Shown here piece by piece: positions 1 through 64,000 of a DNA stretch of 64,000 nucleotides (within the stretch, counting starts at the first letter, position 1; every line of letters begins with the position of its first letter). Under the pieces are notes generated by a model. The model had not been told where the DNA came from and ran no database searches. It worked only from the letters and a program-made list of their open reading frames with translations. This stretch comes from a virus, in the IMG/VR virus record IMGVR_UViG_3300007512_002660, positions 1-64,000 of that record; one strand, written 5' to 3'. The position numbers were made by a program, and so were the translations under genes.

Positions 1-465
1 GGTTGGTTCGACATTATCTGGGACCTATCATCCAAGCTTGAACCTTTGATTCAGAAGTTTATTGACGATAACCCACTTGCACCCTGTGGTGGGTGTGGCT
101 GCGACAAAGAGCGACACTATGGATGGAAAAGCTGGAAGCCCGGTAAGTGTCTAGCAATACACGTCGATCCCGAGTCAGAGGAAGAGCCTCCTAATAACTA
201 CTTTGCCTGTTTCTGTGATGGATATAGATCACCGCATCCGAGAGCCGCTCAAGTCAAAGAGAAGTTCGGTGGACTACGATTCTATATGACCTGCGGGACT
301 GACGAAATCTTTGACCTGATTTCCGAAGCAGAAGCCTTATCTTACAAGACCTGTGAAGAGTGCGGAGAGCCGGGAGAAGAAAGAAACACAGGCTGGATTC
401 GAACTCTTTGCGATACATGCCACAAGAACTGGGATAAGATTCGAGCAAAGAGGTGGGAAGAGTGA
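1..465 (+). CDS. Cys-rich zinc-ribbon-like phage protein, 5' truncated
   Basis: The reading frame is open to the first base of the window (GWFDIIWDLSSKLEPL before the first possible TTG start at 46), so the true start lies upstream. Cysteine pairs CGGCGC and CEECG...CDTC suggest one or two zinc-binding knuckles. The block VKEKFGGLRFYMTCG followed by the CEECG and GWIRTLCDTC motifs resembles a widespread family of uncharacterised phage proteins. The function is unknown. Its stop overlaps the GTG start of the next gene by 4 nt, so the two are translationally coupled. Confidence 0.75.
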   Translation, partial: GWFDIIWDLSSKLEPLIQKFIDDNPLAPCGGCGCDKERHYGWKSWKPGKCLAIHVDPESEEEPPNNYFACFCDGYRSPHPRAAQVKEKFGGLRFYMTCGTDEIFDLISEAEALSYKTCEECGEPGEERNTGWIRTLCDTCHKNWDKIRAKRWEE

Positions 466-665
466 AAGTCGGTGATTTGGTGAAGAGAAATACGTGGGAT
501 GATATTGAATACAATCCACACAAAATTCAGCGCTCTATGGGTATCATTATTTCATATGAAAAAGATAAAGAAAGCCTGGGCGGTGCTGGCATTGGTGTGG
601 CGTTTTCTGATGGAATACACTATGAGTATTCTCATCATCTGGAGGTAGTCAATGAAATCGGGTGA
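462..665 (+). CDS. Small SH3-like protein, VGDLV family
   Basis: This is the first member here of a paralogous family of 55-100 aa proteins that begin MKVGDLV and then carry alternating strands with a G-x-[IV] turn, as in small SH3/KOW-like beta barrels. The fold is inferred from pattern only. I chose GTG 462 (VKVGDLV) over GTG 453 because it aligns with the family and follows a GAGGTGG ribosome-binding site. The last 14 nt overlap the ATG of the next family member. No function can be assigned. Confidence 0.8.
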   Translation: MKVGDLVKRNTWDDIEYNPHKIQRSMGIIISYEKDKESLGGAGIGVAFSDGIHYEYSHHLEVVNEIG

Positions 666-843
666 TTTGGTTCGTGGGTGGTGCCAGGAGACGACGCTGG
701 GTGAGCAGGTAGGGATTGTTATTGAGATTGTGCGGACCCATCCGGGGATGGAGCTTATTCCGCCAGCCGCCAGAGTCTTGTGGGCATCAGGTGAAATCGG
801 AAAAGAATGGACAGATGATGTCGAGGTGATCAGTGAAAGTTAA
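652..843 (+). CDS. Small SH3-like protein, VGDLV family
   Basis: It begins MKSGDLVRGW and ends EVISES. The central strands GIVIEIVR and ARVLWASGE are typical of the family. The start codon sits inside the last 14 nt of the preceding gene, and the last 11 nt contain the GTG start of the following gene. The role is unknown. Confidence 0.8.
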   Translation: MKSGDLVRGWCQETTLGEQVGIVIEIVRTHPGMELIPPAARVLWASGEIGKEWTDDVEVISES

Positions 844-1108
844 AGATTTAAAAATTGGAATGATACTTAGGCCTATGAACGATAGCCAAGTCTTTGGGGA
901 AACTTATGCCGGAGAATGGCTTCAGGTTACCAACAAGTACACGAGGAGCGGGCGCGAATTCTTGAAGCCAAGTTTTGCGATGTACCTGGGAACAAAAGAG
1001 GATCTGGCCGATATTGACACTAAGTGGTCTGACAAGTTTGTTTTATTTAAAAATAAGATTCTAGCTGTAGACCCGTCAGCGTGGAGATATATTGAGGAGG
1101 TAAAATGA
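833..1108 (+). CDS. Hypothetical protein, possibly a divergent VGDLV relative
   Basis: It starts with GTG as MKVKDLKIGMILRP, which looks like the VGDLV start, but the rest (about 91 aa, with SDKFVLFKNK and WRYIEEVK at the end) diverges. It sits in the same overlapping gene chain: 11 nt overlap upstream and 4 nt downstream, where an ATGA overlaps the MazG-like gene. The function is unknown. Confidence 0.65.
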   Translation: MKVKDLKIGMILRPMNDSQVFGETYAGEWLQVTNKYTRSGREFLKPSFAMYLGTKEDLADIDTKWSDKFVLFKNKILAVDPSAWRYIEEVK

Positions 1109-1428
1109 AAAACGGAAAACTTGTTCGAGATCTTATACCACAAATAATTGAAGAGACCGGATCATTTTGCGCTAGTTCACTAGTAAAGAATTCTGAAGAA
1201 CATCACAGTAGACTCAAAGATAAGATTATTGAGGAGGCTCAGGAGTTTATTGAGAATCCGTCATATGAAGAGGCAGCGGACATGGTAGAGGTTATCAAGG
1301 CGTTCTGCCACTTGAACAACCTGGAATGGGAAGTGGTGCTGGGTGTTGCTGTGAATAAGCAAGAAACACACGGTGGGTTTCATATAGGCACTATCTTGGA
1401 GAGAGTTGAATATGAAATCAAAGACTAA
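1105..1428 (+). CDS. MazG-like / phosphoribosyl-ATP pyrophosphohydrolase-like NTP hydrolase
   Basis: This is a 107 aa all-alpha NTP pyrophosphatase. The start KLVRDLIPQIIEE is the signature of the PRA-PH-like MazG subgroup. The metal-binding helices are visible as KIIEEAQEF (about residues 46-54) and YEEAADMVEVI (about 60-70), the E-x-x-E and E-x-x-D pattern that binds Mg2+. Such enzymes split nucleoside triphosphates to monophosphate and pyrophosphate; in phages they are thought to reshape nucleotide or alarmone pools. It overlaps both neighbours, consistent with one operon. The exact substrate is unknown. Confidence 0.85.
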   Translation: MKNGKLVRDLIPQIIEETGSFCASSLVKNSEEHHSRLKDKIIEEAQEFIENPSYEEAADMVEVIKAFCHLNNLEWEVVLGVAVNKQETHGGFHIGTILERVEYEIKD

Positions 1429-1657
1429 AGAGAGCATTAGTTATAATATCGATATAGAAAAGACCACAGCTGGTAGACTTCAAGCTGGTGACGTCTTTCT
1501 ATTTAGAAAAAACGTTTGGACAGTTATGAATAGATCCGAGAGTGGGAGGTTTGTTAGAACCCTTCTCGGAAAATATCATGAGTCTAAAACTATTCCCCCC
1601 GATGCTAAGGTAAAGAGAATTGTATCAATGAAGAGATCTAGAGATAAAAGTGGGTAG
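1412..1657 (+). CDS. Hypothetical small basic protein
   Basis: I chose ATG 1412 over TTG 1406. The protein is about 81 aa. The segment TAGRLQAGDVFLFRKNVWTV followed by basic stretches (KVKRIVSMKRSRDK) resembles an SH3-like barrel placed after a short N-terminal extension. It overlaps the MazG-like gene by 17 nt. The function is unknown. Confidence 0.7.
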   Translation: MKSKTKESISYNIDIEKTTAGRLQAGDVFLFRKNVWTVMNRSESGRFVRTLLGKYHESKTIPPDAKVKRIVSMKRSRDKSG

Positions 1658-1660
1658 GTC

Positions 1661-1879
1661 GTGAAAGAGGGCGACCTTGTTAGATTTAGGTGGGAAGAAT
1701 TTCCGAGAAAAAATCCTAATGACTGCGGAATATGGAGGTGGAGAATTGGACTGCTGATAGAATACCAGACCTGGGAGAAAGTAGCAACAATTTTATCAGA
1801 AGGAAAGACCTTTAGGATTCAAGGAAGTGAAGTTCAAAAAGCAGGAAAAAAAGATATAGAAAGATTTAAATCATTTTGA
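1661..1879 (+). CDS. Small SH3-like protein, VGDLV family
   Basis: The GTG start gives MKEGDLVRFRWEEFP, followed by WRIGLLIEYQTWEKVATIL, the strand-turn-strand pattern of the family. It is 72 aa with a lysine-rich C-terminus. It starts 3 nt after the previous stop. The role is unknown. Confidence 0.75.
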   Translation: MKEGDLVRFRWEEFPRKNPNDCGIWRWRIGLLIEYQTWEKVATILSEGKTFRIQGSEVQKAGKKDIERFKSF

Positions 1880-1991
1880 ATGACGGGGGTGTACATCTAC
1901 TTTCTGGTGATTATAATTTAAATAGGTTAGGAAATTGCTTAATGGATTTCTTAGACCTTTAGTTAACTTGCTTAAAAAAGGAGATAATACT

Positions 1992-2435
1992 ATGAGCAAC
2001 AACGCACTTACAACCTTCGGTTCTAGACCTTCGCTATTGGGTAATACTGTATTCAATAGCTTTTTTAATGATTTTTTTAGAGATGAAGTTTTCCCTTCTC
2101 ATCTGATTAAATCAACGTCAGGTTATCCTGTTGCAGACATCTACACCCTGGAGAATGGATCAACAGCAATGGAATTTGCTCTTGCTGGGTTTAGCAGAGA
2201 TGAGCTTACTATCGATGTCAAGCCTGAAAACCGAACAATTACAGTCTCTGCAGACTCCTCAGGTGAAAGTAGTGACAATCGAAGAATTGCTCGACGCAGC
2301 TTTACAAAGACTTATGTAAATTATGACAACAATCTGGACATGGCAAATACAACAGCTACGTTTGAGAACGGGCTACTTACTGTGACTGTTCCAACTCGAG
2401 CAGAAATTGAGCCCATTAAGATTGAGATTCAGTAA
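1992..2435 (+). CDS. hsp20: Hsp20 / alpha-crystallin family small heat shock protein
   Basis: The frame is open from 1935, but ATG 1992 has a good ribosome-binding site (AAAAAAGGAGATAATACT) and gives a normal Hsp20 length of 147 aa. Residues about 45-145 form the alpha-crystallin domain: PVADIYTLENGS, EFALAGFSRDELTIDV, RTITVSAD, and the closing FENGLLTVTVP, the conserved A-x-x-x-n-G-v-L-x-[IV] region. Hsp20 holds unfolding proteins in soluble form, and copies are common in large myoviruses such as T4-like cyanophages. It is followed directly by an intrinsic terminator. Confidence 0.92.
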   Translation: MSNNALTTFGSRPSLLGNTVFNSFFNDFFRDEVFPSHLIKSTSGYPVADIYTLENGSTAMEFALAGFSRDELTIDVKPENRTITVSADSSGESSDNRRIARRSFTKTYVNYDNNLDMANTTATFENGLLTVTVPTRAEIEPIKIEIQ

Positions 2436-2441
2436 TATCTT

Positions 2442-2472
2442 GCCGGTGTCGAACTGGCACCGGCTTTTTTTT
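2442..2472 (+). terminator. Rho-independent terminator after hsp20
   Basis: GCCGGTG (2442-2448) pairs with CACCGGC (2458-2464), with two further weaker pairs inside, and is followed by eight T. Confidence 0.9.
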
Positions 2473-2481
2473 GGGAGATTT

Positions 2482-2682
2482 TTGAAACTTAGTCTAAAGA
2501 AAACACTTGTAAAAGTTTTCGCCTGGAGGGTAACTTCAGTTTTAACAACTTTAATTTTTACATTATTGATTACTGGTGACTTTAGGGAAGCAACATCTTT
2601 TACACTCATGCTACATGCTATTTTAATGACAGCTCACACTATTTTTGAAATTATCTGGGAGAAAAATTGGGAGAAAAAATGA
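2482..2682 (+). CDS. DUF2061-like small membrane protein
   Basis: I chose TTG 2482, preceded by GGGAG, because it lies just after the hsp20 terminator. The 66 aa product has KTLVKVFAWRVTSVLTT, then a hydrophobic segment, GDFREATSFTLMLH and a final HTIFEIIWEK. This pattern (K-x-x-x-W-R, a glycine-bounded helix pair, C-terminal E-W) matches the two-helix DUF2061 membrane family. No biochemical function is known for the family. Confidence 0.7.
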   Translation: MKLSLKKTLVKVFAWRVTSVLTTLIFTLLITGDFREATSFTLMLHAILMTAHTIFEIIWEKNWEKK

Positions 2683-2903
2683 AATCGGGAGAAATTTACA
2701 CGTGGCTGGATCAGGGTCCAGCTGTCCTACTAGAAGAAAAAGAGATCCTGGATCCAATTCCAGAAAAAGATCTCGACAAGTTTCTGTCTAATCCAGATTT
2801 CTGGCCAAAAGAAACAGGATGGATAGTTAGATTGATTGAGACAGATGAGATACTTCATGTCCATGCTGAAACACTTTCGCCTTCTGGGACTCAATCATGT
2901 TAA
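2679..2903 (+). CDS. Hypothetical small protein, possible SH3-like fold
   Basis: ATG 2679 overlaps the previous stop (AAAATGA) and gives MKSGEIYTWLDQGPAVLLEE, then GWIVRLIETDEILHVHAETL. The strand pattern resembles the VGDLV proteins with a longer loop. It is 74 aa and its function is unknown. Confidence 0.7.
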   Translation: MKSGEIYTWLDQGPAVLLEEKEILDPIPEKDLDKFLSNPDFWPKETGWIVRLIETDEILHVHAETLSPSGTQSC

Positions 2904-2946
2904 CGAGGTCCAGTCTTTAAGATACATTCTTTATTGAGGTGTAGGA

Positions 2947-3471
2947 ATGAAACTTTACTTAGCTAACGTACCTATGATTTCTTTAAAAGTCATTGAAACC
3001 TTAACAGGTGACGGGTCCATTGAAGTATCACCCGGGAATAAACAAGAAGTAGCAAAAGATCTTGAGGCGATTATGGAAGAGTTTCTTAGAAGAGATAGAA
3101 ATATAAGAAGGGAGACTAAAGACATGATGTCTCGGATGACATTGCCATACGATCAGTTTGGAATGCAGAAATCTAAAATTTCAAAAAGAAAAAATCATCC
3201 CACTGGGCCTGATATAGAAAAATTTTTATCGAGACAATTTATAGAAAGCTTTATGATTTCTAATTTTGTTGATGAAGTTTATTCAGAAGATGACCACATG
3301 TATAAAAAGTTATTACAAGTCTTAAGAGATTTCCATGTAGATGAAAATGAGATTAGAAATGAAGCGATGTCTCGAATAATGAATATTACAAAGGGTACTG
3401 TTGAATATGAAATATCACTTCAGAATGCTATTAGAGAAGTTAAGAAAAAAAGAGGATTAATAAAAAATTGA
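2947..3471 (+). CDS. DUF507 family protein, full length
   Basis: The 174 aa protein starts MKLYLANVPMIS and carries the family features TLTGDGSIEV, a long acidic helix and EEFLRRDRNIRRETKDMM. The second half ends GTVEYEISLQNAIREVKKKRGL, like the C-terminus of cellular two-part DUF507 proteins. The family is known mainly from Deltaproteobacteria, Aquificae and relatives and has no assigned function. Finding a complete copy suggests transfer from such a host. The next gene starts inside its stop codon. Confidence 0.8.
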   Translation: MKLYLANVPMISLKVIETLTGDGSIEVSPGNKQEVAKDLEAIMEEFLRRDRNIRRETKDMMSRMTLPYDQFGMQKSKISKRKNHPTGPDIEKFLSRQFIESFMISNFVDEVYSEDDHMYKKLLQVLRDFHVDENEIRNEAMSRIMNITKGTVEYEISLQNAIREVKKKRGLIKN

Positions 3472-3695
3472 ATATAAAGAGCTTGCTCGTTTTTGTGACC
3501 TGCCTGTGCTATATTGGGACAGTTGACTATGTAGACGGTGATTTTGCCCGAGTCGAGATAAGAGGAGAAAGTGAAGTTTACGTCACTGATATTCCTATAG
3601 CTATGTTTCCTTGCAATCTATCTGAGGGAGACTTGTTTTACATAGACACGGTAGATGGAGTGACAGAAATTAGGTGCGGAGAGCCTGACTTGTAG
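3468..3695 (+). CDS. Small hypothetical protein, paralogue of 27498-27737
   Basis: The start is TTG, overlapping the DUF507 stop by 4 nt. The segment VEIRGESEVYVTDIPIAMFPCNLSEGDLFYI parallels VLVMPLASFPCDIGEGSTFHL in the 27498 gene, so the two are paralogues. The pattern of short strands plus P-x-x-x-F-P-C-x-[LI]-x-E-G-[DS] loosely resembles DUF3006-type proteins. The N-terminus is hydrophobic and could act as a signal sequence. The function is unknown. Confidence 0.6.
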   Translation: MNIKSLLVFVTCLCYIGTVDYVDGDFARVEIRGESEVYVTDIPIAMFPCNLSEGDLFYIDTVDGVTEIRCGEPDL

Positions 3696-3699
3696 ACTC

Positions 3700-4581
3700 T
3701 TAGGGTCTTATTGTCTTGACAATAATTCCTCGATCAGAGACTTTTCTTCTTATCATTTCTGACTCAGAGTGAGTTAGCCTGATATCAGAGTCAAAATCAG
3801 ATATTATTAAAAGAGTCTCCCCGGGTGACATATAATCTAAAACTTTCCAATAAGAGTACCAGATCTCTGTCCCCCCACCCGGAGATACTCTGTCAAGAGA
3901 CCTGTTTTGAAAACATCTTTCAGCCGTTGAAAGATATATTCTACTTCCCGGCTCAAATGATGCATTAATTATACCTGTCCATCTTTGCCATTGTCCACTC
4001 ATTGAGCCTGAGGCATCTATTAGATAGACATCAGCCGGTATTTTCTCAATCCTTGTTGTAACCGATCTGCTTGTATGAACTATTATATCTACCCTTCTAG
4101 CTTCAGGATCATGACTTCTTGATCCTTCGCCAGCTACCACGCTGTTGATTCTACCTCTGGGAATATTTCCATCAATTTCTTGTCTAACAGAGCCAATTCT
4201 TCTTCTTGCCAGATCTGAGTTGTGACCTCTTGTTCCACACCCATCAGTGTAGCCTACAAGGGTAATTTCTCTGCTTCCCGTTTCTGACATAATTTTGGAT
4301 ATATTTTGAATTTTATTTTCCTGAGAACCTATGATTTGATTGGAGTCTTCTGTAAAGTAAATTGAAATTCTTCTTTCTTCGGGAAGCAGAGAGGTTACTG
4401 GATCAGGAACTTCGCCGGGTGATGCCCTGCAGAGACAATGTAACGCTATGCATCTTGATCCTCCGTGAGTTCTGTTATCAACTTGAACGCCGTGCCTGCT
4501 GAAATCAGGTTGTCTGGCTGATTTATTTGAAACATCAGCGGGAAATAGCATTAATAAAAATAAAAGTAGTCCTATAAACAA
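3700..4581 (-). CDS. Secreted OmpA-like domain fused to a vWA-like domain
   Basis: A hydrophobic N-terminus (residues 1-15) suggests export. Residues about 72-168 look like an OmpA C-terminal peptidoglycan-binding domain: ISIYFTEDSNQI, EITLVGYTDGCGTRGHNSDLARRR and a final EARRVDIIV. Residues about 184-290 look like a von Willebrand A domain, with the metal-site motif DASGS at 189-193 and TLLIISDFDSD further on. The start is TTG 4581; ATG at codon 11 would remove the signal. The gene is on the minus strand, against its neighbours, and diverges from the next gene. It may anchor a complex to host peptidoglycan. Confidence 0.75.
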   Translation of the reverse strand: MFIGLLLFLLMLFPADVSNKSARQPDFSRHGVQVDNRTHGGSRCIALHCLCRASPGEVPDPVTSLLPEERRISIYFTEDSNQIIGSQENKIQNISKIMSETGSREITLVGYTDGCGTRGHNSDLARRRIGSVRQEIDGNIPRGRINSVVAGEGSRSHDPEARRVDIIVHTSRSVTTRIEKIPADVYLIDASGSMSGQWQRWTGIINASFEPGSRIYLSTAERCFQNRSLDRVSPGGGTEIWYSYWKVLDYMSPGETLLIISDFDSDIRLTHSESEMIRRKVSDRGIIVKTIRP

Positions 4582-4624
4582 TGTGAATGCCTAAATTTAA
4601 ATAATTTAATTAATAAGTATTACT

Positions 4625-5401
4625 ATGCCAAAAATAACAGAACAAAAGCTTAGATCCATTATAAGACAAATTTTACTCGAAGATGTCCCAGGCGGCTTTG
4701 AAGTCGAGGATCTTGGTGGGATCGGATCCTGGATTTCTGATCCCATTGATAAATACAAGGGTCGGTCTGATGTGACTGGCGAAATGTTCAAAGTGGCCCC
4801 TGAGACTTCAGACATTAGACTATCAAGATCTTCCCAAGACGTGAGACGGTTTGCGTCTGCCGTTGGAATAGTTTCAGATAGAATGGGATTCGAAACTCCT
4901 GTAGTCACATCAGGAAAGAGAAGTGCTCAAGGTCAAGCTGTTGCCATGCTTATGAAATTTAAGAACGGTGAAGACTTACTTGATCTTTACATTTATGAAT
5001 GTTCTGAGTGTCTAGAGATTGTCGGAGACGAGTCTGCGGCAACTGAGTTGATCAACAGCATAATCGATATCTTTTCCAGCATGTCAGGAGATGAGGGACT
5101 AACAGAGAGAGATGCCATCCGAGACGTAACAGCTTTGCTAAGAAGGATAAAGATATCTGCTCATCAAGCTGGTATGGCAATCGACTTCAGGCCAACACAG
5201 GGTCTATCGGAGATCTTTGAAGCCCTTAGAAATTATGCTTCTTTTAATATAATAGATGAAACAAATAGACCCGGAGCTTCTCACTGGCATGTTTTTGTCA
5301 AAGAGTTTTCAAGAAGCGGTTATGAAGATGTAGTTGGAAATGTACAGCGCCGAGACCCAAGATCTCAAGAGGGCATTGATCCGGATCAAGACATAGACTA
5401 G
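4625..5401 (+). CDS. Tagged M15-type peptidoglycan peptidase, predicted capsid cargo or virion protein
   Basis: The N-terminus MPKITEQKLRSIIRQILLED is a variant of the tag shared by over 30 proteins here, with a possible cleavage after LLE. The C-terminal half has M15 (VanY-like) zinc-site motifs: SAHQAGMAID matches S-x-H-x2-G-x-A-x-D, and GASHWHVF supplies the late HWH. Such enzymes cut D-Ala-containing peptide cross-links. The combination suggests a virion-carried wall hydrolase used at DNA entry, although lysis is also possible. Confidence 0.8.
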   Translation: MPKITEQKLRSIIRQILLEDVPGGFEVEDLGGIGSWISDPIDKYKGRSDVTGEMFKVAPETSDIRLSRSSQDVRRFASAVGIVSDRMGFETPVVTSGKRSAQGQAVAMLMKFKNGEDLLDLYIYECSECLEIVGDESAATELINSIIDIFSSMSGDEGLTERDAIRDVTALLRRIKISAHQAGMAIDFRPTQGLSEIFEALRNYASFNIIDETNRPGASHWHVFVKEFSRSGYEDVVGNVQRRDPRSQEGIDPDQDID

Positions 5402-5413
5402 ATCGAGATAATC

Positions 5414-5442
5414 ATGTAATATCTCGTGAGCTGTGGTATAAT
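5414..5442 (+). promoter_or_regulatory. Early-type promoter
   Basis: ATGTAA (5414-5419), exactly 17 nt, then TATAAT (5437-5442) preceded by CTGTGG. It drives the lipoprotein gene at 5468. Confidence 0.85.
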
Positions 5443-5467
5443 ATAAACATCAAAAGGAGATTTTTTT

Positions 5468-5746
5468 ATGCAAACTCTTATGAACACTTTCCTGATTCTT
5501 TCTATTGGTGTGGTAGTAGTTTCTTCATGTGGGCCATCTGGCAATGAAGCGATGACTTCCAATAGAGAGCTTTCATCAAGCTTGTGCTTCGATGAAATTG
5601 ACGGCGATGGCGATGGCAAAGTAGATTGTGAAGATAGTGATTGCTGCTGGGCATGCTTGCCAGACTGCGGCGGAGATCCTGATTGTAAGGGTGAGGACTG
5701 GGTCATGAAACAATTGGTTGAGAGTGAGACCCAGCAATCCCTGTAG
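5468..5746 (+). CDS. Cys/Asp-rich small lipoprotein
   Basis: A signal sequence ends in the lipobox VVSSC (Cys about 21), predicting an outer- or inner-membrane lipoprotein. The mature part carries an aspartate-glycine run (DGDGDGKVDCEDSDC) and six or more cysteines (CCWACLPDCGGDPDC). It resembles the calcium-loop lipoprotein repeats common in Myxococcota and related bacteria. The gene has its own promoter and an AAAAGGAGA ribosome-binding site. Possible roles are a spanin-like or superinfection-exclusion lipoprotein; neither is shown. Confidence 0.75.
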   Translation: MQTLMNTFLILSIGVVVVSSCGPSGNEAMTSNRELSSSLCFDEIDGDGDGKVDCEDSDCCWACLPDCGGDPDCKGEDWVMKQLVESETQQSL

Positions 5747-5802
5747 GATTTATATTTTTAACCTGCTTTGTAATAATTATTTTATATTGTAGGTAGTGCA
5801 CA

Positions 5803-6489
5803 ATGGCTTGTGAAAAAGATCTCGATCGGGGAATGACATTCACTGAGATCCACCGTTCTCTTGTAGAAAGTGATGCTGTATCAGAAAATGAGGCTATCTT
5901 AATAGTTGATGGGTACAGACAAAAAATCTATTTAATGGAAGGGGGGGAAGTTTCCGCCTCTTATATGTGCAGTACAGGATCCAGTGGCTTCGGAAATGAA
6001 GAGGGTAGTGAAAAGACATCAACTGGCCTGATGTATGTCTCCAGAAAAATAGGTAACGGTGAACCTATCGGGAGAGTCTTTCAGTATAAAACTCCGACGC
6101 AGTACATTCTACCTGAAGACGCAGGTGAGTATGCATGGGTTTGTACAAGGATTCTTGTTCTTTCTGGGCGCCAGCCAGAAAATAACAATGTCTACCAGAG
6201 AGCAATATACATACACGGAACAAATAGAAAAAGTAGACTCGGCCTGCCGGCTAGCGGAGGATGCATTAGAATGAGCAATGATGGGTGCATCAATCTGTTT
6301 AACAGAATTTCAGTTGGTACAAAGGTTTTTGTTGCTTCGTCAAACCCGGAAGATAATCCCCCGCTTCCCTGTGGGGATGCTGATAGATCTCTACTTCAAG
6401 TTGCTAAAGATAAATATGCACAAATATTTAGAACCCCTGACCCCTATGAGGGAGAAGATGACATCGGGTCTGAGCCAGAGCATGATTAA
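5803..6489 (+). CDS. L,D-transpeptidase (YkuD domain)
   Basis: The 228 aa protein holds a full YkuD catalytic region. AILIVDGYRQKIYLMEGGEV starts the domain at about residue 31, TSTGLMYV follows, IHGTN carries the conserved His (about 138) and SGGCIRMS carries the catalytic Cys (about 154). YkuD enzymes form 3-3 peptidoglycan cross-links or attach proteins to the wall. No clear signal peptide is visible, so how it would reach the periplasm is open. It may remodel the host wall during infection or protect it from other lytic enzymes. It lies between lipoprotein and membrane protein genes. Confidence 0.9.
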   Translation: MACEKDLDRGMTFTEIHRSLVESDAVSENEAILIVDGYRQKIYLMEGGEVSASYMCSTGSSGFGNEEGSEKTSTGLMYVSRKIGNGEPIGRVFQYKTPTQYILPEDAGEYAWVCTRILVLSGRQPENNNVYQRAIYIHGTNRKSRLGLPASGGCIRMSNDGCINLFNRISVGTKVFVASSNPEDNPPLPCGDADRSLLQVAKDKYAQIFRTPDPYEGEDDIGSEPEHD

Positions 6490-6538
6490 ACGAGCTTGGG
6501 AGAATATGTATATCTGTCATCTATAGGAGTTTTTTGAT

Positions 6539-6946
6539 ATGACAGGAATACTACAATCTCTCGGAGACTTTGTTCTCAGCGTTTTAGAATTGGCATGGGG
6601 TCTCTTGGTTTCAGGATTTGATCTTGTGTGGGGAGTTCTTTACCACCTCCACGTCGACGCACCTAGACTAGAAGGTCTTCTCATTGGTGTTGGACTAGCT
6701 TGGCTACTCTCTCGAAGAGATAGACATCCATTGCTTAGGGCTTTAAGTGCACCCCTGAAGCTTGTTATTGATATTTTAGATCTTGCCTGGGATCAGTGTG
6801 CAGAAGTCGTCAAGGATGTCTGGGGCGTCGTGTGGGACTCAGTTACCGGAACAGCCGGATGGGCAAGAGATAGGGTTAAAGGTGCTTACGGATTTTTGCT
6901 AAGATCTCTTCGAGGCTTTAAGAATACCCTTCTGAGGAAAAGGTGA
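6539..6946 (+). CDS. Tryptophan-rich membrane-associated protein
   Basis: The 135 aa protein has hydrophobic segments at about residues 5-35 and 45-60, and a repeated pattern of ELAWGL, DLVWGV, DLAWDQ and DVWGVVWD, ending in a very basic tail (FKNTLLRKR). A GGAG site precedes ATG 6539. It could be a holin-like or membrane-anchoring protein; I do not recognise the family. Confidence 0.65.
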   Translation: MTGILQSLGDFVLSVLELAWGLLVSGFDLVWGVLYHLHVDAPRLEGLLIGVGLAWLLSRRDRHPLLRALSAPLKLVIDILDLAWDQCAEVVKDVWGVVWDSVTGTAGWARDRVKGAYGFLLRSLRGFKNTLLRKR

Positions 6947-6949
6947 GAA

Positions 6950-7372
6950 ATGAAGAAGCTTACTGCTAGAGAACTTCGAAGAATCATTCGAGAGGAGACA
7001 ATTTCGATCGGAGGTAGAGAAATGGATGTAAGTGTTCAGGGCGGGGATATCTACGTTGATGAAGACTTGGACGGTAAAGACGATTATCAGTACTCTGCTA
7101 AAGTCATGGGCAGGGGCGCAGATATTAGTGATTTCTCATATGACACCGGGACTGAGACGCTCAATGCAAAGGGAAGCGTCGGGCTCTTTGGGTTTGACGA
7201 AGATATGCCGCCTCCTGATGCTGAGGACATGGCCAGGGACCTTGGAGATGATGAGATTATAATATCTAAGAATGATGGCGGTCCGGCCTATGATGTTACA
7301 TTAACAAAGGTAAATGAGGTTCGTAGATTAATAAGGATGCTAGTGCGTGAGGAGATCATAAGAGAGAGATGA
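6950..7372 (+). CDS. Tagged protein, predicted capsid cargo
   Basis: Tag: MKKLTARELRRIIREE at the N-terminus. No clear L-x-E site follows, so processing could occur at IRE. The body is acidic, with an Asp-rich DVDEDLDGKDDYQ-type segment. The C-terminus VNEVRRLIRMLVREEIIRER looks like a second tag helix. The stop overlaps the next start (ATGA). The function is unknown. Confidence 0.75.
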   Translation: MKKLTARELRRIIREETISIGGREMDVSVQGGDIYVDEDLDGKDDYQYSAKVMGRGADISDFSYDTGTETLNAKGSVGLFGFDEDMPPPDAEDMARDLGDDEIIISKNDGGPAYDVTLTKVNEVRRLIRMLVREEIIRER

Positions 7373-8904
7373 AGATTACCCTCGCTAAGCTAGAAAACCT
7401 TATTAATGAAGAGCTAAGAGCTCTTAACGAGGCTCCTTCTATGCCATGGGAAGATGATTTTGGCTGGGATGATGTGGGAGGATGGGCAAAGACTGCTGCT
7501 ATCGGCGGACCGTCTTCGGCAATTGCGCTTGCGCATGCAAAGACTGTCGGGGCAGCATCTGGTGAGTTGACCAAGGTTGCATGGAATAAGCTTGGGCCGT
7601 CAAATGCGCAGATCATTGCTTACCTAGATACCTGGGCAATGGAGCACCCTACAGTGAAGAAGCTAGTGGCCTCGGAAGGCAGGGGCATAACACGATATCT
7701 TCTTAAAAATCTCCCAGAGCCTACAAAATCAATAACCCTGACACCGTACAAAGGGAAGAATGTTAGCATTAAAGTCATTCTGGACACAGACGGGGATGCA
7801 TCTGTTATTCTTCAAGCCTCCTTCGCTCGCCAAGGTGTGACCCTAAAGTATGACCTTGATGATCTTCTTCTCAATTATCTTTCAACTGATAGTGGATTTG
7901 ATACATGGACAGCCGGGTTTGCATCTTCAATTATTGAACAACTCGAGCCAATGATCCATAATCTGGTGGCCACAAAAGACACGCTTGACAAGGGGGTAAA
8001 ATTTATAACCACCGCGGGTGGCCTCCTCGGAGATGAAGAAGATGAGGGTGATGGTGAGGAAGAGACCCTTGATGTTCAGGCCGTGATAAAAGACGTAAGG
8101 AGAAGAATAAACGGTCAGATTACCAGAAACATAGTTCCCCGCAAGAGCGAAATAATCTCAGGAGTCGAAGAGATATTTGACGGTGTTAAATCTTTTGTTG
8201 AGGATCATCCGTCCTACATAGTAGGACATTACGTTGTCCAGTGGCTGTCAACCCTCGATGTACCCGGTGACTGGCAGTCGGAATGGGAAACCAGGGCAGC
8301 CAAAGAAATAGCAGAGATGATTGAATCTGAAATGGAGTCTGCTGACTTGTTTACAAAAATAGGAAAAGCTCTTCAACCTCTCGATCGTGCCATAGAGCAA
8401 CAATTTGGCATGAATGAAAATATACACAACCAAAAAATCGCTATGACAAAAACGGAGATTAGACAAATCATACGAGAAGAGCTGAAGATAGGCTTTGAAC
8501 GCCTGCCCGGAGGTTCCTATAAGATGTATGATCCTGATCCAGACGATTCTACTTTCACCATATCTGCCGAGCCTCTAAGAAATTCCGAGGTAAGGCTTAA
8601 GATAGAAGAGTATTTGGGATTTGATAGTGAGAAAGATATCGATCGATTTCTTCGAATTCACAATGAGCCTCTAAGCATGATATTCTGGCATGCACAGAAA
8701 CAAGGCGGTGAGCTATTATCAGCTTGGGATAATGCCAAGGATTATATTGATACCATGTCCGAGAAAGATATGCTAATGAAGAACAGACCTATCCGCCAAA
8801 AAAGAATTGCCAAGCAGATCATAAGTGAAGATGTTGATCGAGACAGTGAGTCACAAGGTGACATAGTCGGTGAGCCTCCGGGAATGCCGGATCCTACAGC
8901 ATAA
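7369..8904 (+). CDS. Large tagged protein with an internal second tag
   Basis: The 511 aa protein begins MKITLAKLENLINEELRALNEAPS, with a predicted cut after LNE (about residue 21). At residue 359 a second tag appears (MTKTEIRQIIREELKIG), so the protein looks like two cargo units fused in frame. Between them is an acidic linker (GDEEDEGDGEEE). I recognise no enzyme domain. It may be a scaffold-like or polyprotein cargo. Confidence 0.8.
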   Translation: MKITLAKLENLINEELRALNEAPSMPWEDDFGWDDVGGWAKTAAIGGPSSAIALAHAKTVGAASGELTKVAWNKLGPSNAQIIAYLDTWAMEHPTVKKLVASEGRGITRYLLKNLPEPTKSITLTPYKGKNVSIKVILDTDGDASVILQASFARQGVTLKYDLDDLLLNYLSTDSGFDTWTAGFASSIIEQLEPMIHNLVATKDTLDKGVKFITTAGGLLGDEEDEGDGEEETLDVQAVIKDVRRRINGQITRNIVPRKSEIISGVEEIFDGVKSFVEDHPSYIVGHYVVQWLSTLDVPGDWQSEWETRAAKEIAEMIESEMESADLFTKIGKALQPLDRAIEQQFGMNENIHNQKIAMTKTEIRQIIREELKIGFERLPGGSYKMYDPDPDDSTFTISAEPLRNSEVRLKIEEYLGFDSEKDIDRFLRIHNEPLSMIFWHAQKQGGELLSAWDNAKDYIDTMSEKDMLMKNRPIRQKRIAKQIISEDVDRDSESQGDIVGEPPGMPDPTA

Positions 8905-8908
8905 TATC

Positions 8909-8937
8909 ATGTAAACATTCACTTCTTGTTGTATAAT
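8909..8937 (+). promoter_or_regulatory. Early-type promoter
   Basis: ATGTAA (8909-8914), 17 nt, TATAAT (8932-8937). It precedes the M15 lipoprotein gene and lies just after the stop of the cargo gene. Confidence 0.85.
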
Positions 8938-8957
8938 AAGGGAGTGAGGTTAGTCTT

Positions 8958-9578
8958 ATGAAACGAACACTTCTTGTCTCTGCTGGTTTAATTCTCGGCT
9001 GCGGAGAATATGTCGCTGAGTTTGGTCATCATGTTATCAATAAATCGCACTGGTCAAAAAGTGTGTTTGATGCTGCAGTACATCTTCAGGACAAGACAGA
9101 TTTTAACAACTGGATCGCAGATGAGAATCTTGATCGTGACTACCAAGACTTTCTTATTTATCTTGAAGAGAACAGCGTGCTGGATGCAGTTGAACCTTGG
9201 CAACTTATGAGACAAGGGACAGACTGGGAAGATGTAGGTCACTCACCGTTTTCCATGCCACCGAGAGATAAGTGGCATGAAATATTGCCGACTTTAGAAT
9301 TGATTAGAGATGAGATTGTCCCTAAGGTCGGGGCAGTTGAAGTCGTGTCAGGATACAGAACTAGAGAGTACAACTCTGTTGCCGGGGGAAGTGTAAATAG
9401 TCAGCACTTATATTTCTCTGCTGTTGATTTAATTCCCAAGGAGAGAATAGGCAGGGATGATCTTGTAAGCAGCCTTAGAGGTATCTACGTTGAATCTGGT
9501 GATCACCGACACATGGGCTTGGGTATATACTCGAATGTTAGATTCCACGTTGACACGCATAGAAAGAGGACGTGGTAA
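8958..9578 (+). CDS. Lipoprotein M15-family (DUF882-like) peptidase
   Basis: The signal sequence MKRTLLVSAGLILGC has a lipobox (LILGC, Cys 15). The C-terminal domain has VVSGYRTREYN, SQHLYFSAVD (S-x-H...A-x-D zinc ligands) and FHVDTH (second His), the layout of M15_3/DUF882 D-Ala-type carboxypeptidases. It probably acts on periplasmic peptidoglycan while anchored by lipid. It has its own promoter and a GGGAG site. It could be an endolysin partner or an early envelope modifier. Confidence 0.85.
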   Translation: MKRTLLVSAGLILGCGEYVAEFGHHVINKSHWSKSVFDAAVHLQDKTDFNNWIADENLDRDYQDFLIYLEENSVLDAVEPWQLMRQGTDWEDVGHSPFSMPPRDKWHEILPTLELIRDEIVPKVGAVEVVSGYRTREYNSVAGGSVNSQHLYFSAVDLIPKERIGRDDLVSSLRGIYVESGDHRHMGLGIYSNVRFHVDTHRKRTW

Positions 9579-9931
9579 AATTGTGGAGTAATCTCTTAAT
9601 TGGTGTTACTTTCTTTATCGTGCTTCACGTTATGGTGTGGTTTAGTACAAACCTTCAGTTTGTCAACTCTGAAATATCCGATAAGAGTCTCTTAATTTCT
9701 CTTTTCCTTGCTATTCCAATTTCTCTTTGTGCATATTACGGTAGTCGATTTACTTATACAGGACTAGACAGCTCGGTCTGGGCTGTGAGATTTATTGGGT
9801 TCGGGACTTCATATCTTATTTTTCCCATTCTGACTTGGGTTATTTTGAAAGAATCAATGTTCACACCAAAGACCCTTGTTTGTATTTTGCTTTCAGCAGT
9901 TATAGTTTGTATTCAGGTTTTCTGGAAGTGA
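9572..9931 (+). CDS. Integral membrane protein, four predicted helices
   Basis: The 119 aa protein is almost wholly hydrophobic, with segments at about residues 6-28, 40-57, 68-88 and 98-117. The size and topology recall small EamA/SMR-like transporters or phage inner-membrane proteins, but no signature residues confirm this. GTG 9572 overlaps the end of the peptidase gene by 7 nt. Confidence 0.7.
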   Translation: MVKLWSNLLIGVTFFIVLHVMVWFSTNLQFVNSEISDKSLLISLFLAIPISLCAYYGSRFTYTGLDSSVWAVRFIGFGTSYLIFPILTWVILKESMFTPKTLVCILLSAVIVCIQVFWK

Positions 9932-10131
9932 AAATTAAGGAATTTACTGTAGGAGACTTGGTTTCAATTCGGCCAGGACCCGGTGAGATGTCTTGCGGAA
10001 TAGTAGTTCGAAACGGCAGGTGTAGCATGTATGACCCGTCAACACCAGGCAGATCCTTCTATGTCTACTCCGTTTTGGTTGAAGGAGATGTTCAGTATGT
10101 TCCAGAAGATTACATGACCTTGCAAGAATGA
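9928..10131 (+). CDS. Small SH3-like protein, VGDLV family
   Basis: GTG 9928 overlaps the previous stop and gives VKIKEFTVGDLVSIRPG, followed by CGIVVRNGR and VYSVLVEGD. It is 67 aa, and its last 4 nt overlap the next start. Confidence 0.75.
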   Translation: MKIKEFTVGDLVSIRPGPGEMSCGIVVRNGRCSMYDPSTPGRSFYVYSVLVEGDVQYVPEDYMTLQE

Positions 10132-10502
10132 AAAAGACAAGATACAAACCAGGAGACATTGTTCTTGTCAAGTCTCCGGCTGGAGACTGCATCCCTAGAA
10201 TTCACGTCAAACTTTTAAAAAGAGTTGTAGTGAAACCCCGGCCAGGGAAAAAAATCGGGATAAGAACTTCAATCGACTGGCCCGGATACGCTGGCTGGGA
10301 GGCAACCCCCGTGTTTCAGGAAGAGATTGATGTACTTAGAAAAGTGTGGTCAATTCCTTTTACAACTCCCGGTAAAGACGAGACCTGGGTATACGAAGAA
10401 AATATTATTAAAAAGCCTAGAAACCCCAAGCCTAATATTAAAAAGAAGTCAAAAAGGAGGGGGTCAGCTGTATTAAGAAAAAAATCTACAAAGAGATCAT
10501 AA
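10128..10502 (+). CDS. SH3-like protein with a basic tail
   Basis: MKKTRYKPGDIVLVKSPAGD resembles the VGDLV start with a short extension. The C-terminal third is strongly basic (IKKKSKRRGS..RKKSTKRS), which suggests nucleic-acid or ribosome contact. The start is in an ATGA overlap with the upstream gene. Confidence 0.7.
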   Translation: MKKTRYKPGDIVLVKSPAGDCIPRIHVKLLKRVVVKPRPGKKIGIRTSIDWPGYAGWEATPVFQEEIDVLRKVWSIPFTTPGKDETWVYEENIIKKPRNPKPNIKKKSKRRGSAVLRKKSTKRS

Positions 10503-10530
10503 TTATCTGGTAATCTCTGATCAGGTATCA

Positions 10531-10764
10531 ATGATAAAAAAACCTCTAAGATATGAACCCGGTGACTTATGCCTCCTGCTAAGTGCAGTTACAGGAGAAG
10601 TATTGTCAGGATCGAGTTCTGTGTTAATACTTGAAGAGAAAATTGGTTACGCTAACGCTCCGGGATATTCTCATAAGCCTGGGTATGTGTATACTATTCT
10701 ATGGGATTCGAAAATAGAAGAAAGAATATCACCCGAATGGCTTACCCTTTTTGTTAAATTGTAA
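10531..10764 (+). CDS. Small SH3-like protein, VGDLV family relative
   Basis: MIKKPLRYEPGDLCLLLSA and the later VYTILWDSKIEERISPEWLTLF fit the family pattern (P-G-D-L at the first strand, W-x-S at the last). It is 77 aa. The upstream spacing has no obvious strong ribosome-binding site. Confidence 0.65.
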   Translation: MIKKPLRYEPGDLCLLLSAVTGEVLSGSSSVLILEEKIGYANAPGYSHKPGYVYTILWDSKIEERISPEWLTLFVKL

Positions 10765-10787
10765 ATTTTCATTTGTTTTGTTATAAT
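10759..10787 (+). promoter_or_regulatory. Early-type promoter, likely giving a leaderless mRNA
   Basis: TTGTAA (10759-10764, using the stop codon of the upstream gene), 17 nt, TATAAT (10782-10787). The next ATG is only 6 nt further on, which would place the transcription start at the start codon. Confidence 0.75.
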
Positions 10788-10793
10788 TCAAAT

Positions 10794-11030
10794 ATGGAAA
10801 TGCATAAAGAAAAATACGAAGAGTTGTTGCTTCGTTTTGCAAAAGAACTGCACGAAGTGGGTGTAACTGAAAATGTTAAGAAGCTCATCGAAAGCAAGTA
10901 TACAAGAACTCCCAACATTGCTTCTGCGGGTGCCGATGAGAATACACGTAAATTTACGTATCGTCACAATGGATACGAAATTGAAGCAGTCCAAAACGTC
11001 AAGCTTACTATAAAAAAGGTATCACAGTGA
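10794..11030 (+). CDS. Small hypothetical protein
   Basis: The 78 aa protein has a helical N-terminal half (EKYEELLLRFAKELHEVG) and a C-terminal strand region (FTYRHNGYEIEAVQNVKLTIKKV). There is no Shine-Dalgarno site before ATG 10794; the -10 box ends 6 nt upstream, so translation may be leaderless or start at ATG 10800. It overlaps the GIY-YIG gene by 4 nt. Confidence 0.7.
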   Translation: MEMHKEKYEELLLRFAKELHEVGVTENVKKLIESKYTRTPNIASAGADENTRKFTYRHNGYEIEAVQNVKLTIKKVSQ

Positions 11031-11605
11031 AACAGGTTTGGTTATATGAAGACTGGAGAGATATAACCATAAGGGATATGAGGGAAGCTTTTGTAGAGAG
11101 ATCTCGTAAATCTCCCAGGCTTGGTGATCTAAAAGTATTTGACCTTTGCTGCCTTGCCTGTGAGCAATCTTCTCCCGTGGGCCTCTACGCATTTACTAGA
11201 GATACTGATGTCCTGTACGTCGGGAAAACTCACGGGAGATCTTTGCAAGAAAGAATGATATCACATATTGACAACAGGAAGCCTGCTGAAGGCTCTCCCC
11301 ATCTTGCCCAGCTTGTTTCAACCCTTGTTAAATCGAACGGGTGCAGCAATGAAAGTGAAGCTGTGTTTCATATTCTCAATATGAAGGTTACGTGGCTTCC
11401 GGTACCTTCGGGTAAAGAATCACTAGAGATTTTAAAGAAATCAATAGCCCTGATCGAAAGAAGACTTTTATGGAAACAATGCTTAGATCCCATTTATAAT
11501 TCGCCTAGGGTGAAGAGGAATAATTCATTTACTATCAAGGGAAAGCGATATCATCTTTCAGAATCTGATTTAGTAGGAGAGTTAGTTAAAAATGAGATTG
11601 TTTAG
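11027..11605 (+). CDS. GIY-YIG domain protein
   Basis: PVGLYAFTRDTDVLYVGKTHG (about residues 50-70) is a GIY-YIG motif (GLY...YVG), followed by an Arg-containing helix (RSLQERMISHI) and later a Glu helix (ALIERRLLWKQ) that would supply the metal ligand. The 192 aa length allows one nuclease domain plus short arms. GIY-YIG nucleases occur in homing endonucleases and restriction or repair enzymes; the N-terminal segment is not a recognised DNA-binding module. It sits in an operon with the small gene upstream. Confidence 0.75.
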   Translation: MKQVWLYEDWRDITIRDMREAFVERSRKSPRLGDLKVFDLCCLACEQSSPVGLYAFTRDTDVLYVGKTHGRSLQERMISHIDNRKPAEGSPHLAQLVSTLVKSNGCSNESEAVFHILNMKVTWLPVPSGKESLEILKKSIALIERRLLWKQCLDPIYNSPRVKRNNSFTIKGKRYHLSESDLVGELVKNEIV

Positions 11606-11894
11606 GTGGATTAAAAATAGGCTTAGGCATAAGCTACAACACTTGAAATGGTCAACTATTAAATCGACAATGAGAGAGCACGGTCTCTCTCTTGTGGTAA
11701 TTATAATTGCTTGGGAAATCATTGAAGATATTTTATTCCCTCTGCTTTTTATATTTCTTGGAAATCATATTCATCCCATCTTTTATGCTGGTGTGCCCGG
11801 TGCATGGTTGCTATGTGTACATTGGCTTGCTGTTCCTTTGATTTGGAAATGGTGGATTAAAATTCGTGGTGAGAAAAATGTTGAACCTGAGTAG
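11592..11894 (+). CDS. Small membrane protein
   Basis: The 100 aa protein has an N-terminal basic amphipathic region, then two hydrophobic helices (about residues 33-57 and 65-88) and an acidic end. It overlaps the GIY-YIG gene by 14 nt. I do not recognise the family. Confidence 0.65.
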   Translation: MRLFRWIKNRLRHKLQHLKWSTIKSTMREHGLSLVVIIIAWEIIEDILFPLLFIFLGNHIHPIFYAGVPGAWLLCVHWLAVPLIWKWWIKIRGEKNVEPE

Positions 11895-11965
11895 TGCTGG
11901 CTTAGCAGTGATTTCTATTTTGCTGTATGCAGGTATTTTATTTTTACGAGAGAGGATTGAAAAAA

Positions 11966-12397
11966 ATGAAGACAGTTGACAAGAAGAAAAGAAATTGGGC
12001 AAAAAATAGAGAGATTCTTAAGTCTATTCCGAACCCAAGCAAAGAAGCATATGAAATTAAGATGAAAATTCCCGAACTCACGTTTGAAGGAGTCAGGGGA
12101 CAGCCTGACTTTGCAAAGCTTTATATTACCTTTTATCCCGGAGATAAGGTTATTGAATTGAAATCTCTTAAGGAATATTTCTTTGCATTTCGTAGCCAGC
12201 TATATTCGTATGAAAGAGTTATAAATGTGATTTATGACGATATGGTAGCTGCGTATGAGCCCTCTAGGTTGCGCTTGGTCATGACATGCAATCCAAGAGG
12301 GGGAATATCATCTAAGCTGACAGTGGATTCAGATTGGGTTGCAAGAGGCGGAGAAGATACATTCAGAGATTGGGTCGGCCAGTCAGATGAATGGTAA
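11966..12397 (+). CDS. QueF-like T-fold protein lacking the catalytic cysteine
   Basis: The protein aligns along its length with QueF (preQ0 reductase): ILKSIPNPSKEAYEI, PELTFEGVRGQPDFA (residues 36-50), VIELKSLKEYFFAFRS, YERVINVI and a closing CNPRGGIS. In QueF the first block reads PE[FL]T-x-x-CP-x-TGQPDF, with a Cys that forms the thioimide intermediate. Here that stretch is FEGVRG, one residue shorter and with no Cys, while the conserved Asp and the later Glu remain. Reduction of preQ0 therefore looks impossible; binding or a new role in 7-deazaguanine metabolism is an inference. ATG 11966 was chosen for its GAGAGGA site. Confidence 0.8.
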   Translation: MKTVDKKKRNWAKNREILKSIPNPSKEAYEIKMKIPELTFEGVRGQPDFAKLYITFYPGDKVIELKSLKEYFFAFRSQLYSYERVINVIYDDMVAAYEPSRLRLVMTCNPRGGISSKLTVDSDWVARGGEDTFRDWVGQSDEW

Positions 12398-12593
12398 GAG
12401 TGTTCATGAATGGAATGTGATAGTTGTCAATGAATACGGGTTTCCAAGAAAACCAGCTGAAGAGTTTCAGGTATTTTCAAAATCCCTGATGGGTGCCTCG
12501 ATACATGCGAAGAATAAAATCAAAAAAGATTTCCCAGGGTGGAAAGTTAAATCAATATGGTGGATGGATCCCAATAGAATTAGGAGAGAATAA
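12387..12593 (+). CDS. Small hypothetical protein
   Basis: ATG 12387 lies inside the end of the QueF-like gene (11 nt overlap) and gives MNGKSVHEWNVIVVNEYGFP, then HAKNKIKKDFPGWKVKSIWW. The 68 aa alpha/beta pattern resembles small phage proteins that accompany nucleotide genes; no function is recognised. Confidence 0.65.
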   Translation: MNGKSVHEWNVIVVNEYGFPRKPAEEFQVFSKSLMGASIHAKNKIKKDFPGWKVKSIWWMDPNRIRRE

Positions 12594-12594
12594 T

Positions 12595-12690
12595 GTGAAA
12601 TTAATACTAATTAAGAGTTTATCTTTTGTAATTCTTCTTGTTTCTTGTACGTGGTTATCTCTGTTTCTCGGAAACATGATCACTTTCTGA
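12595..12690 (+). CDS. Tiny membrane or lipoprotein-like peptide
   Basis: GTG 12595, just after the upstream stop and a TAGGAGAG site, gives a 31 aa peptide, nearly all hydrophobic, with an LVSC lipobox-like motif at about residues 15-18. Such short peptides can act as lysis or inhibitory membrane peptides. Its 3' end overlaps the convergent gene on the other strand. Confidence 0.4.
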   Translation: MKLILIKSLSFVILLVSCTWLSLFLGNMITF

Positions 12691-12942
12691 CAGGGTTTGA
12701 ATAACCGCCAGATCACAGGCAAACTCCTCCGACAGCCCGGTCTCCGGACTGTTCCACTTTTCCTCAGACCATCTCACGTAGATTACTTCAAGAAGTGATT
12801 GCGTCTCCGGGTCATCTCCGATTGTTTTTGAAGCTATCTCAACTATGACTCCAATTGGTCTTTTATCATGAGGAATGACTCTTCTTGATGGAACCCTAGC
12901 TGGTGGGTTTGTTTCGAATCTCACTAGATCACCCGCTTTCAC
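12655..12942 (-). CDS. SH3-like protein, VGDLV family, on the minus strand
   Basis: GTG 12942 (VKAGDLVRFETN) was chosen over ATG 12975 because an AAGGGGG site lies just upstream and the start then aligns with the family. The second strand pair GVIVEIASK and LEVIYVRWSEEKW is typical. It is the only clear family member on the minus strand, convergent with the tiny gene before it. Confidence 0.75.
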   Translation of the reverse strand: MKAGDLVRFETNPPARVPSRRVIPHDKRPIGVIVEIASKTIGDDPETQSLLEVIYVRWSEEKWNSPETGLSEEFACDLAVIQTLSESDHVSEKQR

Positions 12943-13011
12943 TTGCCCCCTTTCTGATAAAGTTAGTAGACTCAAATACTTATTTAAGTCTCATCGCTTG
13001 AGGGGAGTAAA

Positions 13012-13641
13012 GTGAAAAAGTTTTTAATCTTTCTTTTTTGTATCTTGTTTTTTTCTGGAGAGGTGAGGTCTGAAACGCCTATACACATTCCCCTAATTAA
13101 TCCAGAAGATACTGAGGCACTACCTGCTAGAGTTCAGGATGCTGCACTTTTTAATAGGAGGCCTTTTATAACATCTTACTGGACCATTCCACCCTCTATT
13201 AGAATATGTCAATCATCTGGTGTGACAGAGGAGAGGCTGGAAAGTGCAGCTAATTTTTGGAGGAGGCTTGGGTATACTATCGGAAATGTCTTTGTGGACG
13301 AGGGCTCTAGTGCTTGCATGTCCGGAGGGTTGACCGGAGAGATTACAATTCTTCTGGTCAATGCTGATGTTCCAATGGGAGATAACATAGCTCTTACAAA
13401 AACGTATTATTACACAAGCTCTAGACAAATTATTAGATCACAAATCTATATAAATTCTTATGCTGCTGACAAAGAAAGAGTGTTAGAGCATGAGATAGGT
13501 CATGCCCTGGGGTGGATGCATTACAATAGGAGTTATCATATCATGCATAGGGAGTATAGAAGGGGTGGTCATAATATAACTGGCTTGAGATATAGTGAAT
13601 ATCTTTCTCAATCCGAAAGAATAAATCAGCAAGATGATTAA
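13012..13641 (+). CDS. Secreted zinc metalloprotease (metzincin-like)
   Basis: The GTG start is followed by a signal peptide (residues about 1-21). HEIGHALGWMH at residues 160-170 is the extended zinc motif HExxHxxGxxH of metzincins such as matrixins, with a Met in HIMH about 8 residues later as a possible Met-turn. The total of 209 aa is a minimal single-domain size. It probably degrades periplasmic or extracellular protein, in lysis or host surface alteration. It is divergent from the minus-strand gene upstream. Confidence 0.85.
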   Translation: MKKFLIFLFCILFFSGEVRSETPIHIPLINPEDTEALPARVQDAALFNRRPFITSYWTIPPSIRICQSSGVTEERLESAANFWRRLGYTIGNVFVDEGSSACMSGGLTGEITILLVNADVPMGDNIALTKTYYYTSSRQIIRSQIYINSYAADKERVLEHEIGHALGWMHYNRSYHIMHREYRRGGHNITGLRYSEYLSQSERINQQDD

Positions 13642-13658
13642 AATCGCTGTCAAGAGTA

Positions 13659-13667
13659 ATATTTAAT
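13659..13667 (+). promoter_or_regulatory. Candidate late promoter element
   Basis: ATATTTAAT, followed by AATTGATCAGG. It is nearly identical to the element at 21615, which is also followed by a TGATCAG sequence. Confidence 0.45.
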
Positions 13668-13699
13668 AATTGATCAGGTATACCTGATGAGCGCATACA

Positions 13700-13894
13700 A
13701 TGAAAATTAATTGTCGACATCTTAGAGACTATAACATATCGTGGATTGATCACCACAAGAGGGCTGTAAAGTGGGCATGGACTATGCAAAAAGCTACGAT
13801 ATGCCTGACTATTCACTCAATTCTCCCCTGGGCTTTTGAATCTTACGCATCCGCTAGAGTTCACGAGATATCGAAAGAAATGAGAGTACAGTGA
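13700..13894 (+). CDS. Small hypothetical protein
   Basis: ATG 13700 gives MKINCRHLRDYNISWIDHHKR, a possible degenerate tag, then a Trp- and Ala-rich segment, 64 aa in all. Its 3' end overlaps the GTG of the next gene by 4 nt, which favours a real gene. There is no clear ribosome-binding site. Confidence 0.5.
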   Translation: MKINCRHLRDYNISWIDHHKRAVKWAWTMQKATICLTIHSILPWAFESYASARVHEISKEMRVQ

Positions 13895-14481
13895 GAGTTA
13901 CATACAGACAGCTAAGACAAATTATTAGAGAGGCTCTAGAGAAGCCTCTCCCCACGGGTGCGTGGGAGTTTACAGAAGAAGAAAGAGAAGATCTCCGGTC
14001 CATCGGTGATTGGGTTCTTCCTGCAGAGTATGAAAATATCCAAATTGATATGAAGGATAGTGAGATTCCCAAGGTTAAGAAAAAAATAATATCAGCCCTA
14101 GAGCTTCTTTCTAAAAAAGCCAGGCCGGAATTTGAGATAGTTCGAAATAATCTAAAAAAGATAACGTCTGGTGAAAAAAGTGGGATCGACATAAGAAACA
14201 AAAAATTCTCTGTATCTGATGTTTCTATTTTAGATCAGACGACCGAGTGGCTTGCAAGCATAATTTATCATGATGCATATCATGTTGAGCAAGGTGAGAA
14301 GGGCTGGCATAAAAAAGATAGAGAGACACCTGCAAATCTTAAGCAGCTAGATCTCCTAAGAAAGCTCGGAGCTGACAATGAAATTGCCCATCTCGCGGCT
14401 GTTATAAAAGCAGGCGACCACTCAGACCTTGATGGAGATGGAGACTTTGATATGGACGATTATAATTTAAGGACTTATTAA
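13891..14481 (+). CDS. Tagged protein with HDxxH motif and calcium-loop end
   Basis: GTG start; tag MRVTYRQLRQIIREALEKP. A central helix carries ASIIYHDAYHVEQGEKGWHKK, where HDAYH with nearby His and Glu recalls a zinc-protease-type site with Asp in place of Glu; activity is uncertain. The C-terminus DLDGDGDFDMDDYN matches an EF-hand or dockerin-type calcium loop. It is probably a capsid cargo or virion protein. Confidence 0.75.
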   Translation: MRVTYRQLRQIIREALEKPLPTGAWEFTEEEREDLRSIGDWVLPAEYENIQIDMKDSEIPKVKKKIISALELLSKKARPEFEIVRNNLKKITSGEKSGIDIRNKKFSVSDVSILDQTTEWLASIIYHDAYHVEQGEKGWHKKDRETPANLKQLDLLRKLGADNEIAHLAAVIKAGDHSDLDGDGDFDMDDYNLRTY

Positions 14482-14482
14482 A

Positions 14483-15241
14483 ATGAAAATCACACGTAGA
14501 CAATTAAGACAGATCATCAAGGAAGAGCTAAGCAGGCTAGATGAGAGTATGAGCGTGGACACCATGGAGGCTCTTGAAAATGCTGTAAAGAGCGGCAACA
14601 GGGAAGAACTTAATCGTGTCTTAAAGATTGCGTATGAGGAAGGAATGCGCTCTTACTCTCCGGACCAAAGAGTCATAGGAATCCCTGGCAAGACAGGGGA
14701 TCGACCTGTGGATCCTGATCCACACGCTGAGGTTGTCAACACACTTGTATCTCTTGTGAAAAGCATGCAAGATGACACAGACAGTGATCGTGTCGAGAAG
14801 CTAGACCCTGATCTTCTGAAAGGCGCGTATGTATCTTCAAAAGAAGATCGGGAGGCTATGAAAGATTACATTGCTAAGTTAAAGGCGAAGAAAAAGTCTA
14901 TGGACACCGACGGTGACGGTGCTCTCGACGCAGATGAACTGAGAGCTATCGCTGACGATCTAGAAGGAGAAGGCCAGGATCCTCCTAAAAGCTTTAGTGT
15001 TCCATACAGAAGCTCCGGCTATCAAGGTAGGCGTATCATCTCACGTGACAGGGCGTGGCTTGAGTTTGTACCCAAGGGAAACCCGTCCCGGACTCCGGAA
15101 GACATGTTTAGAGAAGTTACCCTACTCAAGAACTGGGATCCAGAGATTCAAAAGGCTCTAGACGCCTCCGATCATGACCTCTCGAGAGGCGATATAGATC
15201 AGTACGACGTTTACAGCGTGTACGCAACGACAACAGGATAA
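14483..15241 (+). CDS. Tagged protein with EF-hand loop
   Basis: Canonical tag MKITRRQLRQIIKEELSRLDES, with a predicted cut after LDE. Residues about 140-153 form an EF-hand loop (DTDGDGALDADE), followed by LRAIADDLEG, a phrase shared with the genes at 17655 and 18785. The rest is acidic and not recognised. It starts 1 nt after the previous stop. Confidence 0.8.
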   Translation: MKITRRQLRQIIKEELSRLDESMSVDTMEALENAVKSGNREELNRVLKIAYEEGMRSYSPDQRVIGIPGKTGDRPVDPDPHAEVVNTLVSLVKSMQDDTDSDRVEKLDPDLLKGAYVSSKEDREAMKDYIAKLKAKKKSMDTDGDGALDADELRAIADDLEGEGQDPPKSFSVPYRSSGYQGRRIISRDRAWLEFVPKGNPSRTPEDMFREVTLLKNWDPEIQKALDASDHDLSRGDIDQYDVYSVYATTTG

Positions 15242-15244
15242 ACA

Positions 15245-15586
15245 GTGAAAATCACACGCAGACAACTAAAGAGAATCATTAAGGAGGAACTGGATTTACT
15301 AAATGAAGGGCAGTCTCTTGGACTTACAGTTCGTCAAGACTTAGAAGACTTTGACCAGCTGGGAGATCCCAGTAGGGACGTTTTCTCAAATGCTCACTCC
15401 GAGATGTCAGAGCTTATTTGTGATCTTCAGAGTAAAAACGATGAAGCCGGATTAAAAGATGTCAGGTCCGACTGGGAACATACTATCAATACACACCATA
15501 ACAGGGGAGCCGGTGAGCTTAGTGATGCAACAAGACAAGCAGCACACGAAGCACTTGATATCCTCTTTTCTACGCAGTGCGGATAA
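15245..15586 (+). CDS. Tagged protein, predicted capsid cargo
   Basis: The GTG start gives MKITRRQLKRIIKEELDLLNEGQS, with a predicted cut after LNE (residue 21). The remaining 92 aa are mainly helical, with several His (NTHHNRG). The function is unknown. Confidence 0.8.
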   Translation: MKITRRQLKRIIKEELDLLNEGQSLGLTVRQDLEDFDQLGDPSRDVFSNAHSEMSELICDLQSKNDEAGLKDVRSDWEHTINTHHNRGAGELSDATRQAAHEALDILFSTQCG

Positions 15587-15598
15587 AAGGAGACTAAA

Positions 15599-16303
15599 AT
15601 GAAAATCACACGCAAACAATTAAGACAGATTATTGAGGAGACGGCGGGTCCCGAAGGGGCTGATGATTTTGCAATACCCCAGCTTTCAGCCCATGATTTA
15701 AAGCTTAGGGCAAGTACAGACCATGTTCTCGATCTTCGTCGTAAGATGCAAAACGTGAAATGGATGAGTCCAGAGTGGAAACGGATGCATGATGAGGTAA
15801 AAGAAATACAAGCTTCATACACAGATGTTGAGACAACCGCTACACACCCACTTGATGTGGATGGCGATGGTAAGTTGACAATATCTGAAATGAAAATCAC
15901 ACGTGGACAATTAAGACAAATCATCAAAGAGGAAAGATCCAAACTTCTCTCAGAAGGTGTCACTAGCGAAGCAGCAAGAATAGGAAGAGAGTTGAACAAC
16001 ATACCAAGTCAGGCAATGCGCGCTGTTGGCGGTGATTTTTCAAAGCTTAATGACGCAGTTAATAAAGCTCAAGAAAAAATATTTGTTGACATCTTTCTGT
16101 CATACATGGATCAGAATCTTGCAAAGATGGATCAGCGGTATGGTCTCTCACCGGGTCAAGCGCATGACGTTGCAGACAGGGCAAGGGCTAGATATCAGGA
16201 TATGCTTAGCAATATGGGAGCCATCTCTACAGAGATTGGAGAGGCGATCAAGCCATTCATGAGGCTACTTGGGAAGTATTCTGAGGACATGGAGTTGGGA
16301 TAG
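15599..16303 (+). CDS. Tagged protein with an internal EF-hand plus second tag
   Basis: N-terminal tag MKITRKQLRQIIEE. At residues 83-97 comes HPLDVDGDGKLTISE, a 12-residue EF-hand loop, followed at residue 98 by a complete second tag (MKITRGQLRQIIKEER..LLSEG). No ribosome-binding site precedes the inner ATG at 15890, so I read one fused polypeptide that could be cut at ISE and again at LSE. The same linker plus tag occurs at the end of the 26518 gene. Confidence 0.8.
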   Translation: MKITRKQLRQIIEETAGPEGADDFAIPQLSAHDLKLRASTDHVLDLRRKMQNVKWMSPEWKRMHDEVKEIQASYTDVETTATHPLDVDGDGKLTISEMKITRGQLRQIIKEERSKLLSEGVTSEAARIGRELNNIPSQAMRAVGGDFSKLNDAVNKAQEKIFVDIFLSYMDQNLAKMDQRYGLSPGQAHDVADRARARYQDMLSNMGAISTEIGEAIKPFMRLLGKYSEDMELG

Positions 16304-16304
16304 A

Positions 16305-16685
16305 ATGAAAATCACACGCAGACAATTAAGACAGATCATACAAGAAGAGCTGGGAAGACTTAATGAAGGTCCTAAACCAGAAGGGTACATAAAAACTGTT
16401 AATGTCGGAAAAGATGGAAAAACAATAGATGACGTTCGTAATGGCTTAAAAAATCCAGCCTACGTCGACAGACTATTCATCCACGCGACATCTAAGCGCC
16501 CATCAGGACAATTCTTTATTGCTTCGCTAGAGTCGCTGGGCGGCATAGAACATCATCACAGCCAGGAAGGAAAGGATGAGCTCAAGAAACTTGCTAAAGA
16601 GAAGGGCCTCGCCGGCAAGATCATGCACCTTGACAGTGTTCTTATTGATGGAAAACCATCAGTAGTAGTAATTGAGTTATTGTAG
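16305..16685 (+). CDS. Tagged protein, predicted capsid cargo
   Basis: ATG 16305 was chosen because it starts the tag MKITRRQLRQIIQEELGRLNEGPK, with a cut predicted after LNE. The body has YIKTVNVGKDGKTIDDVRNGL and IEHHHSQEGKDELKKLAKEKGL, a compact alpha/beta domain of about 100 aa, not recognised. Confidence 0.8.
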   Translation: MKITRRQLRQIIQEELGRLNEGPKPEGYIKTVNVGKDGKTIDDVRNGLKNPAYVDRLFIHATSKRPSGQFFIASLESLGGIEHHHSQEGKDELKKLAKEKGLAGKIMHLDSVLIDGKPSVVVIELL

Positions 16686-16693
16686 GATAAAAA

Positions 16694-17650
16694 ATGAAAA
16701 TCACACGCAAACATTTAATAAGGATAATCAAGGAAGAGCTTCTAAGAGAGCAGTATCAACCTCATGAGCCCGGGATTAGAACTGATGAAGACGGTCTAGC
16801 CAGGTCTTACGGAAGAAGGGTTGCTGACAACGTTTATATGCATGATAATGTGGACAGAGACGGAAGTAAATATTTCGAAAGCCCCGGTGCGATGACCGGT
16901 GTGCCAGACGCTGTGCTTATCCTTACGGGATCCGGCACAGAAAGAATAAGGCCTGAGCCCACGCCTAAGCCTGAGCCCATGCCCGAGCCGGCATCTGATC
17001 CGTCGCCCACACCTGAGCCTGAACCTGAGACTCAGACCCAATACCAGCCTCGGTCATGGACCGACGACGAATCCGTTACTAAGAGCTCTATTAAGTCTCG
17101 ATGGTTTCCAAAGTTCGCCAAAACTGATACAACTTCATCACCAAACGGAAGCTATGTAGATCTCGTTGATAATGATGGTGACGGGCCATGGTACGTCACA
17201 CCTGGAATGGGAGGATTAGATCAGAGTCACTTCGACAGAGATGGATGGGTCTGGTGGAAGATGACCAAGAAGGGAATATATTACACACCCAAAAAGCCAG
17301 GAGGAAGAGTTGGAGACTGGGATGACAGCGGAGATTCAGATATTGCATATGCCCCTATGGAAATTAGTGCTGATCTACCTGGGGGATACAGTATCAAAAA
17401 TTTTAACCTTGATAACATGTTCTATAGATTTGGCGGGAAGACCGGACTTGGCTTAGAGGGTGATATCAATCTCGTCGGATCGGGCCTTCGACCGGACGTC
17501 AGTAGGTCTAATAGGCAAATGAATCAGCTTACTGACTGGGGTACCTTGCGGACATTTCTTAGCAGACTCTTTAGAACCGGTTCATCATCATTGACATTAA
17601 ATATTGACACAACTATAGGGGACGTCCCCATAACTCTTTCAGTAGGATAG
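16694..17650 (+). CDS. Tagged protein with Pro-Glu linker
   Basis: Tag MKITRKHLIRIIKEELLREQYQPHEP, with a predicted cut after LRE; the LREQ[YH]QPR phrase recurs in many tagged proteins. Residues about 95-118 form a PEP-rich extended linker (PTPKPEPMPEPASD). The C-terminal segment ends GDVPITLSVG, matching GDVTITLSVA of the 21000 gene, so the two share a paralogous domain. The role is unknown; the architecture suggests a two-domain virion protein. Confidence 0.8.
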   Translation: MKITRKHLIRIIKEELLREQYQPHEPGIRTDEDGLARSYGRRVADNVYMHDNVDRDGSKYFESPGAMTGVPDAVLILTGSGTERIRPEPTPKPEPMPEPASDPSPTPEPEPETQTQYQPRSWTDDESVTKSSIKSRWFPKFAKTDTTSSPNGSYVDLVDNDGDGPWYVTPGMGGLDQSHFDRDGWVWWKMTKKGIYYTPKKPGGRVGDWDDSGDSDIAYAPMEISADLPGGYSIKNFNLDNMFYRFGGKTGLGLEGDINLVGSGLRPDVSRSNRQMNQLTDWGTLRTFLSRLFRTGSSSLTLNIDTTIGDVPITLSVG

Positions 17651-17654
17651 ATAG

Positions 17655-18194
17655 ATGAAAATCACTCGTAGACATCTAAGACAGATTATCAGAGAAGAAT
17701 TAATTAGAGAGGCAGATCCGGATACCGATGCTGATGATGCAGCTGAGCTGAGAGATATTGCAGATGATCTTGAAACACAAAGCTTGGACCCGGTCGTCGA
17801 TAGCTGGATTAAATTTGTTGATAGAAACTCTGATATAAAGGACACTCTGCTTTCCGCGTGGGAAAAGATGACTACAGGTACCTCTGATCCCTGGGAGGTA
17901 GCTAGTGAAGTCGGCGAGGCTATTGGCCTCCCGTGGATCGAAAAGGGCCAGTTCTATTTGCCTGACAGGGGTAGTAAAGAAGAGGGTCTGTCTAGCGTTC
18001 GAACGGGAGTTTTATGGCATGCAAAGAAGATGAGACCTGGGAAGAAGTATCTCAATAGAGGTGAGATTGAACAAGAGCTTGAGAGGCGAAAATCTGATCG
18101 AGACACAGCCAGATCAGCAATGAAACCTGCGCCCTTAAGTAAAAAACCCTATGGGGGCGGTTCTCGTTATAGACCCTGGGGTCGGTCAACCTAA
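17655..18194 (+). CDS. Tagged protein with Asp-rich motif
   Basis: Tag MKITRRHLRQIIREELIREADPD, with a predicted cut after IRE. DPDTDADDAAELRDIADDLE follows, a phrase shared with the 18785 gene (second copy at its residue about 445). Near the C-terminus IEQELERRKSD is encoded by a 36 nt stretch identical to one in the 22958 gene. The function is unknown. Confidence 0.8.
   Translation: MKITRRHLRQIIREELIREADPDTDADDAAELRDIADDLETQSLDPVVDSWIKFVDRNSDIKDTLLSAWEKMTTGTSDPWEVASEVGEAIGLPWIEKGQFYLPDRGSKEEGLSSVRTGVLWHAKKMRPGKKYLNRGEIEQELERRKSDRDTARSAMKPAPLSKKPYGGGSRYRPWGRST
18064..18099 (+). repeat. 36 nt direct repeat, copy 1
   Basis: This 36 nt stretch starting AGATTGAACAAGAGC is identical to 23019-23054. 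It encodes IEQELERRKSD in frame in both genes and indicates recent exchange between cargo genes. Confidence 0.9.
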
Positions 18195-18203
18195 GCAAGA
18201 AAG

Positions 18204-18362
18204 ATGAATCTTACACCAGCCCAACTAAGAGAGATAGTCATTCTTACTTTAAAAGGCAAGACTGAAGAGAGAGATCAGTTTATAAGAGAGCTTAGAAAAA
18301 GATTTGAACATTCACAAAAATATCTAAATGAGAAAACAAGAAAGAAAAAATATGTAAAATAG
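18204..18362 (+). CDS. Short tag-like basic helical protein
   Basis: The 52 aa protein starts MNLTPAQLREIVILTLKGKT, a variant of the tag, and continues as a charged helix ending KTRKKKYVK. AAGAAAG precedes the ATG. It lies between a cargo gene and the thioesterase gene with 7 nt to the latter. The function is unknown. Confidence 0.6.
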   Translation: MNLTPAQLREIVILTLKGKTEERDQFIRELRKRFEHSQKYLNEKTRKKKYVK

Positions 18363-18369
18363 GATTGCA

Positions 18370-18762
18370 ATGGAACTTATCTCGACACATTTTTGTAAAG
18401 CTGCGAACGTTGGATATCATGGAAATCTTTTTGGAGGAACTATGCTCGGATGGCTTGATGAAGCCGGAGCGATATTTGCGTGTGAGGCATGTGACACTCC
18501 GAGAATGGTGACAAAAAAAATCACTGAGGTTGTATTCAATAAGCCAGTTCGACCAGGACAAATTATAAAAATATACGGTGAAGTGGTGGGGGTTGGAAAC
18601 AGGTCGATTACAGTTAGGCTAGAAGCCAGACGACACAGCGTGTACAATGGCTCTCAGCGCACTGTCCTGACTACAGATATGACTTTTGTAAGAATTGACG
18701 GTGACGGTGAGCCTATTCCTATTAGTGATAAAGTAAAATCTAAATATAGTGATTTATCGTAA
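18370..18762 (+). CDS. Acyl-CoA thioesterase, hotdog fold (YciA/ACOT-like)
   Basis: The 130 aa protein has the hallmark central helix region GNLFGGTMLGWLDEAGAIFA (about residues 18-37), where the Asp is the catalytic acid in this group, then VVFNKPVRPGQIIKIYGEVVGVGNRSITVRLEA, typical of hotdog beta strands. YciA/ACOT-type enzymes hydrolyse acyl-CoA. It carries no tag, unlike its neighbours, so it probably acts in the host cytoplasm as a metabolic gene, perhaps altering lipid supply for assembly or lysis. Confidence 0.88.
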   Translation: MELISTHFCKAANVGYHGNLFGGTMLGWLDEAGAIFACEACDTPRMVTKKITEVVFNKPVRPGQIIKIYGEVVGVGNRSITVRLEARRHSVYNGSQRTVLTTDMTFVRIDGDGEPIPISDKVKSKYSDLS

Positions 18763-18770
18763 TATTTATC
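18762..18770 (+). promoter_or_regulatory. Candidate late promoter element
   Basis: ATATTTATC, 14 nt before the cargo gene start at 18785, followed by ACAGGGA as ribosome-binding site. Confidence 0.4.
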
Positions 18771-18784
18771 TACAGGGACAATTG

Positions 18785-20551
18785 ATGAATCTAAAACTTT
18801 TAAGAAACATTATTAAGGAAGAAATGCTTCGTGAGCAAACTCCGAGAGAGAGGAAGCCCACGAGCTGGTGGCTAAGGCAAGAAGTTCCTGAGACTCCTGC
18901 CTCCTCAGACACTCCCTGGCGGGCACTCTCTGACGATAGCTTTCCTATGCTTACTAAAATATCTACGGGTAGCAGCAATGAGCTAATTAGATCTGGTGCG
19001 AGTAGTGAAAGCATTACTGAGTTGCAGAAAGCGCTAGTATCTCTTGGGTTTGATATTGGTAGATCTGGACCTAACAGCGACGGTGTCGACGGGAAGTGGG
19101 GCCGGAAAACCAGAAATGCTCTAATTGATTTTCAGACTGAGATGGTTGCGGACCACCCTGAGACATACACCACCGACGATATTGACGGTGTCGCAGGAGA
19201 AAAAACAGCCGCTGTCCTGCTAACATCACTCCTAGATGTACCCCCATATGATTCAGCCTCTCCAGAACCTGGGCCTGAAGATGATGATATCAGTCTTGAC
19301 CTTGACTCTATTCAGAATCTTGGGAGAGTGCTGACTCCCGAAGAAGTTCCGCTGGAGCAGGTCGGTGATCAGGAGCCGTTTAGAATGGATACATCAGATG
19401 AGCCAGACGATTGGGATGAGGATCTTGCTGATGACTGGGAACATCTTCAGAATAGAACAAAAGGTTTTATTTCTGCAATGCCCGCTACTATCGCCTCAAT
19501 GGGACATGCTAGAAATGTGGACGACGCAAAAGATCAGTCTGAGGACATCCTGGGTAGCGCATATAGAGATGCCTGGGACCAATCTGTAGCTGTTTATAAC
19601 TTCCCATATTTGTGGGATCTTAGAGTTAGAAGACAAAACCCAGAACTTCAACCGGGAGATTATTACAAGTTCGGACAAGCCGAGGATGAGGGAAGACTGG
19701 AGATGATGCAGCAAGCTCTCAGAGATCTGGGTGCCAGCGGTGACACTAAAGGTGTATACAACAATACATCTTCAAGCCAATATATACAGGTGTTTGACGA
19801 TTGGGAAGCTTTGACTGGAGGTGATCTCGATAATCATCGAAACAATCGACAAGCAGCCTATCGACTTCTTTATGATAGGATTCACGATACCTATGCTAAC
19901 GGACACGGAGACGGCAAAGCAATTGATGTACCCCTTTTTCGAGGTGCAAGAGACGTTCTAGATAAGGCAGAGCAAATTGCTGGCGTTAATCACAAGACGC
20001 ACAAAGAAGCCGACCACTGGCACGTAACAATTTCTGAAAATGAGGATTTAAAAATGGAAAAAGAAAAAAGAAAAATGACACTCCTGGAAAGAAACATTCA
20101 GGCATTTCTTGTGGAGTCAGACCCAGATACGGATGCTGATGATTCCGATGAGCTTAGAGATATTGCAGATGACCTTGAAGGATCTAAAAGTTACTCTATG
20201 TCTGCACAGTTGCAAGACGTTATGGGGCCCGATGAGCTTGAGGCATACGGGGCGAGTTACGATGAAGGAGGAGATCCTACAGATGATGACCCGCGAAACG
20301 ACCTGGCAGATAACCTTAATAACGCTGTATACGCTGCAAAAGTTTCCAAAATGGATCTAAAGAATATAATTGATGTTCTTGCTGAAATTCTTGTTACGTC
20401 ACAGGGATATGATGAAGTTGCTGTTCTTGACGCATTTAGTAGTTATGTCAGAGCTGCAGACGAGGGTGCCCACAGGTGGATGATGAGGGAAAGAAGACTA
20501 TTTGAAGCTTCACGAGGAAGATGGCAGAAACTTTCTGGTCTCACAGAGTAG
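18785..20551 (+). CDS. Tagged peptidoglycan-binding plus M15-like peptidase
   Basis: ATG 18785 gives the tag MNLKLLRNIIKEEMLREQTPRE, with a cut predicted after LRE. Residues about 62-140 form a PGBD1 peptidoglycan-binding domain (ITELQKALVSLGF, DGVDGKWGRKTRNALIDFQ, DGVAGEKT). Residues about 370-420 carry M15-type motifs: HGDGKAID (H-x2-G-x-A-x-D) and ADHWHV. A third region begins at about residue 435 with a degenerate second tag (MTLLERNIQAFLVES) and the DPDTDADDS phrase. The layout suggests a virion-carried wall hydrolase with an appended cargo unit. Confidence 0.85.
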   Translation: MNLKLLRNIIKEEMLREQTPRERKPTSWWLRQEVPETPASSDTPWRALSDDSFPMLTKISTGSSNELIRSGASSESITELQKALVSLGFDIGRSGPNSDGVDGKWGRKTRNALIDFQTEMVADHPETYTTDDIDGVAGEKTAAVLLTSLLDVPPYDSASPEPGPEDDDISLDLDSIQNLGRVLTPEEVPLEQVGDQEPFRMDTSDEPDDWDEDLADDWEHLQNRTKGFISAMPATIASMGHARNVDDAKDQSEDILGSAYRDAWDQSVAVYNFPYLWDLRVRRQNPELQPGDYYKFGQAEDEGRLEMMQQALRDLGASGDTKGVYNNTSSSQYIQVFDDWEALTGGDLDNHRNNRQAAYRLLYDRIHDTYANGHGDGKAIDVPLFRGARDVLDKAEQIAGVNHKTHKEADHWHVTISENEDLKMEKEKRKMTLLERNIQAFLVESDPDTDADDSDELRDIADDLEGSKSYSMSAQLQDVMGPDELEAYGASYDEGGDPTDDDPRNDLADNLNNAVYAAKVSKMDLKNIIDVLAEILVTSQGYDEVAVLDAFSSYVRAADEGAHRWMMRERRLFEASRGRWQKLSGLTE

Positions 20552-20562
20552 GGAGAGAGTTT

Positions 20563-20982
20563 ATGAAAATTTCCGAGAAAAATCTTAGAAAGCTGGTTTT
20601 ATTGGAAATCCTAAAAGAACAGTATCAGCCCCGGGACGACGACCCCGAAGAAAGCCCTGAAAGCCCTGAAGGATCAGAAGAAAATGAATCCTACCAGGTT
20701 AATAAAAGAGTTGAGAAGGCAATAAAAAAAGCTTCTACTTCCACCTTTAGGAATAGAAAATTTCGATCTCTTCTTAATAAGTTGCAGACCGTTACGGTTC
20801 CTCTTTACGGCAACAAGACGATAGATTTTAAGCTAGACCCGAAGCAGCCGACCAGCCTTCATTTTACTATTAAGAATATTGTAACAAGCCCAAAACTCCA
20901 AAATATCAACCTAACAGGAAAGGTAGATGATCTGATGAAACGTGATCCCAAGGTTTCATTGAGAATCTCTGGACGATTTTAG
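20563..20982 (+). CDS. Tagged protein, predicted capsid cargo
   Basis: ATG 20563 follows GGGAGAGAG and gives MKISEKNLRKLVLLEILKEQYQPRD, with a cut predicted after LKE. A short acidic region (DDDPEESPESPEGSEE) precedes a basic domain with KTIDFKLDPKQPTSLHFTIK. The function is unknown. Confidence 0.8.
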   Translation: MKISEKNLRKLVLLEILKEQYQPRDDDPEESPESPEGSEENESYQVNKRVEKAIKKASTSTFRNRKFRSLLNKLQTVTVPLYGNKTIDFKLDPKQPTSLHFTIKNIVTSPKLQNINLTGKVDDLMKRDPKVSLRISGRF

Positions 20983-20999
20983 CACAAGGAAAATTTACT

Positions 21000-21578
21000 A
21001 TGAAAGTCACACGCAAACAATTAAGAAATCTTGTCAGGAAGACCCTCAAGTCTGATCTGAGAGAGCAGTATGAACCCAGAGAGCCTAGTCTTCCGAATCC
21101 GGAAGATCATGACTTTACAGGTCCGATCGGAGATGGAAATATTCTCAGGAAGTGGATCTGCATGAGCGGAATCCCTGGGGGTGAGGGAGAGGAACAATGG
21201 GGGTGGATGCGAATTCAACCTAACAAGAAAATTAAATTTGGAAATTGGGGTGATCAAAGTGTAGTCTCGATTTCCCAACTCGAGATAGAATCTAGGGTTG
21301 ATAAGTCTTTTAACGAGGATGAGATTAGGGTTTATGGATTTAAGAGGGGTCGGAACGGTAAGCTCTACGTTTCTGGAGAAGTCAACATGGGTCGACTTCT
21401 TGGAGGCTGGCAGGGTGTAGAGCCCGGAACCTGGAAAAGGGTTGATGCTCCCGATGCGAATTCTGTGATTAGAAGCATACTCACCCAATTATACCGACAT
21501 GAGGAAGCTTCTGTTGAACTCGAAAGACACGATGTTCCTGTGGTAGGGGATGTCACAATAACACTTTCTGTGGCATAA
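21000..21578 (+). CDS. Tagged protein, paralogue of the 16694 gene C-terminus
   Basis: Tag MKVTRKQLRNLVRKTLKSDLREQYEPRE, with a cut predicted after LRE. The C-terminus GDVTITLSVA and the preceding segment (IRSILTQLYRHEEASVELE) match the 16694 gene product, which lacks the central region seen here. The central part has WICMSGIPGGEGEEQWGWM. The function is unknown. Confidence 0.8.
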   Translation: MKVTRKQLRNLVRKTLKSDLREQYEPREPSLPNPEDHDFTGPIGDGNILRKWICMSGIPGGEGEEQWGWMRIQPNKKIKFGNWGDQSVVSISQLEIESRVDKSFNEDEIRVYGFKRGRNGKLYVSGEVNMGRLLGGWQGVEPGTWKRVDAPDANSVIRSILTQLYRHEEASVELERHDVPVVGDVTITLSVA

Positions 21579-21614
21579 TTTAAAAGAGTCTTCTGATAAT
21601 AAATGAGCAGCATA

Positions 21615-21623
21615 ATATTTAAT
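21615..21623 (+). promoter_or_regulatory. Candidate late promoter element
   Basis: ATATTTAAT followed by AAATGATCAG, in a non-coding gap before the tagged gene at 21656. It is near-identical to the element at 13659. Confidence 0.5.
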
Positions 21624-21655
21624 AAATGATCAGTGAATTAGGGAGCTTTTGATTG

Positions 21656-21976
21656 ATGAAAATATCAAAAAAATATCTTAGAAGACTCATCAAGGAAGAG
21701 CTCACACACCTATCAGAGGGAGTCGTACGTCTTAGATTTCTCCACAAACAGAAGATTGATGACTATGTGTGGCGGGCAACCTCCGATAGCGGCGGCGGTG
21801 GCCAGCATGAAATCACAACACCTGATGGTGAAGAATGGGTGAAGGAGGACAGTGAGCTCGTAAAGGTTCACCGCAGCGGTGATTATAATCCAGCGGATGA
21901 CATAGATGAGATCCACGCTGCCATGAAGAGTCACCGTGACACAGGCGAGTTTCCTGAGGGATGGACTAAACGATGA
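21656..21976 (+). CDS. Tagged protein, predicted capsid cargo
   Basis: Tag MKISKKYLRRLIKEELTHLSEGVV, with a cut predicted after LSE. The remaining 84 aa include WRATSDSGGGGQHEITTPDGEEW, a possible small beta domain. ATG 21656 was chosen over TTG 21653. The stop overlaps the next start (ATGA). Confidence 0.8.
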   Translation: MKISKKYLRRLIKEELTHLSEGVVRLRFLHKQKIDDYVWRATSDSGGGGQHEITTPDGEEWVKEDSELVKVHRSGDYNPADDIDEIHAAMKSHRDTGEFPEGWTKR

Positions 21977-22338
21977 AGATAACACGTAGACAATTAAGAA
22001 GAATCATACTTGAGGAGAAGCAGAGGTTGATGCTTGAGTCTAGCGCTGGTGAGAAAAGACAGTCAGAGATGCGCCAGTTTGCAGAGAGCAGAGGCGGAGC
22101 TAGAGTCAGGAGTGAGGGCAACAAGATTAAAGCATCTTCCGAGGCGATTCAGCGACTGGCAACAGAGCAGACCGGTCTCATGAGGGACACACTCTATAGG
22201 ATGTCTGAGTTTGTTAGGAAGGTCGGTGAGTCATATGGAAGCATCGGCTTGCTAGATGAGGGTGGTTCGGTCGGAGACACCCTGCCATCGATCAAAGAGC
22301 TGAAAGCCTTAGCGAAGTCAATGAAAAAACTTGAATAG
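21973..22338 (+). CDS. Tagged helical protein, predicted capsid cargo
   Basis: Tag MKITRRQLRRIILEEKQRLMLESS, with a cut predicted after MLE. The rest is charged and helical (AIQRLATEQTGLMRDTLYRM). The function is unknown. Confidence 0.8.
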   Translation: MKITRRQLRRIILEEKQRLMLESSAGEKRQSEMRQFAESRGGARVRSEGNKIKASSEAIQRLATEQTGLMRDTLYRMSEFVRKVGESYGSIGLLDEGGSVGDTLPSIKELKALAKSMKKLE

Positions 22339-22346
22339 GAAGCATC

Positions 22347-22961
22347 ATGAAAATAACACGCAGACAATTAAGACAGATTATTAAAGAAGAGATGAATAGG
22401 TCACTTCTGAAAGAAGGCGAAAGCGCACGGATGGCAGCCCGTGCACTGAACCGCTCTCGGGTAGGTACAGCATACTGGCAAAGTAGTGGCCTAAACTATA
22501 GTGGAAATCCTGCCTTTAGAATGATGCCGCCTGCTCACATTGCTCTCGCAGTCGCTGCCGGGGTTGTGTCTGCTGCTGTAGCTACAGAGGTGATGAGAGC
22601 TGCCGGGATGCTTCCGACCGCGTCAGGTGAAGCTCTAACAATATATGATATCGGAAAGATAGATCCTTTCTATAGCGCGCCTGACGTTAAAAAGAGTGCT
22701 GAATGGCAGATATGTCTCGCAGATGCTCGGACTCACGCAAGGAGTGTTGGGAAAGTTTGTGTCTGGGTGAAGGGAAACATCGGTGAAGAGAAGGTTTATG
22801 TCATACATCCTGATGGAAATCTAACAAGTGGGGACAGAGATCAGAACGTGATGACTGTGAGTGAGAATGGAAGATTTGCCCGTGACGGCAGGCTTTTCTA
22901 TGAGAGAAGTTGTTCTATATGTGATGATGCAGCAGAGGTTAGAAGCAGATGTCATCGATGA
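22347..22961 (+). CDS. Tagged protein with a hydrophobic segment
   Basis: Tag MKITRRQLRQIIKEEMNRSLLKEGES, with a cut predicted after LKE. Residues about 70-92 are hydrophobic (IALAVAAGVVSAAVATEVM), a possible membrane helix. The C-terminal domain contains several Cys (WQICLADAR, GKVCVWVKG, CSICDDAAEVRSRC). A membrane-active cargo released at entry is possible. Confidence 0.78.
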   Translation: MKITRRQLRQIIKEEMNRSLLKEGESARMAARALNRSRVGTAYWQSSGLNYSGNPAFRMMPPAHIALAVAAGVVSAAVATEVMRAAGMLPTASGEALTIYDIGKIDPFYSAPDVKKSAEWQICLADARTHARSVGKVCVWVKGNIGEEKVYVIHPDGNLTSGDRDQNVMTVSENGRFARDGRLFYERSCSICDDAAEVRSRCHR

Positions 22962-23185
22962 AAATCACCCGCAGACAACTAAGACAGATAATCAGGGAGC
23001 AAGCGGGGGAGCAATCTAAGATTGAACAAGAGCTTGAGAGGCGAAAATCTGATCAAGTACTCACTTCAGTGTCTGATCTTATGGATCAGTTCATTAGGGC
23101 TCAGAATGCTCCGGCGCTACTTGGGGTTTTAGAAAGATTGCAGAGCCTGATTGGCCATTATTCTGAAGCGGAGATACTACAATGA
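22958..23185 (+). CDS. Tagged small helical protein
   Basis: ATG 22958 overlaps the previous stop and gives MKITRRQLRQIIREQAGEQ (ATG 22949 would add three residues). IEQELERRKSD is encoded by the second copy of the 36 nt repeat. The 75 aa product is mostly helical. Confidence 0.75.
   Translation: MKITRRQLRQIIREQAGEQSKIEQELERRKSDQVLTSVSDLMDQFIRAQNAPALLGVLERLQSLIGHYSEAEILQ
23019..23054 (+). repeat. 36 nt direct repeat, copy 2
   Basis: Identical to 18064-18099 and in the same reading frame. Confidence 0.9.
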
Positions 23186-23388
23186 AGATCACGCGAGAAC
23201 AACTAAGGCGAATGATTTTAGAAAGCTGGGGTGAGGCATCCAGACCCGCAACACCCGAGGAGGCTGAATATTTTGAAAGGTTGCAGAATATTCAAAGATC
23301 AAGACAGCCTGGCCAAACTGTGGAACAAAGAATGGAAAAGCTTGAAGCGAAGGTTGATGCTATCCTAGATATGATAGGAGAGCTATAG
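23182..23388 (+). CDS. Tagged small coiled-coil protein
   Basis: Tag MKITREQLRRMILESWGE, with a possible cut after ILE. The C-terminus VEQRMEKLEAKVDAILDMI is a coiled coil. It overlaps its neighbours by 4 nt upstream and 1 nt downstream. Confidence 0.75.
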   Translation: MKITREQLRRMILESWGEASRPATPEEAEYFERLQNIQRSRQPGQTVEQRMEKLEAKVDAILDMIGEL

Positions 23389-23489
23389 TGAAAACAGATT
23401 TGGACAAAGCTCTGGAGAGTTTATCACCAGAAGAGCTAGCAGAGTATGAAGAGATCATAGAGCTCTGGATCACATACGGAGGGGATTAG
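23388..23489 (+). CDS. Mini-protein of 33 aa
   Basis: GTG 23388 shares the G of the previous TAG, and the stop touches the next ATG. The product VKTDLDKALESLSPEELAEY...WITYGGD is an acidic helix. The tight packing and GATAGGAGAG site support translation. The function is unknown. Confidence 0.6.
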   Translation: MKTDLDKALESLSPEELAEYEEIIELWITYGGD

Positions 23490-24554
23490 ATGAAAATTAC
23501 AAGAAGACAACTGAGAAGGCTAGTTGAGGTTGAGGTCAAGCTGACGGATGAGGAGATGAACGCTGCAAGAGACGAGTTAATGCAGAAAGGTGGAACTTCA
23601 GACCCAGGAGACTTTGTTCAAGCTGTCAGGATGGCATCAGCTGATGATACTGACGAAGATCTTTCAGATGAAGAGCTTTTGAAAATAGTCACAGATCAAG
23701 TTGATGATATCGCTGTTCATCCAATGGGAGACATCATTGACACCGAAAAACTTAATGAGGGATCTTGGGTGGGTTCTCGGAGAAAACTACTCCAGATTAT
23801 TCAAGAAGAGCATGCTCGAATTGTGGAAGGCGACGTCGTCGGAATGTTCCCTCCGGGACAGACAGCGATTCTGCAAATTGCAAGGGCACTAGCTTCCCGT
23901 GCTGAGGAGATGCTTGATCTCGACGGCGCTGGTGATGATATTGAGGTTCGTGTCGAACCAAACCTCTTTCTTACTCCTTACATAGATTTTGACGGACATG
24001 GCCAAGAGGTTCCCTCTCTTGCAAATCACGTCTATACCAACTATGTATCAGGAAAAGCCGGAGACCAGGCAGACTCGCTTGATGATATTCTTACGAGAAT
24101 TAGTATTGACTATTTTGATGAACCCATTGAATACGCACTGGAGGCATTAGGTGATGACAGGTTCACAATGCCTGACACATATCACCAGGGTGATAAGTCG
24201 CAGATGATGAAGACAAAGGAGCTAGCATCTCAACAGGATCCCGAAGAGGTTGAGAAGATGGGCATGGACTTTGAGAGATTCTTGCAAGGTATTGATCCAG
24301 AGGACCTGAGTGAGCAGCATCAGCCTCGCAACAACAAGCTGAATCAAGTAAATATACTTTTAGATGATGCTCTCAAACTTGTCGGAACGAACAACAAAGA
24401 AGCTTCCAGGAAGGTCCGGTCTGCTTCTAAAATTATGGACGGCGAGGCGGACGAGGGTGCTGTTGAGCAAGTTTCTCGTCTCGGTGACAAGCAAACAATA
24501 GTTGATATGAAGAGAATGGTAAACTCTAAGGGGTTTTCGTTTGCGCCAGACTAA
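23490..24554 (+). CDS. Tagged multi-unit protein, predicted capsid cargo
   Basis: Tag MKITRRQLRRLVEVEVKL. At about residue 88 there is LNEGSW followed by a second degenerate tag (RKLLQIIQEEHARIVEGD), and at about residue 270 LSEQHQPRNNK, the same post-cleavage phrase found after N-terminal tags. Three predicted cut sites would divide the 354 aa chain into units of about 85, 180 and 80 aa. No enzyme domain is recognised. Confidence 0.8.
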   Translation: MKITRRQLRRLVEVEVKLTDEEMNAARDELMQKGGTSDPGDFVQAVRMASADDTDEDLSDEELLKIVTDQVDDIAVHPMGDIIDTEKLNEGSWVGSRRKLLQIIQEEHARIVEGDVVGMFPPGQTAILQIARALASRAEEMLDLDGAGDDIEVRVEPNLFLTPYIDFDGHGQEVPSLANHVYTNYVSGKAGDQADSLDDILTRISIDYFDEPIEYALEALGDDRFTMPDTYHQGDKSQMMKTKELASQQDPEEVEKMGMDFERFLQGIDPEDLSEQHQPRNNKLNQVNILLDDALKLVGTNNKEASRKVRSASKIMDGEADEGAVEQVSRLGDKQTIVDMKRMVNSKGFSFAPD

Positions 24555-24585
24555 GAAGCTTTTCTGAAATTAAGTAAGAATTATT

Positions 24586-24614
24586 ATGAACTCAATCGGG
24601 AGATGTGTTATAAT
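24586..24614 (+). promoter_or_regulatory. Early-type promoter, weaker -35, likely leaderless
   Basis: ATGAAC (24586-24591), 17 nt, TATAAT (24609-24614) preceded by TGTGT. The ATG of the methyltransferase-like gene is 5 nt after the -10 box. Confidence 0.6.
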
Positions 24615-24619
24615 AATTC

Positions 24620-25780
24620 ATGGATTTATTTACAGTTGCTGGCCACGGAACTAATACTCAGATTATTGAAAGACGACTGACTACATGTCAATATAGGCCC
24701 GAAGCTGTCTTCATGTCACCGGGAGTTCAATACGATTTTTGGGCTAAGTTCGATCCTAAAATTGAACCAGTTGTAGATTCTCCAGAGGGAAAGTTGATTC
24801 ATGTACCGACATTTATAAATCCCGGACAGCACCACGTGAATTCTGTTTTTGACCTGAGTGATACACTTTCGCTTAGAGGTTTTAGCAAAGATTTGCATCT
24901 TAGGGGTCTTAATTTTGGTCGAAATGGTAGACATTTTCATGCTATCCTATCATGTGCTGCGCTTAGAGAGTCTACAGGAGACTTGGTCAGGTGGTCAGTG
25001 GGAAGAAAAAATATTTTAGACGTGGGAAATGCAGGAGAAACATGGCTTTATCAGGCACTTAAACTTTCTGGACCTATGTTTGTGGAGAATTTAAACTATT
25101 ACACCCTTGATATCTGTGATGATGTAAAGTTAGCAAGAAACAGTACATCCCTAGAAGTTCCCGCTGATAGATGGCATCATTTCGCTCACGATGCTAGAAA
25201 GGTTGACGGGATAGACAAAAGACTTCTACCCGAAGAGGGGTTTGATGTCATTCACATTGCACAGGCTTCATGTGAACTTTTCACGGGTACTGACTATATT
25301 CAAACACTTGAAAAACTTTATAACTTACTTGCCCCCGGTGGCACAATAATATTTCCTGCTAAAAAATTAGAACTAGATACTTCGTGTGACCCCGAGAAGA
25401 GCAATGAAACATTATATAAAATGGGTGAAGGAGAGTTTAGAATTGGAGGAAATATTTCAGTTTTAACAGCTGAAACTGAAGACCTGATTGCTGAAAGAGG
25501 AACCATTAGTACTCGGGACTGGATTGCTTATAAGTTTTGGGTGCAATCCAACATACAATATTTCTATCAAAGCAACCGATCAGGAATTGATCTGTTTACG
25601 TATTGTAAAAGATATTTTGATGCAAGGGAGCCGCTGAGAATAGACTCGCTCTCGTTTTTCAATAACGTTAGAATTAGATCAGTTTCTATTCAGACTTCCG
25701 ACGTTCTGCTGACTCAAAATTATATTCCAACACTCACGAGTCGTGCCACTCTTACGGCGACAAAACCTTTCGATAAATAG
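24620..25780 (+). CDS. SAM-dependent methyltransferase-like protein
   Basis: Residues about 125-240 show a class I methyltransferase pattern: KNILDVGNAGETWLYQAL (motif I-like), YTLDICDDV (acidic end of strand 2), FDVIHIAQ and LYNLLAPGGTIIFPA (motif before strand 5). The Gly-rich loop is short, so SAM binding is likely but not certain. The 386 aa length leaves an N-terminal domain of about 120 aa of unknown type. No target motif such as DPPY is seen, so DNA methylation is not supported; sugar or protein targets are possible. Confidence 0.6.
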   Translation: MDLFTVAGHGTNTQIIERRLTTCQYRPEAVFMSPGVQYDFWAKFDPKIEPVVDSPEGKLIHVPTFINPGQHHVNSVFDLSDTLSLRGFSKDLHLRGLNFGRNGRHFHAILSCAALRESTGDLVRWSVGRKNILDVGNAGETWLYQALKLSGPMFVENLNYYTLDICDDVKLARNSTSLEVPADRWHHFAHDARKVDGIDKRLLPEEGFDVIHIAQASCELFTGTDYIQTLEKLYNLLAPGGTIIFPAKKLELDTSCDPEKSNETLYKMGEGEFRIGGNISVLTAETEDLIAERGTISTRDWIAYKFWVQSNIQYFYQSNRSGIDLFTYCKRYFDAREPLRIDSLSFFNNVRIRSVSIQTSDVLLTQNYIPTLTSRATLTATKPFDK

Positions 25781-25805
25781 AAGATCCGACATGCCTATTT
25801 AATAT

Positions 25806-26195
25806 GTGGCACGAAAAAGGCGACAACGTAGGCGTAAGAGGGAGCTGTGGAGCAAGAAGTCAGACTACACATGTCTTGACGGATCGATAGTCTCAATGGA
25901 TAGTACCTGGGAAGTTGCCTGTGCCAACCGTCTGGATGAACTTGGAATCCGATGGATAAGAAACCCATCTCTTAAGTTGAAGTACACCACGCGGGGCAGG
26001 AGACTCCGGAATTATATCCCAGACTTCTACCTGCCGGACCATGATGTCTACATCGAAGTCAAAGGGTATTGGACGGATTCGGCAAGACATAAGATGATGA
26101 GTGTGCAAGCACTGAATCCGGTAAAAATTATAATTCTCGAGAGCCTCGAAGAGATAGGAAGATTTGCCCCTGACCATCACGAAGATAAAGAATAA
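25806..26195 (+). CDS. PD-(D/E)XK nuclease-like protein
   Basis: GTG start. MARKRRQRRRKRELW is a very basic N-terminus. DSTWEVACANRLDELGI, then YIPDFYLPDHDVYIEVKGYW, gives the metal site D...E-x-K (PDFYL, IEVKG) seen in Vsr-like, T7 endonuclease I-like and phage recombination nucleases. The 129 aa length matches a single nuclease domain. It probably cleaves or repairs branched or mismatched DNA. Confidence 0.82.
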   Translation: MARKRRQRRRKRELWSKKSDYTCLDGSIVSMDSTWEVACANRLDELGIRWIRNPSLKLKYTTRGRRLRNYIPDFYLPDHDVYIEVKGYWTDSARHKMMSVQALNPVKIIILESLEEIGRFAPDHHEDKE

Positions 26196-26211
26196 AACAC
26201 ATCATTTCATA

Positions 26212-26220
26212 ATAGTTATA
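26212..26220 (+). promoter_or_regulatory. Candidate late promoter element
   Basis: ATAGTTATA, 19 nt before the tagged gene at 26240. It also overlaps a TATAAT (26217-26222) that lacks a matching -35. Confidence 0.4.
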
Positions 26221-26239
26221 ATATGGACCGGAGCCGCCA

Positions 26240-26518
26240 ATGAAAATAACACGCAGACAGCTAAGACAGATTATTAAAGAAGAAACTAGAAAACTATCAG
26301 AAGGGTGGGGTATAGATACTGGGATAGCGATTCCGAAACACGGCGTGACAATCGGTGATGTCCAGGACGAGGCTATGAGGCTTGATCAAGACCTTTATTT
26401 CATTAACGACCGTGGAAAAACATATAAGGTGATGTCAGATGGTAATCTCCAAGGTCTGCCCGGAGATGAGCTTCCATCAGGTGTTGATGATAGATTAGTA
26501 TATACAAGGAGATCATAA
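26240..26518 (+). CDS. Tagged protein, predicted capsid cargo
   Basis: Tag MKITRRQLRQIIKEETRKLSEGWG, with a cut predicted after LSE (residue 21). The 71 aa rest has TIGDVQDEAMRLDQDLYFIND and may be a small alpha/beta domain. The stop and next start overlap (TAATG). Confidence 0.8.
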   Translation: MKITRRQLRQIIKEETRKLSEGWGIDTGIAIPKHGVTIGDVQDEAMRLDQDLYFINDRGKTYKVMSDGNLQGLPGDELPSGVDDRLVYTRRS

Positions 26519-27129
26519 TGAAAATCACGCGCAGACAGCTAAGGCAGATCATTAAGGAAGCTGGCGGGTATCGTGATTATTCTGATGATGAAGTTGAATA
26601 TACCTCGCGTGCCGGAACATTATATGACGAGCTCCCTGGCTTAGGCCCGAGAGACGATCATCTTGAAAACATAAGTTCGCAAGACATGGCTGACGCAAAA
26701 AGACATGCGGGTGATGACCCAAAGGCACAAGCAGATTATCTCGACATCAGTGTTGAAGATTGGAATCGAATTCGCCAAGAGACAGATGATTGGTACGAAG
26801 AGAGACACATTCTTGATCAGATGGAGATGGTTGATGACAAATTTATTGACTGGTCCAGAGACTTAGCAAAAGCTTTGAAGTATAGAAGCGTTGAAGATAT
26901 GCCTGCCGATATGACAAGTGATTCTTACGGAGGACCCTATGATGCTTGGGACAGAGGTGTAAGTCCTGCAGACTATGCAGCGAGTGCTTATTCTCCAGGG
27001 CTAGATAAGACTTCTTCGGGCGGGAGGCACCCGCTCGACGTCGACGGAGACGGAAAGCTGACAATATCTGAAATGAAGATCACGCGTAGACAGCTAAGAA
27101 GAATCATAAGAGAGGCTGCTGAGATATAA
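26518..27129 (+). CDS. Tagged protein ending in EF-hand plus second tag
   Basis: Tag MKITRRQLRQIIKEAGGY. The end of the protein has HPLDVDGDGKLTISE (EF-hand loop), then at residue 186 a full second tag, MKITRRQLRRIIREAAEI, and a stop. The second tag carries no cargo, as if a fused partner had been lost or the C-terminal tag itself is used. Compare 15599-16303, where the same linker joins two units. Confidence 0.8.
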   Translation: MKITRRQLRQIIKEAGGYRDYSDDEVEYTSRAGTLYDELPGLGPRDDHLENISSQDMADAKRHAGDDPKAQADYLDISVEDWNRIRQETDDWYEERHILDQMEMVDDKFIDWSRDLAKALKYRSVEDMPADMTSDSYGGPYDAWDRGVSPADYAASAYSPGLDKTSSGGRHPLDVDGDGKLTISEMKITRRQLRRIIREAAEI

Positions 27130-27155
27130 ATCGAGCGCCCGGGCACGAGACACGC

Positions 27156-27184
27156 GTGTAGTCAAGAGCAGACTGTGGTACAAT
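27156..27184 (+). promoter_or_regulatory. Early-type promoter
   Basis: GTGTAG (27156-27161), 17 nt, TACAAT (27179-27184) preceded by CTGTGG. Confidence 0.85.
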
Positions 27185-27210
27185 AGAAACATCCAAGGAG
27201 GATGTAAACT

Positions 27211-27498
27211 ATGTCACTATCAGTTAATCAACAAATGCAAAATGCTAAGCTGCTCACTCTTGGCGAGCTGCTGGAACTCAATCAATTTATCGTGGAGCAA
27301 ATTAAGCAAGGGAGAGCAGAACAGGCACGCCAAATGAAACGAATGCTTTCTGTCGGAAGCAAGGTCTCGTTCGAAAACAATGACAGTAAGGTCGTTCAAG
27401 GTGAGGTCATCAAGATCATGAGGAAGTTCGCCCGGGTTAAGATCGGATCGGATACATGGCGAGTCCCGCTCAATCTTCTGACACTGGAGATGTCGTAA
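27211..27498 (+). CDS. Small protein with helical N-terminus and SH3-like C-terminus
   Basis: The 95 aa protein has a helix (LLTLGELLELNQFIVEQIKQ), then SVGSKVSFENNDSKVVQGEVIKIMRKFARVKIG, a small barrel-like domain. This layout is common in marine phage proteins of unknown function. A CCAAGGAGG site precedes the ATG. It is the first gene after the promoter at 27156. Confidence 0.75.
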   Translation: MSLSVNQQMQNAKLLTLGELLELNQFIVEQIKQGRAEQARQMKRMLSVGSKVSFENNDSKVVQGEVIKIMRKFARVKIGSDTWRVPLNLLTLEMS

Positions 27499-27737
27499 TG
27501 AATCTAGTAACAGTACTCTTCGTAAACGGGATCGTAAGCTCGGTCAGCGGGCAGTCGGTAACAGTCCAGATGGATGCGAAACCCGAATGTGATCCCGTCG
27601 TCCTGGTGATGCCACTCGCCTCCTTTCCGTGTGACATCGGTGAGGGATCTACTTTTCATCTCATGAAACTAGAAGAGGATTCTGAGACGATCGTTGTTTG
27701 TGGAAACTTCAACCAGTCAATCAAGGAAAGGAGGTAG
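27498..27737 (+). CDS. Small hypothetical protein, paralogue of 3468-3695
   Basis: ATG 27498 shares its A with the previous TAA. PLASFPCDIGEGSTFHLMKLEED matches the 3468 gene product in spacing. It is 79 aa of mainly beta pattern. The function is unknown. Confidence 0.7.
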   Translation: MNLVTVLFVNGIVSSVSGQSVTVQMDAKPECDPVVLVMPLASFPCDIGEGSTFHLMKLEEDSETIVVCGNFNQSIKERR

Positions 27738-27739
27738 AC

Positions 27740-27892
27740 ATGGATGATATCGAATATCCATTTACTTTGAGTTATACCAAGCCTGATGGTGAGAAGATCA
27801 GTGTGGAAATCCACAATGACGGACAAGCCGAGGACGAGTATCACAATATGTGGTGGTTCTGCGGATATGACGTCAAATTTAGTGTGGACTGA
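27740..27892 (+). CDS. Small acidic hypothetical protein
   Basis: ATG 27740 follows AAAGGAGG and gives a 50 aa protein with FTLSYTKPDGEKISVEIHNDG and WWFCGYDVKF. It lies 3 nt before the exonuclease gene and is probably co-transcribed. Confidence 0.7.
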   Translation: MDDIEYPFTLSYTKPDGEKISVEIHNDGQAEDEYHNMWWFCGYDVKFSVD

Positions 27893-27895
27893 TAG

Positions 27896-28717
27896 ATGAA
27901 AGTAGTATTATTTGATGCAATGAATCTGATACACAGGTCACGAAATGGTTTTCACAAAGGTGATCACCCACTAACATATCAGTTTTTTAGATCATTCAAG
28001 CCCCTCCTAGAGAAGCTTCAGCCTGACCTGGCTTACTTTGTCTTAGAGGGCAGACCTAAGAGTCGAACTGAGGCATATACAGACTATAAGTCTAATCGGC
28101 CATCACTACCCGATTCGTTTTGGCGGCAGCAAGGAGAGATTCTAAGCATCATGCAAAATCTACCTGTCGTCCAGATCAGACATCCTGATCATGAGTGTGA
28201 TGATGTTATCGCCAATCTTGCGAAGCATCACACAGAGTCAGGGAATAGTGTTGTCATTGTGTCAGGTGATTCTGACTTCATTCAGGTGTTTGACTCAATG
28301 GATCGTGAGCTCGTTGATATTTATCACCCAATTAAAAAGACGTTTGTCGAAAAACCTAACTACACCTATCTCGACTGGAAAGCACTCCGGGGAGATGTAA
28401 GTGACAACATTCCTGGAATCAAGGGGGTGGGAGATAAGACGGCGACTAAGCTCATCAATAATCCTGACCTGTTGAGTGAGACACTATCCAATCCCGAGAA
28501 GCGTGAGATATTTGAAAGGAATAAGTCACTCATTGCTTTTCACTGGTTCGAAGATCTAAGTGATGACTTAAGAAATGAAGGTGCTGAGATCTTCTATCCT
28601 GTGCCCTCTATGAAAAATGTCATGGAATCGTTTGATCAGATGGGATTCAAGACCATGCTGACAGACAAGTACTGGCCGAAGTTTGAAGGTGCTTTTCACT
28701 CTCTGCTTACTGACTGA
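27896..28717 (+). CDS. 5'-3' exonuclease (FEN / Pol I N-terminal-like)
   Basis: The 273 aa protein has the conserved acidic clusters of the 5' nuclease family: LFDAMNLIHR at the start, YFVLEGRPKSRTEAYTDYKSNR, HECDDVIANLA, VIVSGDSDFIQV, and the helix-hairpin-helix GDVSDNIPGIKGVGDKTATKLI (about residues 163-185). Such enzymes remove RNA primers and flaps in lagging-strand synthesis, as T4 RNase H and T5 exonuclease do. It is in the operon from promoter 27156 and ends in an intergenic repeat. Confidence 0.95.
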   Translation: MKVVLFDAMNLIHRSRNGFHKGDHPLTYQFFRSFKPLLEKLQPDLAYFVLEGRPKSRTEAYTDYKSNRPSLPDSFWRQQGEILSIMQNLPVVQIRHPDHECDDVIANLAKHHTESGNSVVIVSGDSDFIQVFDSMDRELVDIYHPIKKTFVEKPNYTYLDWKALRGDVSDNIPGIKGVGDKTATKLINNPDLLSETLSNPEKREIFERNKSLIAFHWFEDLSDDLRNEGAEIFYPVPSMKNVMESFDQMGFKTMLTDKYWPKFEGAFHSLLTD

Positions 28718-28755
28718 TCCAGCACCCAGCATCTCGTGCGCTACTAATAATAAAA
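28715..28755 (+). repeat. 41 bp intergenic repeat, copy 1
   Basis: It starts at the TGA stop of the exonuclease gene (TGATCCAG..CACCCAGCATC..CGCTACTAATAATAAAA). It differs from 29455-29495 at about 3 of 41 positions. Confidence 0.85.
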
Positions 28756-28770
28756 TAATAGAGTAGCTTA

Positions 28771-28779
28771 ATAGTTATA
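28771..28779 (+). promoter_or_regulatory. Candidate late promoter element
   Basis: ATAGTTATA, 27 nt before the tagged gene at 28807; AGGAGC and AAGGGAGAG follow. Confidence 0.4.
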
Positions 28780-28806
28780 TAGGAGCTGCAAGGGAGAGCA
28801 CAAGAC

Positions 28807-29457
28807 ATGCGCATTACTCGTAAACAACTGAGAAGAATCGTACAAGAAGAGATCTTGAGAGAGCAACAGTACCAACCTAGACCACCCAGCCTCGGTCGCG
28901 CCGGAGATTCCCGACCCTTAGACCCCTCAGATGTGGAGGCAGGTGATGAGCTTCTTGACGTTCAGTTTAATATTCCAAACCGAGGGGGAAATCCCAGGAT
29001 GTTCACTGCCACTGCTAGCGGCGTCGATGCCCCGGGAGGTTTTGCCTATGTCTATGCAAAGCCAGTAAAGATACGCAGTGATCATCTCACTAAAAGCTAC
29101 GACCCAGAAGAAGAGACCGGGGGACTTCGTCGGATAGTGCCAGCTGTAGGAGTGAGCGAGGACGATATTGAGATTGAAATAACTAGCTTTGAATGTGTTG
29201 ATCCCGCAGCAGGAACATACAGGATTAGCTGCGATTATGCATATGACGTCACTCTTGCCGGCCAAGATGCTGCGTCAGGTGATGGTACGACCACCACCAC
29301 ATTGTCCTGGGCTGAGATGCAGGCTTTAGCCACAGCACTTAAGAGGGGTGAGCAGTTTGGAAAATATGAACCCCCTGCCCCGCACAATCAGCATATAGGC
29401 ATCAAGATATGCGTAACAGCTGGCACACCTAGATGGATATCCATCCGAGAGACCTGA
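28807..29457 (+). CDS. Tagged protein, predicted capsid cargo
   Basis: Tag MRITRKQLRRIVQEEILREQQYQPRP, with a cut predicted after LRE. The body has VDPAAGTYRISCDYAYDVTLAG and FGKYEPPAPHNQHIGIKICVTAG, suggesting a beta-rich domain. It lies between two copies of the 41 bp repeat, the second starting at its own stop codon, which suggests it could move as a unit. The function is unknown. Confidence 0.78.
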   Translation: MRITRKQLRRIVQEEILREQQYQPRPPSLGRAGDSRPLDPSDVEAGDELLDVQFNIPNRGGNPRMFTATASGVDAPGGFAYVYAKPVKIRSDHLTKSYDPEEETGGLRRIVPAVGVSEDDIEIEITSFECVDPAAGTYRISCDYAYDVTLAGQDAASGDGTTTTTLSWAEMQALATALKRGEQFGKYEPPAPHNQHIGIKICVTAGTPRWISIRET

Positions 29458-29495
29458 TCCAGGACCCAGCATCTCACCCGCTACTAATAATAAAA
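29455..29495 (+). repeat. 41 bp intergenic repeat, copy 2
   Basis: It again starts exactly at a TGA stop codon. A shorter relative (TGATCGAG..GCCCAGCATC) is at 30973-30991. Confidence 0.85.
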
Positions 29496-29597
29496 GCTCT
29501 AAGAGTAGATCAAGGGCGTAAGGAACAGAGAGCCGCTAAACCTCTCAGAGAATCATCAATCACCCACACATACGTTACCACCCCTAAGAGAGCGCGC

Positions 29598-29626
29598 GTG
29601 TAATCAGGAGCTGACCGTGGTACAAT
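29598..29626 (+). promoter_or_regulatory. Early-type promoter of the VGDLV array
   Basis: GTGTAA (29598-29603), 17 nt, TACAAT (29621-29626). The first array gene starts 22 nt later after a TAAGGAGG site. Confidence 0.85.
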
Positions 29627-29647
29627 AGATCTATAAGGAGGTTCTCA

Positions 29648-29830
29648 ATGAAAGCCGGTGATTTGGTGAGAATGAGAGGCACGCTTGAGTGGAATGGTCA
29701 GGTTGGGCTAATCACTAAGGTTCCTAGAACTCAGTGGGGCATGTGGGTTGTTATGCTTGCTTCCGGTGATGACACTTTTGTTGCGACCGGTCGTAAAGAG
29801 TGCATGGAGGTAATCAGTGAAAGTCGGTGA
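29648..29830 (+). CDS. VGDLV array gene 1
   Basis: MKAGDLVRMRGTLEW, then GQVGLITKV and WVVMLASGD, ending EVISESR. The last 14 nt (GTGAAAGTCGGTGA) are also the start of gene 2, so the C-terminal ESR and the next MKVG are read from the same bases in two frames. This is the only array gene with a strong ribosome-binding site; the others depend on coupling. Confidence 0.85.
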   Translation: MKAGDLVRMRGTLEWNGQVGLITKVPRTQWGMWVVMLASGDDTFVATGRKECMEVISESR

Positions 29831-30041
29831 TTTGGTAATCAGGAAGATCCCTGAGCGTGGCACCAGCCGTAGGGCATCAGCCCTTAGCCAACGCCGGGAG
29901 CTGGGCCATGGCCTTATTTTAACGAAGCAAATGGGGGGAAGTAATCCTGTCCACCCATGTGTTACAGTCTATTATCCGTTGACTGGTGAAATGTATGATA
30001 TCGCAGAGTCGCTCATGGAGGTAATCAGTGAAAGTCGGTGA
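29817..30041 (+). CDS. VGDLV array gene 2
   Basis: GTG start; MKVGDLVIRKIPERG, with a long loop rich in Arg and Ser, then CVTVYYPLTGEMYDI and EVISESR. It has 14 nt overlaps at both ends. Confidence 0.8.
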   Translation: MKVGDLVIRKIPERGTSRRASALSQRRELGHGLILTKQMGGSNPVHPCVTVYYPLTGEMYDIAESLMEVISESR

Positions 30042-30231
30042 TCTGGTCGCACTTAGATTATGTCAACAAGCAGGTACGATTGGAATGATTACAATGCTAA
30101 CCAAGCCATCTCATCTTGCTAGGACTAAGCCTGAGCTCCGACTATACTGGGTTTTGACTGATTTGGGTAACCAATGCTTCACGGGTAGTCAGTTGATAAG
30201 ACATGTCTGGATGGAAAATGAAACTCGGTGA
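30028..30231 (+). CDS. VGDLV array gene 3
   Basis: GTG start; MKVGDLVALRLCQQAGTIGMITML, then LRLYWVLTDLGNQCF, ending MENETR. It has 14 nt overlaps at both ends. Confidence 0.8.
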   Translation: MKVGDLVALRLCQQAGTIGMITMLTKPSHLARTKPELRLYWVLTDLGNQCFTGSQLIRHVWMENETR

Positions 30232-30397
30232 TTTGATATATGATTCTCACTTCAAAGAACACGGTGTGGTGGTCGAAGCTAAACCCTGCGAGATTGGGCA
30301 AGGTGAGTGGTGTGCGATCCTTTATGCAGACGGTGAGCTAGTAGAGGGCATTCGGTCATGGGAAGAAACAGTTGAGGTGGTTAATGAAAGTCGGTGA
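30218..30397 (+). CDS. VGDLV array gene 4
   Basis: ATG 30218 (MKLGDLIYDSHFKEHGVVVEA) was chosen over ATG 30203 because it aligns with the family and gives the invariant 14 nt overlap. It ends EVVNESR. Confidence 0.8.
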   Translation: MKLGDLIYDSHFKEHGVVVEAKPCEIGQGEWCAILYADGELVEGIRSWEETVEVVNESR

Positions 30398-30581
30398 TCT
30401 CGTCCAGGTAGTGCAATCGGAATCGTGCACACTTCACACACCATTTGAAGGACAAGTAGGCGTAATCATTAATGTCTGTCTAGCTAAGTCTAAAGAACAG
30501 GATAGGTTTGTAGTACTAACAAGGAACTGTACTCTAATATTCGGACCAAGTTACCTCGAGGTTATACATGAAAGTCGGTGA
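30384..30581 (+). CDS. VGDLV array gene 5
   Basis: ATG 30384; MKVGDLVQVVQSES, then GQVGVIINVCLA and FVVLTRNC, ending EVIHESR. It has 14 nt overlaps at both ends. Confidence 0.8.
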   Translation: MKVGDLVQVVQSESCTLHTPFEGQVGVIINVCLAKSKEQDRFVVLTRNCTLIFGPSYLEVIHESR

Positions 30582-30756
30582 TCTGGTAAAGAATCTAAAC
30601 TCGGAATCGATGATGCATGGCGTTGTTGTGGACTTTGAGTTGCGGAGGGCGGGCGGCGGACTTTACTCTGTGAGAATGCCTGTGGTGTTGTGGGCAGATA
30701 AAAGGTGCAGTCCAATTATGCCAGATATGGTGGAGAAAGCAAATGAAAGTCGGTGA
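30568..30756 (+). CDS. VGDLV array gene 6
   Basis: MKVGDLVKNLNSESMMHGVVVDF, then MPVVLWADKRCS, ending KANESR. It has 14 nt overlaps at both ends. Confidence 0.8.
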   Translation: MKVGDLVKNLNSESMMHGVVVDFELRRAGGGLYSVRMPVVLWADKRCSPIMPDMVEKANESR

Positions 30757-30964
30757 TCTAGTTTTGTTTCCATGCGACTGGGAGCGCTATCAAAAAAGAA
30801 TTGGAGTTTTGGTAGAGATTAGAGATAATCCAGCCGATTTAAATAATATTTTTATGCAGAGGCAAGGGCACTCGCCGCGAAAAATTGCTGACATTTTGTA
30901 TAAAGGAAAAATGACTGGGTGCTGGGTGTCACATTTGGAAGAGGTGGCCAGTGAAAGTCGGTGA
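30743..30964 (+). CDS. VGDLV array gene 7
   Basis: MKVGDLVLFPCDWERYQKRIGVLVEI, ending EVASESR. Its last 14 nt still encode the start of another array gene, but that gene stops after five codons. Confidence 0.8.
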   Translation: MKVGDLVLFPCDWERYQKRIGVLVEIRDNPADLNNIFMQRQGHSPRKIADILYKGKMTGCWVSHLEEVASESR

Positions 30965-30968
30965 TTAG
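30951..30968 (+). pseudogene. Vestigial VGDLV array gene
   Basis: GTG AAA GTC GGT GAT is followed directly by TAG, so the eighth cassette reads VKVGD and stops. It looks like the remains of a cassette whose body was deleted, leaving the junction. Confidence 0.65.
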
Positions 30969-31035
30969 TGACTGATCGAGCGCCCAGCATCGAGCGCCCA
31001 GCGAATCGTAGCAGCGAGCCCGGGACAAGACAGTC

Positions 31036-31139
31036 TGACATCGCTGTCGACACACTGTCATCGTCTGTGACAAATGGTCATACCTAAAGACAACATGTCA
31101 CTAGCTGTGACAACATGTCAATACTGTGACACCGTGTCA
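31036..31139 (+). repeat. Array of six TGACA-N3-TGTCA palindromes
   Basis: Imperfect 13 bp dyads start at 31036, 31048, 31068, 31088, 31108 and 31127. The last four are spaced 19-20 bp, two helical turns, so they face the same side of the DNA. The best copies are TGACAACATGTCA (31108) and TGACACCGTGTCA (31127). The array lies in a gap of about 330 bp with no gene, flanked by AGC[AG]CCCA repeats (30979, 30992, 31150, 31175). It could be a replication initiator, partition or repressor site. Confidence 0.85.
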
Positions 31140-31234
31140 TTTCCCATCTAGCACCCAGGATAATGCATTTCATCTAGCGCCCAATAGTTACAGACTTAAA
31201 CAGGGGGGACACCCCGACTCGCCCTAACTTTCTC

Positions 31235-31263
31235 GTGTACATCGGGTCAGCATGTGGTATGAT
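31235..31263 (+). promoter_or_regulatory. Early-type promoter
   Basis: GTGTAC (31235-31240), 17 nt, TATGAT (31258-31263) preceded by TGTGG. It is about 95 bp after the palindrome array, so the array could control it. Confidence 0.8.
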
Positions 31264-31298
31264 ATAGATATGGAGGTGCCGGTAGTTGGGAGGCAGAG

Positions 31299-31454
31299 GT
31301 GTCGAGGGATCGGATCAGGGTCAGAGTCGACCTGTTCAGGCGGATGGTCAAGGAGCAAGAGAGAATTCGGAGGGTGGCGCTGACGACGCAGGTCATCAGT
31401 CTGCTCGCGCTTGCGATCTCTGTCGGGGCGATGATCGTTGCGTACACGGGCTAA
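31299..31454 (+). CDS. Small single-helix membrane protein
   Basis: GTG 31299, with GGAGG 6 nt upstream, gives a 51 aa protein. A basic N-terminus (SRDRIRVRVDLFRRMVKEQERIRR is charged and helical) precedes one membrane segment (VISLLALAISVGAMIVAY). It is first of three small membrane genes after the promoter at 31235. The function is unknown. Confidence 0.65.
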   Translation: MSRDRIRVRVDLFRRMVKEQERIRRVALTTQVISLLALAISVGAMIVAYTG

Positions 31455-31463
31455 GGAGACGAT

Positions 31464-31697
31464 GTGTTCGGTAGACGGGAGGTGGACACTGTGCTCCTGC
31501 GAGTACGAGAGTCAGAGGCCAGGTCGACCCAAAAGATCAAGGATCTCCAGGAAAGGGTCGACGCCGTTGAGGATGCCTGGGTCGACACCCTGGGGGAGAT
31601 TCATCGTTGGCGCACCTGGATGACGCTTAGTGTCTTCTCTCTGGCTGTCACCTCTCTCGTCCTGTCAGGCATCTACCTCGGGGGTGTGCTTTTCTAG
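31464..31697 (+). CDS. Coiled-coil single-pass membrane protein
   Basis: The GTG start gives MFGRREVDTVLLRVRESEA, a coiled coil (STQKIKDLQERVDAVEDAW) and a C-terminal membrane helix (LSVFSLAVTSLVLSGIYLGGVL). The 77 aa layout resembles a small tail-anchored or spanin-like protein. GGAGACG precedes the start. Confidence 0.7.
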   Translation: MFGRREVDTVLLRVRESEARSTQKIKDLQERVDAVEDAWVDTLGEIHRWRTWMTLSVFSLAVTSLVLSGIYLGGVLF

Positions 31698-31738
31698 GGG
31701 GTCGACCCGAGGAGAAAGGGGGTCGACTCTGCAGGGCA

Positions 31739-31870
31739 GTGGAGGTGGGGTCGACCCTGGTGTTCAGCTGGAGTCTGGCGGTCGCGATTCTCGTGTCAGC
31801 CCAGCTCTACACCCGGAGAAAACGACGTGAGGAGGAGAAGGCGAGGAAAAAAAGAGTTCGACGTTGGTGA
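31739..31870 (+). CDS. Small membrane protein with a basic tail
   Basis: GTG 31739 gives 43 aa: a short hydrophobic stretch (STLVFSWSLAVAILVSA), then a tail rich in Arg and Lys (RRKRREEEKARKKRVRRW). It overlaps the next gene by 44 nt in another frame. The ribosome-binding site is weak; GTG 31745 is an alternative start. Confidence 0.5.
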   Translation: MEVGSTLVFSWSLAVAILVSAQLYTRRKRREEEKARKKRVRRW

Positions 31871-32033
31871 GCTAGTGACGTGGAGCTGGGGAGGCAAGAA
31901 GGCGAATATCTTCCACGGACTCGTGATTGACAAGCGGGACCACATGGGTATCTGGGTCTACACGGTCATGTTTGAGAATCAGATTGTCAGTGGCTTCAAT
32001 CCCGAGGAGCTGCGTCGGCTCAAGATCTTGTAA
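31827..32033 (+). CDS. SH3-like protein, VGDLV family, with a basic start
   Basis: The GTG start gives five Arg before GKKEFDVGELVTWSWGG, then FHGLVIDKRD and VYTVMFENQIV. The stop TTG TAA forms the -35 of the next promoter. It is 68 aa. Confidence 0.75.
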   Translation: MRRRRRGKKEFDVGELVTWSWGGKKANIFHGLVIDKRDHMGIWVYTVMFENQIVSGFNPEELRRLKIL

Positions 32034-32056
32034 ATCTCAAAATCCTGAGGTATAAT
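32028..32056 (+). promoter_or_regulatory. Early-type promoter
   Basis: TTGTAA (32028-32033) coincides with the last codon and stop of the upstream gene; 17 nt; TATAAT (32051-32056). Confidence 0.85.
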
Positions 32057-32073
32057 AGAGACAGGAGGCATAC

Positions 32074-32397
32074 ATGGCTAAGTACAAGCTAACCGCGGCC
32101 CAAAAGCGTGACATCAAGAAACAGGTGGGTGTCGCTAGGTCGAATGGAGCATCGCTTCCCCGGCAGAAGAAGACCTGGTCTTTCAAGAAGGGAGACCTGG
32201 TGACCCTAAATAAGAAAGGCATGCGCCAGCAGGGGTTGACAGAACCTCCCTGGGGTGTGGTCGCGGGACCCTACCACGAGGGGTCGAATAACGGGGGCTA
32301 CTTCAGGGTGATGACCAGCACAGGCATGCAGGATTGGCACGGTGGTCAGATGGACAGGATTCAGGAACTTGACAAGGAAGACGCTGAAGACGTGTAG
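32074..32397 (+). CDS. SH3-like protein with basic N-terminus
   Basis: MAKYKLTAAQKRDIKKQVG, a Lys-rich helix, is followed by WSFKKGDLVTLNKKGM and GVVAGPYHEG...YFRVMTSTG, a VGDLV-like barrel. It is 107 aa, ends with an acidic tail, and its GTG TAG end is the next promoter -35. Confidence 0.75.
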   Translation: MAKYKLTAAQKRDIKKQVGVARSNGASLPRQKKTWSFKKGDLVTLNKKGMRQQGLTEPPWGVVAGPYHEGSNNGGYFRVMTSTGMQDWHGGQMDRIQELDKEDAEDV

Positions 32398-32420
32398 CAG
32401 CCGCCTACTTATGGTATAAT
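32392..32420 (+). promoter_or_regulatory. Early-type promoter of the MoxR gene
   Basis: GTGTAG (32392-32397, a Val codon plus stop), 17 nt, TATAAT (32415-32420). Confidence 0.87.
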
Positions 32421-32462
32421 AGAAACACAGGACAACAATAAACCCAAACCCCGAGGAAACTC

Positions 32463-33518
32463 ATGGATATCAAGACCTTCGCATCCACCGTTCGCGCCCT
32501 TCCGGCCGACGTCTCCGTTCTTATTCGAGGCCCACACGGGATCGGTAAGTCCCACCTCGCCGAGAAAGCGGCTGAGGACATAGGGCTGCCCCTCATCGAC
32601 CGGCGTCTCTCGCAGATGTCCGAAGGTGACCTGGTCGGGTTGCCGGAACTGGTGGACGGTGTCACCCGCTTCTGCCCTCCGGACTGGTACGCTCGGGCTT
32701 GCCGCGAACCGGTGGTTCTCCTCCTGGACGAAATCAACCGGGCGACCCCGGAGCTCCAGCAGGGAGCCTTCCAGATCGTTCTGGCCCGGGAGCTTAACGG
32801 CCACAAGCTGCACCCCGACACCCGCGTCATCGCGGCAGTCAATGCCTCGGCAGAATACCAGGTGAACGAGATGGATCCGGCTCTGCTGGACCGATTCTGG
32901 GTTGTGGACCTGGACCCCACCACCGATGATTGGATCGAGTGGGCATCTGGCCCTGGAGATATTGACTCGGTCATCGTGGACTTCATTCGCCACAATCCGG
33001 CTCACCTTCGATTCAAGGGACAGGCGGAGCCGGATAAGATCTACCCCTCTCCTCGGTCCTACGACCGGTTGAACCACACCTTGCAGCACGCCTCGATGGC
33101 ACCTTCCGAGGTGGCTGGAGACGTCAAGTCGAACGTTGGATTCTACGCCATCTCTCACGGCTTCCTCGGTACCGAGGCTGCTATCGCCTTCCGGGACTTC
33201 GTTGATAACTACGAACTCCAGGTATCTCCGGAGGACGTGCTGAATGACTACAAGAAGAACAAGAAGTCTCTTGAGGCGCTCACCAATGATCAGGGGAATG
33301 GTCTGATCGCCAAGGTGGTTGACCACTGCAAGCAGAACAGCTGGACGGTGGATCAGTGCTCCAACCTCTCCAAGTGGGCTAAGACCCTGCCTGGTGAGAT
33401 GATGGTGAGTCTCTGGAACGGTGTGATGGAGACCAAGGAGGTCAAGAACATCACCAAGCTCCACAAGTTCCTGGGTCAGTCTGTTGTTGAAGCAGTTCAG
33501 CGGTCACGCAGTCTGTAG
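32463..33518 (+). CDS. MoxR-type AAA+ ATPase
   Basis: Walker A GPHGIGKS at residues 23-30, Walker B VVLLLDEIN at about 84-92, sensor 1 (VIAAVNAS) and an arginine-finger region (MDPALLDRFW) identify a MoxR AAA+ ATPase of 351 aa. MoxR proteins act as chaperones that insert metals or remodel complexes and are usually paired with a vWA protein, which is the next gene here. The codon use is GC-rich with C-ending codons, unlike the AT-rich cargo genes. Confidence 0.93.
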   Translation: MDIKTFASTVRALPADVSVLIRGPHGIGKSHLAEKAAEDIGLPLIDRRLSQMSEGDLVGLPELVDGVTRFCPPDWYARACREPVVLLLDEINRATPELQQGAFQIVLARELNGHKLHPDTRVIAAVNASAEYQVNEMDPALLDRFWVVDLDPTTDDWIEWASGPGDIDSVIVDFIRHNPAHLRFKGQAEPDKIYPSPRSYDRLNHTLQHASMAPSEVAGDVKSNVGFYAISHGFLGTEAAIAFRDFVDNYELQVSPEDVLNDYKKNKKSLEALTNDQGNGLIAKVVDHCKQNSWTVDQCSNLSKWAKTLPGEMMVSLWNGVMETKEVKNITKLHKFLGQSVVEAVQRSRSL

Positions 33519-33528
33519 TTGTCCTGCC

Positions 33529-33564
33529 CCCTCCCGTGTAGCACACACGGGAGGGTGGTATAAT
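33529..33564 (+). promoter_or_regulatory. Early-type promoter with an 11 bp inverted repeat over its -35
   Basis: GTGTAG (33536-33541), 17 nt, TATAAT (33559-33564). CCCTCCCGTGT (33529-33539) pairs perfectly with ACACGGGAGGG (33545-33555), so the -35 lies in the dyad. The hairpin may end transcription of the MoxR gene or form an operator. Confidence 0.85.
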
Positions 33565-33581
33565 ATAGTCAGGAGGTACTA

Positions 33582-34880
33582 ATGGAACCCATGGAACAGA
33601 AAGATCAAGGCACCGCGACCGAGCTTCCGAGCAAGCTGGAAGCCACTGATGAACAGGTGTCTCGATTCAAGCTCGATGATCATCTCGTCAACCTCATGTT
33701 GCACGAGCCTTTCTTCAGTCAGGTGATGGTTAAGCTCAACAAGTCAGAGACCAGCGCGGTGCCGACAGCAGGCGTCATGGTGAAGGACTGTGTCCCTCAC
33801 TTCGTCTGGAACCCTCGATTCGTAGCAGCACTCTCGGCACTCAAGGTGCGAGGGCTTCTCAAGCACGAGTGCTACCATCTCATCTTCAATCACTGCACCC
33901 AGCGTCGACAGGAGCCACACCGTGTGTGGAACTTCGCCACCGACCTGGCCATCAACTCAATCATTCCTCGCAAGGAGCTGCCAGACGGTGGTCTCTTCCC
34001 GGGTGAGGCACTCGACCTAAGCGGGATCACAGATCCCGAGCGGTTGAAGAAGTGGCAGAAGGTATCAGACCTGATCGCCTCGTTTCCTACCGAGAAGTCA
34101 GCTGATTGGTACTTCACCGAGCTGATGAAGGACCCTGAGATCTCTGAGACCATCGAGCCGGAGCCCGGTGAGGGTGAGCCCGGTGGGATGGACGATCACG
34201 AAGGCTGGGGTGACATGTCTGATGAGGAACGTCAGGTGGTCGAAGGCCGCATCAAGCAGGCACTGGCAGAGGCAACTCGACGCTGTGATGGTAACGGGCA
34301 GTGGGGATCGGTCCCTAGCTCCGTCCAATCTCGAATCCGTCAGATGGTAAGTAACGAGGTGGACTGGAAGTCGCTTCTCAGGAACTTCTGTGGTCGGACA
34401 CAAAGGGCTCACCGAAGCTCGACCATGAAGAGAATCAACCGGAAGTATCCGTACATTCACCCTGGTCGGAAGCGAGGTCACAGCGCTCACCTGGCCATCT
34501 ACCTCGATCAGTCCGGTTCGGTTGCTGACGATGATATCGCCCTGCTGTTTGGTGAGCTCAACAACCTGGGCCGGATGGTTGAGTTCACGCTCATCCCGTT
34601 CGACTCCACTGTGGACACAGAGAACGAGATGAAGTGGCGACGCGGTGCCAAGGTCCCACCCCAGCGCTGGCGGTCAGGAGGTACCTGCTTCGATGCTGTG
34701 GCTAAGCACGCTGTCGAGAATAAGCACCGATTTGACGGCTACATCGTCCTCACTGACGGTGAGTGCTCTGATCCCGGGCCATCAAAGATGCGACGGGCCT
34801 GGGTGATCGTTCCAGATCGGAAGCTCTACTTCAAGCCACACCCCAAGGATATGCTCATCAATATGAAGCGTAGCGTGTAG
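33582..34880 (+). CDS. DUF2201-type metallopeptidase-like protein with vWA domain
   Basis: The N-terminal half has HECYH at residues 95-99 followed by WNFATDLAINSII, a zinc-peptidase-like pattern of the DUF2201 family. The C-terminal half is a vWA-like domain: LAIYLDQSGSVADDD (MIDAS at about residue 308), GGTCFDAV and YIVLTDGECSD. These proteins partner MoxR ATPases. A GGAGG site precedes the ATG. It may form a metal-dependent chaperone acting on a host or phage enzyme; the target is unknown. Confidence 0.88.
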   Translation: MEPMEQKDQGTATELPSKLEATDEQVSRFKLDDHLVNLMLHEPFFSQVMVKLNKSETSAVPTAGVMVKDCVPHFVWNPRFVAALSALKVRGLLKHECYHLIFNHCTQRRQEPHRVWNFATDLAINSIIPRKELPDGGLFPGEALDLSGITDPERLKKWQKVSDLIASFPTEKSADWYFTELMKDPEISETIEPEPGEGEPGGMDDHEGWGDMSDEERQVVEGRIKQALAEATRRCDGNGQWGSVPSSVQSRIRQMVSNEVDWKSLLRNFCGRTQRAHRSSTMKRINRKYPYIHPGRKRGHSAHLAIYLDQSGSVADDDIALLFGELNNLGRMVEFTLIPFDSTVDTENEMKWRRGAKVPPQRWRSGGTCFDAVAKHAVENKHRFDGYIVLTDGECSDPGPSKMRRAWVIVPDRKLYFKPHPKDMLINMKRSV

Positions 34881-34903
34881 CACGCGCCAGGCGGTGGTAT
34901 AAT
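34875..34903 (+). promoter_or_regulatory. Early-type promoter
   Basis: GTGTAG (34875-34880, last codon plus stop of the vWA gene), 17 nt, TATAAT (34898-34903) preceded by GGTGG. Confidence 0.87.
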
Positions 34904-34925
34904 AGAAACACCCAAGGAGGATAAC

Positions 34926-35624
34926 ATGGAAGACAGTCGCAGAGACGCCATCATTGACGATCTACTCAAACTCAGACCTGAAGGTCTACCCACAGAGAAA
35001 GTTGAGTACGAGGAGTACACGGAGTTCTGTTACCAGGCATACAAGGACAAGACACGATATCGTTGTACTCACCCAAACTGGGGATACGACATCGACACGC
35101 TGTTCAGCCTGGGTCTCCGTACTCGAAACGAGCTGGAGGAATACGTCGCTAAGCGCTTCTATGAGGTTGAACATTCCAGCAGGCTCAAGAAAGGAAAGAA
35201 GTCCGGCCACAGCCGGAAGGTCAATCGACTCTGGTCTCGAATTGATTCCGCTGTCACCCAGGTCCAAGACGAAGGTCGACCAGGGATCTACACTCTCACC
35301 AAGAGGTGGGGGTCAGCAGTCCTCGCCTCAGTGTGGGCTACGGACCATGATGAAGCTCGAACAATGGGAGAGATGTTCTACGGTCATGTCCTCAATGAGG
35401 AAGACGGACTTCGGACTCGCTTTGTGAGAATCGGTTCACCCGAAGAGGTGATTCCAGTTAACGTCGAGGCGGTAACTAGTTTGAGAGAAGACATCGATAG
35501 CTGTCAGAGTCGCATCAAGAGACTACAGAATCAGATCGACCAGGCAAAGGCACGTATCGGGGCCATTCAGATGATGCAGTCTCACATTCTGGGAAGCTGT
35601 GCCTCCCGTGCAGAAGAAGGCTAG
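34926..35624 (+). CDS. Hypothetical protein with C-terminal coiled coil
   Basis: The 232 aa protein contains Cys residues in an early segment (YTEFCYQAY, YRCTHPNWG), a basic middle (RLKKGKKSGHSRKVNR) and a coiled coil (LREDIDSCQSRIKRLQNQIDQ, about residues 187-215). A CCAAGGAGG site precedes the ATG. It is transcribed between the vWA and RadA-like genes and could belong to the same pathway. The family is not recognised. Confidence 0.75.
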   Translation: MEDSRRDAIIDDLLKLRPEGLPTEKVEYEEYTEFCYQAYKDKTRYRCTHPNWGYDIDTLFSLGLRTRNELEEYVAKRFYEVEHSSRLKKGKKSGHSRKVNRLWSRIDSAVTQVQDEGRPGIYTLTKRWGSAVLASVWATDHDEARTMGEMFYGHVLNEEDGLRTRFVRIGSPEEVIPVNVEAVTSLREDIDSCQSRIKRLQNQIDQAKARIGAIQMMQSHILGSCASRAEEG

Positions 35625-35636
35625 TGGTGGTATAAT
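35608..35636 (+). promoter_or_regulatory. Early-type promoter
   Basis: GTGCAG (35608-35613), 17 nt, TATAAT (35631-35636) preceded by GGTGG; it lies at the 3' end of the upstream gene. Confidence 0.8.
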
Positions 35637-35678
35637 AAGAAGGTAAGCTAAAACAAACCCAAATCCATCGAGGAAACA

Positions 35679-36425
35679 ATGAAGCTTAAAGTCAATCACA
35701 GTGTCTCACGAGGCACAAACATCCTGAATGTGGATGTCCCAGATCAACTTCGAAAGAGGATTCCTACCGGACTTCCTCACATTGATGATGCACTGGGAGG
35801 CAGGGGATTTACCCCGTCCATGGTTACTCTCTTCACCGGAACACCTGGTGCGGGTAAGACCACACTCATGCTCGAAGCAGCCAATGCTTTGCAGGGAAAG
35901 GGTGCCACAGTTCTCTTCAATACCGCTGAGGAATCTCTCTTTCAGCTCAAGATGACAGTTGAGCGACTGGGTCTCCGTCACGGTTTTGTGGCAGGACAGG
36001 ATACCATGGTCAAGAACTTGCTGGAGCACGCTGATGAGCTTCGCGCTAGCAATCCGAACAAGCCCTTCTTCCTCATCGTGGACTCTCTGCAGTGCCTCAA
36101 TGATGGTAAGTACGGTAACCACCAGACCAACAGCAAGACAGCTCAGCGGTCGTTGTCGATGATTACGGATTATTGTAAGAAGCACTTCTGCAATGCTGTT
36201 ATCATTGGGCAGGTCACCAAGTCAGGTGCTATGGCAGGAGCAAACGTCCTGAAGCACATGGTTGATGCTTACATCACTCTTGATGTGGAGCGCAAGGATC
36301 AGGATCTGCTCGGTTGTCGGGTACTCGCCACTGAGAAGAATCGGTTCGGCGGTGCTGGTCACATCTTCTTCCTCGCTCTGAGGGAATCTGGTTTTATGGA
36401 GGTATCACGGGTTTCGGTGGGTTAA
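35679..36425 (+). CDS. RadA/Sms-like RecA-superfamily ATPase
   Basis: The 248 aa protein has Walker A GTPGAGKT at about residues 54-61, VLFNTAEESLFQLKMTVERLGL (RadA-type GEES-Q-K region), Walker B FLIVDS, GQVTKSGAMAGANVLKHMVDA and the RadA signature KNRFG at about residue 219. It lacks the N-terminal zinc finger and the C-terminal Lon-like domain of cellular RadA. RadA drives branch migration during recombination, so this is probably a phage recombination helicase or motor. Confidence 0.88.
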   Translation: MKLKVNHSVSRGTNILNVDVPDQLRKRIPTGLPHIDDALGGRGFTPSMVTLFTGTPGAGKTTLMLEAANALQGKGATVLFNTAEESLFQLKMTVERLGLRHGFVAGQDTMVKNLLEHADELRASNPNKPFFLIVDSLQCLNDGKYGNHQTNSKTAQRSLSMITDYCKKHFCNAVIIGQVTKSGAMAGANVLKHMVDAYITLDVERKDQDLLGCRVLATEKNRFGGAGHIFFLALRESGFMEVSRVSVG

Positions 36426-36435
36426 CCGCCGAACC

Positions 36436-36482
36436 TGCCGGCCGGGTGTGATACCTCTACCTCATGGGTTGCCCGGCCGGCA
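36436..36482 (+). other. Large GC-rich inverted repeat
   Basis: TGCCGGCCGGG (36436-36446) and CCCGGCCGGCA (36472-36482) form a perfect 11 bp stem with a 25 nt loop, starting 10 nt after the RadA-like stop. No T-run follows, so it is not a standard terminator; it may protect the mRNA 3' end or regulate the next gene. Confidence 0.75.
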
Positions 36483-36512
36483 CCCCCTCCCACACGTCTA
36501 AGGAGAGCCAAA

Positions 36513-36719
36513 ATGACAGTCGGTGACATGGTACGAATCAAAGGCAACTTTCAGGTGCAGCATGGCGCTGCCCTCGGTGAAGTCTGGCCCGAGGTTTACG
36601 GCCAGATCGGTGTGATCGTTGGCTTGGCCAAGCGACTCTATATTCCCGCAGCCAAAGTCATGGTACTGGGTGAGGTCGCTGAGTTCGACCTCGATGAACT
36701 GGAGAAAGTAAATGACTGA
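36513..36719 (+). CDS. SH3-like protein, VGDLV family
   Basis: MTVGDMVRIKGNFQVQHG, then GQIGVIVGLAKRL and AAKVMVLGEVAEFD, ending EKVND. It overlaps the next gene by 8 nt. A TAAGGAGAG site precedes the ATG. Confidence 0.8.
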   Translation: MTVGDMVRIKGNFQVQHGAALGEVWPEVYGQIGVIVGLAKRLYIPAAKVMVLGEVAEFDLDELEKVND

Positions 36720-36870
36720 CAAAGAGATTATTCGTGAAGCATACTTCGCACTGGCCGGCTATCGAAGCCCGACACTAACAAGACAGCAGCGGGAGAATGA
36801 ACTACAGAGATGTTATACACTTCTTGCGGACGCTCTGTATAGACGGGATGAGGAAGATGAAAGTAGGTGA
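36712..36870 (+). CDS. Small helical protein ending in the ESR junction
   Basis: The 52 aa protein MTDKEIIREAYFALAG...RRDEEDESR is not a VGDLV protein, yet its last 14 nt (ATGAAAGTAGGTGA) are the start of the next VGDLV gene. The junction therefore also joins unrelated genes. The function is unknown. Confidence 0.7.
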   Translation: MTDKEIIREAYFALAGYRSPTLTRQQRENELQRCYTLLADALYRRDEEDESR

Positions 36871-37024
36871 CCTGGTAAAGTATAAAGGTTCAGTCGGAAT
36901 TGTTCTTGGGCCTTGCACAAAGCGCTGGGCTAAGCCCGCTGATGTTTGGGTACTTTGGCCTCATAAGCACAGGCCCATGATCGAGAGCAGCGACTTTATG
37001 GAGTTAGTAAATGCAAGTCGGTGA
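36857..37024 (+). CDS. VGDLV family protein
   Basis: ATG 36857; MKVGDLVKYKGSVGIVLGP, then DVWVLWPHKHRP, ending ELVNASR, with 14 nt overlaps at both ends. It is 55 aa. Confidence 0.8.
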   Translation: MKVGDLVKYKGSVGIVLGPCTKRWAKPADVWVLWPHKHRPMIESSDFMELVNASR

Positions 37025-37202
37025 CCTGGTATCATTGAAGATGAAGAAGACACAACCCCCTCAGGTACCTTGCCATGGCATCGTACTCAATCTATGGCGG
37101 AATCATAAGGGACGGCTTGTTGAAGTAGAGGTGATGTGGTCAGAAGGTAATGTTAGAAGGTTCCGTGCTGATCTCTTCGAGGTGATCAATGGAAGTAGGT
37201 GA
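37011..37202 (+). CDS. VGDLV family protein
   Basis: MQVGDLVSLKMKKTQPP, then CHGIVLNLWRN and VEVMWSEGNVRRF, ending EVINGSR. It has 14 nt overlaps at both ends. Confidence 0.8.
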   Translation: MQVGDLVSLKMKKTQPPQVPCHGIVLNLWRNHKGRLVEVEVMWSEGNVRRFRADLFEVINGSR

Positions 37203-37371
37203 TATTGTTCATGATCATGCTGTTGGTCGCAATGGCATCATCCTATCTAAGACGGTGTGTGCGTGGAAAGTTAACTGGTTCTATGTCTTTTACGGCGACG
37301 GCTCCATCGAGCAGGCACGTGCCAATGAGCTAAGCATACTTTCTTGTAAAGCGCTCAGAAATGATGTATAA
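37189..37371 (+). CDS. VGDLV family protein, last of a four-gene chain
   Basis: MEVGDIVHDHAVGRNGIIL, then WFYVFYGDGSIEQA. It ends with a divergent C-terminus (CKALRNDV) that runs into the next promoter (-35 TTGTAA at 37344). Confidence 0.75.
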   Translation: MEVGDIVHDHAVGRNGIILSKTVCAWKVNWFYVFYGDGSIEQARANELSILSCKALRNDV

Positions 37372-37372
37372 T
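37344..37372 (+). promoter_or_regulatory. Early-type promoter
   Basis: TTGTAA (37344-37349), 17 nt, TATAAT (37367-37372). Confidence 0.85.
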
Positions 37373-37395
37373 ATAATCACCAAGGAGGAATATTC

Positions 37396-37803
37396 ATGTC
37401 AGTTCAGTTAGCAAATATTCAACACGACGGCGGCACTCACGATGTGTCTGTGGAAACAGAGGGTGATCAGTGTGTCATCAAGTTTGGCGGCAGCTTCACG
37501 CTCCGCGTGGATGAGGCAAATCTAAATAAGCTGCGTGAGATGATTCACATCGCGGCTCGTGACTTGACCATTGAGCGACGTGATACTGCCGGTGCTCGGG
37601 AGTGGTCGGAGTCGGGGTTAGACGACGTGTTTGACTTTGATGAGAGCGATGAGATCTCGGGTGAAGACCTGAAGGCGGCTGATGAGATCTGGCAATCGAG
37701 CGTTGAAGCTGACATGATCCAGCGTGGGATCGACGCGCGCGAGATGATGAAGGGAACAGCTAGCGCTGGAGACTGGAACCCGAACGATCCATCCAACTGG
37801 TAG
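37396..37803 (+). CDS. Hypothetical acidic protein
   Basis: The 135 aa protein has a beta-rich start (VSVETEGDQCVIKFGGSFTL), then acidic helices (DDVFDFDESDEISGEDL) and a Pro-Asn end (GDWNPNDPSNW). A CCAAGGAGG site precedes the ATG. The family is not recognised. Confidence 0.75.
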   Translation: MSVQLANIQHDGGTHDVSVETEGDQCVIKFGGSFTLRVDEANLNKLREMIHIAARDLTIERRDTAGAREWSESGLDDVFDFDESDEISGEDLKAADEIWQSSVEADMIQRGIDAREMMKGTASAGDWNPNDPSNW

Positions 37804-37809
37804 GTAGAT

Positions 37810-38019
37810 ATGTTACAAATTCCATGGACAGTCGTGTTTGCGAAAGAGAGACAATCATTTACGCACCCCTCAGAGTACGTTGCGAAGGAGCTCTACGGGT
37901 CGATAGAGCAGAAAGCTATGCTCGAACAGGCCAATCAGTATGCGACACATGTCGGCTATGCGTCGGTTGTCTGCATCATCAAGGGGAGCCATGCTGGAGG
38001 ATTCTATGCAAATCGGTGA
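37810..38019 (+). CDS. Hypothetical protein joined to a VGDLV gene
   Basis: The 69 aa alpha/beta protein (MLQIPWTVVFAKERQS...SVVCIIKGSHAGGFYANR) ends in the same 14 nt overlap with a VGDLV start. The function is unknown. Confidence 0.7.
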   Translation: MLQIPWTVVFAKERQSFTHPSEYVAKELYGSIEQKAMLEQANQYATHVGYASVVCIIKGSHAGGFYANR

Positions 38020-38179
38020 CATTGTTAGGTATAAGAACGAGAACACACCCTTTGGGACGATTGTTTGGATCATGCCCAAGGAAGAGAGAAAGGATAATGT
38101 TCTTGTGATGTGGAGCAAGAATAGGAAGTGGTTTGTGTGGCCTGAGAACATCGAGGTAGTAAATGAACGTGCAGCTTAG
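38006..38179 (+). CDS. VGDLV family protein
   Basis: ATG 38006; MQIGDIVRYKNENTPFGTIVWI, then DNVLVMWSKNRKWFVW, ending EVVNERAA. It has a 14 nt overlap upstream and a 17 nt overlap downstream. Confidence 0.8.
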   Translation: MQIGDIVRYKNENTPFGTIVWIMPKEERKDNVLVMWSKNRKWFVWPENIEVVNERAA

Positions 38180-38357
38180 TAAAGAAGAGTATGATACAAT
38201 GATTGAGGCACTTGCACTCTATTCTAGCACCCATCACAAGGAGTTCCTAGATAACCAGGTCTACGCCGGAGTAGAGAGCAAAGGGTGTAGGGATCGATGG
38301 CTGAATTCACATAAGCTCATTGAAAAGCTTGAAATGATTGAAGGTCAGAATACGTAA
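38163..38357 (+). CDS. Small hypothetical protein
   Basis: MNVQLSKEEYDTMIEALALYSS, then a helical region, 64 aa. It starts inside the VGDLV gene upstream. The function is unknown. Confidence 0.7.
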   Translation: MNVQLSKEEYDTMIEALALYSSTHHKEFLDNQVYAGVESKGCRDRWLNSHKLIEKLEMIEGQNT

Positions 38358-38361
38358 CAAC

Positions 38362-38390
38362 GTGCAGCTCTTGCGCTTTGTTGGTATAAT
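38362..38390 (+). promoter_or_regulatory. Early-type promoter
   Basis: GTGCAG (38362-38367), 17 nt, TATAAT (38385-38390) preceded by TTGG. Confidence 0.8.
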
Positions 38391-38409
38391 AGATTCAAGG
38401 AGGCAAACC

Positions 38410-39192
38410 ATGCCACGCAAATCTCACGATCTTCGTCTTAGTCAGGCTGTTGAGCTTCTTCAGGCCTATGAGGCAGCTGACCATCAAGGGACCGAGGTCT
38501 CTTTCGTCAGGGACATGATTGCCCGCATGGGGCGTCGGAAGCAGATGTCTCCCAAGCAGAGGGGCTGGCTTGATTCACTCATCGAGCAGGGGGTTCCAGC
38601 TCCCAAGGGGGACTCAAAGCTTATTGATGAGATCGAGCGCCTGCTCAAAGTTCCCGGCGCTGATCACGTTCATCAGCCGCTGCGAGACTTTCTCTTCCGA
38701 GAAAAGAAGGGTTGGACACTTTCTCCCAAGCAGATCGCCTTTCGAGACAGGCTGATAGATGAAGCCAGAGTCATCGAGCGCGACGGTCCTTGGTTCCCAT
38801 CGAGCGAGCAAGCAGAAAAGCTCAGAAGCTGTGCAGCTATGTCTCCGAGCCGCAGCGGGATGTACTGGTCCACGCACCCAGGCGAGGAGCGAGCGCTTAA
38901 GAAGGTTTTGTCGTGGCTAGAGGGCTGTGATAAGTTTGTAGACTCGTGGTCTGTAGACAAGGTGCTTCACAGCTTCAGGAGCGGATTGAAAGAGATGGAG
39001 GCACCTTACGCTTCCGCCGGTGATATCGTCTGGGGGAATCACGGAAAGTATTACGGAAAGATGGCTCTTGTTACCGGTGGTCCTGCCATCGCTGAGAACG
39101 GCCGTATCGGATACCCGGTCTTGATCGACGGGGTATCAACAACCTTCTCGAAAGGGATGATCACCAAGCGCCGACCGAAGGCAAGGGAGTAA
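38410..39192 (+). CDS. Hypothetical protein with two similar helical units and an SH3-like end
   Basis: ATG 38410 follows AAGGAGG. Two segments are alike: QMSPKQRGWLDSLIEQG (about residue 52) and TLSPKQIAFRDRLIDEA (about residue 113), which suggests an internal duplication. The C-terminus ASAGDIVWGNHGKYYGKMALVTG...GYPVLIDG resembles a VGDLV barrel. It is 260 aa. The S-P-K-Q-x-x-x-x-x-x-L repeat also occurs in phage proteins of unknown role. It may bind nucleic acid; this is inference. Confidence 0.7.
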   Translation: MPRKSHDLRLSQAVELLQAYEAADHQGTEVSFVRDMIARMGRRKQMSPKQRGWLDSLIEQGVPAPKGDSKLIDEIERLLKVPGADHVHQPLRDFLFREKKGWTLSPKQIAFRDRLIDEARVIERDGPWFPSSEQAEKLRSCAAMSPSRSGMYWSTHPGEERALKKVLSWLEGCDKFVDSWSVDKVLHSFRSGLKEMEAPYASAGDIVWGNHGKYYGKMALVTGGPAIAENGRIGYPVLIDGVSTTFSKGMITKRRPKARE

Positions 39193-39194
39193 CC

Positions 39195-39377
39195 ATGGGT
39201 GATACGATTAAGTCAGGGAAGTGCAGACTGTGCACGGGTCAAGGTCTCGGAGTTCAGATGGTCGACACACGTGGTCAACCAGCTGTGTTCCACTGCAAGC
39301 AGTGCGAGCCCGTCTACTTCCACCGTCTATCGATGCTTGACAAGGAGAGGTTTCTCAAAGGTGCAGGTGTAGAGTGA
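39195..39377 (+). CDS. Small zinc-ribbon protein
   Basis: CRLCTGQGLGVQMV and CKQCEPVYF supply two C-x2-C knuckles 30 residues apart in 60 aa. Small zinc-ribbon proteins often bind nucleic acid or RNA polymerase. It starts 2 nt after the previous stop. Confidence 0.75.
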   Translation: MGDTIKSGKCRLCTGQGLGVQMVDTRGQPAVFHCKQCEPVYFHRLSMLDKERFLKGAGVE

Positions 39378-39493
39378 CATTTGATCTAGGCTTCTGGCTA
39401 AGTGGCGGGTTCTTCTTCTCTCTCGGCATGTTCATTGGGATTTGGGCTGAGCATCGAGCCCGAGAATATTATGAACGGAAGGGAAAGGAGTAG
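39374..39493 (+). CDS. Tiny single-helix membrane protein
   Basis: GTG 39374 in a GTGA overlap gives 39 aa with a membrane helix (FWLSGGFFFSLGMFIGIW) and a charged tail (EHRAREYYERKGKE). The function is unknown. Confidence 0.6.
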   Translation: MTFDLGFWLSGGFFFSLGMFIGIWAEHRAREYYERKGKE

Positions 39494-39512
39494 TCCCCGG
39501 ACACCCTCTCTC

Positions 39513-39541
39513 ATGTAAACTTGGGTAGTCTGTGGTATAAT
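39513..39541 (+). promoter_or_regulatory. Early-type promoter
   Basis: ATGTAA (39513-39518), 17 nt, TATAAT (39536-39541) preceded by TGTGG. Confidence 0.87.
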
Positions 39542-39562
39542 ATTATCACCAAGGAGGTCCAG

Positions 39563-39847
39563 ATGGATTTGAATGTTGATGTGATCGATAACGAGACCGG
39601 TGAGATTTACCGGGAGGGCGTGCTGCTTGCGAGTGCGCATATCTTTATTGCCAAAGAGAATGGTAATATTGTCCGGGACGAAGTGAACACCGTTCACCTT
39701 GATGAGATTGATGGCGGCGGCGAGATAAAAGTCCGTGATATCTATGTCGATTTTCCGGAAGAGAGAAGGAAGAGAGATTTGTCAGCTGAGGCAATAATCA
39801 AGGCCAGGGAGTTCTGGCAGTATGAGAATGGCGGGGGTCAGGTATGA
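39563..39847 (+). CDS. Hypothetical protein
   Basis: ATG 39563 follows CCAAGGAGG. It is 94 aa: MDLNVDVIDNETGEIYREGV, a strand-rich domain, then a helix (AEAIIKAREFWQYENGG). It overlaps the next gene by 4 nt. The function is unknown. Confidence 0.75.
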   Translation: MDLNVDVIDNETGEIYREGVLLASAHIFIAKENGNIVRDEVNTVHLDEIDGGGEIKVRDIYVDFPEERRKRDLSAEAIIKAREFWQYENGGGQV

Positions 39848-40092
39848 ATATCTATACATTTGTAATCGGTAGCGCTGACGACTTCGAGGGAATCGAAGAT
39901 TTGACGGACTATGTGGACCAGGAGGGTTGCGACGGCGGTTTGAACTACAGCTGCCATGAGTTCGCAGTACATCCGGAGTGTGACGAGGAGACAGTGACCC
40001 TGATCGGTCGTGGTATCGCGTTCAGTAACGACTGGTGCATGGACCACACTTTCAGTTTCCTCGTCCGCGGGGAGATTTCCCCTGTAGTCTGA
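39844..40092 (+). CDS. Hypothetical Cys-containing protein
   Basis: The 82 aa protein MNIYTFVIGSADDFEGIEDL has four Cys (EGCDGGLNYSCHEF, HPECDEE, DWCMDH) that may bind metal or form disulfides. The function is unknown. Confidence 0.7.
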   Translation: MNIYTFVIGSADDFEGIEDLTDYVDQEGCDGGLNYSCHEFAVHPECDEETVTLIGRGIAFSNDWCMDHTFSFLVRGEISPVV

Positions 40093-40110
40093 AGTGTGTG
40101 GTGGTATAAT
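40082..40110 (+). promoter_or_regulatory. Early-type promoter
   Basis: CTGTAG (40082-40087, overlapping a Val codon and the start of the stop region), 17 nt, TATAAT (40105-40110) preceded by GGTGG. Confidence 0.82.
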
Positions 40111-40134
40111 ATAATCACCAAGCAAGGAGATGCA

Positions 40135-40365
40135 ATGCCTATTCAAGAACTAGACGAAATGGAAAAGCTACTCGATGAAACTGCAGACTGCTTCGAGGAC
40201 ACTATGAAGCAGCTGTTCGATGAGGATCCCGGGATGTTCGAGGGTCGGTCTACCCAGGCAAGCTGGTCAGCTCAGGTAAGTTTTGCTGGCGATGAGCTTC
40301 GCAAGGAACTCAACAAGGTTATCGAGCAGATAGAGATTCGACTACACGATGGACAGTTCGCATAA
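40135..40365 (+). CDS. Small acidic helical protein
   Basis: ATG 40135 follows AAGGAGA. The 76 aa protein has LDEMEKLLDETADCFEDTMKQL and ELRKELNKVIEQIEIRL. The stop overlaps the next ATG (TAATG). Confidence 0.72.
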   Translation: MPIQELDEMEKLLDETADCFEDTMKQLFDEDPGMFEGRSTQASWSAQVSFAGDELRKELNKVIEQIEIRLHDGQFA

Positions 40366-40445
40366 TGTGGAGGGTCGAAGCTATATTCTGGATTCTATCC
40401 GGACTTGCGGTTGGATGGCTCGTGCTGGGTGTTCCAGCACACTAG
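40365..40445 (+). CDS. Tiny membrane peptide
   Basis: The 26 aa peptide MWRVEAIFWILSGLAVGW...PAH is a single hydrophobic helix. It shares its A with the upstream stop, and GGGATG-type spacing leads to the next gene. It is likely translated by coupling. Confidence 0.5.
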   Translation: MWRVEAIFWILSGLAVGWLVLGVPAH

Positions 40446-40457
40446 GGGATGATTGTT

Positions 40458-40628
40458 ATGTTAAGTCAAATGTGGTTATGGACAGCGACAGTGAGGCTCC
40501 CAAACGGAGATGCTCCTGCTACAGTGATCGCTCCCGATCAGTGGACAGCGCGACGAATGATTGAAGCGCAGTTCGGGAAGGGATCGATTCTTGGTGACTA
40601 CGTCGAGTGCGTAAAGGCTGTCGGATGA
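40458..40628 (+). CDS. Small hypothetical protein
   Basis: ATG 40458 (after AGGGGATGATTGTT) gives 56 aa: MLSQMWLWTATVRLPNGDAPATV, then IEAQFGKGSILGDYVECV. The product looks like a compact beta-alpha domain. Its TGA overlaps the next ATG. Confidence 0.65.
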   Translation: MLSQMWLWTATVRLPNGDAPATVIAPDQWTARRMIEAQFGKGSILGDYVECVKAVG

Positions 40629-40813
40629 TGGAGCGAGGGGACCAGGTCCTTGTAACTCAGGGAACTTATCGCGAGTGCACTGGGCAGGTTGTATTTCTTG
40701 ATCATGTTGACAGCCTTGCCACCATTGCCCTCGACCAGCACAGCATGCTGCTGAAGATAAGTATTGCTAGTCTTGAGCTAGTCACGTGTAAATCCAGGGC
40801 TGGTAAGGTATAA
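40625..40813 (+). CDS. SH3/KOW-like small protein
   Basis: MMERGDQVLVTQGTYRECTGQVVFLDHVDSLATIALDQ has the R-G-D-x-V-x-V...G-x-V-x-x-[IL] pattern of KOW domains and is related to the VGDLV proteins. It is 62 aa. The 3' end contains the next promoter. Confidence 0.7.
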   Translation: MMERGDQVLVTQGTYRECTGQVVFLDHVDSLATIALDQHSMLLKISIASLELVTCKSRAGKV

Positions 40814-40814
40814 T
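40786..40814 (+). promoter_or_regulatory. Early-type promoter
   Basis: GTGTAA (40786-40791), 17 nt, TATAAT (40809-40814). Confidence 0.85.
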
Positions 40815-40832
40815 ATATCCAGGAGGCGACAC

Positions 40833-40994
40833 ATGCCCAAGAAGAAGCAGAAGAAGCAATTCACCAGCAAGGCCCAGGAGCGTCGTGCTCGTAACTGGCT
40901 CGCTGTCCACGCGTTTCAGCGGAGCGGTGCTGGTCGGCATACTGATAAGAAGAAGAAGGCCAGCAAGCAGGCGTGCCGAGGGAGCCATCAGTGA
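40833..40994 (+). CDS. Small highly basic protein
   Basis: ATG 40833 follows CCAGGAGG and gives 53 aa, starting MPKKKQKKQFTSKAQERRAR and ending DKKKKASKQACRGSHQ. Its charge suggests nucleic-acid or ribosome binding, or a host-takeover peptide. It shares bases with the next start (TGATG). Confidence 0.65.
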   Translation: MPKKKQKKQFTSKAQERRARNWLAVHAFQRSGAGRHTDKKKKASKQACRGSHQ

Positions 40995-41176
40995 TGGAGT
41001 CAGCTGTTGCTATCGTGTTCTTCATACTCTGGACAGTCTTGATTATCCTAGTCTTGAACCCAGAGTTATTCATCCGGCTCAGGTACCGTATCGACATCGA
41101 TGATGTGGATGATCAGTCTGACAAGCCTGATCTAGCGCCGGAGAAAGATGAACCAAAGCTAGATCGTTACGTGTAA
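40994..41176 (+). CDS. Single-pass membrane protein with acidic tail
   Basis: The 60 aa protein has a membrane helix (AVAIVFFILWTVLIILVLN), then a charged cytoplasmic tail (IDIDDVDDQSDKPD). Its GTG TAA end is the next -35 box. Confidence 0.68.
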   Translation: MESAVAIVFFILWTVLIILVLNPELFIRLRYRIDIDDVDDQSDKPDLAPEKDEPKLDRYV

Positions 41177-41199
41177 AGCGCCCATAAGTTTTGTATAAT
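41171..41199 (+). promoter_or_regulatory. Early-type promoter
   Basis: GTGTAA (41171-41176, Val codon plus stop), 17 nt, TATAAT (41194-41199). Confidence 0.87.
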
Positions 41200-41218
41200 G
41201 TACCCAGGAGGTAATACC

Positions 41219-41449
41219 ATGACCGAGCTTGAAGAAGCACAGATGAGAGCAGCCGAGTTCACGAACTCATTGGCATGCTTGTATCACATTCAACAACTGC
41301 TTGCTGTGGGAGAGGAGGCTAAGGGAAGTATCCGAGACAGGACACTGCCTGATCCGGTTCGCAAGCAGGCAATTCAGGATCTTCGCCACGTCAATCTACA
41401 ATTCAATGTGGTCGCTGCTGCGCGCGCTGTGTTGGGAATCTCAGCTTAG
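41219..41449 (+). CDS. Small helical protein
   Basis: ATG 41219 follows CCAGGAGG. The 76 aa protein is all helical (ELEEAQMRAAEFTNSLACL, VRKQAIQDLRHVNLQFNVV). The function is unknown. Confidence 0.7.
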   Translation: MTELEEAQMRAAEFTNSLACLYHIQQLLAVGEEAKGSIRDRTLPDPVRKQAIQDLRHVNLQFNVVAAARAVLGISA

Positions 41450-41459
41450 GAGAAGAATC

Positions 41460-41696
41460 ATGACAACTGCAGAGATCATTGCTAACTACAAGGCCATGCA
41501 GGAGATGAAGCCTCATAGCTCCATCCTCCGCGAAGTGCGCATCCAGTATGCCGACATGGCAGAGGGTGGCGACGGGGGGACCTTGGGTTACGCCCCTGAC
41601 GGTTTCAATCGCCCACCAACCTGTCGTGAGTACAACTACCCTGGCAAACCGGACTCTTTCTTCCAGGAAGTCAGACAGGCTCTGGGATGGCAATGA
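41460..41696 (+). CDS. Small hypothetical protein
   Basis: ATG 41460 follows TAGGAGAAG. The 78 aa protein has TAEIIANYKAMQEMKPHSS and a Pro- and Tyr-rich second half (YAPDGFNRPPTCREYNYPG). It overlaps the next start by 4 nt. Confidence 0.7.
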   Translation: MTTAEIIANYKAMQEMKPHSSILREVRIQYADMAEGGDGGTLGYAPDGFNRPPTCREYNYPGKPDSFFQEVRQALGWQ

Positions 41697-41983
41697 GCGA
41701 ATCCAATATTGTCTACCTTGATGACCACAGACAAATTAATCCCATCCTGGGTCGAGGCGACCTGGTCCGAATTGTCTCTCCGGAGATAGATGGGATTGTT
41801 GTGGGGGTGACAGCTGTCATGGGACCCGATTCAGACGCACCAGGTCAGGCAGCGTCTGTTGATGTTGCTGTTCCTTACGACGAAGAATGGGTGATTCATG
41901 AGGACGTCCCAGTCCAGGAATTGCATCGAGTTATCAACAAGGAGTATCAGGTGTCGAGGATGATAGACACAGAGGAGGGATAG
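41693..41983 (+). CDS. SH3-like protein with N-terminal extension
   Basis: ATG 41693 gives MSESNIVYLDDHRQINPILGRGDLVRIVSPEIDGIVVGVTAV, a VGDLV-type barrel preceded by about 18 residues. It is 96 aa with an acidic end. Confidence 0.72.
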   Translation: MSESNIVYLDDHRQINPILGRGDLVRIVSPEIDGIVVGVTAVMGPDSDAPGQAASVDVAVPYDEEWVIHEDVPVQELHRVINKEYQVSRMIDTEEG

Positions 41984-42014
41984 AAAAAAGAATTGTGACC
42001 TACGTGTCGACTTC

Positions 42015-42043
42015 GTGTAGCACTGAGGGTGTGATGGTATAAT
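42015..42043 (+). promoter_or_regulatory. Early-type promoter
   Basis: GTGTAG (42015-42020), 17 nt, TATAAT (42038-42043). A long leader of about 50 nt with GGATGGATCC repeats precedes the next gene. Confidence 0.87.
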
Positions 42044-42099
42044 ATTATCATGGAGGGGATGGATCCCTCCTCTCAACCCCAAAACCCCCGAGGTTAATC

Positions 42100-42459
42100 A
42101 TGGCTATCACCGCTAACTCCCGCTACCTGTTCGAAATCCTCAGCTCCGACGAGCTGGCTGCTCACCCGAAGTCCGGTCTCAAGACCGTCGTGGTCTCCGG
42201 GACCTGCACCAACGCTGACGGCGTCAGCTTTGACTTTATCGCTACCAACAACTTGGACCAGCGGTACCCCGACCGGTTCAAGGTGAACTGGAACGGAAAG
42301 GCAGCTCGGATGCCTAAGGTCGTCGGCTTCGGTATCGCGGAAGACGTCCGCACCGATCGCAAGGTGACTGAGGACCTCTACTTCACCCGCGGCGCTCGCA
42401 TCGCAATCGCTCGGAAGTGCAAGTCGCTCTTCCCGCTTTGGAAGCAGGCGTCAAGCTAG
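42100..42459 (+). CDS. Hypothetical protein, probably highly expressed
   Basis: The 119 aa protein (MAITANSRYLFEILSSDELA...FPLWKQASS) has strongly biased C- and G-ending codons, as do the MoxR and 45995 genes, suggesting adaptation to high early expression. It has a beta-rich centre (LKTVVVSGTCTNADGVSFDF) and a basic C-terminus (ARIAIARKCKS). The family is not recognised. It lies just before the tRNA and ncRNA. Confidence 0.75.
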   Translation: MAITANSRYLFEILSSDELAAHPKSGLKTVVVSGTCTNADGVSFDFIATNNLDQRYPDRFKVNWNGKAARMPKVVGFGIAEDVRTDRKVTEDLYFTRGARIAIARKCKSLFPLWKQASS

Positions 42460-42544
42460 GACACTGGCTGGGACTTCCGGTTGTTCGGCACCGTAACGGT
42501 TCTGATGACTTGACCGGCACTCCCAGCCTCACCTGGCTGTCCCG

Positions 42545-42574
42545 ATGTACAATCGGGGCGGTCCTCTTTATAAT
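42545..42574 (+). promoter_or_regulatory. Promoter of tRNA-Arg with hairpin over the -35
   Basis: TATAAT (42569-42574), with TGTACA 17 nt upstream (42546-42551). CCCGAT (42541-42546) and ATCGGG (42552-42557) form a 6 bp stem covering the -35. Confidence 0.7.
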
Positions 42575-42582
42575 GTTCACAT

Positions 42583-42659
42583 GCGCCCTTAGCTCAGTTG
42601 GATAGAGCATTGGCCTTCTAAGCCAAGGGTCGTAGGTTCGAATCCTACAGGGCGTACCA
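42583..42659 (+). tRNA. tRNA-Arg (anticodon UCU), CCA encoded
   Basis: The cloverleaf is complete: acceptor GCGCCCT/AGGGCGT (first pair G-U), D arm GCTC..GAGC, anticodon arm TTGGC-CTTCTAA-GCCAA, T arm GTAGG-TTCGAAT-CCTAC, then A and CCA. The anticodon TCT is at 42617-42619 and reads AGA/AGG. AGA is very common in the AT-rich late genes of this window, so the tRNA probably supplements the host supply. It sits directly before the giant structured RNA. Confidence 0.97.
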
Positions 42660-42669
42660 TTTAGTTCTC

Positions 42670-42698
42670 GTGTAAAACAAGCAGAGTTGAGGTATAAT
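42670..42698 (+). promoter_or_regulatory. Early-type promoter of the structured RNA
   Basis: GTGTAA (42670-42675), 17 nt, TATAAT (42693-42698); transcription would begin near 42705. Confidence 0.88.
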
Positions 42699-42704
42699 AA
42701 AGAG

Positions 42705-43450
42705 GTAAGGAACAAGGAGCACTGTTCGCACCGGTTGCACGCCCTAGTGAGTAAGGATCTTCGTAAGGGGACCGCTCCAGGTGGTATCAAAGATGCAATG
42801 TCGTCTGGAGTCGAAAGACCTAAGCTCCGCTTCCCTTACTGATCTTTAACATTCTAATCCCCCAGGTCCGAAAGGAGGAGCTCAAAGAGGCACCGGACGG
42901 TCCAGCCAGTTATTGGTGTTCTGGGGGATTTATTTGAGGCCTTGGATTTAGCGGTCCGAGGAGCCGGTGGGAGTCGGCAGTCGTGGAACGAAGAGCTCAC
43001 GGTGAGTGACATATTGGTAGTCACAAGAGGTCCGGGGTGCTGAGAGGTGTGTGCACCAACCGCACATCGCGCAACAACTAAACGGACTCCCACCCCCTCT
43101 ACCCTTTATGTGGGGGACACAGACCAGAGTGGTTGCCGATACTAGTTGTGGCAACTCGTGGTTGCGTAAGCGTGGTCAGGATTTCTGACTTTACAGGCTG
43201 TGTCTAGATAGAGAAGTTGGGAACTCTATCACCATCTCCGCGGCTGGCGGTAAAATGGGAGCGAAGTCAGACACGTCCATCCAGTCCTACCCGGCACCCG
43301 CCTGGGGAAACTGACAGCGGGTATATTTTAATAGAGGAGATTTGGGAAGAGCGAGGGTCTCTTCCAAGGTTAACAAAAGGCGGGACGCTGCTGAAAGTGA
43401 TGATAACAATCCCAGCTCGGGGGAACATTCCGGCCTTCACTAACCCTACA
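42705..43450 (+). ncRNA. Giant structured non-coding RNA candidate (GOLLD/ROOL-like class)
   Basis: About 750 nt with its own promoter and no credible reading frame. Perfect helices that I can see: 42763-42769/42833-42839, 42775-42780/42805-42810, 42856-42865/42921-42930 (10 bp), 42866-42870/42894-42898, 42966-42975/43085-43094 (10 bp), 43006-43010/43020-43024, 43036-43040/43053-43057, 43132-43137/43150-43155, 43175-43179/43185-43189, 43200-43205/43269-43274, 43207-43213/43224-43230, 43288-43293/43318-43323 and 43345-43351/43359-43365. Size, density of helices, phage setting and position beside a tRNA match the GOLLD and ROOL RNA classes; class membership is unproven. The 3' end is uncertain, since no terminator is seen before the gene at 43469. 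Confidence 0.8.
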
Positions 43451-43468
43451 TTTAAGGAGACTCAGAGG

Positions 43469-43660
43469 ATGAGGTCAGGTGACATTGTTAGGAATCGAAA
43501 CTCAGAGAGCGGAGAGATGGGTGTCTTCATGGGCATGACAGTGTTCAAGAACCAGACGAACAACGAGCTCTATGAGTGTGCCGAGGTTTACTGGCCGGAG
43601 AGAAGGAAGGTGGGGACGATTCAGACTAGCCTAGTGGAGGTGATCAGTGCAGGTCGGTGA
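43469..43660 (+). CDS. VGDLV family protein
   Basis: ATG 43469 follows TTAAGGAGA; MRSGDIVRNRNSESGEMGVFMGM, then YECAEVYWPERRKVG, ending EVISAGR. The frame is open further upstream into the ncRNA, but no ribosome-binding site supports that. It has a 14 nt overlap with the next gene. Confidence 0.8.
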   Translation: MRSGDIVRNRNSESGEMGVFMGMTVFKNQTNNELYECAEVYWPERRKVGTIQTSLVEVISAGR

Positions 43661-43823
43661 TCTGGTAGGTCACATCAGCGGAGACGGCCCCACCGGCATT
43701 GTTCTGGCCACATGGGCGGATGTTCAACCCGGTATTGGCATCGAGGAAACATGGTGTGAGATCCTCTGGGGCTGCGGTGAGATCTGGGAATATGCCGAGA
43801 AAGATCTCGAGAGGGTTCAGTGA
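43647..43823 (+). CDS. VGDLV family protein
   Basis: GTG 43647 lies in the 14 nt overlap and gives VQVGDLVGHISGDGPTGIVLA, then CEILWGCGEIWEYAEKDL, 58 aa. It is the last gene of this pair before a new promoter. Confidence 0.78.
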   Translation: MQVGDLVGHISGDGPTGIVLATWADVQPGIGIEETWCEILWGCGEIWEYAEKDLERVQ

Positions 43824-43830
43824 TTCGTGC

Positions 43831-43859
43831 ATGTAACAGCAAGACAGCTGTGGTATAAT
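43831..43859 (+). promoter_or_regulatory. Early-type promoter
   Basis: ATGTAA (43831-43836), 17 nt, TATAAT (43854-43859) preceded by CTGTGG. Confidence 0.87.
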
Positions 43860-43879
43860 AGAAGCACCAAGGAGATATT

Positions 43880-44104
43880 ATGACAGAGGAAGAGAAACGA
43901 GCGCTGGTTGAGAGGTACGAGTGTGATTCATCGATTGCGTATGACGTCACAGACGATGAGCTGGATGTTTTGCTCCTAACGCTGGGAGAGATGGAGCCTA
44001 TCGTCGACGCGATCAATGTTCGCTGCGGTGCAAGCATCGAACAGCGAGCAGCGGATATCGGGTGTGATCCGGAAGACTTTGCTTATGAGATCCAGGGATT
44101 TTAG
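43880..44104 (+). CDS. Small acidic protein
   Basis: The 74 aa acidic protein MTEEEKRALVERYECDSSIAYD has helices and two further Cys (VRCGAS, IGCDPED). A CCAAGGAGA site precedes the ATG. The function is unknown. Confidence 0.7.
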   Translation: MTEEEKRALVERYECDSSIAYDVTDDELDVLLLTLGEMEPIVDAINVRCGASIEQRAADIGCDPEDFAYEIQGF

Positions 44105-44105
44105 C

Positions 44106-44134
44106 ATGTAATCATATCCTAGCTGTGGTATAAT
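44106..44134 (+). promoter_or_regulatory. Early-type promoter
   Basis: ATGTAA (44106-44111), 17 nt, TATAAT (44129-44134) preceded by CTGTGG. Confidence 0.87.
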
Positions 44135-44156
44135 GAGAACACAACGGGAGGTTGTC

Positions 44157-44258
44157 ATGAGAACTGGAACTTTGAAAGATAGGTATAACAACTACGTGAG
44201 CGCGATGATTAGCATGGGTCTTCCCTACGTTGACTTCGACACCTGGCTCAATCGATAG
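44157..44258 (+). CDS. Mini-protein of 33 aa
   Basis: ATG 44157 follows CGGGAGG and has its own promoter. The product MRTGTLKDRYNNYVSAMISM...WLNR is a short helical peptide. A dedicated promoter and ribosome-binding site argue that it is real; the function is unknown. Confidence 0.65.
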   Translation: MRTGTLKDRYNNYVSAMISMGLPYVDFDTWLNR

Positions 44259-44264
44259 GACTGC

Positions 44265-44293
44265 GTGTAACCCACGAGCTGCCGTGGTATAAT
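44265..44293 (+). promoter_or_regulatory. Early-type promoter
   Basis: GTGTAA (44265-44270), 17 nt, TATAAT (44288-44293) preceded by CGTGG. Confidence 0.87.
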
Positions 44294-44314
44294 GGTATCA
44301 CCTAAGGAGGTACA

Positions 44315-44494
44315 ATGAAGTACACAATCAAGAAGTTCAATGGCGACGATCAATACAGCTGGGCGGTCTTTCGCGCGGCAGACGTGAAGGGGATGCGGAG
44401 TCCGATCTTTTACGGTGATGCTGAGCCGATCATCAATGGTCTGGACCGCAGTGAGGCACGGTACCACAGAGATCGACTGGAGAAGATCGCATGA
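44315..44494 (+). CDS. Small hypothetical protein
   Basis: ATG 44315 follows TAAGGAGG. The 59 aa protein MKYTIKKFNGDDQYSWAVFRA ends in a basic helix (RYHRDRLEKIA). It overlaps the next start by 4 nt (ATGA). Confidence 0.68.
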   Translation: MKYTIKKFNGDDQYSWAVFRAADVKGMRSPIFYGDAEPIINGLDRSEARYHRDRLEKIA

Positions 44495-44595
44495 AGTATT
44501 ACTGTAGATTCTGCGGCGTCAAGTCGCACAACCCACACTGGGTGCAGGGTATGTGCCCTCGATGCGGAGCAAGAACACCCCCGAAGGAATGGTGA
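44491..44595 (+). CDS. Zinc-ribbon mini-protein
   Basis: The 34 aa protein MKYYCRFCGVKSHNPHWV...CPRCGARTPPKEW has two C-x2-C knuckles 16 residues apart, a rubredoxin-like ribbon. A paralogue starts the same way at 45536. Overlaps on both sides show coupling. Confidence 0.7.
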   Translation: MKYYCRFCGVKSHNPHWVQGMCPRCGARTPPKEW

Positions 44596-44675
44596 TGATA
44601 ATCTATGCACTGTTTATAGGTGGTGGGCTCTGGTTTACTATCGCTGCATTCATGAACATCGTGCAGCACTCGTAG
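44595..44675 (+). CDS. Tiny membrane peptide
   Basis: The 26 aa peptide MIIYALFIGGGLWFTIAAF...VQHS is a single hydrophobic helix. The start overlaps the previous stop (TGATG). Confidence 0.5.
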   Translation: MIIYALFIGGGLWFTIAAFMNIVQHS

Positions 44676-44689
44676 CCCTGTGGTATAAT
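44661..44689 (+). promoter_or_regulatory. Early-type promoter
   Basis: GTGCAG (44661-44666), 17 nt, TATAAT (44684-44689) preceded by TGTGG; the -35 lies inside the tiny membrane gene. Confidence 0.82.
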
Positions 44690-44714
44690 AGAATCACCAA
44701 CCAAGGAGGCCCAC

Positions 44715-44885
44715 ATGGCAACAACAGCAAATGCCAACCGAGCCGCCCACAAGAAGTGCGCGGGAAGCGGATACCCTGTAGCCTTGTTCCTTCTACGGCT
44801 GGGTCACACCAAAAACCCTTGCGGCCACTGCGGCCGGAAAGTAAGGATTCTCAAGAACGGCCGGATGGCGTCTCATCGGGCGTAG
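44715..44885 (+). CDS. Small basic protein with a Cys knuckle
   Basis: ATG 44715 follows CCAAGGAGG. The 56 aa protein has one CGHC motif (PCGHCGRKVRILKNGR) and another Cys near the start (KKCAGSG), possibly one zinc site. It is basic overall. Confidence 0.65.
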   Translation: MATTANANRAAHKKCAGSGYPVALFLLRLGHTKNPCGHCGRKVRILKNGRMASHRA

Positions 44886-44919
44886 CTACCCAAACGAAAG
44901 ACATAAGGGAGAAACCAAA

Positions 44920-45039
44920 ATGACCAAGACCCAGACCAGCCAGAAGCCCTACGTCAGTCAAACCGGCAGCAAGTACCATGTGCTCAACAGCCGGGGCAAA
45001 GTTGCGGCGACGTTCACCAGCATCTCACTTTCGGCGTGA
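44920..45039 (+). CDS. Small polar protein of 39 aa
   Basis: ATG 44920 follows AAGGGAGA. MTKTQTSQKPYVSQTGSKYHVLN...SLSA reads as a short beta hairpin domain. It is followed 3 nt later by the next gene. Confidence 0.6.
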   Translation: MTKTQTSQKPYVSQTGSKYHVLNSRGKVAATFTSISLSA

Positions 45040-45042
45040 ATA

Positions 45043-45258
45043 ATGGCGACTAGAACTTCAAAGCTCAAGGCAATCATCCCGGGAAACTGGGGTTACCAGA
45101 AGGTTGAGATATACTTTGGCCAGGTGCGGGTGACTAGCTGTCAGCAGTGGGTGATGGCCGGTGAACTGATGCAGCACATAGAAGGTGGATCGGTGTGGGA
45201 GTTTAGGTATCGTGAGGGAGATGTGCTGCGCGGATATCCTGTAAAGCATCACCGGTGA
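45043..45258 (+). CDS. Small hypothetical protein
   Basis: The 71 aa protein MATRTSKLKAIIPGNWGYQKVEIYFGQVRVTSC, then WEFRYREGDVLRGYPVKHHR, is beta-rich and basic. The 3' end holds the next -35 box. Confidence 0.65.
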   Translation: MATRTSKLKAIIPGNWGYQKVEIYFGQVRVTSCQQWVMAGELMQHIEGGSVWEFRYREGDVLRGYPVKHHR

Positions 45259-45267
45259 TGGTATAAT
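45239..45267 (+). promoter_or_regulatory. Early-type promoter
   Basis: CTGTAA (45239-45244), 17 nt, TATAAT (45262-45267) preceded by GATGG. Confidence 0.82.
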
Positions 45268-45293
45268 ACATACACCAACCAAGGAGGCCCACA

Positions 45294-45539
45294 GTGGCTA
45301 TCAGAACTTTCAATTGTCGCTTTAACTCACTGACCACACATACAAAAAAGACGTTCCACGTCCATGTGAAGTGGTGGGCATTTGACGATGATCGGCTCAA
45401 TGCCCGGGGACCGGCGAGGCTGAATGAGGCCAACGTTGAGGTCCGGGCAGGAGATGCCGCGAAAGCCAGGGCACTGGTTGTCCGTGAGTGGAACGGTGTA
45501 TCATCGTTCATCGGCCAGGCCGAAGAGGTGGCAGTATGA
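45294..45539 (+). CDS. Small hypothetical protein
   Basis: The GTG start follows CCAAGGAGG. The 81 aa protein MAIRTFNCRFNSLTTHTKKTFHV, then AKARALVVREWNGVSS, has an alpha/beta pattern. The stop overlaps the next start (ATGA). Confidence 0.68.
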   Translation: MAIRTFNCRFNSLTTHTKKTFHVHVKWWAFDDDRLNARGPARLNEANVEVRAGDAAKARALVVREWNGVSSFIGQAEEVAV

Positions 45540-45661
45540 AGTACTACTGCCCAACTTGCGGATATGCAACAATTCACAGACTGTGGCATCGGTGCCCAGC
45601 TTGTGGTTCTAGTCATCAACCGAAGGAGGTGGCAAGTGAAGCTATTCCTGTGGAAGCTTAG
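45536..45661 (+). CDS. Zinc-ribbon mini-protein, paralogue of 44491-44595
   Basis: The 41 aa protein MKYYCPTCGYATIHRLWHRCPACGSSHQPKE has two C-x2-C knuckles with the same spacing as the 44491 product. It overlaps the next gene by 26 nt in another frame. Confidence 0.68.
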   Translation: MKYYCPTCGYATIHRLWHRCPACGSSHQPKEVASEAIPVEA

Positions 45662-45941
45662 TCAAGACGTCAACAATGATTACGACACGTACAGCGATGC
45701 TGTTGTGGTGTCGAGCAACCCAGTCGCAGCTAAGAGGATCCATCCGAGCGTCGATAGCCAGACAGGTGAGATGATGTTCCGGTGGGTCGAGGGAGAAGGT
45801 TGGCGCTGGACCCATGACGGAGAGCGCTATAGCAATGGCTGCTGGGCTGACCCGAAGGACATTCAGGTCACATGTGTCGGTGAGGCAGCTGACTGGTTAG
45901 GTGAGGGTGCAGTGGTTTGTCGGTCCTTTCATGCTGGGTGA
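45636..45941 (+). CDS. Hypothetical protein
   Basis: GTG 45636 follows CGAAGGAGG. The 101 aa protein VKLFLWKLSQDVNNDYDTYSD, then FRWVEGEGWRWTHDGERYSNG, is Trp-rich and beta-like; it resembles small phage proteins of unknown role. It is co-transcribed with the zinc-ribbon gene. Confidence 0.68.
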   Translation: MKLFLWKLSQDVNNDYDTYSDAVVVSSNPVAAKRIHPSVDSQTGEMMFRWVEGEGWRWTHDGERYSNGCWADPKDIQVTCVGEAADWLGEGAVVCRSFHAG

Positions 45942-45942
45942 C

Positions 45943-45971
45943 GTGCAATTCTCACATCCCCGTGGTATAAT
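45943..45971 (+). promoter_or_regulatory. Early-type promoter
   Basis: GTGCAA (45943-45948), 17 nt, TATAAT (45966-45971) preceded by CGTGG. Confidence 0.85.
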
Positions 45972-45994
45972 ATAGAAGTAATCAAGGAGATTCC

Positions 45995-46450
45995 ATGAAC
46001 TTCACCGCTCGCGAAAACAGCCTCCTCTCCAACACCGACGTCCTGGGTTACATCCAGGCGAAGAACGCCGAGCGCGACGCGCAGGCGAAGGCCGAGGGCT
46101 GGGAGTTCTGGACACTGATGCCTGAAGGTAATCTGTTCGTGGCGGAGTTCGCCAACGTCTATGAGCTGGAGATGCGCTACGCTCGCGGCACCTACAGCGA
46201 CGTGTACAAGGAGTGGTGCGGCATCCGCCCGTCCATCCCGCAGGGTCTGACCCTGACTCAGCTGGAGGCAGAGATCGAGCAGCTGTCCGAGATGGCAGCT
46301 GAGTCCCACAAGGCGGACCTTGAGTGGCAGGCCGAGATGGACCGCCAGGATCGTGAGGCTATCGCGATGGGTCTGGCTGAGCCGACCGAGGAGACAGAGT
46401 TGGAGCAGTGGGAAATCTATGAGGCGAAAGCCGAAGCGGAGGGATACTAA
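45995..46450 (+). CDS. Hypothetical acidic protein, probably highly expressed
   Basis: ATG 45995 follows TCAAGGAGA. The 151 aa protein has strong GC-ending codon bias like the 42100 gene. The C-terminal half is a long acidic helix (LEAEIEQLSEMAAESHKADLE). It may be a DNA-mimic-like or host-inhibitor protein, but this is a guess from charge alone. Confidence 0.72.
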   Translation: MNFTARENSLLSNTDVLGYIQAKNAERDAQAKAEGWEFWTLMPEGNLFVAEFANVYELEMRYARGTYSDVYKEWCGIRPSIPQGLTLTQLEAEIEQLSEMAAESHKADLEWQAEMDRQDREAIAMGLAEPTEETELEQWEIYEAKAEAEGY

Positions 46451-46463
46451 GATGGAGGAATCT

Positions 46464-46640
46464 ATGCATCGTATTTATGTTGCCTGGGAGGGAGGTTACT
46501 TTGTTACCTCTCTTAACAACTCGAACTTTCATGCCGACCTTCAAGAGATGGTTGCAGATCTAGGACCACCTACTACGGTGGAGTTTCGGCATACGGACGA
46601 AGGTTGGTATGTAGAACCAGAGGAAGAGGAGAAGTCGTGA
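46464..46640 (+). CDS. Small hypothetical protein
   Basis: ATG 46464 was chosen because GGAGG lies 5 nt upstream; ATG 46452 would put that site inside the gene. The 58 aa protein MHRIYVAWEGGYFVTSLNNS, then VEFRHTDEGWYVE, ends acidic. It overlaps the next start by 4 nt. Confidence 0.65.
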   Translation: MHRIYVAWEGGYFVTSLNNSNFHADLQEMVADLGPPTTVEFRHTDEGWYVEPEEEEKS

Positions 46641-46804
46641 CCAAGTATCAAGTACACTATGAGAAGGCAACCTGCAAAGGTATCAAGCGTGGCATACGCA
46701 CAGTCAAGGCTCGCAATGAGGCTGAGGCTAAGCTGAAGGTGGCCTCTGTGGTTGATGGAAGCTTTGGTCACTGGGTTAACCGGCTCGCAAACGAGGCGCT
46801 ATAA
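46637..46804 (+). CDS. Small hypothetical protein
   Basis: GTG 46637 gives 55 aa: VTKYQVHYEKATCKGIKRGIRTVKARNEAEAKLKV, an alpha/beta layout typical of small phage proteins that carry an A-x-N-x-x-E-A-x-x-K-[LV] helix. The function is unknown. Confidence 0.65.
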   Translation: MTKYQVHYEKATCKGIKRGIRTVKARNEAEAKLKVASVVDGSFGHWVNRLANEAL

Positions 46805-46807
46805 ATA

Positions 46808-47170
46808 ATGAAAAGAACTAGACGCGATACGGTCAGGAGACTCTACAGGGAAGCGATCCTTGAGTACTTCGGGGAGTCAGACCACCTAAGGGAGGCAGTA
46901 AAGAGAGATGTGCACTGCGCTAACAAGGCTCCAGGGGAGTGGGTAGGTGCTCACGGTGTCCTAGAGATCTACTGTGAGGGAGGGATCCCGAATGCTTCAG
47001 ATATAATCGAGCCAGGCTGGTACGGCCTCGAAGGCCCTACACACTATAACAGCGACACCTGGGCCAAGGTAGATGACTGGGTGAATCTGGGACTAGCTGC
47101 TCTCGGCAAGACAGATCGTGTCCACCACGAGCCCTGGAACAGTGCAGTGATCGGGGTCTACTGGTCCTAA
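46808..47170 (+). CDS. Hypothetical protein with a degenerate tag-like start
   Basis: MKRTRRDTVRRLYREAILEYFGES is a basic amphipathic helix similar in layout to the cargo tag but without the ITRRQL core. The 120 aa body has DVHCANKAPGEWVGAHGVLE and WYGLEGPTHYNSDTW. It is the last gene before the GGGCC island. Confidence 0.65.
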   Translation: MKRTRRDTVRRLYREAILEYFGESDHLREAVKRDVHCANKAPGEWVGAHGVLEIYCEGGIPNASDIIEPGWYGLEGPTHYNSDTWAKVDDWVNLGLAALGKTDRVHHEPWNSAVIGVYWS

Positions 47171-47385
47171 CATCCTAGACCCAGGGACCCAGGGCCCTTC
47201 TACAGGGCCTTCATACAGGGCCCTATTTCTGTGCATCTAGCTCGGATAGGGGCCTAGGGCCCCCCTCAAAAAAGGGCTAAAAAGAGCCCTATAGAGCCCC
47301 AGGGGGTAGGGGCCCCCCAGGGCCCCCGGCAGGCTCAGTGGGCCCTCTGGGGCCTCCTGGAGGGGGCTAAGGCTCTTAACCGATC
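47171..47385 (+). repeat. GGGCC-rich intergenic island
   Basis: About ten GGGCC words, several as GGGCCC, fill a 215 bp gap without genes (for example near 47191, 47206, 47218, 47239, 47246, 47310, 47319 and 47340). Many can pair with each other, so a strongly folded RNA is possible. It marks the border between the GC-rich early region and the AT-rich cargo region. Confidence 0.75.
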
Positions 47386-47406
47386 ACGACAAATTTCCAA
47401 AAACTT

Positions 47407-47595
47407 CTAGTCAGCTTCCTGGTTTCCTGTGCTGAAGTCTCTTGGTTCGTACAGCTCTATAGTTTCAGACACGTGGTTATTACTGGTCATTGCACCAGCA
47501 GCACCCATCTTGATTAGAACATAGATGGTAAACATTGCTCCTGCTAGGGCCCACGCCATTGCAACTACCAAGGGATGTTCATCACTATGATTCAT
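47407..47595 (-). CDS. Possible small membrane protein
   Basis: The 62 aa protein on the minus strand has MNHSDEHPLVVAMAWALAGAMFTIYVLIKMGAAG, one membrane helix, and a polar tail. No good ribosome-binding site is seen. It sits between two plus-strand blocks, so it may be a lone gene. Confidence 0.45.
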   Translation of the reverse strand: MNHSDEHPLVVAMAWALAGAMFTIYVLIKMGAAGAMTSNNHVSETIELYEPRDFSTGNQEAD

Positions 47596-47744
47596 CGTAC
47601 GGCAATAAGTATTACTCCCAGAAGAAAGAAGCTAAAATCTGGGCTGGAATCAAAAAGGAAAAGCTCATTTTTTGTCAAAAATTTCCGGAGAAAATTTAAA
47701 AACCATTCCATATGTATAAAGGATCATCATCAGGAGACAAAGGG

Positions 47745-48230
47745 ATGAGAGTTACTCGCAAGCAGTTAAGAAAAATAATCCGGGAAGAATCCTTCAGGGC
47801 ACTTAGGGAGCAAACAGCACCTGAGCCCCCAGAGCCAGGAGAGGAAGATGAAGAAGATGAAGAGAGAGACTATGGAGACAGCCGAGCCGGACGACCAGAC
47901 CCGAAAGCTGTCCCCTGGAGGAAAATTACTGAAGAGATGGCTGGACAGGGCGGTAAGCTCGTTGCCATGGACAAGGGTTCCGGTCTTGGACAGGTTTACT
48001 TTTTTGGTGTTGGAGATCACCCCCCGAAAGGGTGGCCAGTCAAAATGCTCATGCGAGTAAAGAATGAAAAAGGACAAAGTGCCAAGGAGCTTGGAATAGA
48101 GATACGAAGGGTCGGAAGTGCTGTAAGTGGAAATAAGAATGTGAAGCTCGGTCGAGCAAGCACAGACTTTGAGATGGTTTCAGATGCTGAGCTTATCTTT
48201 GTTGCTTACAATGCAAATGCAGACTTCTAA
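47745..48230 (+). CDS. Tagged protein, predicted capsid cargo
   Basis: ATG 47745 follows CAGGAGACAAAGG and gives MRVTRKQLRKIIREESFRALREQTAPE, with a cut predicted after LRE. A Pro-Glu-acidic linker (EPGEEDEEDEERD) precedes a domain with ITEEMAGQGGKLVAMDKGSG and WPVKMLMRVKNEKG. The function is unknown. ATG 47712 upstream would break the tag alignment. Confidence 0.8.
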   Translation: MRVTRKQLRKIIREESFRALREQTAPEPPEPGEEDEEDEERDYGDSRAGRPDPKAVPWRKITEEMAGQGGKLVAMDKGSGLGQVYFFGVGDHPPKGWPVKMLMRVKNEKGQSAKELGIEIRRVGSAVSGNKNVKLGRASTDFEMVSDAELIFVAYNANADF

Positions 48231-48238
48231 GGTTAAAA

Positions 48239-48787
48239 ATGAAAATTACACGTAGACAGCTAAGAATGCTTATTGAAAAAGTTCTAAGAGAGCAGACCGC
48301 CTCTGTCTCACCTTCACAGGCCCAAATCGAAAAGAACCTTGAGAAGTTGGCGAAGGGCCCTCCCGTGCTCACCCATCTGGGGACGGATCCCGGAAAAGAG
48401 AGCGTTTTCGACAAAGTCTCAGATGATGAATTTCCCAAGCAGATGGCCGGGGTATTGGCACTTGAAATGATAAAGTCTACCAGAAAGACAAAGAGAGCTG
48501 CACGGAAAGCAGGTGTTGATAGGGTGGCTGATTTCTATGATGGAATAGAGCTACTAAGGACCGATGATTCTCGAGGGCAAGGGGTAACAGAGCTTGTGTA
48601 CACTGTCGACTTAGGGGACCAGACTCTCAAGGACGCATGGGTAGATAGTTACAATAAGTTCAATTCAAGTGCCCTGGATAGAATAATGCGTAATCATGAC
48701 AAGACAGGTCAATATTCTGTCGGAAGCTTTGGGAACGCTGATGGGACTGCTATCCAGATCGGAATCATTGACAGCCAGACAAAGTAA
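48239..48787 (+). CDS. Tagged protein, predicted capsid cargo
   Basis: Tag MKITRRQLRMLIEKVLREQTASV, with a cut predicted after LRE (about residue 18). The body is mixed alpha/beta (VLALEMIKSTRKTKRAARKAGV). It starts 8 nt after the previous stop. The function is unknown. Confidence 0.8.
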   Translation: MKITRRQLRMLIEKVLREQTASVSPSQAQIEKNLEKLAKGPPVLTHLGTDPGKESVFDKVSDDEFPKQMAGVLALEMIKSTRKTKRAARKAGVDRVADFYDGIELLRTDDSRGQGVTELVYTVDLGDQTLKDAWVDSYNKFNSSALDRIMRNHDKTGQYSVGSFGNADGTAIQIGIIDSQTK

Positions 48788-48856
48788 GTCAATTTAACTC
48801 ATAAGTTTTAATACCATTAGAATACATATAATAGTCATTGATCAGGAGACAGAGAG

Positions 48857-49126
48857 ATGAAAATCACAAGAAGCCGGCTAAGAAAGATTATACTTGAAAC
48901 AGTAGTTAATGAAGGTGATTCAGGTGCCGGAAGAGGTAAGATTCTGAATGCCATAGAAGATGTATATGGAGTCGATCAGCAAGAGGCCCAGCAGATATGG
49001 GCTACTGTACCGGAAGATAGGGCTGCGCAAGCAGTCCAGCTTGCATCGTCAGACTGGGTCACAGAAGAACTAGTTGAGTCCATCATCAGAGCTCTTCAGG
49101 AGCGCGGTCATCTTCGTAGAAGCTAG
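48857..49126 (+). CDS. Tagged small protein, predicted capsid cargo
   Basis: ATG 48857 follows CAGGAGACAGAG, the same leader words as at 47745. Tag MKITRSRLRKIILETVVNEGDSG, with a cut predicted after VNE. The 66 aa rest is helical (AQQIWATVPEDRAAQAVQLA). Confidence 0.8.
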   Translation: MKITRSRLRKIILETVVNEGDSGAGRGKILNAIEDVYGVDQQEAQQIWATVPEDRAAQAVQLASSDWVTEELVESIIRALQERGHLRRS

Positions 49127-49160
49127 GACCAGGTCAATTTAAAAATTTCTTTAAGAAATT

Positions 49161-49189
49161 TTGTAAACTTCCCTCAGATATAGTAGAAT
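49161..49189 (+). promoter_or_regulatory. Early-type promoter, weaker
   Basis: TTGTAA (49161-49166), 17 nt, TAGAAT (49184-49189). It precedes the isolated gene at 49249. Confidence 0.65.
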
Positions 49190-49248
49190 TTAATATTGGA
49201 TCGGTCATCGGTCCAATTTTTTATGCTTATATACAAGGAGAAAAAAGC

Positions 49249-49488
49249 ATGTCATTTACCAAGTCAAAGTCCACGAAGCGCTTCAGCTTCGATATTAGCC
49301 GCAACCTCACTGCAAAGAAGGCCGGTAGCAACACTGTTACCATTGCAACCAACCCGATCGCAGAGGGCCGATACAGTTATGGAGGTACCCAACTTACCAT
49401 GACAGTGCGTGAGGCACAGGCACTTCGTAGCTTTCTCAATGAGAATCTTACCCCGGTAAGCTACGACAGCGGCGAAGGAATTGGCTAG
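49249..49488 (+). CDS. Small hypothetical protein with its own promoter and terminator
   Basis: ATG 49249 gives 79 aa: MSFTKSKSTKRFSFDISRNL, then GRYSYGGTQLTMTVREAQALRSFL. The last helix (T-V-R-E-A-x-x-L-x-x-F-L) is a pattern common in small phage proteins. The gene is a stand-alone transcription unit between cargo genes. Confidence 0.72.
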   Translation: MSFTKSKSTKRFSFDISRNLTAKKAGSNTVTIATNPIAEGRYSYGGTQLTMTVREAQALRSFLNENLTPVSYDSGEGIG

Positions 49489-49508
49489 CATCAAGACTTA
49501 GTCATCTA

Positions 49509-49538
49509 AAAGGCCTGGCTAGACACCAGGCCTTTTTT
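49509..49538 (+). terminator. Rho-independent terminator
   Basis: AGGCCTGG (49511-49518) pairs with CCAGGCCT (49526-49533), followed by a run of T. Confidence 0.9.
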
Positions 49539-49562
49539 ATTTTTAAAATCAGCATCTAAGTG

Positions 49563-49571
49563 ATAGTTATA
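49563..49571 (+). promoter_or_regulatory. Candidate late promoter element
   Basis: ATAGTTATA, 28 nt before the tagged gene at 49600; TAGGAGAAA follows. Confidence 0.45.
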
Positions 49572-49599
49572 AATGTGACTAACGCAAATAGGAGAAAAA

Positions 49600-50091
49600 A
49601 TGCGTAAACTTAAGATTAATGAGCTAAGACAGCTAATCAAAGAGGAGGCCGACACCGACGAAGAGGGTGAGGAGGGCAGCGAGGCTGTTGATGAGCAACA
49701 TCAACCCAGAGCTGGCAAGTTTAAGACACCAGCTGAGTACATCGCCAGCGGTCACGAGGACACCTTTCTTGAAGTCACCGGACGCCTCATGGGATACAAG
49801 AAGCTCTGGGAAGGTACATGGGGCACCAAGGGAGTCGAAGAAATGGCTAAGCAGCAGGCGAGATTCTCCGGTGGCGAACTTAGCTACCATGAGCTGGATG
49901 TAGGTGGCCTGAGATTCTGGCTCACCATAGGAACGGTCCTATCAGATTACCACGACGGCAGCGTCGGCGCTAACGTCATCGAGGAGCTTGAGTCTGACGG
50001 GATCATCGACGGTAGTTTCAGGAGAGTGAGCAGCAACATGGGAATTAGCCTCGTAGCCCTAAACGGTTGGGCTAACAGGGAAGGGATCTAG
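49600..50091 (+). CDS. Tagged protein, paralogue of 51871-52302
   Basis: Tag-like start MRKLKINELRQLIKEEAD, then an acidic stretch and VDEQHQPRAG, the usual phrase after a predicted cut. The body (AEYIASGHEDTFLEVTGRLMG ... LSDYHDGSVGANVIEELESDG) aligns with the 51871 product (AEYISGGHEGVFMEVMGALA ... CSDYFDGSSGAKTFEELEADN). These two are a duplicated cargo pair; the function is unknown. Confidence 0.82.
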   Translation: MRKLKINELRQLIKEEADTDEEGEEGSEAVDEQHQPRAGKFKTPAEYIASGHEDTFLEVTGRLMGYKKLWEGTWGTKGVEEMAKQQARFSGGELSYHELDVGGLRFWLTIGTVLSDYHDGSVGANVIEELESDGIIDGSFRRVSSNMGISLVALNGWANREGI

Positions 50092-50111
50092 GACCTTTAA
50101 GGCACCAATCA

Positions 50112-50435
50112 ATGAAGATCACGCGGGGACAGCTTAGGCACATACTCCAGGAGGAGATGACACGGGCATTGCGTGAAGACGGTCACACCGATATCCCCTC
50201 AGCACAAAGGGCCATGATGACCTCGATGGAGGACGCGACAGACATTTTAAACGCGTTAGCCCATGCTGATGGCGGTCACCACCTGCCCTCCTGGTGGATG
50301 AAGAAGGTGCACTTAGCCGCGGATTACCTTAATGTGACTCGCGATTATCTCGTCACTAAGCCTCATACGGGACAACAAATTTCTGAAGAGGAGGGTTCCG
50401 GTGGATGCGACTGTGGTTGCGGTAACTGCGGCTAG
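50112..50435 (+). CDS. Tagged protein with a Cys-rich tail
   Basis: Tag MKITRGQLRHILQEEMTRALREDGHT, with a cut predicted after LRE. The tail GGCDCGCGNCG packs four Cys in nine residues, a possible metal-binding end. The next gene starts inside this tail. Confidence 0.78.
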   Translation: MKITRGQLRHILQEEMTRALREDGHTDIPSAQRAMMTSMEDATDILNALAHADGGHHLPSWWMKKVHLAADYLNVTRDYLVTKPHTGQQISEEEGSGGCDCGCGNCG

Positions 50436-50709
50436 ATCCGGCAGCGCAGGTAAGGTCACCCTGCGTAAGCGGGACCTGATTGAATTAATTAAATGCGATG
50501 TTGTCGATCTCACCGAGGGTGCCTTCCGGGTCGTGCTTGACTCTGACGACGGCGGCACTCTCATTAACGTCATGCTCGAGGATCACGCCAACACGCATGA
50601 GATCATGAAAGAGCTGTATCTGGCCTATCCTGGTCAGCGCCTGGTAATCACCAAGGTCCCACTTGGGTGGTTAAAGGTGTTTATGCCATTAAATAGCCAC
50701 AGAGACTGA
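50401..50709 (+). CDS. Hypothetical protein without tag
   Basis: GTG 50401 follows GAGGAGGG and overlaps the upstream gene by 35 nt. The 102 aa protein MDATVVAVTAARSGSAGKVTL, then FRVVLDSDDGGTLINVMLEDH, is an alpha/beta domain. The function is unknown. Confidence 0.68.
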   Translation: MDATVVAVTAARSGSAGKVTLRKRDLIELIKCDVVDLTEGAFRVVLDSDDGGTLINVMLEDHANTHEIMKELYLAYPGQRLVITKVPLGWLKVFMPLNSHRD

Positions 50710-50738
50710 TTTTGAGCGTGTAGTTTCAATTCTCGATC

Positions 50739-50747
50739 ATATTTATT
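50739..50747 (+). promoter_or_regulatory. Candidate late promoter element
   Basis: ATATTTATT, 17 nt before GTG 50765, with GAGGGG between. Confidence 0.4.
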
Positions 50748-50764
50748 ACATGAGGGGTATCGCC

Positions 50765-51115
50765 GTGAGAATCACATTGCAAGAGCTACGTCAAATAATC
50801 TCTGCGGAGATCAGTGGGCTAAGTGAGGATATGAGGACACCCGAATTCATGAGTATGACGCAGGGTGCGAGACTCGGGGGATCGGAGGAATCCGAAGTGG
50901 AGCAAGAGGTCTCTCTTGCGACGCTCGGAGAAAGAGTTCTATTGGGTCTTTTTGGCATTAGGGGATCTCTTGAGACAGTATTATCTGAGATTGAGGATAT
51001 GGCTAACCACCACGAATCACAGTCTCGGGGTCTAGAGATGCAATTTGCTGATAGTCATGCGGAACTAGCCATGGTTTTATCAAATCTTGAGCAAGCAATT
51101 GATAGGATGAAGTGA
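50765..51115 (+). CDS. Tagged protein, predicted capsid cargo
   Basis: GTG 50765 (MRITLQELRQIISAEISGLSEDMR) was chosen because it aligns with the tag and follows GAGGGG; ATG 50750 is an alternative. A cut is predicted after LSE. The rest is helical with a coiled-coil end. Confidence 0.75.
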   Translation: MRITLQELRQIISAEISGLSEDMRTPEFMSMTQGARLGGSEESEVEQEVSLATLGERVLLGLFGIRGSLETVLSEIEDMANHHESQSRGLEMQFADSHAELAMVLSNLEQAIDRMK

Positions 51116-51125
51116 GGGGAATGAT

Positions 51126-51278
51126 ATGGAAAGAATAAAAAAAATTTTTCGAAACCTGAATTCAAAAATGGAGTGGCGAGGTATCACACCCAACGATATT
51201 ATGATGTCAATTTTTTCTCTGGGAGTCCTGGCTGGTTTTATTTTTTGGATTGCGATAGGCTTTTTATCCCAGACATAA
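51126..51278 (+). CDS. Small single-helix membrane protein
   Basis: ATG 51126 gives 50 aa with a basic start (MERIKKIFRNLNSKM) and one membrane helix (IFSLGVLAGFIFWIAIGFL). GAGGGGAATGAT lies upstream. Its stop contains the candidate late element at 51278. It could be a holin-like peptide. Confidence 0.62.
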   Translation: MERIKKIFRNLNSKMEWRGITPNDIMMSIFSLGVLAGFIFWIAIGFLSQT

Positions 51279-51286
51279 TATTTAAT
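51278..51286 (+). promoter_or_regulatory. Candidate late promoter element
   Basis: ATATTTAAT, 31 nt before GTG 51318, with CGGGAGA between. Confidence 0.45.
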
Positions 51287-51317
51287 CCTATATCACTAAC
51301 ACACGGGAGATGTAACA

Positions 51318-51845
51318 GTGAAAAACTTAACCAAAAAAGGTCTTCAAAAATTGATTCTTCAAGAGGCCAAGAAACTTAATAGTAAAAAAAGAGCCCTCAA
51401 CGAATCGGTCTTGATTGATAATAGCAGGGGAAGTAGAAAAAATCTTAGAACAATGATTCTCAGAGAGGCCAAAAAGATGGGTATCGTTGATGCACCCAAA
51501 GAAAACTGGCCCAGGCCTGGTGACAAAGTATCAGATATTGCAAATAAGGCTGAGTTCTCTAAGATGAAGGTTGACAAGGAAGCAGCGAAGCTCGTTTCTC
51601 ACAGCTGTGCCAATCACGTCCTGATGGAATCACCTGGTGATCAGAAGACTCACGGTATTTCAGAAAAACACTCCCTTGGAACCTGTGTCTGGCACTCACT
51701 CAACGAATCAGGTCACGTCTCCCATTACGATGTTCGATTTGGTGATAAGGTTGTCAAGAACATCCCGGCTAGCAGACTAATCGTAATATCTGAAAGAAGC
51801 CATCAACATGAAACCCGTTCAAAAAGAAAGTCTAAGAAAAGCTAA
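51318..51845 (+). CDS. Tagged protein with two tag-like helices
   Basis: The GTG start gives MKNLTKKGLQKLILQEAKKLN, then RALNES (possible cut after LNE), then a second similar helix (RKNLRTMILREAKKMG). The C-terminal domain has HSCANHVLMESP and CVWHSLNESGHVSHYDVRFGD, rich in His. The tail is basic. The function is unknown. Confidence 0.75.
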   Translation: MKNLTKKGLQKLILQEAKKLNSKKRALNESVLIDNSRGSRKNLRTMILREAKKMGIVDAPKENWPRPGDKVSDIANKAEFSKMKVDKEAAKLVSHSCANHVLMESPGDQKTHGISEKHSLGTCVWHSLNESGHVSHYDVRFGDKVVKNIPASRLIVISERSHQHETRSKRKSKKS

Positions 51846-51870
51846 ATTTCAGAAAACTATAGGAAAAAAA

Positions 51871-52302
51871 ATGAAAATTTCAATGAATCAACTTAAGAGC
51901 ATCATCAGAGAGGAATCATCTCGAATGAGAGAGCAGCACCAACCCAGGTCAGGAGGAGGAAAAACCGCGGCTGAGTACATCTCCGGAGGACATGAGGGCG
52001 TATTTATGGAGGTAATGGGAGCTCTCGCTGCATGTGATAAAATATGGGATTGGGTCGAAGGGCAGGTAAGCAACTATGCAAGAATTAATCAGGGTCCAGT
52101 GTCTACTAGCAGCGGTACAGATTATCATGACATTTTAGTTGTTGGGGCAGTCTGCAGTGATTACTTTGACGGTAGTTCAGGTGCAAAAACTTTTGAGGAG
52201 CTTGAAGCGGACAATAAGATTGACGGCTCCTGGAGAAAAGCAGCAGCTAGCGATGGGTTTAGCCTGATGTGGGCCAACGGAATTAAACAGAAGAATTGTT
52301 AA
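51871..52302 (+). CDS. Tagged protein, paralogue of 49600-50091
   Basis: ATG 51871 gives MKISMNQLKSIIREESSRMREQHQPRS, with a cut predicted after MRE. It aligns with the 49600 product along its length but has extra Cys (ACDKIW, AVCSDYF, KQKNC). It partly overlaps no neighbour once this start is used. Confidence 0.8.
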   Translation: MKISMNQLKSIIREESSRMREQHQPRSGGGKTAAEYISGGHEGVFMEVMGALAACDKIWDWVEGQVSNYARINQGPVSTSSGTDYHDILVVGAVCSDYFDGSSGAKTFEELEADNKIDGSWRKAAASDGFSLMWANGIKQKNC

Positions 52303-52333
52303 ATAAATAGTTTGATTATTTTTTAAACTTTTC

Positions 52334-52362
52334 TTGTAAATCGTATCACATAGTGGTATAAT
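52334..52362 (+). promoter_or_regulatory. Early-type promoter
   Basis: TTGTAA (52334-52339), 17 nt, TATAAT (52357-52362) preceded by AGTGG. It drives the lipoprotein gene at 52418. Confidence 0.87.
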
Positions 52363-52365
52363 AAA

Positions 52366-52399
52366 AGAGTTCTAAATAAGTAGAGCTCTTTTTCTTTTA
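52366..52399 (+). terminator. Hairpin plus T-run just after the promoter
   Basis: AGAGTTCTA (52366-52374) pairs with TAGAGCTCT (52381-52389) with one G-T pair, followed by TTTTTCTTTT. It can stop transcripts of the upstream cargo genes; transcripts starting near 52369 would lack part of the stem and read through. Confidence 0.6.
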
Positions 52400-52417
52400 A
52401 TAAAAAAGGATTTAAAT

Positions 52418-52951
52418 ATGCTTAATGCAAAATCAATCGTTCTCCTCTCCCTTCTTCCTCTCACCCTCGTTGCATGTGAAGGCGACTATGACGAAAGTAT
52501 TTCTTTTCCAGAAGATGCCCTTTCTGATACGAGCTCTTTTGAAACAGATGACGATGTTGTTTTCGATACTTCTCCAAGCACCCCGGATCATCCGTTTGGT
52601 CGATCTCCGATCATGACAGAAGATTTTGATAAATTTGGGGTCTGTTATTCTGAGGCACAGAGTGATCAGGCAGATTTTTTCAATAGCGGTACACCCTGTA
52701 TTGACGGGATGGTGGCGTTGATTAGTGGCCGAGGCTGTCCCGAGGTTGTCTATGAGGATAACGAGGATGGCACACACAGTATTTACTGCACCACTGAGCC
52801 GACATGCGATGTGGTCCACAGTGATGGTTATCTTGCTATTCCAAATAGCCTTGACTGGAGTGATTTTGGAAATCGGAGCCAGATGATGTGTCAAGATAAT
52901 AATGTTACTCTTGTTTATTTTTCAAACAAGTCTAGTGTTATTGATCAATAG
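52418..52951 (+). CDS. Lipoprotein, Asp-rich with Cys pairs
   Basis: Signal peptide with lipobox LTLVAC (Cys about 20), then an acidic low-complexity stretch (FETDDDVVFDTSPSTPDHP) and a domain with six Cys (GVCYSEAQ, TPCIDGM, RGCPEVV, YCTTEPTCD, MMCQDN). The gene has its own promoter and terminator within the cargo block, like the lipoproteins at 5468 and 8958. A role in envelope modification or exclusion is possible. Confidence 0.8.
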   Translation: MLNAKSIVLLSLLPLTLVACEGDYDESISFPEDALSDTSSFETDDDVVFDTSPSTPDHPFGRSPIMTEDFDKFGVCYSEAQSDQADFFNSGTPCIDGMVALISGRGCPEVVYEDNEDGTHSIYCTTEPTCDVVHSDGYLAIPNSLDWSDFGNRSQMMCQDNNVTLVYFSNKSSVIDQ

Positions 52952-52970
52952 ATCTTAAAAATTATTTTTT

Positions 52971-52996
52971 AAGCCCGCAATTTGCGGGCTTTTTTA
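52971..52996 (+). terminator. Rho-independent terminator
   Basis: GCCCGCA (52973-52979) pairs with TGCGGGC (52983-52989), with T7 after it. Confidence 0.92.
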
Positions 52997-53106
52997 TTGC
53001 TCTGTATCAGCTCTGTTTGACACGAGAGTCCTGGCTTGATAATCTAATCATTATAGCACCTAAGATGCAATAGAGTTCAAGCTAGATACTACAGATAGTT
53101 ATTGGT

Positions 53107-53451
53107 ATGAGTTCTATACTCTTGCCAAACCAACCCTTTAAACTTGTTATCAGCATGGAGGGGGTCAACCCAACAGCAGATGGTTTTGCAACATTTTCAT
53201 GGTTTGGGAAAAGAATGAAACTATATGAAAAAGTTGATCTTGATACCTACCCGTCTATGAAAGACTTTAAAGGGAATAGTTTTTATTTTGATATTGGGAC
53301 GGTAGGGACCGTCGTTAGACTTGTAGGTCGACCAGACAAGATAAAAAAAGATCCAATCTGGTGCAAATTTGATCTATATGAAGTTCTAATTGGAGGAAAA
53401 ATTATTCAGATGTTTAGACAAAACATGGAACCAATAAGTTATCATATATAG
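53107..53451 (+). CDS. Hypothetical beta-rich protein
   Basis: The 114 aa protein MSSILLPNQPFKLVISMEGV, then FDIGTVGTVVRLVGRPDKI and WCKFDLYEVLIGGKII, has an SH3-like strand pattern. It carries no tag. It is preceded within 4 nt by an ATAGTTATT element. The function is unknown. Confidence 0.65.
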   Translation: MSSILLPNQPFKLVISMEGVNPTADGFATFSWFGKRMKLYEKVDLDTYPSMKDFKGNSFYFDIGTVGTVVRLVGRPDKIKKDPIWCKFDLYEVLIGGKIIQMFRQNMEPISYHI

Positions 53452-53456
53452 TTATA
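53448..53456 (+). promoter_or_regulatory. Candidate late promoter element
   Basis: ATAGTTATA, overlapping the stop of the upstream gene and 18 nt before the tagged gene at 53475. Confidence 0.4.
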
Positions 53457-53474
53457 TAAGCTAAGAGGCACTTA

Positions 53475-54281
53475 ATGAAAATTACAGCGCGCGAAATTAG
53501 AAAAATGATCCTAGAAGAATCTCAAAAGCTAGAGAGAGAGAAAAGAGATCAAGACGATGAAATCCTAAGAGAAGCCTGGTTAGATCTTAGAGATCGAGGA
53601 TACACAGATTCAGAAGTGATTGATGGTTTGCTTTCTAGTGCAGGCGTTATGATTGAGTCAAGATTTCTCAACGAAGAAGATGCTGCCGGAGAAAATGGAG
53701 GCGCGGGTTTCTTTTCCACTATTGCGACTGGGGCAGGAGATGTCCTTAAAGGTAAAATTTCACAGATTGTAATTGATACAATTCTATCTGCATTCCAGGT
53801 AGATCTTCGAACACCTTTTGGAAGAATGGTCAGAGCCTTAGCAATCAACGTCGGTGAAAACTTTGAGTATGCGAGGTGGAGAGAATATTTCGGAGGGGAA
53901 AGTAGTTGTGGTCTTTGGGCAGAAACAATTTCACAAGCTGTTGGAGAAACTGTGATCTTAGAGCCGATAATGTCAGCAATTTTAGTGCAGCTCGGACTTC
54001 GAGGAGCGGGAGGGGCAGCAACGCCGACGCGACCTCCCGATATTGCTGCACCAGACGCAGGTATTGGGGGAGTGCTCGCGGGAACTTTAATTAGAACCAT
54101 AGAAGAGGCAATAAACGAAGCCCTTGTGGGACCCGTTTCCGATGCAATTGCTGACAGGTTGTGTAGAATTAGAGTTAGGGATCTGGTTGGAGATACTTTT
54201 GGACTAGGCTCTATAGCCCGCAGACTAACTGGGTCTGACAGGCCTGAAGGATATTACTCAGCACTATCCGGTGCAACTTGA
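53475..54281 (+). CDS. Tagged membrane-active-like virion protein
   Basis: Tag-like start MKITAREIRKMILEESQKLE. A clear FLNEEDAAGENGGAG follows at about residues 65-79, where a cut after LNE would release a long propeptide. The mature part has amphipathic Gly/Ala-rich segments (FFSTIATGAGDVLKGKISQIV, GGVLAGTLIRTIEEAINEALVG). Related FLNE-type proteins occur in marine T4-like phages. It is probably a structural or ejected protein. Confidence 0.75.
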   Translation: MKITAREIRKMILEESQKLEREKRDQDDEILREAWLDLRDRGYTDSEVIDGLLSSAGVMIESRFLNEEDAAGENGGAGFFSTIATGAGDVLKGKISQIVIDTILSAFQVDLRTPFGRMVRALAINVGENFEYARWREYFGGESSCGLWAETISQAVGETVILEPIMSAILVQLGLRGAGGAATPTRPPDIAAPDAGIGGVLAGTLIRTIEEAINEALVGPVSDAIADRLCRIRVRDLVGDTFGLGSIARRLTGSDRPEGYYSALSGAT

Positions 54282-54282
54282 T

Positions 54283-54936
54283 ATGGTGGTAGACAAAGCT
54301 GCTCTAAGAGAAATCATAAGATCTGTAATTTTTGAAGATCTCGGTAAGCACAAAACTAGAATGTTCAAGGGTACGGGTGCATCTCATAGCTACAATACAA
54401 AGTCCGGACCTAGCATGCTTGGAGATCTAGATCCTTTTGACGTTGAGGACGAGACACCTGACAGTCCAGTTGAAAAAATAAAAACTAGTCGAGCCTTTAA
54501 AGAAGATATAAAAAACATGTTTGAAAATAAATCTGATCAGTTCAGATCTGTCTACGACTCTAAGATAAATTACAAAGTAAGGCCTGAAAAATATAGAACC
54601 ACGCGAGATGCCCAAGGTGTTTATACTGTCATGCCATACAAGTCAGACTTTATTAATTATTTTAGTTTTTCTTCTCCCGGCCAAGCAAGAAAATCTGCAC
54701 AAAAAATATATGAAATTTTTACAGACTATAGGGATAGGAATGATTTTGTCGGAATGGACATGGCTAGAAAATATTTACAGCTAGGGTACAAGCTTTCAAA
54801 AAGATTTGAAAAATATCCCTCCGGAAAAAGGTCCCTAAGGAGCGAATCGGGAGATAGAGATATGTCGCTATCTGCACTAGAATTTAAAAAAAAATTAGTT
54901 AAAGTAATGAAAGACAAAGAGTATAATCCTTTTTAG
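54283..54936 (+). CDS. DUF4385 family protein with a tag-like start
   Basis: ATG 54283 gives MVVDKAALREIIRSVIFEDLG, a degenerate tag. Residues about 95-185 match DUF4385: RPEKYRTTRDAQGVYTVMPYKSDF, SPGQARKSAQKIYEIFTDYR and DFVGMDMARKYLQLGY. DUF4385 occurs in bacteria and phages with no assigned function. The tag implies that it may be packaged. Confidence 0.8.
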   Translation: MVVDKAALREIIRSVIFEDLGKHKTRMFKGTGASHSYNTKSGPSMLGDLDPFDVEDETPDSPVEKIKTSRAFKEDIKNMFENKSDQFRSVYDSKINYKVRPEKYRTTRDAQGVYTVMPYKSDFINYFSFSSPGQARKSAQKIYEIFTDYRDRNDFVGMDMARKYLQLGYKLSKRFEKYPSGKRSLRSESGDRDMSLSALEFKKKLVKVMKDKEYNPF

Positions 54937-54967
54937 ATTACTGTTTTGTATTTTTATCCACGCCGCT

Positions 54968-54976
54968 ATATTTAAT
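54968..54976 (+). promoter_or_regulatory. Candidate late promoter element
   Basis: ATATTTAAT in a non-coding gap, 31 nt before the large gene at 55008. Confidence 0.5.
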
Positions 54977-55007
54977 AATATAGTTTCACCTGGAATGGGA
55001 GTGTATT

Positions 55008-57140
55008 TTGGAATTTACTGAAGACAAACTTCGAAAGCTTGTTAGAGAAGAGGCAGCCAAAAAGCTTGTCTCTGAGAAAAAAACTGAAGTAAAAAAGTTT
55101 TTAACTCTGCAGGAGCAGCGGAGTACAGCACAGGTTCGTAGTGATAATCAGCGGGGATATCTTGGAGGCTCAGTTGTGGGGGCTTTTCAAGGACAGCTTG
55201 GAATAACAAGTCGCATCTTCACTCCGGATTTTAAGGTAGAGTTTGCAGCCAACTACATGGATGGAAGAAAGGGGAGGGCTACGCGTAGCACCAACGAAGA
55301 TGAGATCGATAGTGCACTACGTGATTTTCAACTTGAAGTTGAAGAACACAAGCTAGGACCCTACACACATCGTGCCTGGGAGATCTGGGTCGGAGATAAC
55401 TACACATCCGAACAAAGAAACAAAGCAACTCAGGTGTACAATGATCCAAGGTGGGGTGCAGAGCTAGCAAAAATATTTGATGATAGTGATGAAACTGTGC
55501 CTATTCAGGCACCATCAGCTGGATCAGTAGCCCACACCTGGGAGGTTGCAGGAAGAGAGCTAGGCTGGACAATAGGAACCCGATCAAGACTTCAAGGATA
55601 TTCGAGATCTACCACGTATCATGTTGAAAATGCAAGGGACTTTATGCAGGCAATCATAAGTAACAGCAATTTTGGTGGCTTCAATCCTAGATTAGTTGCC
55701 CTGGCCCTGGCAGAAACTGACGAGGCAGCAGAAAGGGCGCGTCGCCGAACCGATGAGGAGCCTGATGAAGCTGATCGATCTCGTCAGGTAGACATTAGCA
55801 CGATCGAAGGATCAGACGTCGCTGCTGTTGTACCTCAACGGCAAAATGAGCCCCAGACAGACTATGGTGACCGACTTGATGCTTCGGCTGCCTATCTTAA
55901 CGGTGCACCCCTCCAGTTCGGACTTTCAGACATTCCCCTTGAGGAAAATCCAGCAGAAATTGAGCTGGGTGGTCTCTATGATTATGGCGGGCAGTGGCAA
56001 AGCAACGTTCCAACACAAGTTTATTTTCTTATCACCCCTGGTAACCTACCCGGCCCCAGGGGTCAGAAAAAAATGCACCCAATCATTACAAAAGGAGCAC
56101 TAAATACCCTTTCCCAGCAGATGGCAGAGGGATTTTATCACGGTGCTTTTTCAGGGATAGGTGCCAACGTTGGAGCGGGATCAATAGAGTCGTGGATCCA
56201 ACTAATCAAATGGCTATCAGGTACAGGTAACAGATGCGGCGGAGGAGTCTTTGACGGAACAGGTGGAGGAAATCTATCAGGAAGGGTCGGATATAGGGAT
56301 GGCGGAGGGGTTTATGATGCCCTAAGTTATCTTTTGGCCCAATTCAAATCAAATAGTTCAGCAACCATTGATAGCGATTTTGCCAACATGACCCTTGTCG
56401 ATGCTGCACTTCAGTCAGAATACACAGATGACAGTGATGACTGGGGCGACGACGATGATGTAAATAAAAGAAGGGATTATCTTGGACGATTAACAAGGGC
56501 TTTTGTTCAGAGACCCGGGGGTAGAAGGAGAGCAAATACTGATACAGTTCTACAAAACCCTTGGGTTGTAAGACTAGCTAAAGAAAGAACAGATGAAATA
56601 GCAAGAGAGATTAACCCCAGGATAGTAAGAGAGTCAGCATCTGAAACATTTTCCAGAAAGGAAATCTCATCATTATCTTCAATTATCACCGGGGCAATAC
56701 AGGAGTCATTCGGCGTTGAAAACGTGTCTAGGAGAACCGGTCGATCACAAAGAAGGGCCCCGGTGAGACCAGTTGCTGAACCCCCTGCAGCGCCACCGAC
56801 CCGAAGAGGAACGGTGTTTTCAATTGGAATGTCCAATGACCCGAATTCAATTATTAAAATCCAAAGATTCTTCAATACCGCAAACACGGGTGTGTGGAGT
56901 GGCGACGATGACCGATCATTTCTTTCATATTTTGAACTTTACTACTCTGGTAGGCTTAAGCCTGGACTGAGTGGAGTACTGCAAACCGGGGGTTGGGATG
57001 CAATGGCTCAGTACCTTGCCGTAAATCAGATCGGAGGCGGATATAATAGTGGGCCTAGTGGCCTATTAAGCTTTATCACCACCCCGGGGTATTTCTCTAG
57101 TCAGCGAAGAAGAATACGAAATTTTGAAAGAGATGAGTGA
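55008..57140 (+). CDS. Large tagged virion protein
   Basis: TTG 55008, with TGGGAG upstream, starts MEFTEDKLRKLVREEAAKKLVSEKKTE, with a cut predicted after VSE. The 710 aa chain contains Gly-rich stretches (RCGGGVFDGTGGGNLSG), a Pro-Ala-rich linker (PVAEPPAAPPTRRG, about residue 597) and a last domain (IIKIQRFFNTANTGVWSGDDD) that faintly resembles a peptidoglycan-binding repeat. It is the largest protein in the window. A structural or ejected protein is likely; the family is not recognised. Confidence 0.75.
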   Translation: MEFTEDKLRKLVREEAAKKLVSEKKTEVKKFLTLQEQRSTAQVRSDNQRGYLGGSVVGAFQGQLGITSRIFTPDFKVEFAANYMDGRKGRATRSTNEDEIDSALRDFQLEVEEHKLGPYTHRAWEIWVGDNYTSEQRNKATQVYNDPRWGAELAKIFDDSDETVPIQAPSAGSVAHTWEVAGRELGWTIGTRSRLQGYSRSTTYHVENARDFMQAIISNSNFGGFNPRLVALALAETDEAAERARRRTDEEPDEADRSRQVDISTIEGSDVAAVVPQRQNEPQTDYGDRLDASAAYLNGAPLQFGLSDIPLEENPAEIELGGLYDYGGQWQSNVPTQVYFLITPGNLPGPRGQKKMHPIITKGALNTLSQQMAEGFYHGAFSGIGANVGAGSIESWIQLIKWLSGTGNRCGGGVFDGTGGGNLSGRVGYRDGGGVYDALSYLLAQFKSNSSATIDSDFANMTLVDAALQSEYTDDSDDWGDDDDVNKRRDYLGRLTRAFVQRPGGRRRANTDTVLQNPWVVRLAKERTDEIAREINPRIVRESASETFSRKEISSLSSIITGAIQESFGVENVSRRTGRSQRRAPVRPVAEPPAAPPTRRGTVFSIGMSNDPNSIIKIQRFFNTANTGVWSGDDDRSFLSYFELYYSGRLKPGLSGVLQTGGWDAMAQYLAVNQIGGGYNSGPSGLLSFITTPGYFSSQRRRIRNFERDE

Positions 57141-57146
57141 TAGATC

Positions 57147-58328
57147 GTGAAATATTTAAAAAATATTATTCTGACAGAGAGGGATCTAAGAAGTATTATC
57201 TCTGATAATATACTTTCTGAAAAAAGATTTTATTCTTACGACGGGCCCAGGCGTGCAGGATTTCAAACTTCTGGAGAAGCGGCGTGTAGTGTTGCAGGCG
57301 CAGTAGGTACCAGAATATCGAGTGACAAAGCTAGGATAAAGGCTGGTATCATACTCGGAGTCGGGGTCGATGACGATGACCCGATAGCCAAAGAAACCTT
57401 TGTATCTGATCCGATTAGAAAGAGTGAGTCAGCGGCTGCAATAGGGAGCGATTCAGAGGTAGACGCTGATAGGATGTGGAAGATGACTATTGGGTATGCT
57501 GACGGAGATGGGCCTCAGGCTAACAAACACATGCTAGCACTTTTCATCCTACCAAAACCCGATGAGATTACAATCAGGGCTGCAGAAACTGCGGAAGACG
57601 ATGAGGGAGATGAGGTTGTGTTGACCCCGGCGGTAACTACTCCCGGAAGCACTTTAAGATTTATTCTAAGGTACGCAAATAGTGACGGTTCTCCCATCAC
57701 CGACGACAGCGGGCACATAGCAGTTGATCCACACACGGGGGCAGTGACTGACAACGATGATAAGTGGTTTAAATCTGTTGTTCCAATAGCTTTTGAGTGG
57801 ATGGCACGGTATGTTAATAATGTTGAACTGTGTGATGAAAGGACCCGGGCAAGCATTAGTCGCAGGTCTGGAAGAACTGGGGGGACTACGGGCGTTTATG
57901 CTGCAGGAGCCCTCGCGTTGTCATCGTGGTGGGACGGAGACAGGGATACAGGGCTGCCCGTAAGAGCAGCTTCAGATATTGAAGCCCCCGCCCGACGGGT
58001 TCTTGTTGTGTCCAGAATGACTAGCACTGTGAACGAAAAGCTCGAACAAAAAGCTTCAGGCCTGAGGCGCTGGAGGGTTGATGTAACAGAGAGTGGAACT
58101 CATGTCTATCTTATTCCAACGGGTACCTTCCAGAAAGACAACTCTTATGCAACATCAGCCCGTGAAGATTACAGCACCAACAAAGCAAGAGTTGGGAGTG
58201 CCGATGCGGCCATGCGTAAATTTGGATCCCACGGAAATTTTAAAACATTTTTACAAATTTTAACAAAAGTTTGTGAAGAGCTGGGGGAAAATGATCCAGG
58301 CTCGACTCTTATTGATATGTCAAGATAG
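57147..58328 (+). CDS. Tagged virion protein
   Basis: GTG 57147 gives MKYLKNIILTERDLRSIISDNILSEKRF, with a cut predicted after LSE. The 393 aa protein has an acidic middle (ETAEDDEGDEVVLTP) and WDGDRDTGLPVRAASDIEAPARRVLVVSR. It lies 6 nt after the large virion gene and is probably its partner. The family is not recognised. Confidence 0.75.
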   Translation: MKYLKNIILTERDLRSIISDNILSEKRFYSYDGPRRAGFQTSGEAACSVAGAVGTRISSDKARIKAGIILGVGVDDDDPIAKETFVSDPIRKSESAAAIGSDSEVDADRMWKMTIGYADGDGPQANKHMLALFILPKPDEITIRAAETAEDDEGDEVVLTPAVTTPGSTLRFILRYANSDGSPITDDSGHIAVDPHTGAVTDNDDKWFKSVVPIAFEWMARYVNNVELCDERTRASISRRSGRTGGTTGVYAAGALALSSWWDGDRDTGLPVRAASDIEAPARRVLVVSRMTSTVNEKLEQKASGLRRWRVDVTESGTHVYLIPTGTFQKDNSYATSAREDYSTNKARVGSADAAMRKFGSHGNFKTFLQILTKVCEELGENDPGSTLIDMSR

Positions 58329-58336
58329 AAATATCC

Positions 58337-58756
58337 CTAGATAAGCTTTTTGTGTAAATTTTCATATATCTTTTTTCTGCCCGGTTTTTTTGCATAAAGC
58401 TTTATAAGCTCACCCGCCCTGGCATTTGCTTGATCTTCGTGAAAACCTCCGGCATCTCTAATGTTGCCGTGCAATAAATCTTGTTCATCTTGCATCATGT
58501 GCGTCATTTCGTGGGCGATGGATCTCAGGACATCGACTGTGGCACGATTTTTTCCATAGATTCTAATTTCACCATCTCCAACCATGTAAGCAGCGGTTGT
58601 TGATATTGAGTATGGCTCTCTCTCTGAGACTATATAGACATTACAATTACCGTGAATTGGGAGTGATTCACAGCAGAATATAATAAAGTCACCTATTAAC
58701 AGTGCTTTTTCTGGATCTATTTCAAGATCTTGGGAAATAAATAGTTTTCTTTTCAT
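58337..58756 (-). CDS. Zinc metalloprotease-like protein (HExxH)
   Basis: The 139 aa minus-strand protein has HEMTHMMQD at residues 82-90, with a downstream GGFHEDQANARAGEL that could supply the third ligand. This layout is typical of small phage zincins. It has no signal peptide, so it probably acts in the cytoplasm or in the virion. It is convergent with the virion gene block. Confidence 0.85.
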   Translation of the reverse strand: MKRKLFISQDLEIDPEKALLIGDFIIFCCESLPIHGNCNVYIVSEREPYSISTTAAYMVGDGEIRIYGKNRATVDVLRSIAHEMTHMMQDEQDLLHGNIRDAGGFHEDQANARAGELIKLYAKKPGRKKIYENLHKKLI

Positions 58757-59024
58757 ATTATTTTTTTCAATATTTGTGTAAACGGTTTTCTTTCCTGTGT
58801 ACTATTTAATTATACAGGGACAGAGGATTAGGTCAGACCTTTTTCATTTTGAATTTAGGAGAAATGAGATGAAATTTGTAATTTATAGGTAAACATATTC
58901 AAACAGTAATTCAATAGAAAGGTGAAATATCTTTAAGCTTTTCTTTGAAACTTAAAACTAAACGTATTAGGTGAAAGAGGTGTAGATATTTCCTCCTTTA
59001 GTAACCAACACCTTAAAATAAAAA
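58757..59024. other. Intergenic region without a clear gene
   Basis: The 268 bp between divergent genes are AT-rich. A GTGTAA at 58776 with TACTAT 18 nt later, and a TATTTAAT at 58804, are weak promoter candidates. A 7-codon reading frame after GGAGAAATGAG (ATG near 58871) is the only possible leader peptide. I see no stable hairpin. Confidence 0.4.
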
Positions 59025-59291
59025 ATGACAGATCAAATATTAATAAAGATAAAAATGTTGGAACAGGGAATATTGCCTGCTAGAACGGGACGGGATTTAG
59101 TAAAAATGCTAGAGTCAATCCCAAAAGATGAAAGAAGAGAATTTAAAAGAAAATTTAGAAAAGCTTGGAGAAAAATTGCCAAAAAAGATCCTGACCTTAA
59201 GTTTCCAATGGGACTAGGAAACAAAAAGCCCACCAGAGAGCAAAAGATACAAAGAGTTTCAAGAGTTTATATGAATGCCGCGAAAAAGTAA
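59025..59291 (+). CDS. Small basic helical protein
   Basis: The 88 aa protein has MLESIPKDERREFKRKFRKAWRKIAKKDPD and a basic end (TREQKIQRVSRVYMNAAKK). No ribosome-binding site is visible. It overlaps the next gene by 17 nt. It may bind nucleic acid. Confidence 0.62.
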   Translation: MTDQILIKIKMLEQGILPARTGRDLVKMLESIPKDERREFKRKFRKAWRKIAKKDPDLKFPMGLGNKKPTREQKIQRVSRVYMNAAKK

Positions 59292-59544
59292 AAGAAAAAG
59301 TAAAATTAAAAAAGAAGAACCCGGGATCATCGAGCACAAGGGTTTTACTGTAGGTCAAAAAATATGGTCAAAATATCTGACTGGTAAAATTATATCAGGT
59401 GTAATTACCAGATTTATTCTTGCAGAGGGTCAAGAAGAGGCAATAGAGATAATTACCGAAGACATGGGGTATAGAACAGTCAGGCTTTCTGAGTCTAGTG
59501 AGAATAGAATTATAAAGAGAAGAAATAAAGGTTTTCAGTTGTAG
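59275..59544 (+). CDS. SH3-like protein with a basic start
   Basis: MPRKSKRKSKIKKEEPG, then IEHKGFTVGQKIWSKYLTGKIISGVITRF, resembles a VGDLV barrel (F-T-V-G-Q-K) behind a basic arm. It is 89 aa and is convergent with the serine protease gene, overlapping it by 10 nt. Confidence 0.68.
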   Translation: MPRKSKRKSKIKKEEPGIIEHKGFTVGQKIWSKYLTGKIISGVITRFILAEGQEEAIEIITEDMGYRTVRLSESSENRIIKRRNKGFQL

Positions 59545-60314
59545 TCTACGCTGTTTCTATCAAGAAAATCCCTAATATTTTCTACTCCGACACCCATTCC
59601 GACAGCTGGAAATCTTGGATCCGCCATCTGTATCATTCCTATAACTTCAAATCTAGAGTTGAGAATAAGGCTCCCAGAGCTTCCAAATATTGCAGGAGTG
59701 GTGAAGAAGCAAATGCCGCTCAAATCACATCCAGAAAAATTTCCATCGAAGTGGGGGGCAGCACCTTCTGATCGAATAGAGAGCGGGGCTGATATTGTAT
59801 AGACGTCGCTTCCTATTTCCGGCATAGAGCTAGCAATTCTAATTTTTCTAAATGCTGGCATGTCTGACTTTATTAGACATAGATCATTCTCTTCGTCTAT
59901 GTCAACAATCTCTGCGGACCAGATTGCTCCATAGAAGTCTGTTACCGTTAGCTCTGTTTTCATTTGAAACAACATGTTAAGCAAGTATGTATCCGGAGAG
60001 TCTGACTCTGGGTTGTCACAAAAATGACCTGCAGTTAAAATAAGGGACTCGCCTGTCTCTAGTTCAGAAAATATCATCCCGGAGGCAGAGCTACCTTCGA
60101 CTACTACACTATCACAGTCCCCTGTATCAGATTCACAATCATCATATATGATAGATTTTGATATATTTAAACTAACAAAATTTTCTGTTGGGAACTTTGT
60201 TATTTTCGGGGGCGTCTTGTCTATAACAAATGACACCATCGAAACTATAAGAGATAAAAATAAACATAGAATTAAAATTCTTAGAAGTTTTTCTTTTAAT
60301 CCTATGCTTTCCAC
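59535..60314 (-). CDS. Membrane-anchored trypsin-like serine protease
   Basis: An N-terminal membrane helix (LLRILILCLFLSLIVSMVSFV, about residues 11-30) anchors a periplasmic domain. The triad is visible: LTAGHF (His97), ENDLCLIK (Asp144) and GSSGS (Ser213). Cys pairs (about residues 60, 67, 196 and 202) suit an oxidising compartment. The domain resembles HtrA/trypsin but lacks a PDZ domain. It may process host envelope proteins. Confidence 0.85.
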   Translation of the reverse strand: MESIGLKEKLLRILILCLFLSLIVSMVSFVIDKTPPKITKFPTENFVSLNISKSIIYDDCESDTGDCDSVVVEGSSASGMIFSELETGESLILTAGHFCDNPESDSPDTYLLNMLFQMKTELTVTDFYGAIWSAEIVDIDEENDLCLIKSDMPAFRKIRIASSMPEIGSDVYTISAPLSIRSEGAAPHFDGNFSGCDLSGICFFTTPAIFGSSGSLILNSRFEVIGMIQMADPRFPAVGMGVGVENIRDFLDRNSVDYN

Positions 60315-60396
60315 GATATTTATCTCACTTTTAAAATTTTAAATTCTCTGCCATTCTCTTTTATAGTTTGTCTATCTCTATTAAATATGTATTATC

Positions 60397-60873
60397 ATGA
60401 AATTACGAGACGAAAATTTTCTAAGAGACTATATTAGGAACATTATTAGAGAAAGAAAATATGATTCTATTTCTTGCGGAATAGTGGTCGTAAAAAAATT
60501 TGGAAACAAATGGAAGCCCCTTGCGCTGATTGTCGGCAGCAAGATAGATATTCCCAAAGGAAGGGTTGAAGATGGCGAAAATACGCTAGAGACTGCGACT
60601 AGGGAGACTTATGAAGAGTCGGGAATTTCTGATCTTAATTTTTCCTGGGGAAGGGATTTCCTTAGGGTTCAAAACATGGTTGTATATCTTGCATCAACAA
60701 CGCAGGAACCTAAAATAATTCCAAACCCTGTTACCGGTCGAATGGAACATGATTTTTGGAAGTGGATGGATTGGGAGGATATGATATCAAGAAGTAGTCC
60801 CAAGATAAGGCACTCTCTTAGGTGGGCAAAAAGAAAAATTCAGCAAAATGATTTATTGACATCAGTTTTTTAA
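60397..60873 (+). CDS. Nudix hydrolase with a tag-like start
   Basis: The Nudix box GRVEDGENTLETATRETYEESGI (residues 55-77) matches G-x5-E-x7-REUxEExGU exactly. The N-terminus MKLRDENFLRDYIRNIIRERK resembles the cargo tag in length and charge. Nudix enzymes hydrolyse nucleoside diphosphates linked to another group; T4 NudE is one phage example. The substrate is unknown. Confidence 0.9.
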   Translation: MKLRDENFLRDYIRNIIRERKYDSISCGIVVVKKFGNKWKPLALIVGSKIDIPKGRVEDGENTLETATRETYEESGISDLNFSWGRDFLRVQNMVVYLASTTQEPKIIPNPVTGRMEHDFWKWMDWEDMISRSSPKIRHSLRWAKRKIQQNDLLTSVF

Positions 60874-60909
60874 TTATAATGTATTGGACAGGTGGAAATA
60901 AATATAAAC

Positions 60910-62085
60910 ATGTCGATATTCAAATCAAACCCAAGGCATGCAGATAGATCAGCATCAGACAGGTCTCGTCATAAGAAAAAGATAGCGCATGCCATAAGAG
61001 AGGGAATTCATCATATTGTATCTGATGAGTCAATTATTGGAAAAGATGGAAAGAAAAAAATCAAAATCCCAGTCAGGGGAATTAAAGAATATAGGTTTGT
61101 ATTTGGGGATAACAACAGAAAAAAAGTAGGTTCGGCACCGGGAAAGGATATCTCAAGGGGACAGCGGATAGGACAGTCTGATCAGCAGCAGCAAGGGTCA
61201 GGAAACAAACCGGGAAATGAAGAGGGTGAGGAGTATTACGAAGTAGAAATAACCCTAGAAGAGTTAAGTGAATATCTTTTTGATAGCCTTAAGCTTCCCG
61301 ATATTGAAAAAAAGAAATTCAAAAGCATAGTTGGAGAAAAATATAAAAGATCAGGATACAGAAAAAAAGGTATTCGTCCCAGGCTGTCGAAGAAACAAAC
61401 ACTTATTAATAAAATAAAGCGTAGAAAAAAAGCCTATTTTGAAAATAGTGAAGATGAGAATGAAAGATTTCCATTCCACAAAGATGATTTAAAATATCAT
61501 CATATTAAAACTAAACCAAAAGAAGTAACAAGCGCTGTTATATTTTTTATGATGGATGTTTCTGGATCCATGACGCAGACAAAAAAGTTCATGGCACGAT
61601 CTTTTTTCTTTCTCTTGTATCATTTCTTGAGAGCAAAATATAATAATGTTGAAATAGTTTTCATATCTCACACAACAGTTGCCAAAGAAGTTTCTGAAGA
61701 TGAGTTCTTTACAAGAGGAGCTAGCGGGGGTACCAAAATATCTTCTGCTCTAGAGCTATGTCTTGACATTGTCAATAAGCGTTTTCATCCTTCCGCGTGG
61801 AATATATACACTTTTCACTGTTCAGACGGAGATAATTGGACCGATGATAATGAAAAGTGTGTTTCACTTTCTAGAACTATCAAATCACTTTCACAACTTT
61901 ACTGTTTTGTTGAAATAACACCTGAAATATTTGAAAATGATGGAAATACAACCTTTGGATTTTCCCAAGAAAGTAAAATATCCAACTCATACACACCGAT
62001 GAAAGATTCTAAATTTAAAATAGTAAACCTGTTTCACAGTGATGACATATGGAAAGAATTTAAAAGAATATTTGGAGGAAGCTAG
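60910..62085 (+). CDS. yeaH: YeaH / YhbH (DUF444) family protein
   Basis: ATG 60910 fits the family start (MSIFKSNPRHADRSASDRSRHKKKI); GTG 60892 would add six residues. The protein has a basic N-terminal half (KIKIPVRGIKEYRF) and a C-terminal vWA-like domain with MMDVSGSM (about residues 213-220) and YTFHCSDGDNW. At 391 aa it is somewhat shorter than cellular YeaH. It starts a set with SpoVR and PrkA, its usual partners in bacterial genomes. Confidence 0.92.
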   Translation: MSIFKSNPRHADRSASDRSRHKKKIAHAIREGIHHIVSDESIIGKDGKKKIKIPVRGIKEYRFVFGDNNRKKVGSAPGKDISRGQRIGQSDQQQQGSGNKPGNEEGEEYYEVEITLEELSEYLFDSLKLPDIEKKKFKSIVGEKYKRSGYRKKGIRPRLSKKQTLINKIKRRKKAYFENSEDENERFPFHKDDLKYHHIKTKPKEVTSAVIFFMMDVSGSMTQTKKFMARSFFFLLYHFLRAKYNNVEIVFISHTTVAKEVSEDEFFTRGASGGTKISSALELCLDIVNKRFHPSAWNIYTFHCSDGDNWTDDNEKCVSLSRTIKSLSQLYCFVEITPEIFENDGNTTFGFSQESKISNSYTPMKDSKFKIVNLFHSDDIWKEFKRIFGGS

Positions 62086-63402
62086 ATGTCTGACTGGTCA
62101 ATGAAAGATTTAGAAACCTGGGATGAGAAGATTATACAGATTGCCAAGGGATATAATTTAGATTGGTTTCCAATAAACTATGAAATATCCGACTACTATG
62201 ACATGATTGGTAGCATGGTATATCATGGGATGCCATCACACTACGGTCACTGGTCTTATGGAAAATCATTTGAAAGAACTCATTTAAACTATAATTTTGG
62301 GATGACTGGGTTGCCATACGAGCTTATAATCAATTCGAATCCATCGATTGCGTATCTTATGAAAGAAAATCCTCTATACCTTCAGATATTGATTATGGCT
62401 CACTGTATTGGACATTCTGATTTTTTTAAAAATAGTAGAATATTTTCACACACAAGGCCCGGGGACATTGTTACCAAGCTTAGAAGTGCAAAAAAGAGAA
62501 TTCAAAAATATTCTGAAGATCCGGGTATTGGAATGGAAAAAGTAGAGAAGACTCTTGACTCTCTAAGGTCGATACAGTATCAAACGAGCAGATTTAATCT
62601 TCCTCAGCTTTCACATGTAGAGAAAAAAAGAAGAATTGTAGAAAAAATAAATAAAACTAGTTCAAAAAAAGAAAGTGCAAAACTTAGAGAGAGTCTAGAT
62701 AGGATTCCAGTTGAGCCAGAAACAGATCTTTTATGGACAATTCTTGAATTTGGAAACCACATACCCGAATGGAAAAAAGATATTATAAACATAGTAAGAG
62801 AAGAATCTCTCTACTTTATACCCCAGATTAGAACAAAAATTTTAAATGAAGGGTGGGCCAGTTTTTGGCACTATAGAATATTAAATGATCTAAATCTGCC
62901 TCAAAAGTATCATATTCCATTTTTAAGAAGTCACAATCAAGTAATTAGACCCCATTTGGGTGGAATTAATCCGTATCATTTGGGATTTTATTTATTTGAC
63001 AAGGTAGAGAAAAGAGACGGAATAGAGGAATGTTTTCTAATTAGAGAAATACATGATGATGCCTCTGCAATTAGGTTCCTATTGGAACAAGAAGATTGTG
63101 AAAATTTAAACCTATTCTCCTATTCAAAGAAAAAAAAGCTAACTTCAATAGACGATGTCTCTGATGACGTGGGGTGGAGAAACATTAAGAATGATCTAGT
63201 AATGACAACAGGGGTTAACTCTATCCCTGTAATCGGAGTTGATGAAATTTTATCTGATGGTACTTTAATTTTATTACACGACCATGACGGAAGAGATTTA
63301 GAGTTAAATTATGCCGAAGAGGTTGTCGAGCATATTAGATATTTATGGGATAGAGATGTTAAGCTGTTTACGATTATCGAAGAAGAAACGTGGGAAATCT
63401 AA
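62086..63402 (+). CDS. spoVR: SpoVR family protein (YcgB-like)
   Basis: The 438 aa protein starts MSDWSMKDLETWDEKIIQIAK and contains INYEISDYYDMIGSMVYHGMPSHYGHWSYGKSFE and LPYELIINSNPSIAYLMKEN, the signature SpoVR regions, plus EGWASFWHYRIL further on. It is shorter than typical SpoVR (about 500 aa). SpoVR acts in spore cortex formation in Bacillus and is of unknown function elsewhere. It follows YeaH with no gap. Confidence 0.94.
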   Translation: MSDWSMKDLETWDEKIIQIAKGYNLDWFPINYEISDYYDMIGSMVYHGMPSHYGHWSYGKSFERTHLNYNFGMTGLPYELIINSNPSIAYLMKENPLYLQILIMAHCIGHSDFFKNSRIFSHTRPGDIVTKLRSAKKRIQKYSEDPGIGMEKVEKTLDSLRSIQYQTSRFNLPQLSHVEKKRRIVEKINKTSSKKESAKLRESLDRIPVEPETDLLWTILEFGNHIPEWKKDIINIVREESLYFIPQIRTKILNEGWASFWHYRILNDLNLPQKYHIPFLRSHNQVIRPHLGGINPYHLGFYLFDKVEKRDGIEECFLIREIHDDASAIRFLLEQEDCENLNLFSYSKKKKLTSIDDVSDDVGWRNIKNDLVMTTGVNSIPVIGVDEILSDGTLILLHDHDGRDLELNYAEEVVEHIRYLWDRDVKLFTIIEEETWEI

Positions 63403-63456
63403 TGCAAAGGGTTTATATTTCCATAATTCAAAGTAAAATCTCATATAGAGGATCAG

Positions 63457-64000
63457 ATGCCTGATAAGAACAAATTTTTAAAAATCATAGAAGATCAAAG
63501 AAAAGGAAAAAAGAAAGAAAAGTTTTCTGGTAATTTCCTAGAGTATCTTAATATTATAAAGGAAAATCCTGAGACAACTCAGACGGCTCATCAGAGACTC
63601 TACAGGAAGATTGAAAGCTTTGGTGTGAGTGAGATAGATCGATCTGACCCTAGATTCCAGGGGGTTTTTTGCGGAGAAAAAGTTAAAACATATGAATATT
63701 TCAAAGATGAATTTTTTGGAATGGAAAATGTAATTTCAAAAATAATGAGATTTCTTAGGTCTGCTGCACACAGAGGTGAAGAGAGCAGGCAGGTTCTTCT
63801 CCTTCTTGGCCCAGTTGGTGCAGGTAAATCAGCGCTGACAGAGCATGTAAAAAAATCGCTCGAAGGGGAGAGGTTTTATCATTTATCAGGAGATCCCCAG
63901 AAAGGGGAGCCCCTCCAGTTGATCCCTAGAAACCTAAGGGAAAAATTTGAAGAAATTCTAGGTGTAAAAATAGAGGGAGATATCAGTCCCGTTGCCAGAT
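63457..64000 (+). CDS. prkA: PrkA (YeaG) AAA+ protein kinase, N-terminal part; runs off the window
   Basis: ATG 63457 follows AGAGGATCAG and stays open to the window end (181 codons). KTYEYFKDEFFGMENVISKIMRFLRSAAH, then VLLLLGPVGAGKSALTEHVKK (Walker A at about residues 122-130), then DPQKGEPLQLIP, match the AAA_PrkA domain of the serine kinase PrkA/YeaG. The kinase part would lie beyond the window. It completes the YeaH-SpoVR-PrkA set seen in bacterial stress operons. Confidence 0.93.
   Translation, partial: MPDKNKFLKIIEDQRKGKKKEKFSGNFLEYLNIIKENPETTQTAHQRLYRKIESFGVSEIDRSDPRFQGVFCGEKVKTYEYFKDEFFGMENVISKIMRFLRSAAHRGEESRQVLLLLGPVGAGKSALTEHVKKSLEGERFYHLSGDPQKGEPLQLIPRNLREKFEEILGVKIEGDISPVAR

Follow-up and report, generated by a model that had tools for sequence, protein, structure and literature searches.

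Dozens of unrelated proteins encoded in the window, by which we mean the whole 64,000-nt stretch analysed here (positions 1 to 64,000 of IMGVR_UViG_3300007512_002660; full record 68,276 bp), begin with the same short tag. This tag is likely a capsid-targeting sequence, with which cargo proteins dock on the prohead core before the tag is cut off, and the cargo is probably carried into the host together with the DNA. No virion proteomics is available.

We searched all six frames of the window with a 15-position score matrix made from the tag. With scores of 15.6 to 49.6, 27 start-codon matches exceeded the best match in the controls, which were 10 shuffles (both strands) and the reversed sequence (control maximum 13.2). 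All 27 lie on the + strand, and they begin with variants of MKITRRQLRQIIKEE, in which residues 2-14 read K-I-T-R/K-x-Q-L-R-x-I-I-K-E. Counting weaker variants, 36 tagged products are listed between 4625 and 58328, all on the + strand (Table 1), and the count of about 36 in a first-pass annotation of the DNA therefore held. The tag is N-terminal, short and common to unrelated proteins, as in T4-type capsid targeting sequences. The amphipathicity of its composite consensus was not significant, as 22% of shuffles equalled it.

The tag match of gene 6950, included in the 27, lies one codon past the start codon. Internal and C-terminal tags, absent from the first-pass annotation, also occur. A full tag at 15890 (score 47.2), a second tag at 27073 (44.7) and a weaker one at 23766 (17.0) scored above the control maximum; the tag-like sites at 8437 and 51423 scored below it.

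Table 1. Tagged genes of the window (all on the + strand; matrix, match in the score-matrix search; below max, score below the control maximum)
Position	Length (aa)	Feature	Evidence
4625..5401	258	weak tag variant MPKITEQKLRSIIRQILLED	10.8, below max; no Pfam match
6950..7372	140	tagged (MKKLTARELRRIIREE); C-terminus also tag-like (VNEVRRLIRMLVREEIIRER)	matrix
7369..8904	511	tagged (MKITLAKLENLINEELRALNE/A); weak internal tag at 8437	matrix
13891..14481	196	tagged (MRVTYRQLRQIIREA); EF-hand-like DLDGDGDFDMDD near end (by eye)	matrix
14483..15241	252	tagged (MKITRRQLRQIIKEELSRLDE/S); EF-hand match under Pfam cut-off	matrix
15245..15586	113	tagged (..RIIKEELDLLNE/G)	matrix
15599..16303	234	tagged; second full tag internally at 15890 (DVDGDGKLTISE-MKITRGQLRQIIKEERSKLLSE/G)	matrix
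16305..16685	126	tagged (..QIIQEELGRLNE/G)	matrix
16694..17650	318	tagged (..IKEELLRE/QYQPHE)	matrix
17655..18194	179	tagged (..IREELIRE/A)	matrix
18782..20551	589	weak tag variant (MMNLKLLRNIIKEEMLRE/Q); peptidoglycan-binding domain	10.0, below max; PF01471 E 2.4e-8
20563..20982	139	tagged (MKISEKNLRKLVLLEILKE/QYQPR)	matrix
21000..21578	192	tagged (..DLRE/QYEPR)	matrix
21656..21976	106	tagged (..IKEELTHLSE/G)	matrix
21973..22338	121	tagged (..ILEEKQRLMLE/S); body found again in related contigs	matrix
22347..22961	204	tagged (..IKEEMNRSLLKE/G)	matrix
22958..23185	75	tagged	matrix
23182..23388	68	tagged (..MILE/S)	matrix
23490..24554	354	tagged; weaker second tag internally at 23766	matrix
26240..26518	92	tagged (..IKEETRKLSE/G)	matrix
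26518..27129	203	tagged (..IIKE/A); end is EF-hand-like stretch plus second tag (27073-27129)	matrix
28807..29457	216	tagged (..VQEEILRE/QQYQPR)	matrix
46808..47170	120	doubtful tag variant (MKRTRRDTVRRLYREAILE)	8.1, below max
47745..48230	161	tagged (..IREESFRALRE/Q)	matrix
48239..48787	182	tagged (..LIEKVLRE/Q)	matrix
48857..49126	89	tagged	matrix
49600..50091	163	weak tag variant (MRKLKINELRQLIKEE); paralogue of 51871	12.6, below max
50112..50435	107	tagged (..LQEEMTRALRE/D); Cys-rich end	matrix
50401..50709	102	doubtful tag variant after about 17 residues	no match among matrix hits shown
50765..51115	116	tagged from GTG (VRITLQELRQIISAEISGLSE/D)	matrix
51318..51845	175	weak double tag (MKNLTKKGLQKLILQEAKKLN...; LRTMILREAKKMG at 51423)	scores below max
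51871..52302	143	tagged (MKISMNQLKSIIREESSRMRE/QHQPR)	matrix
53475..54281	268	tagged (MKITAREIRKMILEESQKLE)	matrix
54271..54936	221	weak tag variant; DUF4385	6.2, below max; PF14328 E 3.5e-31 from residue 97
55008..57140	710	weak tag variant (MEFTEDKLRKLVREEAAKKLVSE); no PHROG match	6.5, below max
57147..58328	393	weak tag variant (..TERDLRSIISDNILSE); no PHROG match	no match among matrix hits shown

The bodies behind the tag are unrelated, as the first-pass annotation had claimed. With the first 28 residues removed, BLAST among 35 window proteins at E<=1e-3 linked just 15599 with 26518 and 49600 with 51871, and the 341 tagged proteins collected fell into 250 body clusters. Pfam recognised only five families among the 149 tagged proteins scanned. 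In three proteins from outside the window, two of them with weak tags, an enzyme domain starts directly behind the tag: one is deoxyribonucleotidase/HAD-type (start at residue 20-24), one HD (21-26) and one P-loop ATPase-type (26-30). The cargo is small, varied and acidic, and we infer that its most likely function is early anti-defence or host takeover. The peptidoglycan-binding and DUF4385 domains named at first pass were confirmed. An M15 peptidase claim failed, the Pfam M15 match belonging to the untagged protein 8958; packaged wall hydrolases are unsupported in detail, and such enzymes do not dominate the cargo. An M15 reading of the tagged protein 4625 had no Pfam or PDB-sequence support.

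The tag also ends as T4-type capsid targeting sequences do, with [LI]-x-E followed by a small residue. The first-pass annotation had placed L-x-E at residues 15-30 of most tags, and this held, with [LIM]-x-E within residues 14-33 of 26 of the 36 window products and [LIMV]-x-E within residues 10-16 of 30; its statement that many continue EQ[YH]QPR was overstated (6/36). Across tagged proteins, 242/312 have a possible site ([LIVM]-x-E followed by A/S/G/Q/T/N/C/D/F) in residues 11-31, compared with 47/310 for residues 46-66, and 10/312 had neither site type. Residue 15 was small in 90/153 tags without a second L-x-E and in 36/159 with one (p=6.5e-11), so each tag tends toward one cuttable site. 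A, S, G or Q followed the tag L-x-E in 98/163 cases versus 109/459 at body sites (p=1.6e-16). The capsid propeptide in relatives ends at L-[RK]-E before A/Q/S (12/12), and this resemblance supports the capsid-targeting reading. The contigs are relatives, so counts and p-values are not independent.

Large virus contigs that encode T4-type heads also carry the tag, up to 40 times per virus. The S77 (gp21-type) prohead protease is present in 12 of the 13 tag-bearing IMG/VR records of >=123 kb tested and in LR756508.1, and a Gp23-type capsid protein occurs in the same 13 S77-positive records. In 12 relatives, a Gp23-family capsid, a propeptide ending in L-x-E and a nearby S77 together define a T4-type head (gp21/gp23 lineage). 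S77 also accompanies 27 tag hits on the TMED69 contig. Neither S77 nor Gp23 was matched in the window's own record, which is a fragment, in a near-identical 83-kb copy of the window virus, or in a tag-bearing contig of 134.7 kb (G017). Co-occurrence by itself is weak evidence, because many large contigs have S77 in any case (2/4 random contigs >=130 kb). A non-tag window gene also retrieved five of the S77-positive records (G002, G005, G012, G019 and G020). The tagged genes of G002 directly follow the capsid gene, while in LR756508.1 the protease is followed by two other open frames and then an unbroken run of six genes whose starts resemble the tag (three by matrix score, three by eye).

A matching N-terminus is encoded beside the protease itself. 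A gene just downstream of it starts like the tag (N-terminal score >=6) in 23/23 related S77-positive contigs (12/12 and 11/11), versus 0/3 random S77-positive contigs and 2/3,338 ORFs at control loci. Of 28 other contigs retrieved by a non-tag window gene, 7 had a match to an HMM made solely from 24 cargo tags (A1) in a gene lying about 0.7 kb downstream of the protease; 13 of the 28 have S77. Tag number is variable among S77-positive relatives: at E<=0.1 the HMM had no match in G031, G044 and G049, one in G043 and nine in LR756508.1, and at E<=0.01 it had four in G005. The proteins with this start in the head module are small, and we take the one or two of them encoded just downstream of the protease to be prohead-core proteins. 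The protease search and the tag HMM, both proposed in the first-pass annotation, were thus mostly favourable, and its capsid-targeting interpretation is supported; delivery with the DNA is still an inference.

We propose that residues 2-14 of the tag form a short basic helix resembling the N-terminal helix of the small protein or proteins encoded beside the protease, and that the tag holds the cargo on the prohead core while the head assembles. The S77 protease would then cleave behind an [LI]-x-E located either at residue 14 or at residues 18-23, leaving mature cargo free inside the head and probably entering the host along with the DNA. The helix shape, core binding, cleavage, presence in virions and injection are all inferred.

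The tag helix could instead dock proteins on a different phage assembly or compartment (the baseplate, a phage nucleus, the host envelope or a replication complex), and the L-x-E run would then simply be where the helix naturally ends. Some findings, of which the baseplate match and the tag positions also count against capsid targeting, would fit this: among the 149 tagged proteins, one matches a baseplate-hub PHROG and several match transglycosylase, endolysin or lytic-tail PHROGs, and tags also lie inside proteins and at C-termini. However, in the head regions inspected, tag-like starts other than full cargo tags sit solely beside the prohead protease (the weak starts of L354 excepted), as does one of the two lying outside tag clusters in G010. 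Two residues past the hydrophobic position the tag has glutamate (54/87 at position 20) and not lysine or arginine, and the residue following L-x-E shows the same bias as its counterpart in the capsid propeptide. We therefore consider this alternative unlikely.

Less likely still is that the tag is conserved as DNA, as a repeated gene start (a ribosome site, a promoter or a hot spot of recombination) that was copied together with the genes and has no targeting role. Codon sharing in the tag is above expectation (0.47 versus 0.36 overall, e.g. AGA at positions 6 and 9), and two proteins have an identical EF-hand-plus-tag junction; tag DNA may therefore join in shuffling. Against this, the tag is kept as protein, not DNA: mean identity in the upstream DNA (-40 to -16) is 0.27, five tag columns combine an invariant second codon position with a varying third, and many contigs retain the protein pattern. 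It is also unlikely that the tagged proteins are prohead-core scaffold or helpers, degraded or gone before DNA packaging, with little or no delivery to the host. The T4 record has the gp22 scaffold degraded by gp21, and small size and acidity are common among the cargo bodies; head-module proteins that start in this way are small as well. Yet the extreme variety of the bodies and the recognisable enzymes behind the tag count against this role, because a scaffold would need neither.

Capsid-targeting propeptides are known from T4, and what we describe is likely a much larger version with a different sequence in large phages, as inferred from sequence alone. T4-type propeptides are 10-19 residues long and direct proteins to the core (PMC9026906). 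T4 internal proteins (IPI, IPII and IPIII, with N-termini taken from NC_000866 and compared by eye) share with the tag a short N-terminal propeptide starting MK, [IL]-x-E before A, different bodies and, as seen in relatives of the window virus, gp21/gp23 head genes. However, the tag reads MKITRRQLRQIIKEE and the T4 propeptide MKTYQEFIAE, and the tag HMM had no match in T4 at E<=0.1; because homology is lacking, we classify the tag as functionally similar to the T4 signal and not as a sequence member. Tag-bearing viruses also encode up to 40 tagged proteins versus a few in T4, their cargo is acidic, unlike T4-type internal proteins, which are described as basic (PMC9026906), and the genes next to their protease begin in a similar way. 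Giant phages of the phiKZ/SPN3US type are likewise large, with many packed proteins, propeptides with several possible sites and a gp21-like protease cutting after x-x-E, but the sections bearing on them describe no shared N-terminal tag, and SPN3US prefers A-x-E (PMC9026906, PMC10052503). In phage P1, the N-terminal 30 residues of DarB suffice to bring a foreign protein into the head, and the Dar cargo is anti-restriction; this signal belongs to a single protein and not to dozens, and the relevant sections do not describe cutting (PMC9024508).

A bolder reading, which we lean slightly against, is that the head is a general protein-delivery device, in which an exchangeable signal can turn nearly every gene into cargo. 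The cargo would be a rapidly changing set of small acidic proteins delivered before phage gene expression, many perhaps DNA mimics or other anti-defence proteins, and the tag would reveal, from sequence only, which proteins uncultured viruses inject. If capsid targeting is correct, one short motif would predict the packaged and injected proteins of uncultured large phages, and the 341 tagged proteins could be taken directly as candidates for early effectors and anti-defence proteins. The tag would also be a possible portable packaging signal, and it would suggest that cargo originates when genes gain a start resembling that of the proteins made beside the prohead protease.

In all six frames of the window, a tag matrix gave 27 gene-start matches that outscored every control; inclusion of weaker variants brought the list to 36 tagged products. 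Every one of the 27 is on the plus strand. Fifteen of them were used to build the matrix, so their scores are partly a product of its construction. The least certain of the 36 products are 46808, 50401, 54271, 55008 and 57147 (genes are named by start coordinate); a search for close relatives of 55008 found a near-identical contig alone. The first-pass annotation had counted about 36 tagged gene products with unrelated bodies. The count held, as did the unrelatedness of the bodies, which did not match one another without the tag except in two pairs (15599/26518 and 49600/51871). Its reading of 4625 as an M15 peptidase failed, being unsupported by Pfam and PDB-sequence searches. Single-sequence structure predictions of 4625 and 18782 (mean pLDDT 37.6 and 38.8) were not used.

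When 149 tagged proteins, very few of them from the window, were aligned, the consensus over the tag was MKITRRQLRxIIxE; past it, just two isolated residues reached ≥50%. Such a shared start could be a DNA repeat or a promoter. Across 28 tags of the window, columns 3, 4, 8, 11 and 12 had invariant second and variable third codon positions; the upstream DNA showed identity near chance. Conservation is at the protein, not the DNA, level, and both alternatives were rejected on the codon-position pattern and unconserved upstream DNA. The tag could also be a bacterial feature. In 84,980 species genomes, the MKITRxQLRxII DNA pattern had four exact matches, convincing in one place. Three (two in Rhizobium, one in a Beijerinckiaceae MAG) were an identical 15-residue frame, MKITRPQLRSIIAGR, followed by a stop. 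The fourth was on a 305,838-bp contig of a Methylococcaceae MAG, which we take for a phage contig because it carries 17 tagged starts within 8 kb and an S77 (gp21-type) prohead protease; the MAG had 27 tag matches. A bacterial feature was rejected on these grounds.

In the viral collection, the same DNA pattern matched 50 stretches on 42 distinct contigs. Sample numbers, together with the TMED name, suggest that the contigs are mostly marine. The matrix iterated across collected loci found 323 tagged starts, counting near-copies; a shuffled control gave none at score ≥8 and a reversed control two (top 11.8). At score ≥20 with offsets allowed, there were 31 tags in 293 kb of record G010, 27 in 273 kb of G002, 16 in 255 kb of G003, 28 in G004 and 25 in the window record; G004 matches the window at 99.997% identity across 68 kb and extends about 15 kb beyond. 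Tag HMM matches numbered 40 in G019, 12 in G012 and 4 in G005 (E≤0.01), and 18 in G039, 17 in G033, 9 in LR756508.1, 8 in G048, 1 in G043 and 0 in G044 (E≤0.1). Among 50,697 phage records, the tag query found only LR756508.1, a 484-kb uncultured phage. The HMM matched nothing in T4, GAP32, SCTP-2, RM378, Mel-JY01, Vibrio 2.275 or LR756511, and matched a Flavobacterium phage once, outside the head module. No description of the tag was found in the open-licence literature searched (tag strings; titles and abstract starts for combined terms).

The first-pass annotation had proposed two computational checks, a search for a prohead protease and a tag HMM run against phage genomes. A PF03420 search of the window's own 68,276-bp IMG/VR record, of which the window is 64 kb, gave no match, and this record is too short to decide. 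S77 was present in 13 of 28 tag-bearing records searched, namely 12 of the 13 IMG/VR records ≥123 kb and LR756508.1; it was absent from G017 (134.7 kb) and from all 14 records <100 kb. The Gp23 (T4-type) capsid family occurred in the same 13 records (29 searched). Random contigs carried S77 in 3 of 15 cases (2 of 4 at ≥130 kb) and never the tag (0/15). Co-occurrence alone is weak evidence because S77 is not rare in large random contigs. Among contigs recruited by the DUF2201-type window gene 33582 (34 loci, 28 of them new), an HMM built from cargo tags alone had matches lying about 0.7 kb beyond the protease in seven (G036 and G037, apparent near-copies, and G041, G045, G052, G053 and G054).

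The protease of relatives is followed by genes for one or two small proteins that start MAKISKSMLKGIVKECLVEILAE-G... or ..KLTPxxLKRIIxEE... At this place, an N-terminus scoring ≥6 as tag-like occurred in all 12 contigs of a first set and all 11 of a second, compared with none of three random S77-positive contigs and 2 of 3,338 ORFs in control loci. In 4 of the 23 loci (L070, L354, L356 and L359), the second start type alone scored. Outside its tag clusters, G010 had just two tag-like starts, one of them the head-module gene. In LR756508.1 the protease is followed by two other open frames and then by an unbroken run of six genes whose starts are tag-like, as scored by the matrix in three and judged by eye in three. 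The capsid gene of G002 has tagged genes directly behind it.

The capsid propeptide ends in L-[RK]-E in 12 of 12 relatives, with A as the next residue in eight, Q in three and S in one; the cut was placed there by eye, against T4 gp23 and its known cut. Among 312 tags, 288 had [LIV]-x-E at residues 12-14, 159 had a second [LIM]-x-E within residues 16-27 and 10 had neither. A hydrophobic residue 20 was accompanied by glutamate at 22 in 54 of 87 tags versus 8.6% in bodies, and A/S/G/Q followed 98 of 163 tag sites versus 109 of 459 body sites. Tags with a second site tended to lack a small residue at position 15, and vice versa (p=6.5e-11; cleavage-site p-values ignore relatedness).

The cargo is diverse, with 341 tagged proteins forming 250 clusters, 208 of them singletons. 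Just five Pfam families were found in 149 scanned proteins (SLT, phage lysozyme, two HNH models and DUF5824); the 32 PHROGs matched included endolysin, transglycosylase, baseplate hub, HNH and deoxyribonucleotidase types. Three proteins have recognisable domains that start just behind the tag. In G002, G003, G004 and G010, cargo was more acidic than the remaining ORFs in the 80-260-residue range (p 1e-8 to 6e-4), the comparison ORFs being mechanical calls, some not real genes.

Other features are collected in the table. Bacterial PrkA, DUF444 and SpoVR are associated with stress and sporulation. The MKVGDLV-start arrays are another repeated family, without a Pfam match in the three proteins searched. 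In Rhodothermus phage RM378, genes annotated as ATPase and HNH endonuclease adjoin the capsid gene; they may be the counterpart of the window ATPase/DUF2201 pair. Split S77 matches like that of LR756508.1 occur in G049 and G053, in a 560-571-residue frame. The junction common to two window proteins suggests either that tag sequences are sites of shuffling or that a polyprotein is made.

Coordinates of additional features in the window and related records
Record	Position	Feature	Remark
Window	15845-15934; 27028-27129	HPLDVDGDGKLTISE-MKITR.. in two proteins	Second tag fused to an EF-hand-like stretch; C-terminal in one
Window	29648-30756; 36797-37371	Tandem arrays of small proteins, MKVGDLV-like starts	Many with VISESR-like ends
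Window	32463-34880	ATPase and DUF2201 metallopeptidase/VWA-like protein	DUF2201 protein conserved throughout virus group
Window	60397-60873	Nudix protein	First ~25 residues (MKLRDENFLRDYIRNIIRERK) tag-like; Nudix domain from residue 31
Window; G000	60892-63402; 63457-65388 (L086 3457-5388)	PrkA (PF08298/PF06798), DUF444 (PF04285), SpoVR (PF04293)	Adjacent in phage record
LR756508.1	L001 454-2178	Prohead protease split by apparent intein with LAGLIDADG domain	Intein match below Pfam cut-off
G010	L078 14270-18151	Gp23-type capsid genes in tandem pair	Likewise in G015

In T4, short N-terminal propeptides attach cargo to the core and are then removed by gp21, and Alt is cleaved at both ends (PMC9026906), which would make C-terminal tags less odd. 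The present tag would work in the manner of the T4 capsid targeting sequence but fails the sequence-homology test, so we regard it as a new version of a known type of signal, not as a sequence member of that group. By analogy, the data are probably best explained by the T4 plan with a different and far more widely used tag, which would bind cargo to the prohead core and then be removed by the protease. Packaging and cutting of the tagged proteins are inferred with good support and appear likely; that the cargo is injected and serves an anti-defence function rests on weaker inferences and remains a possibility.
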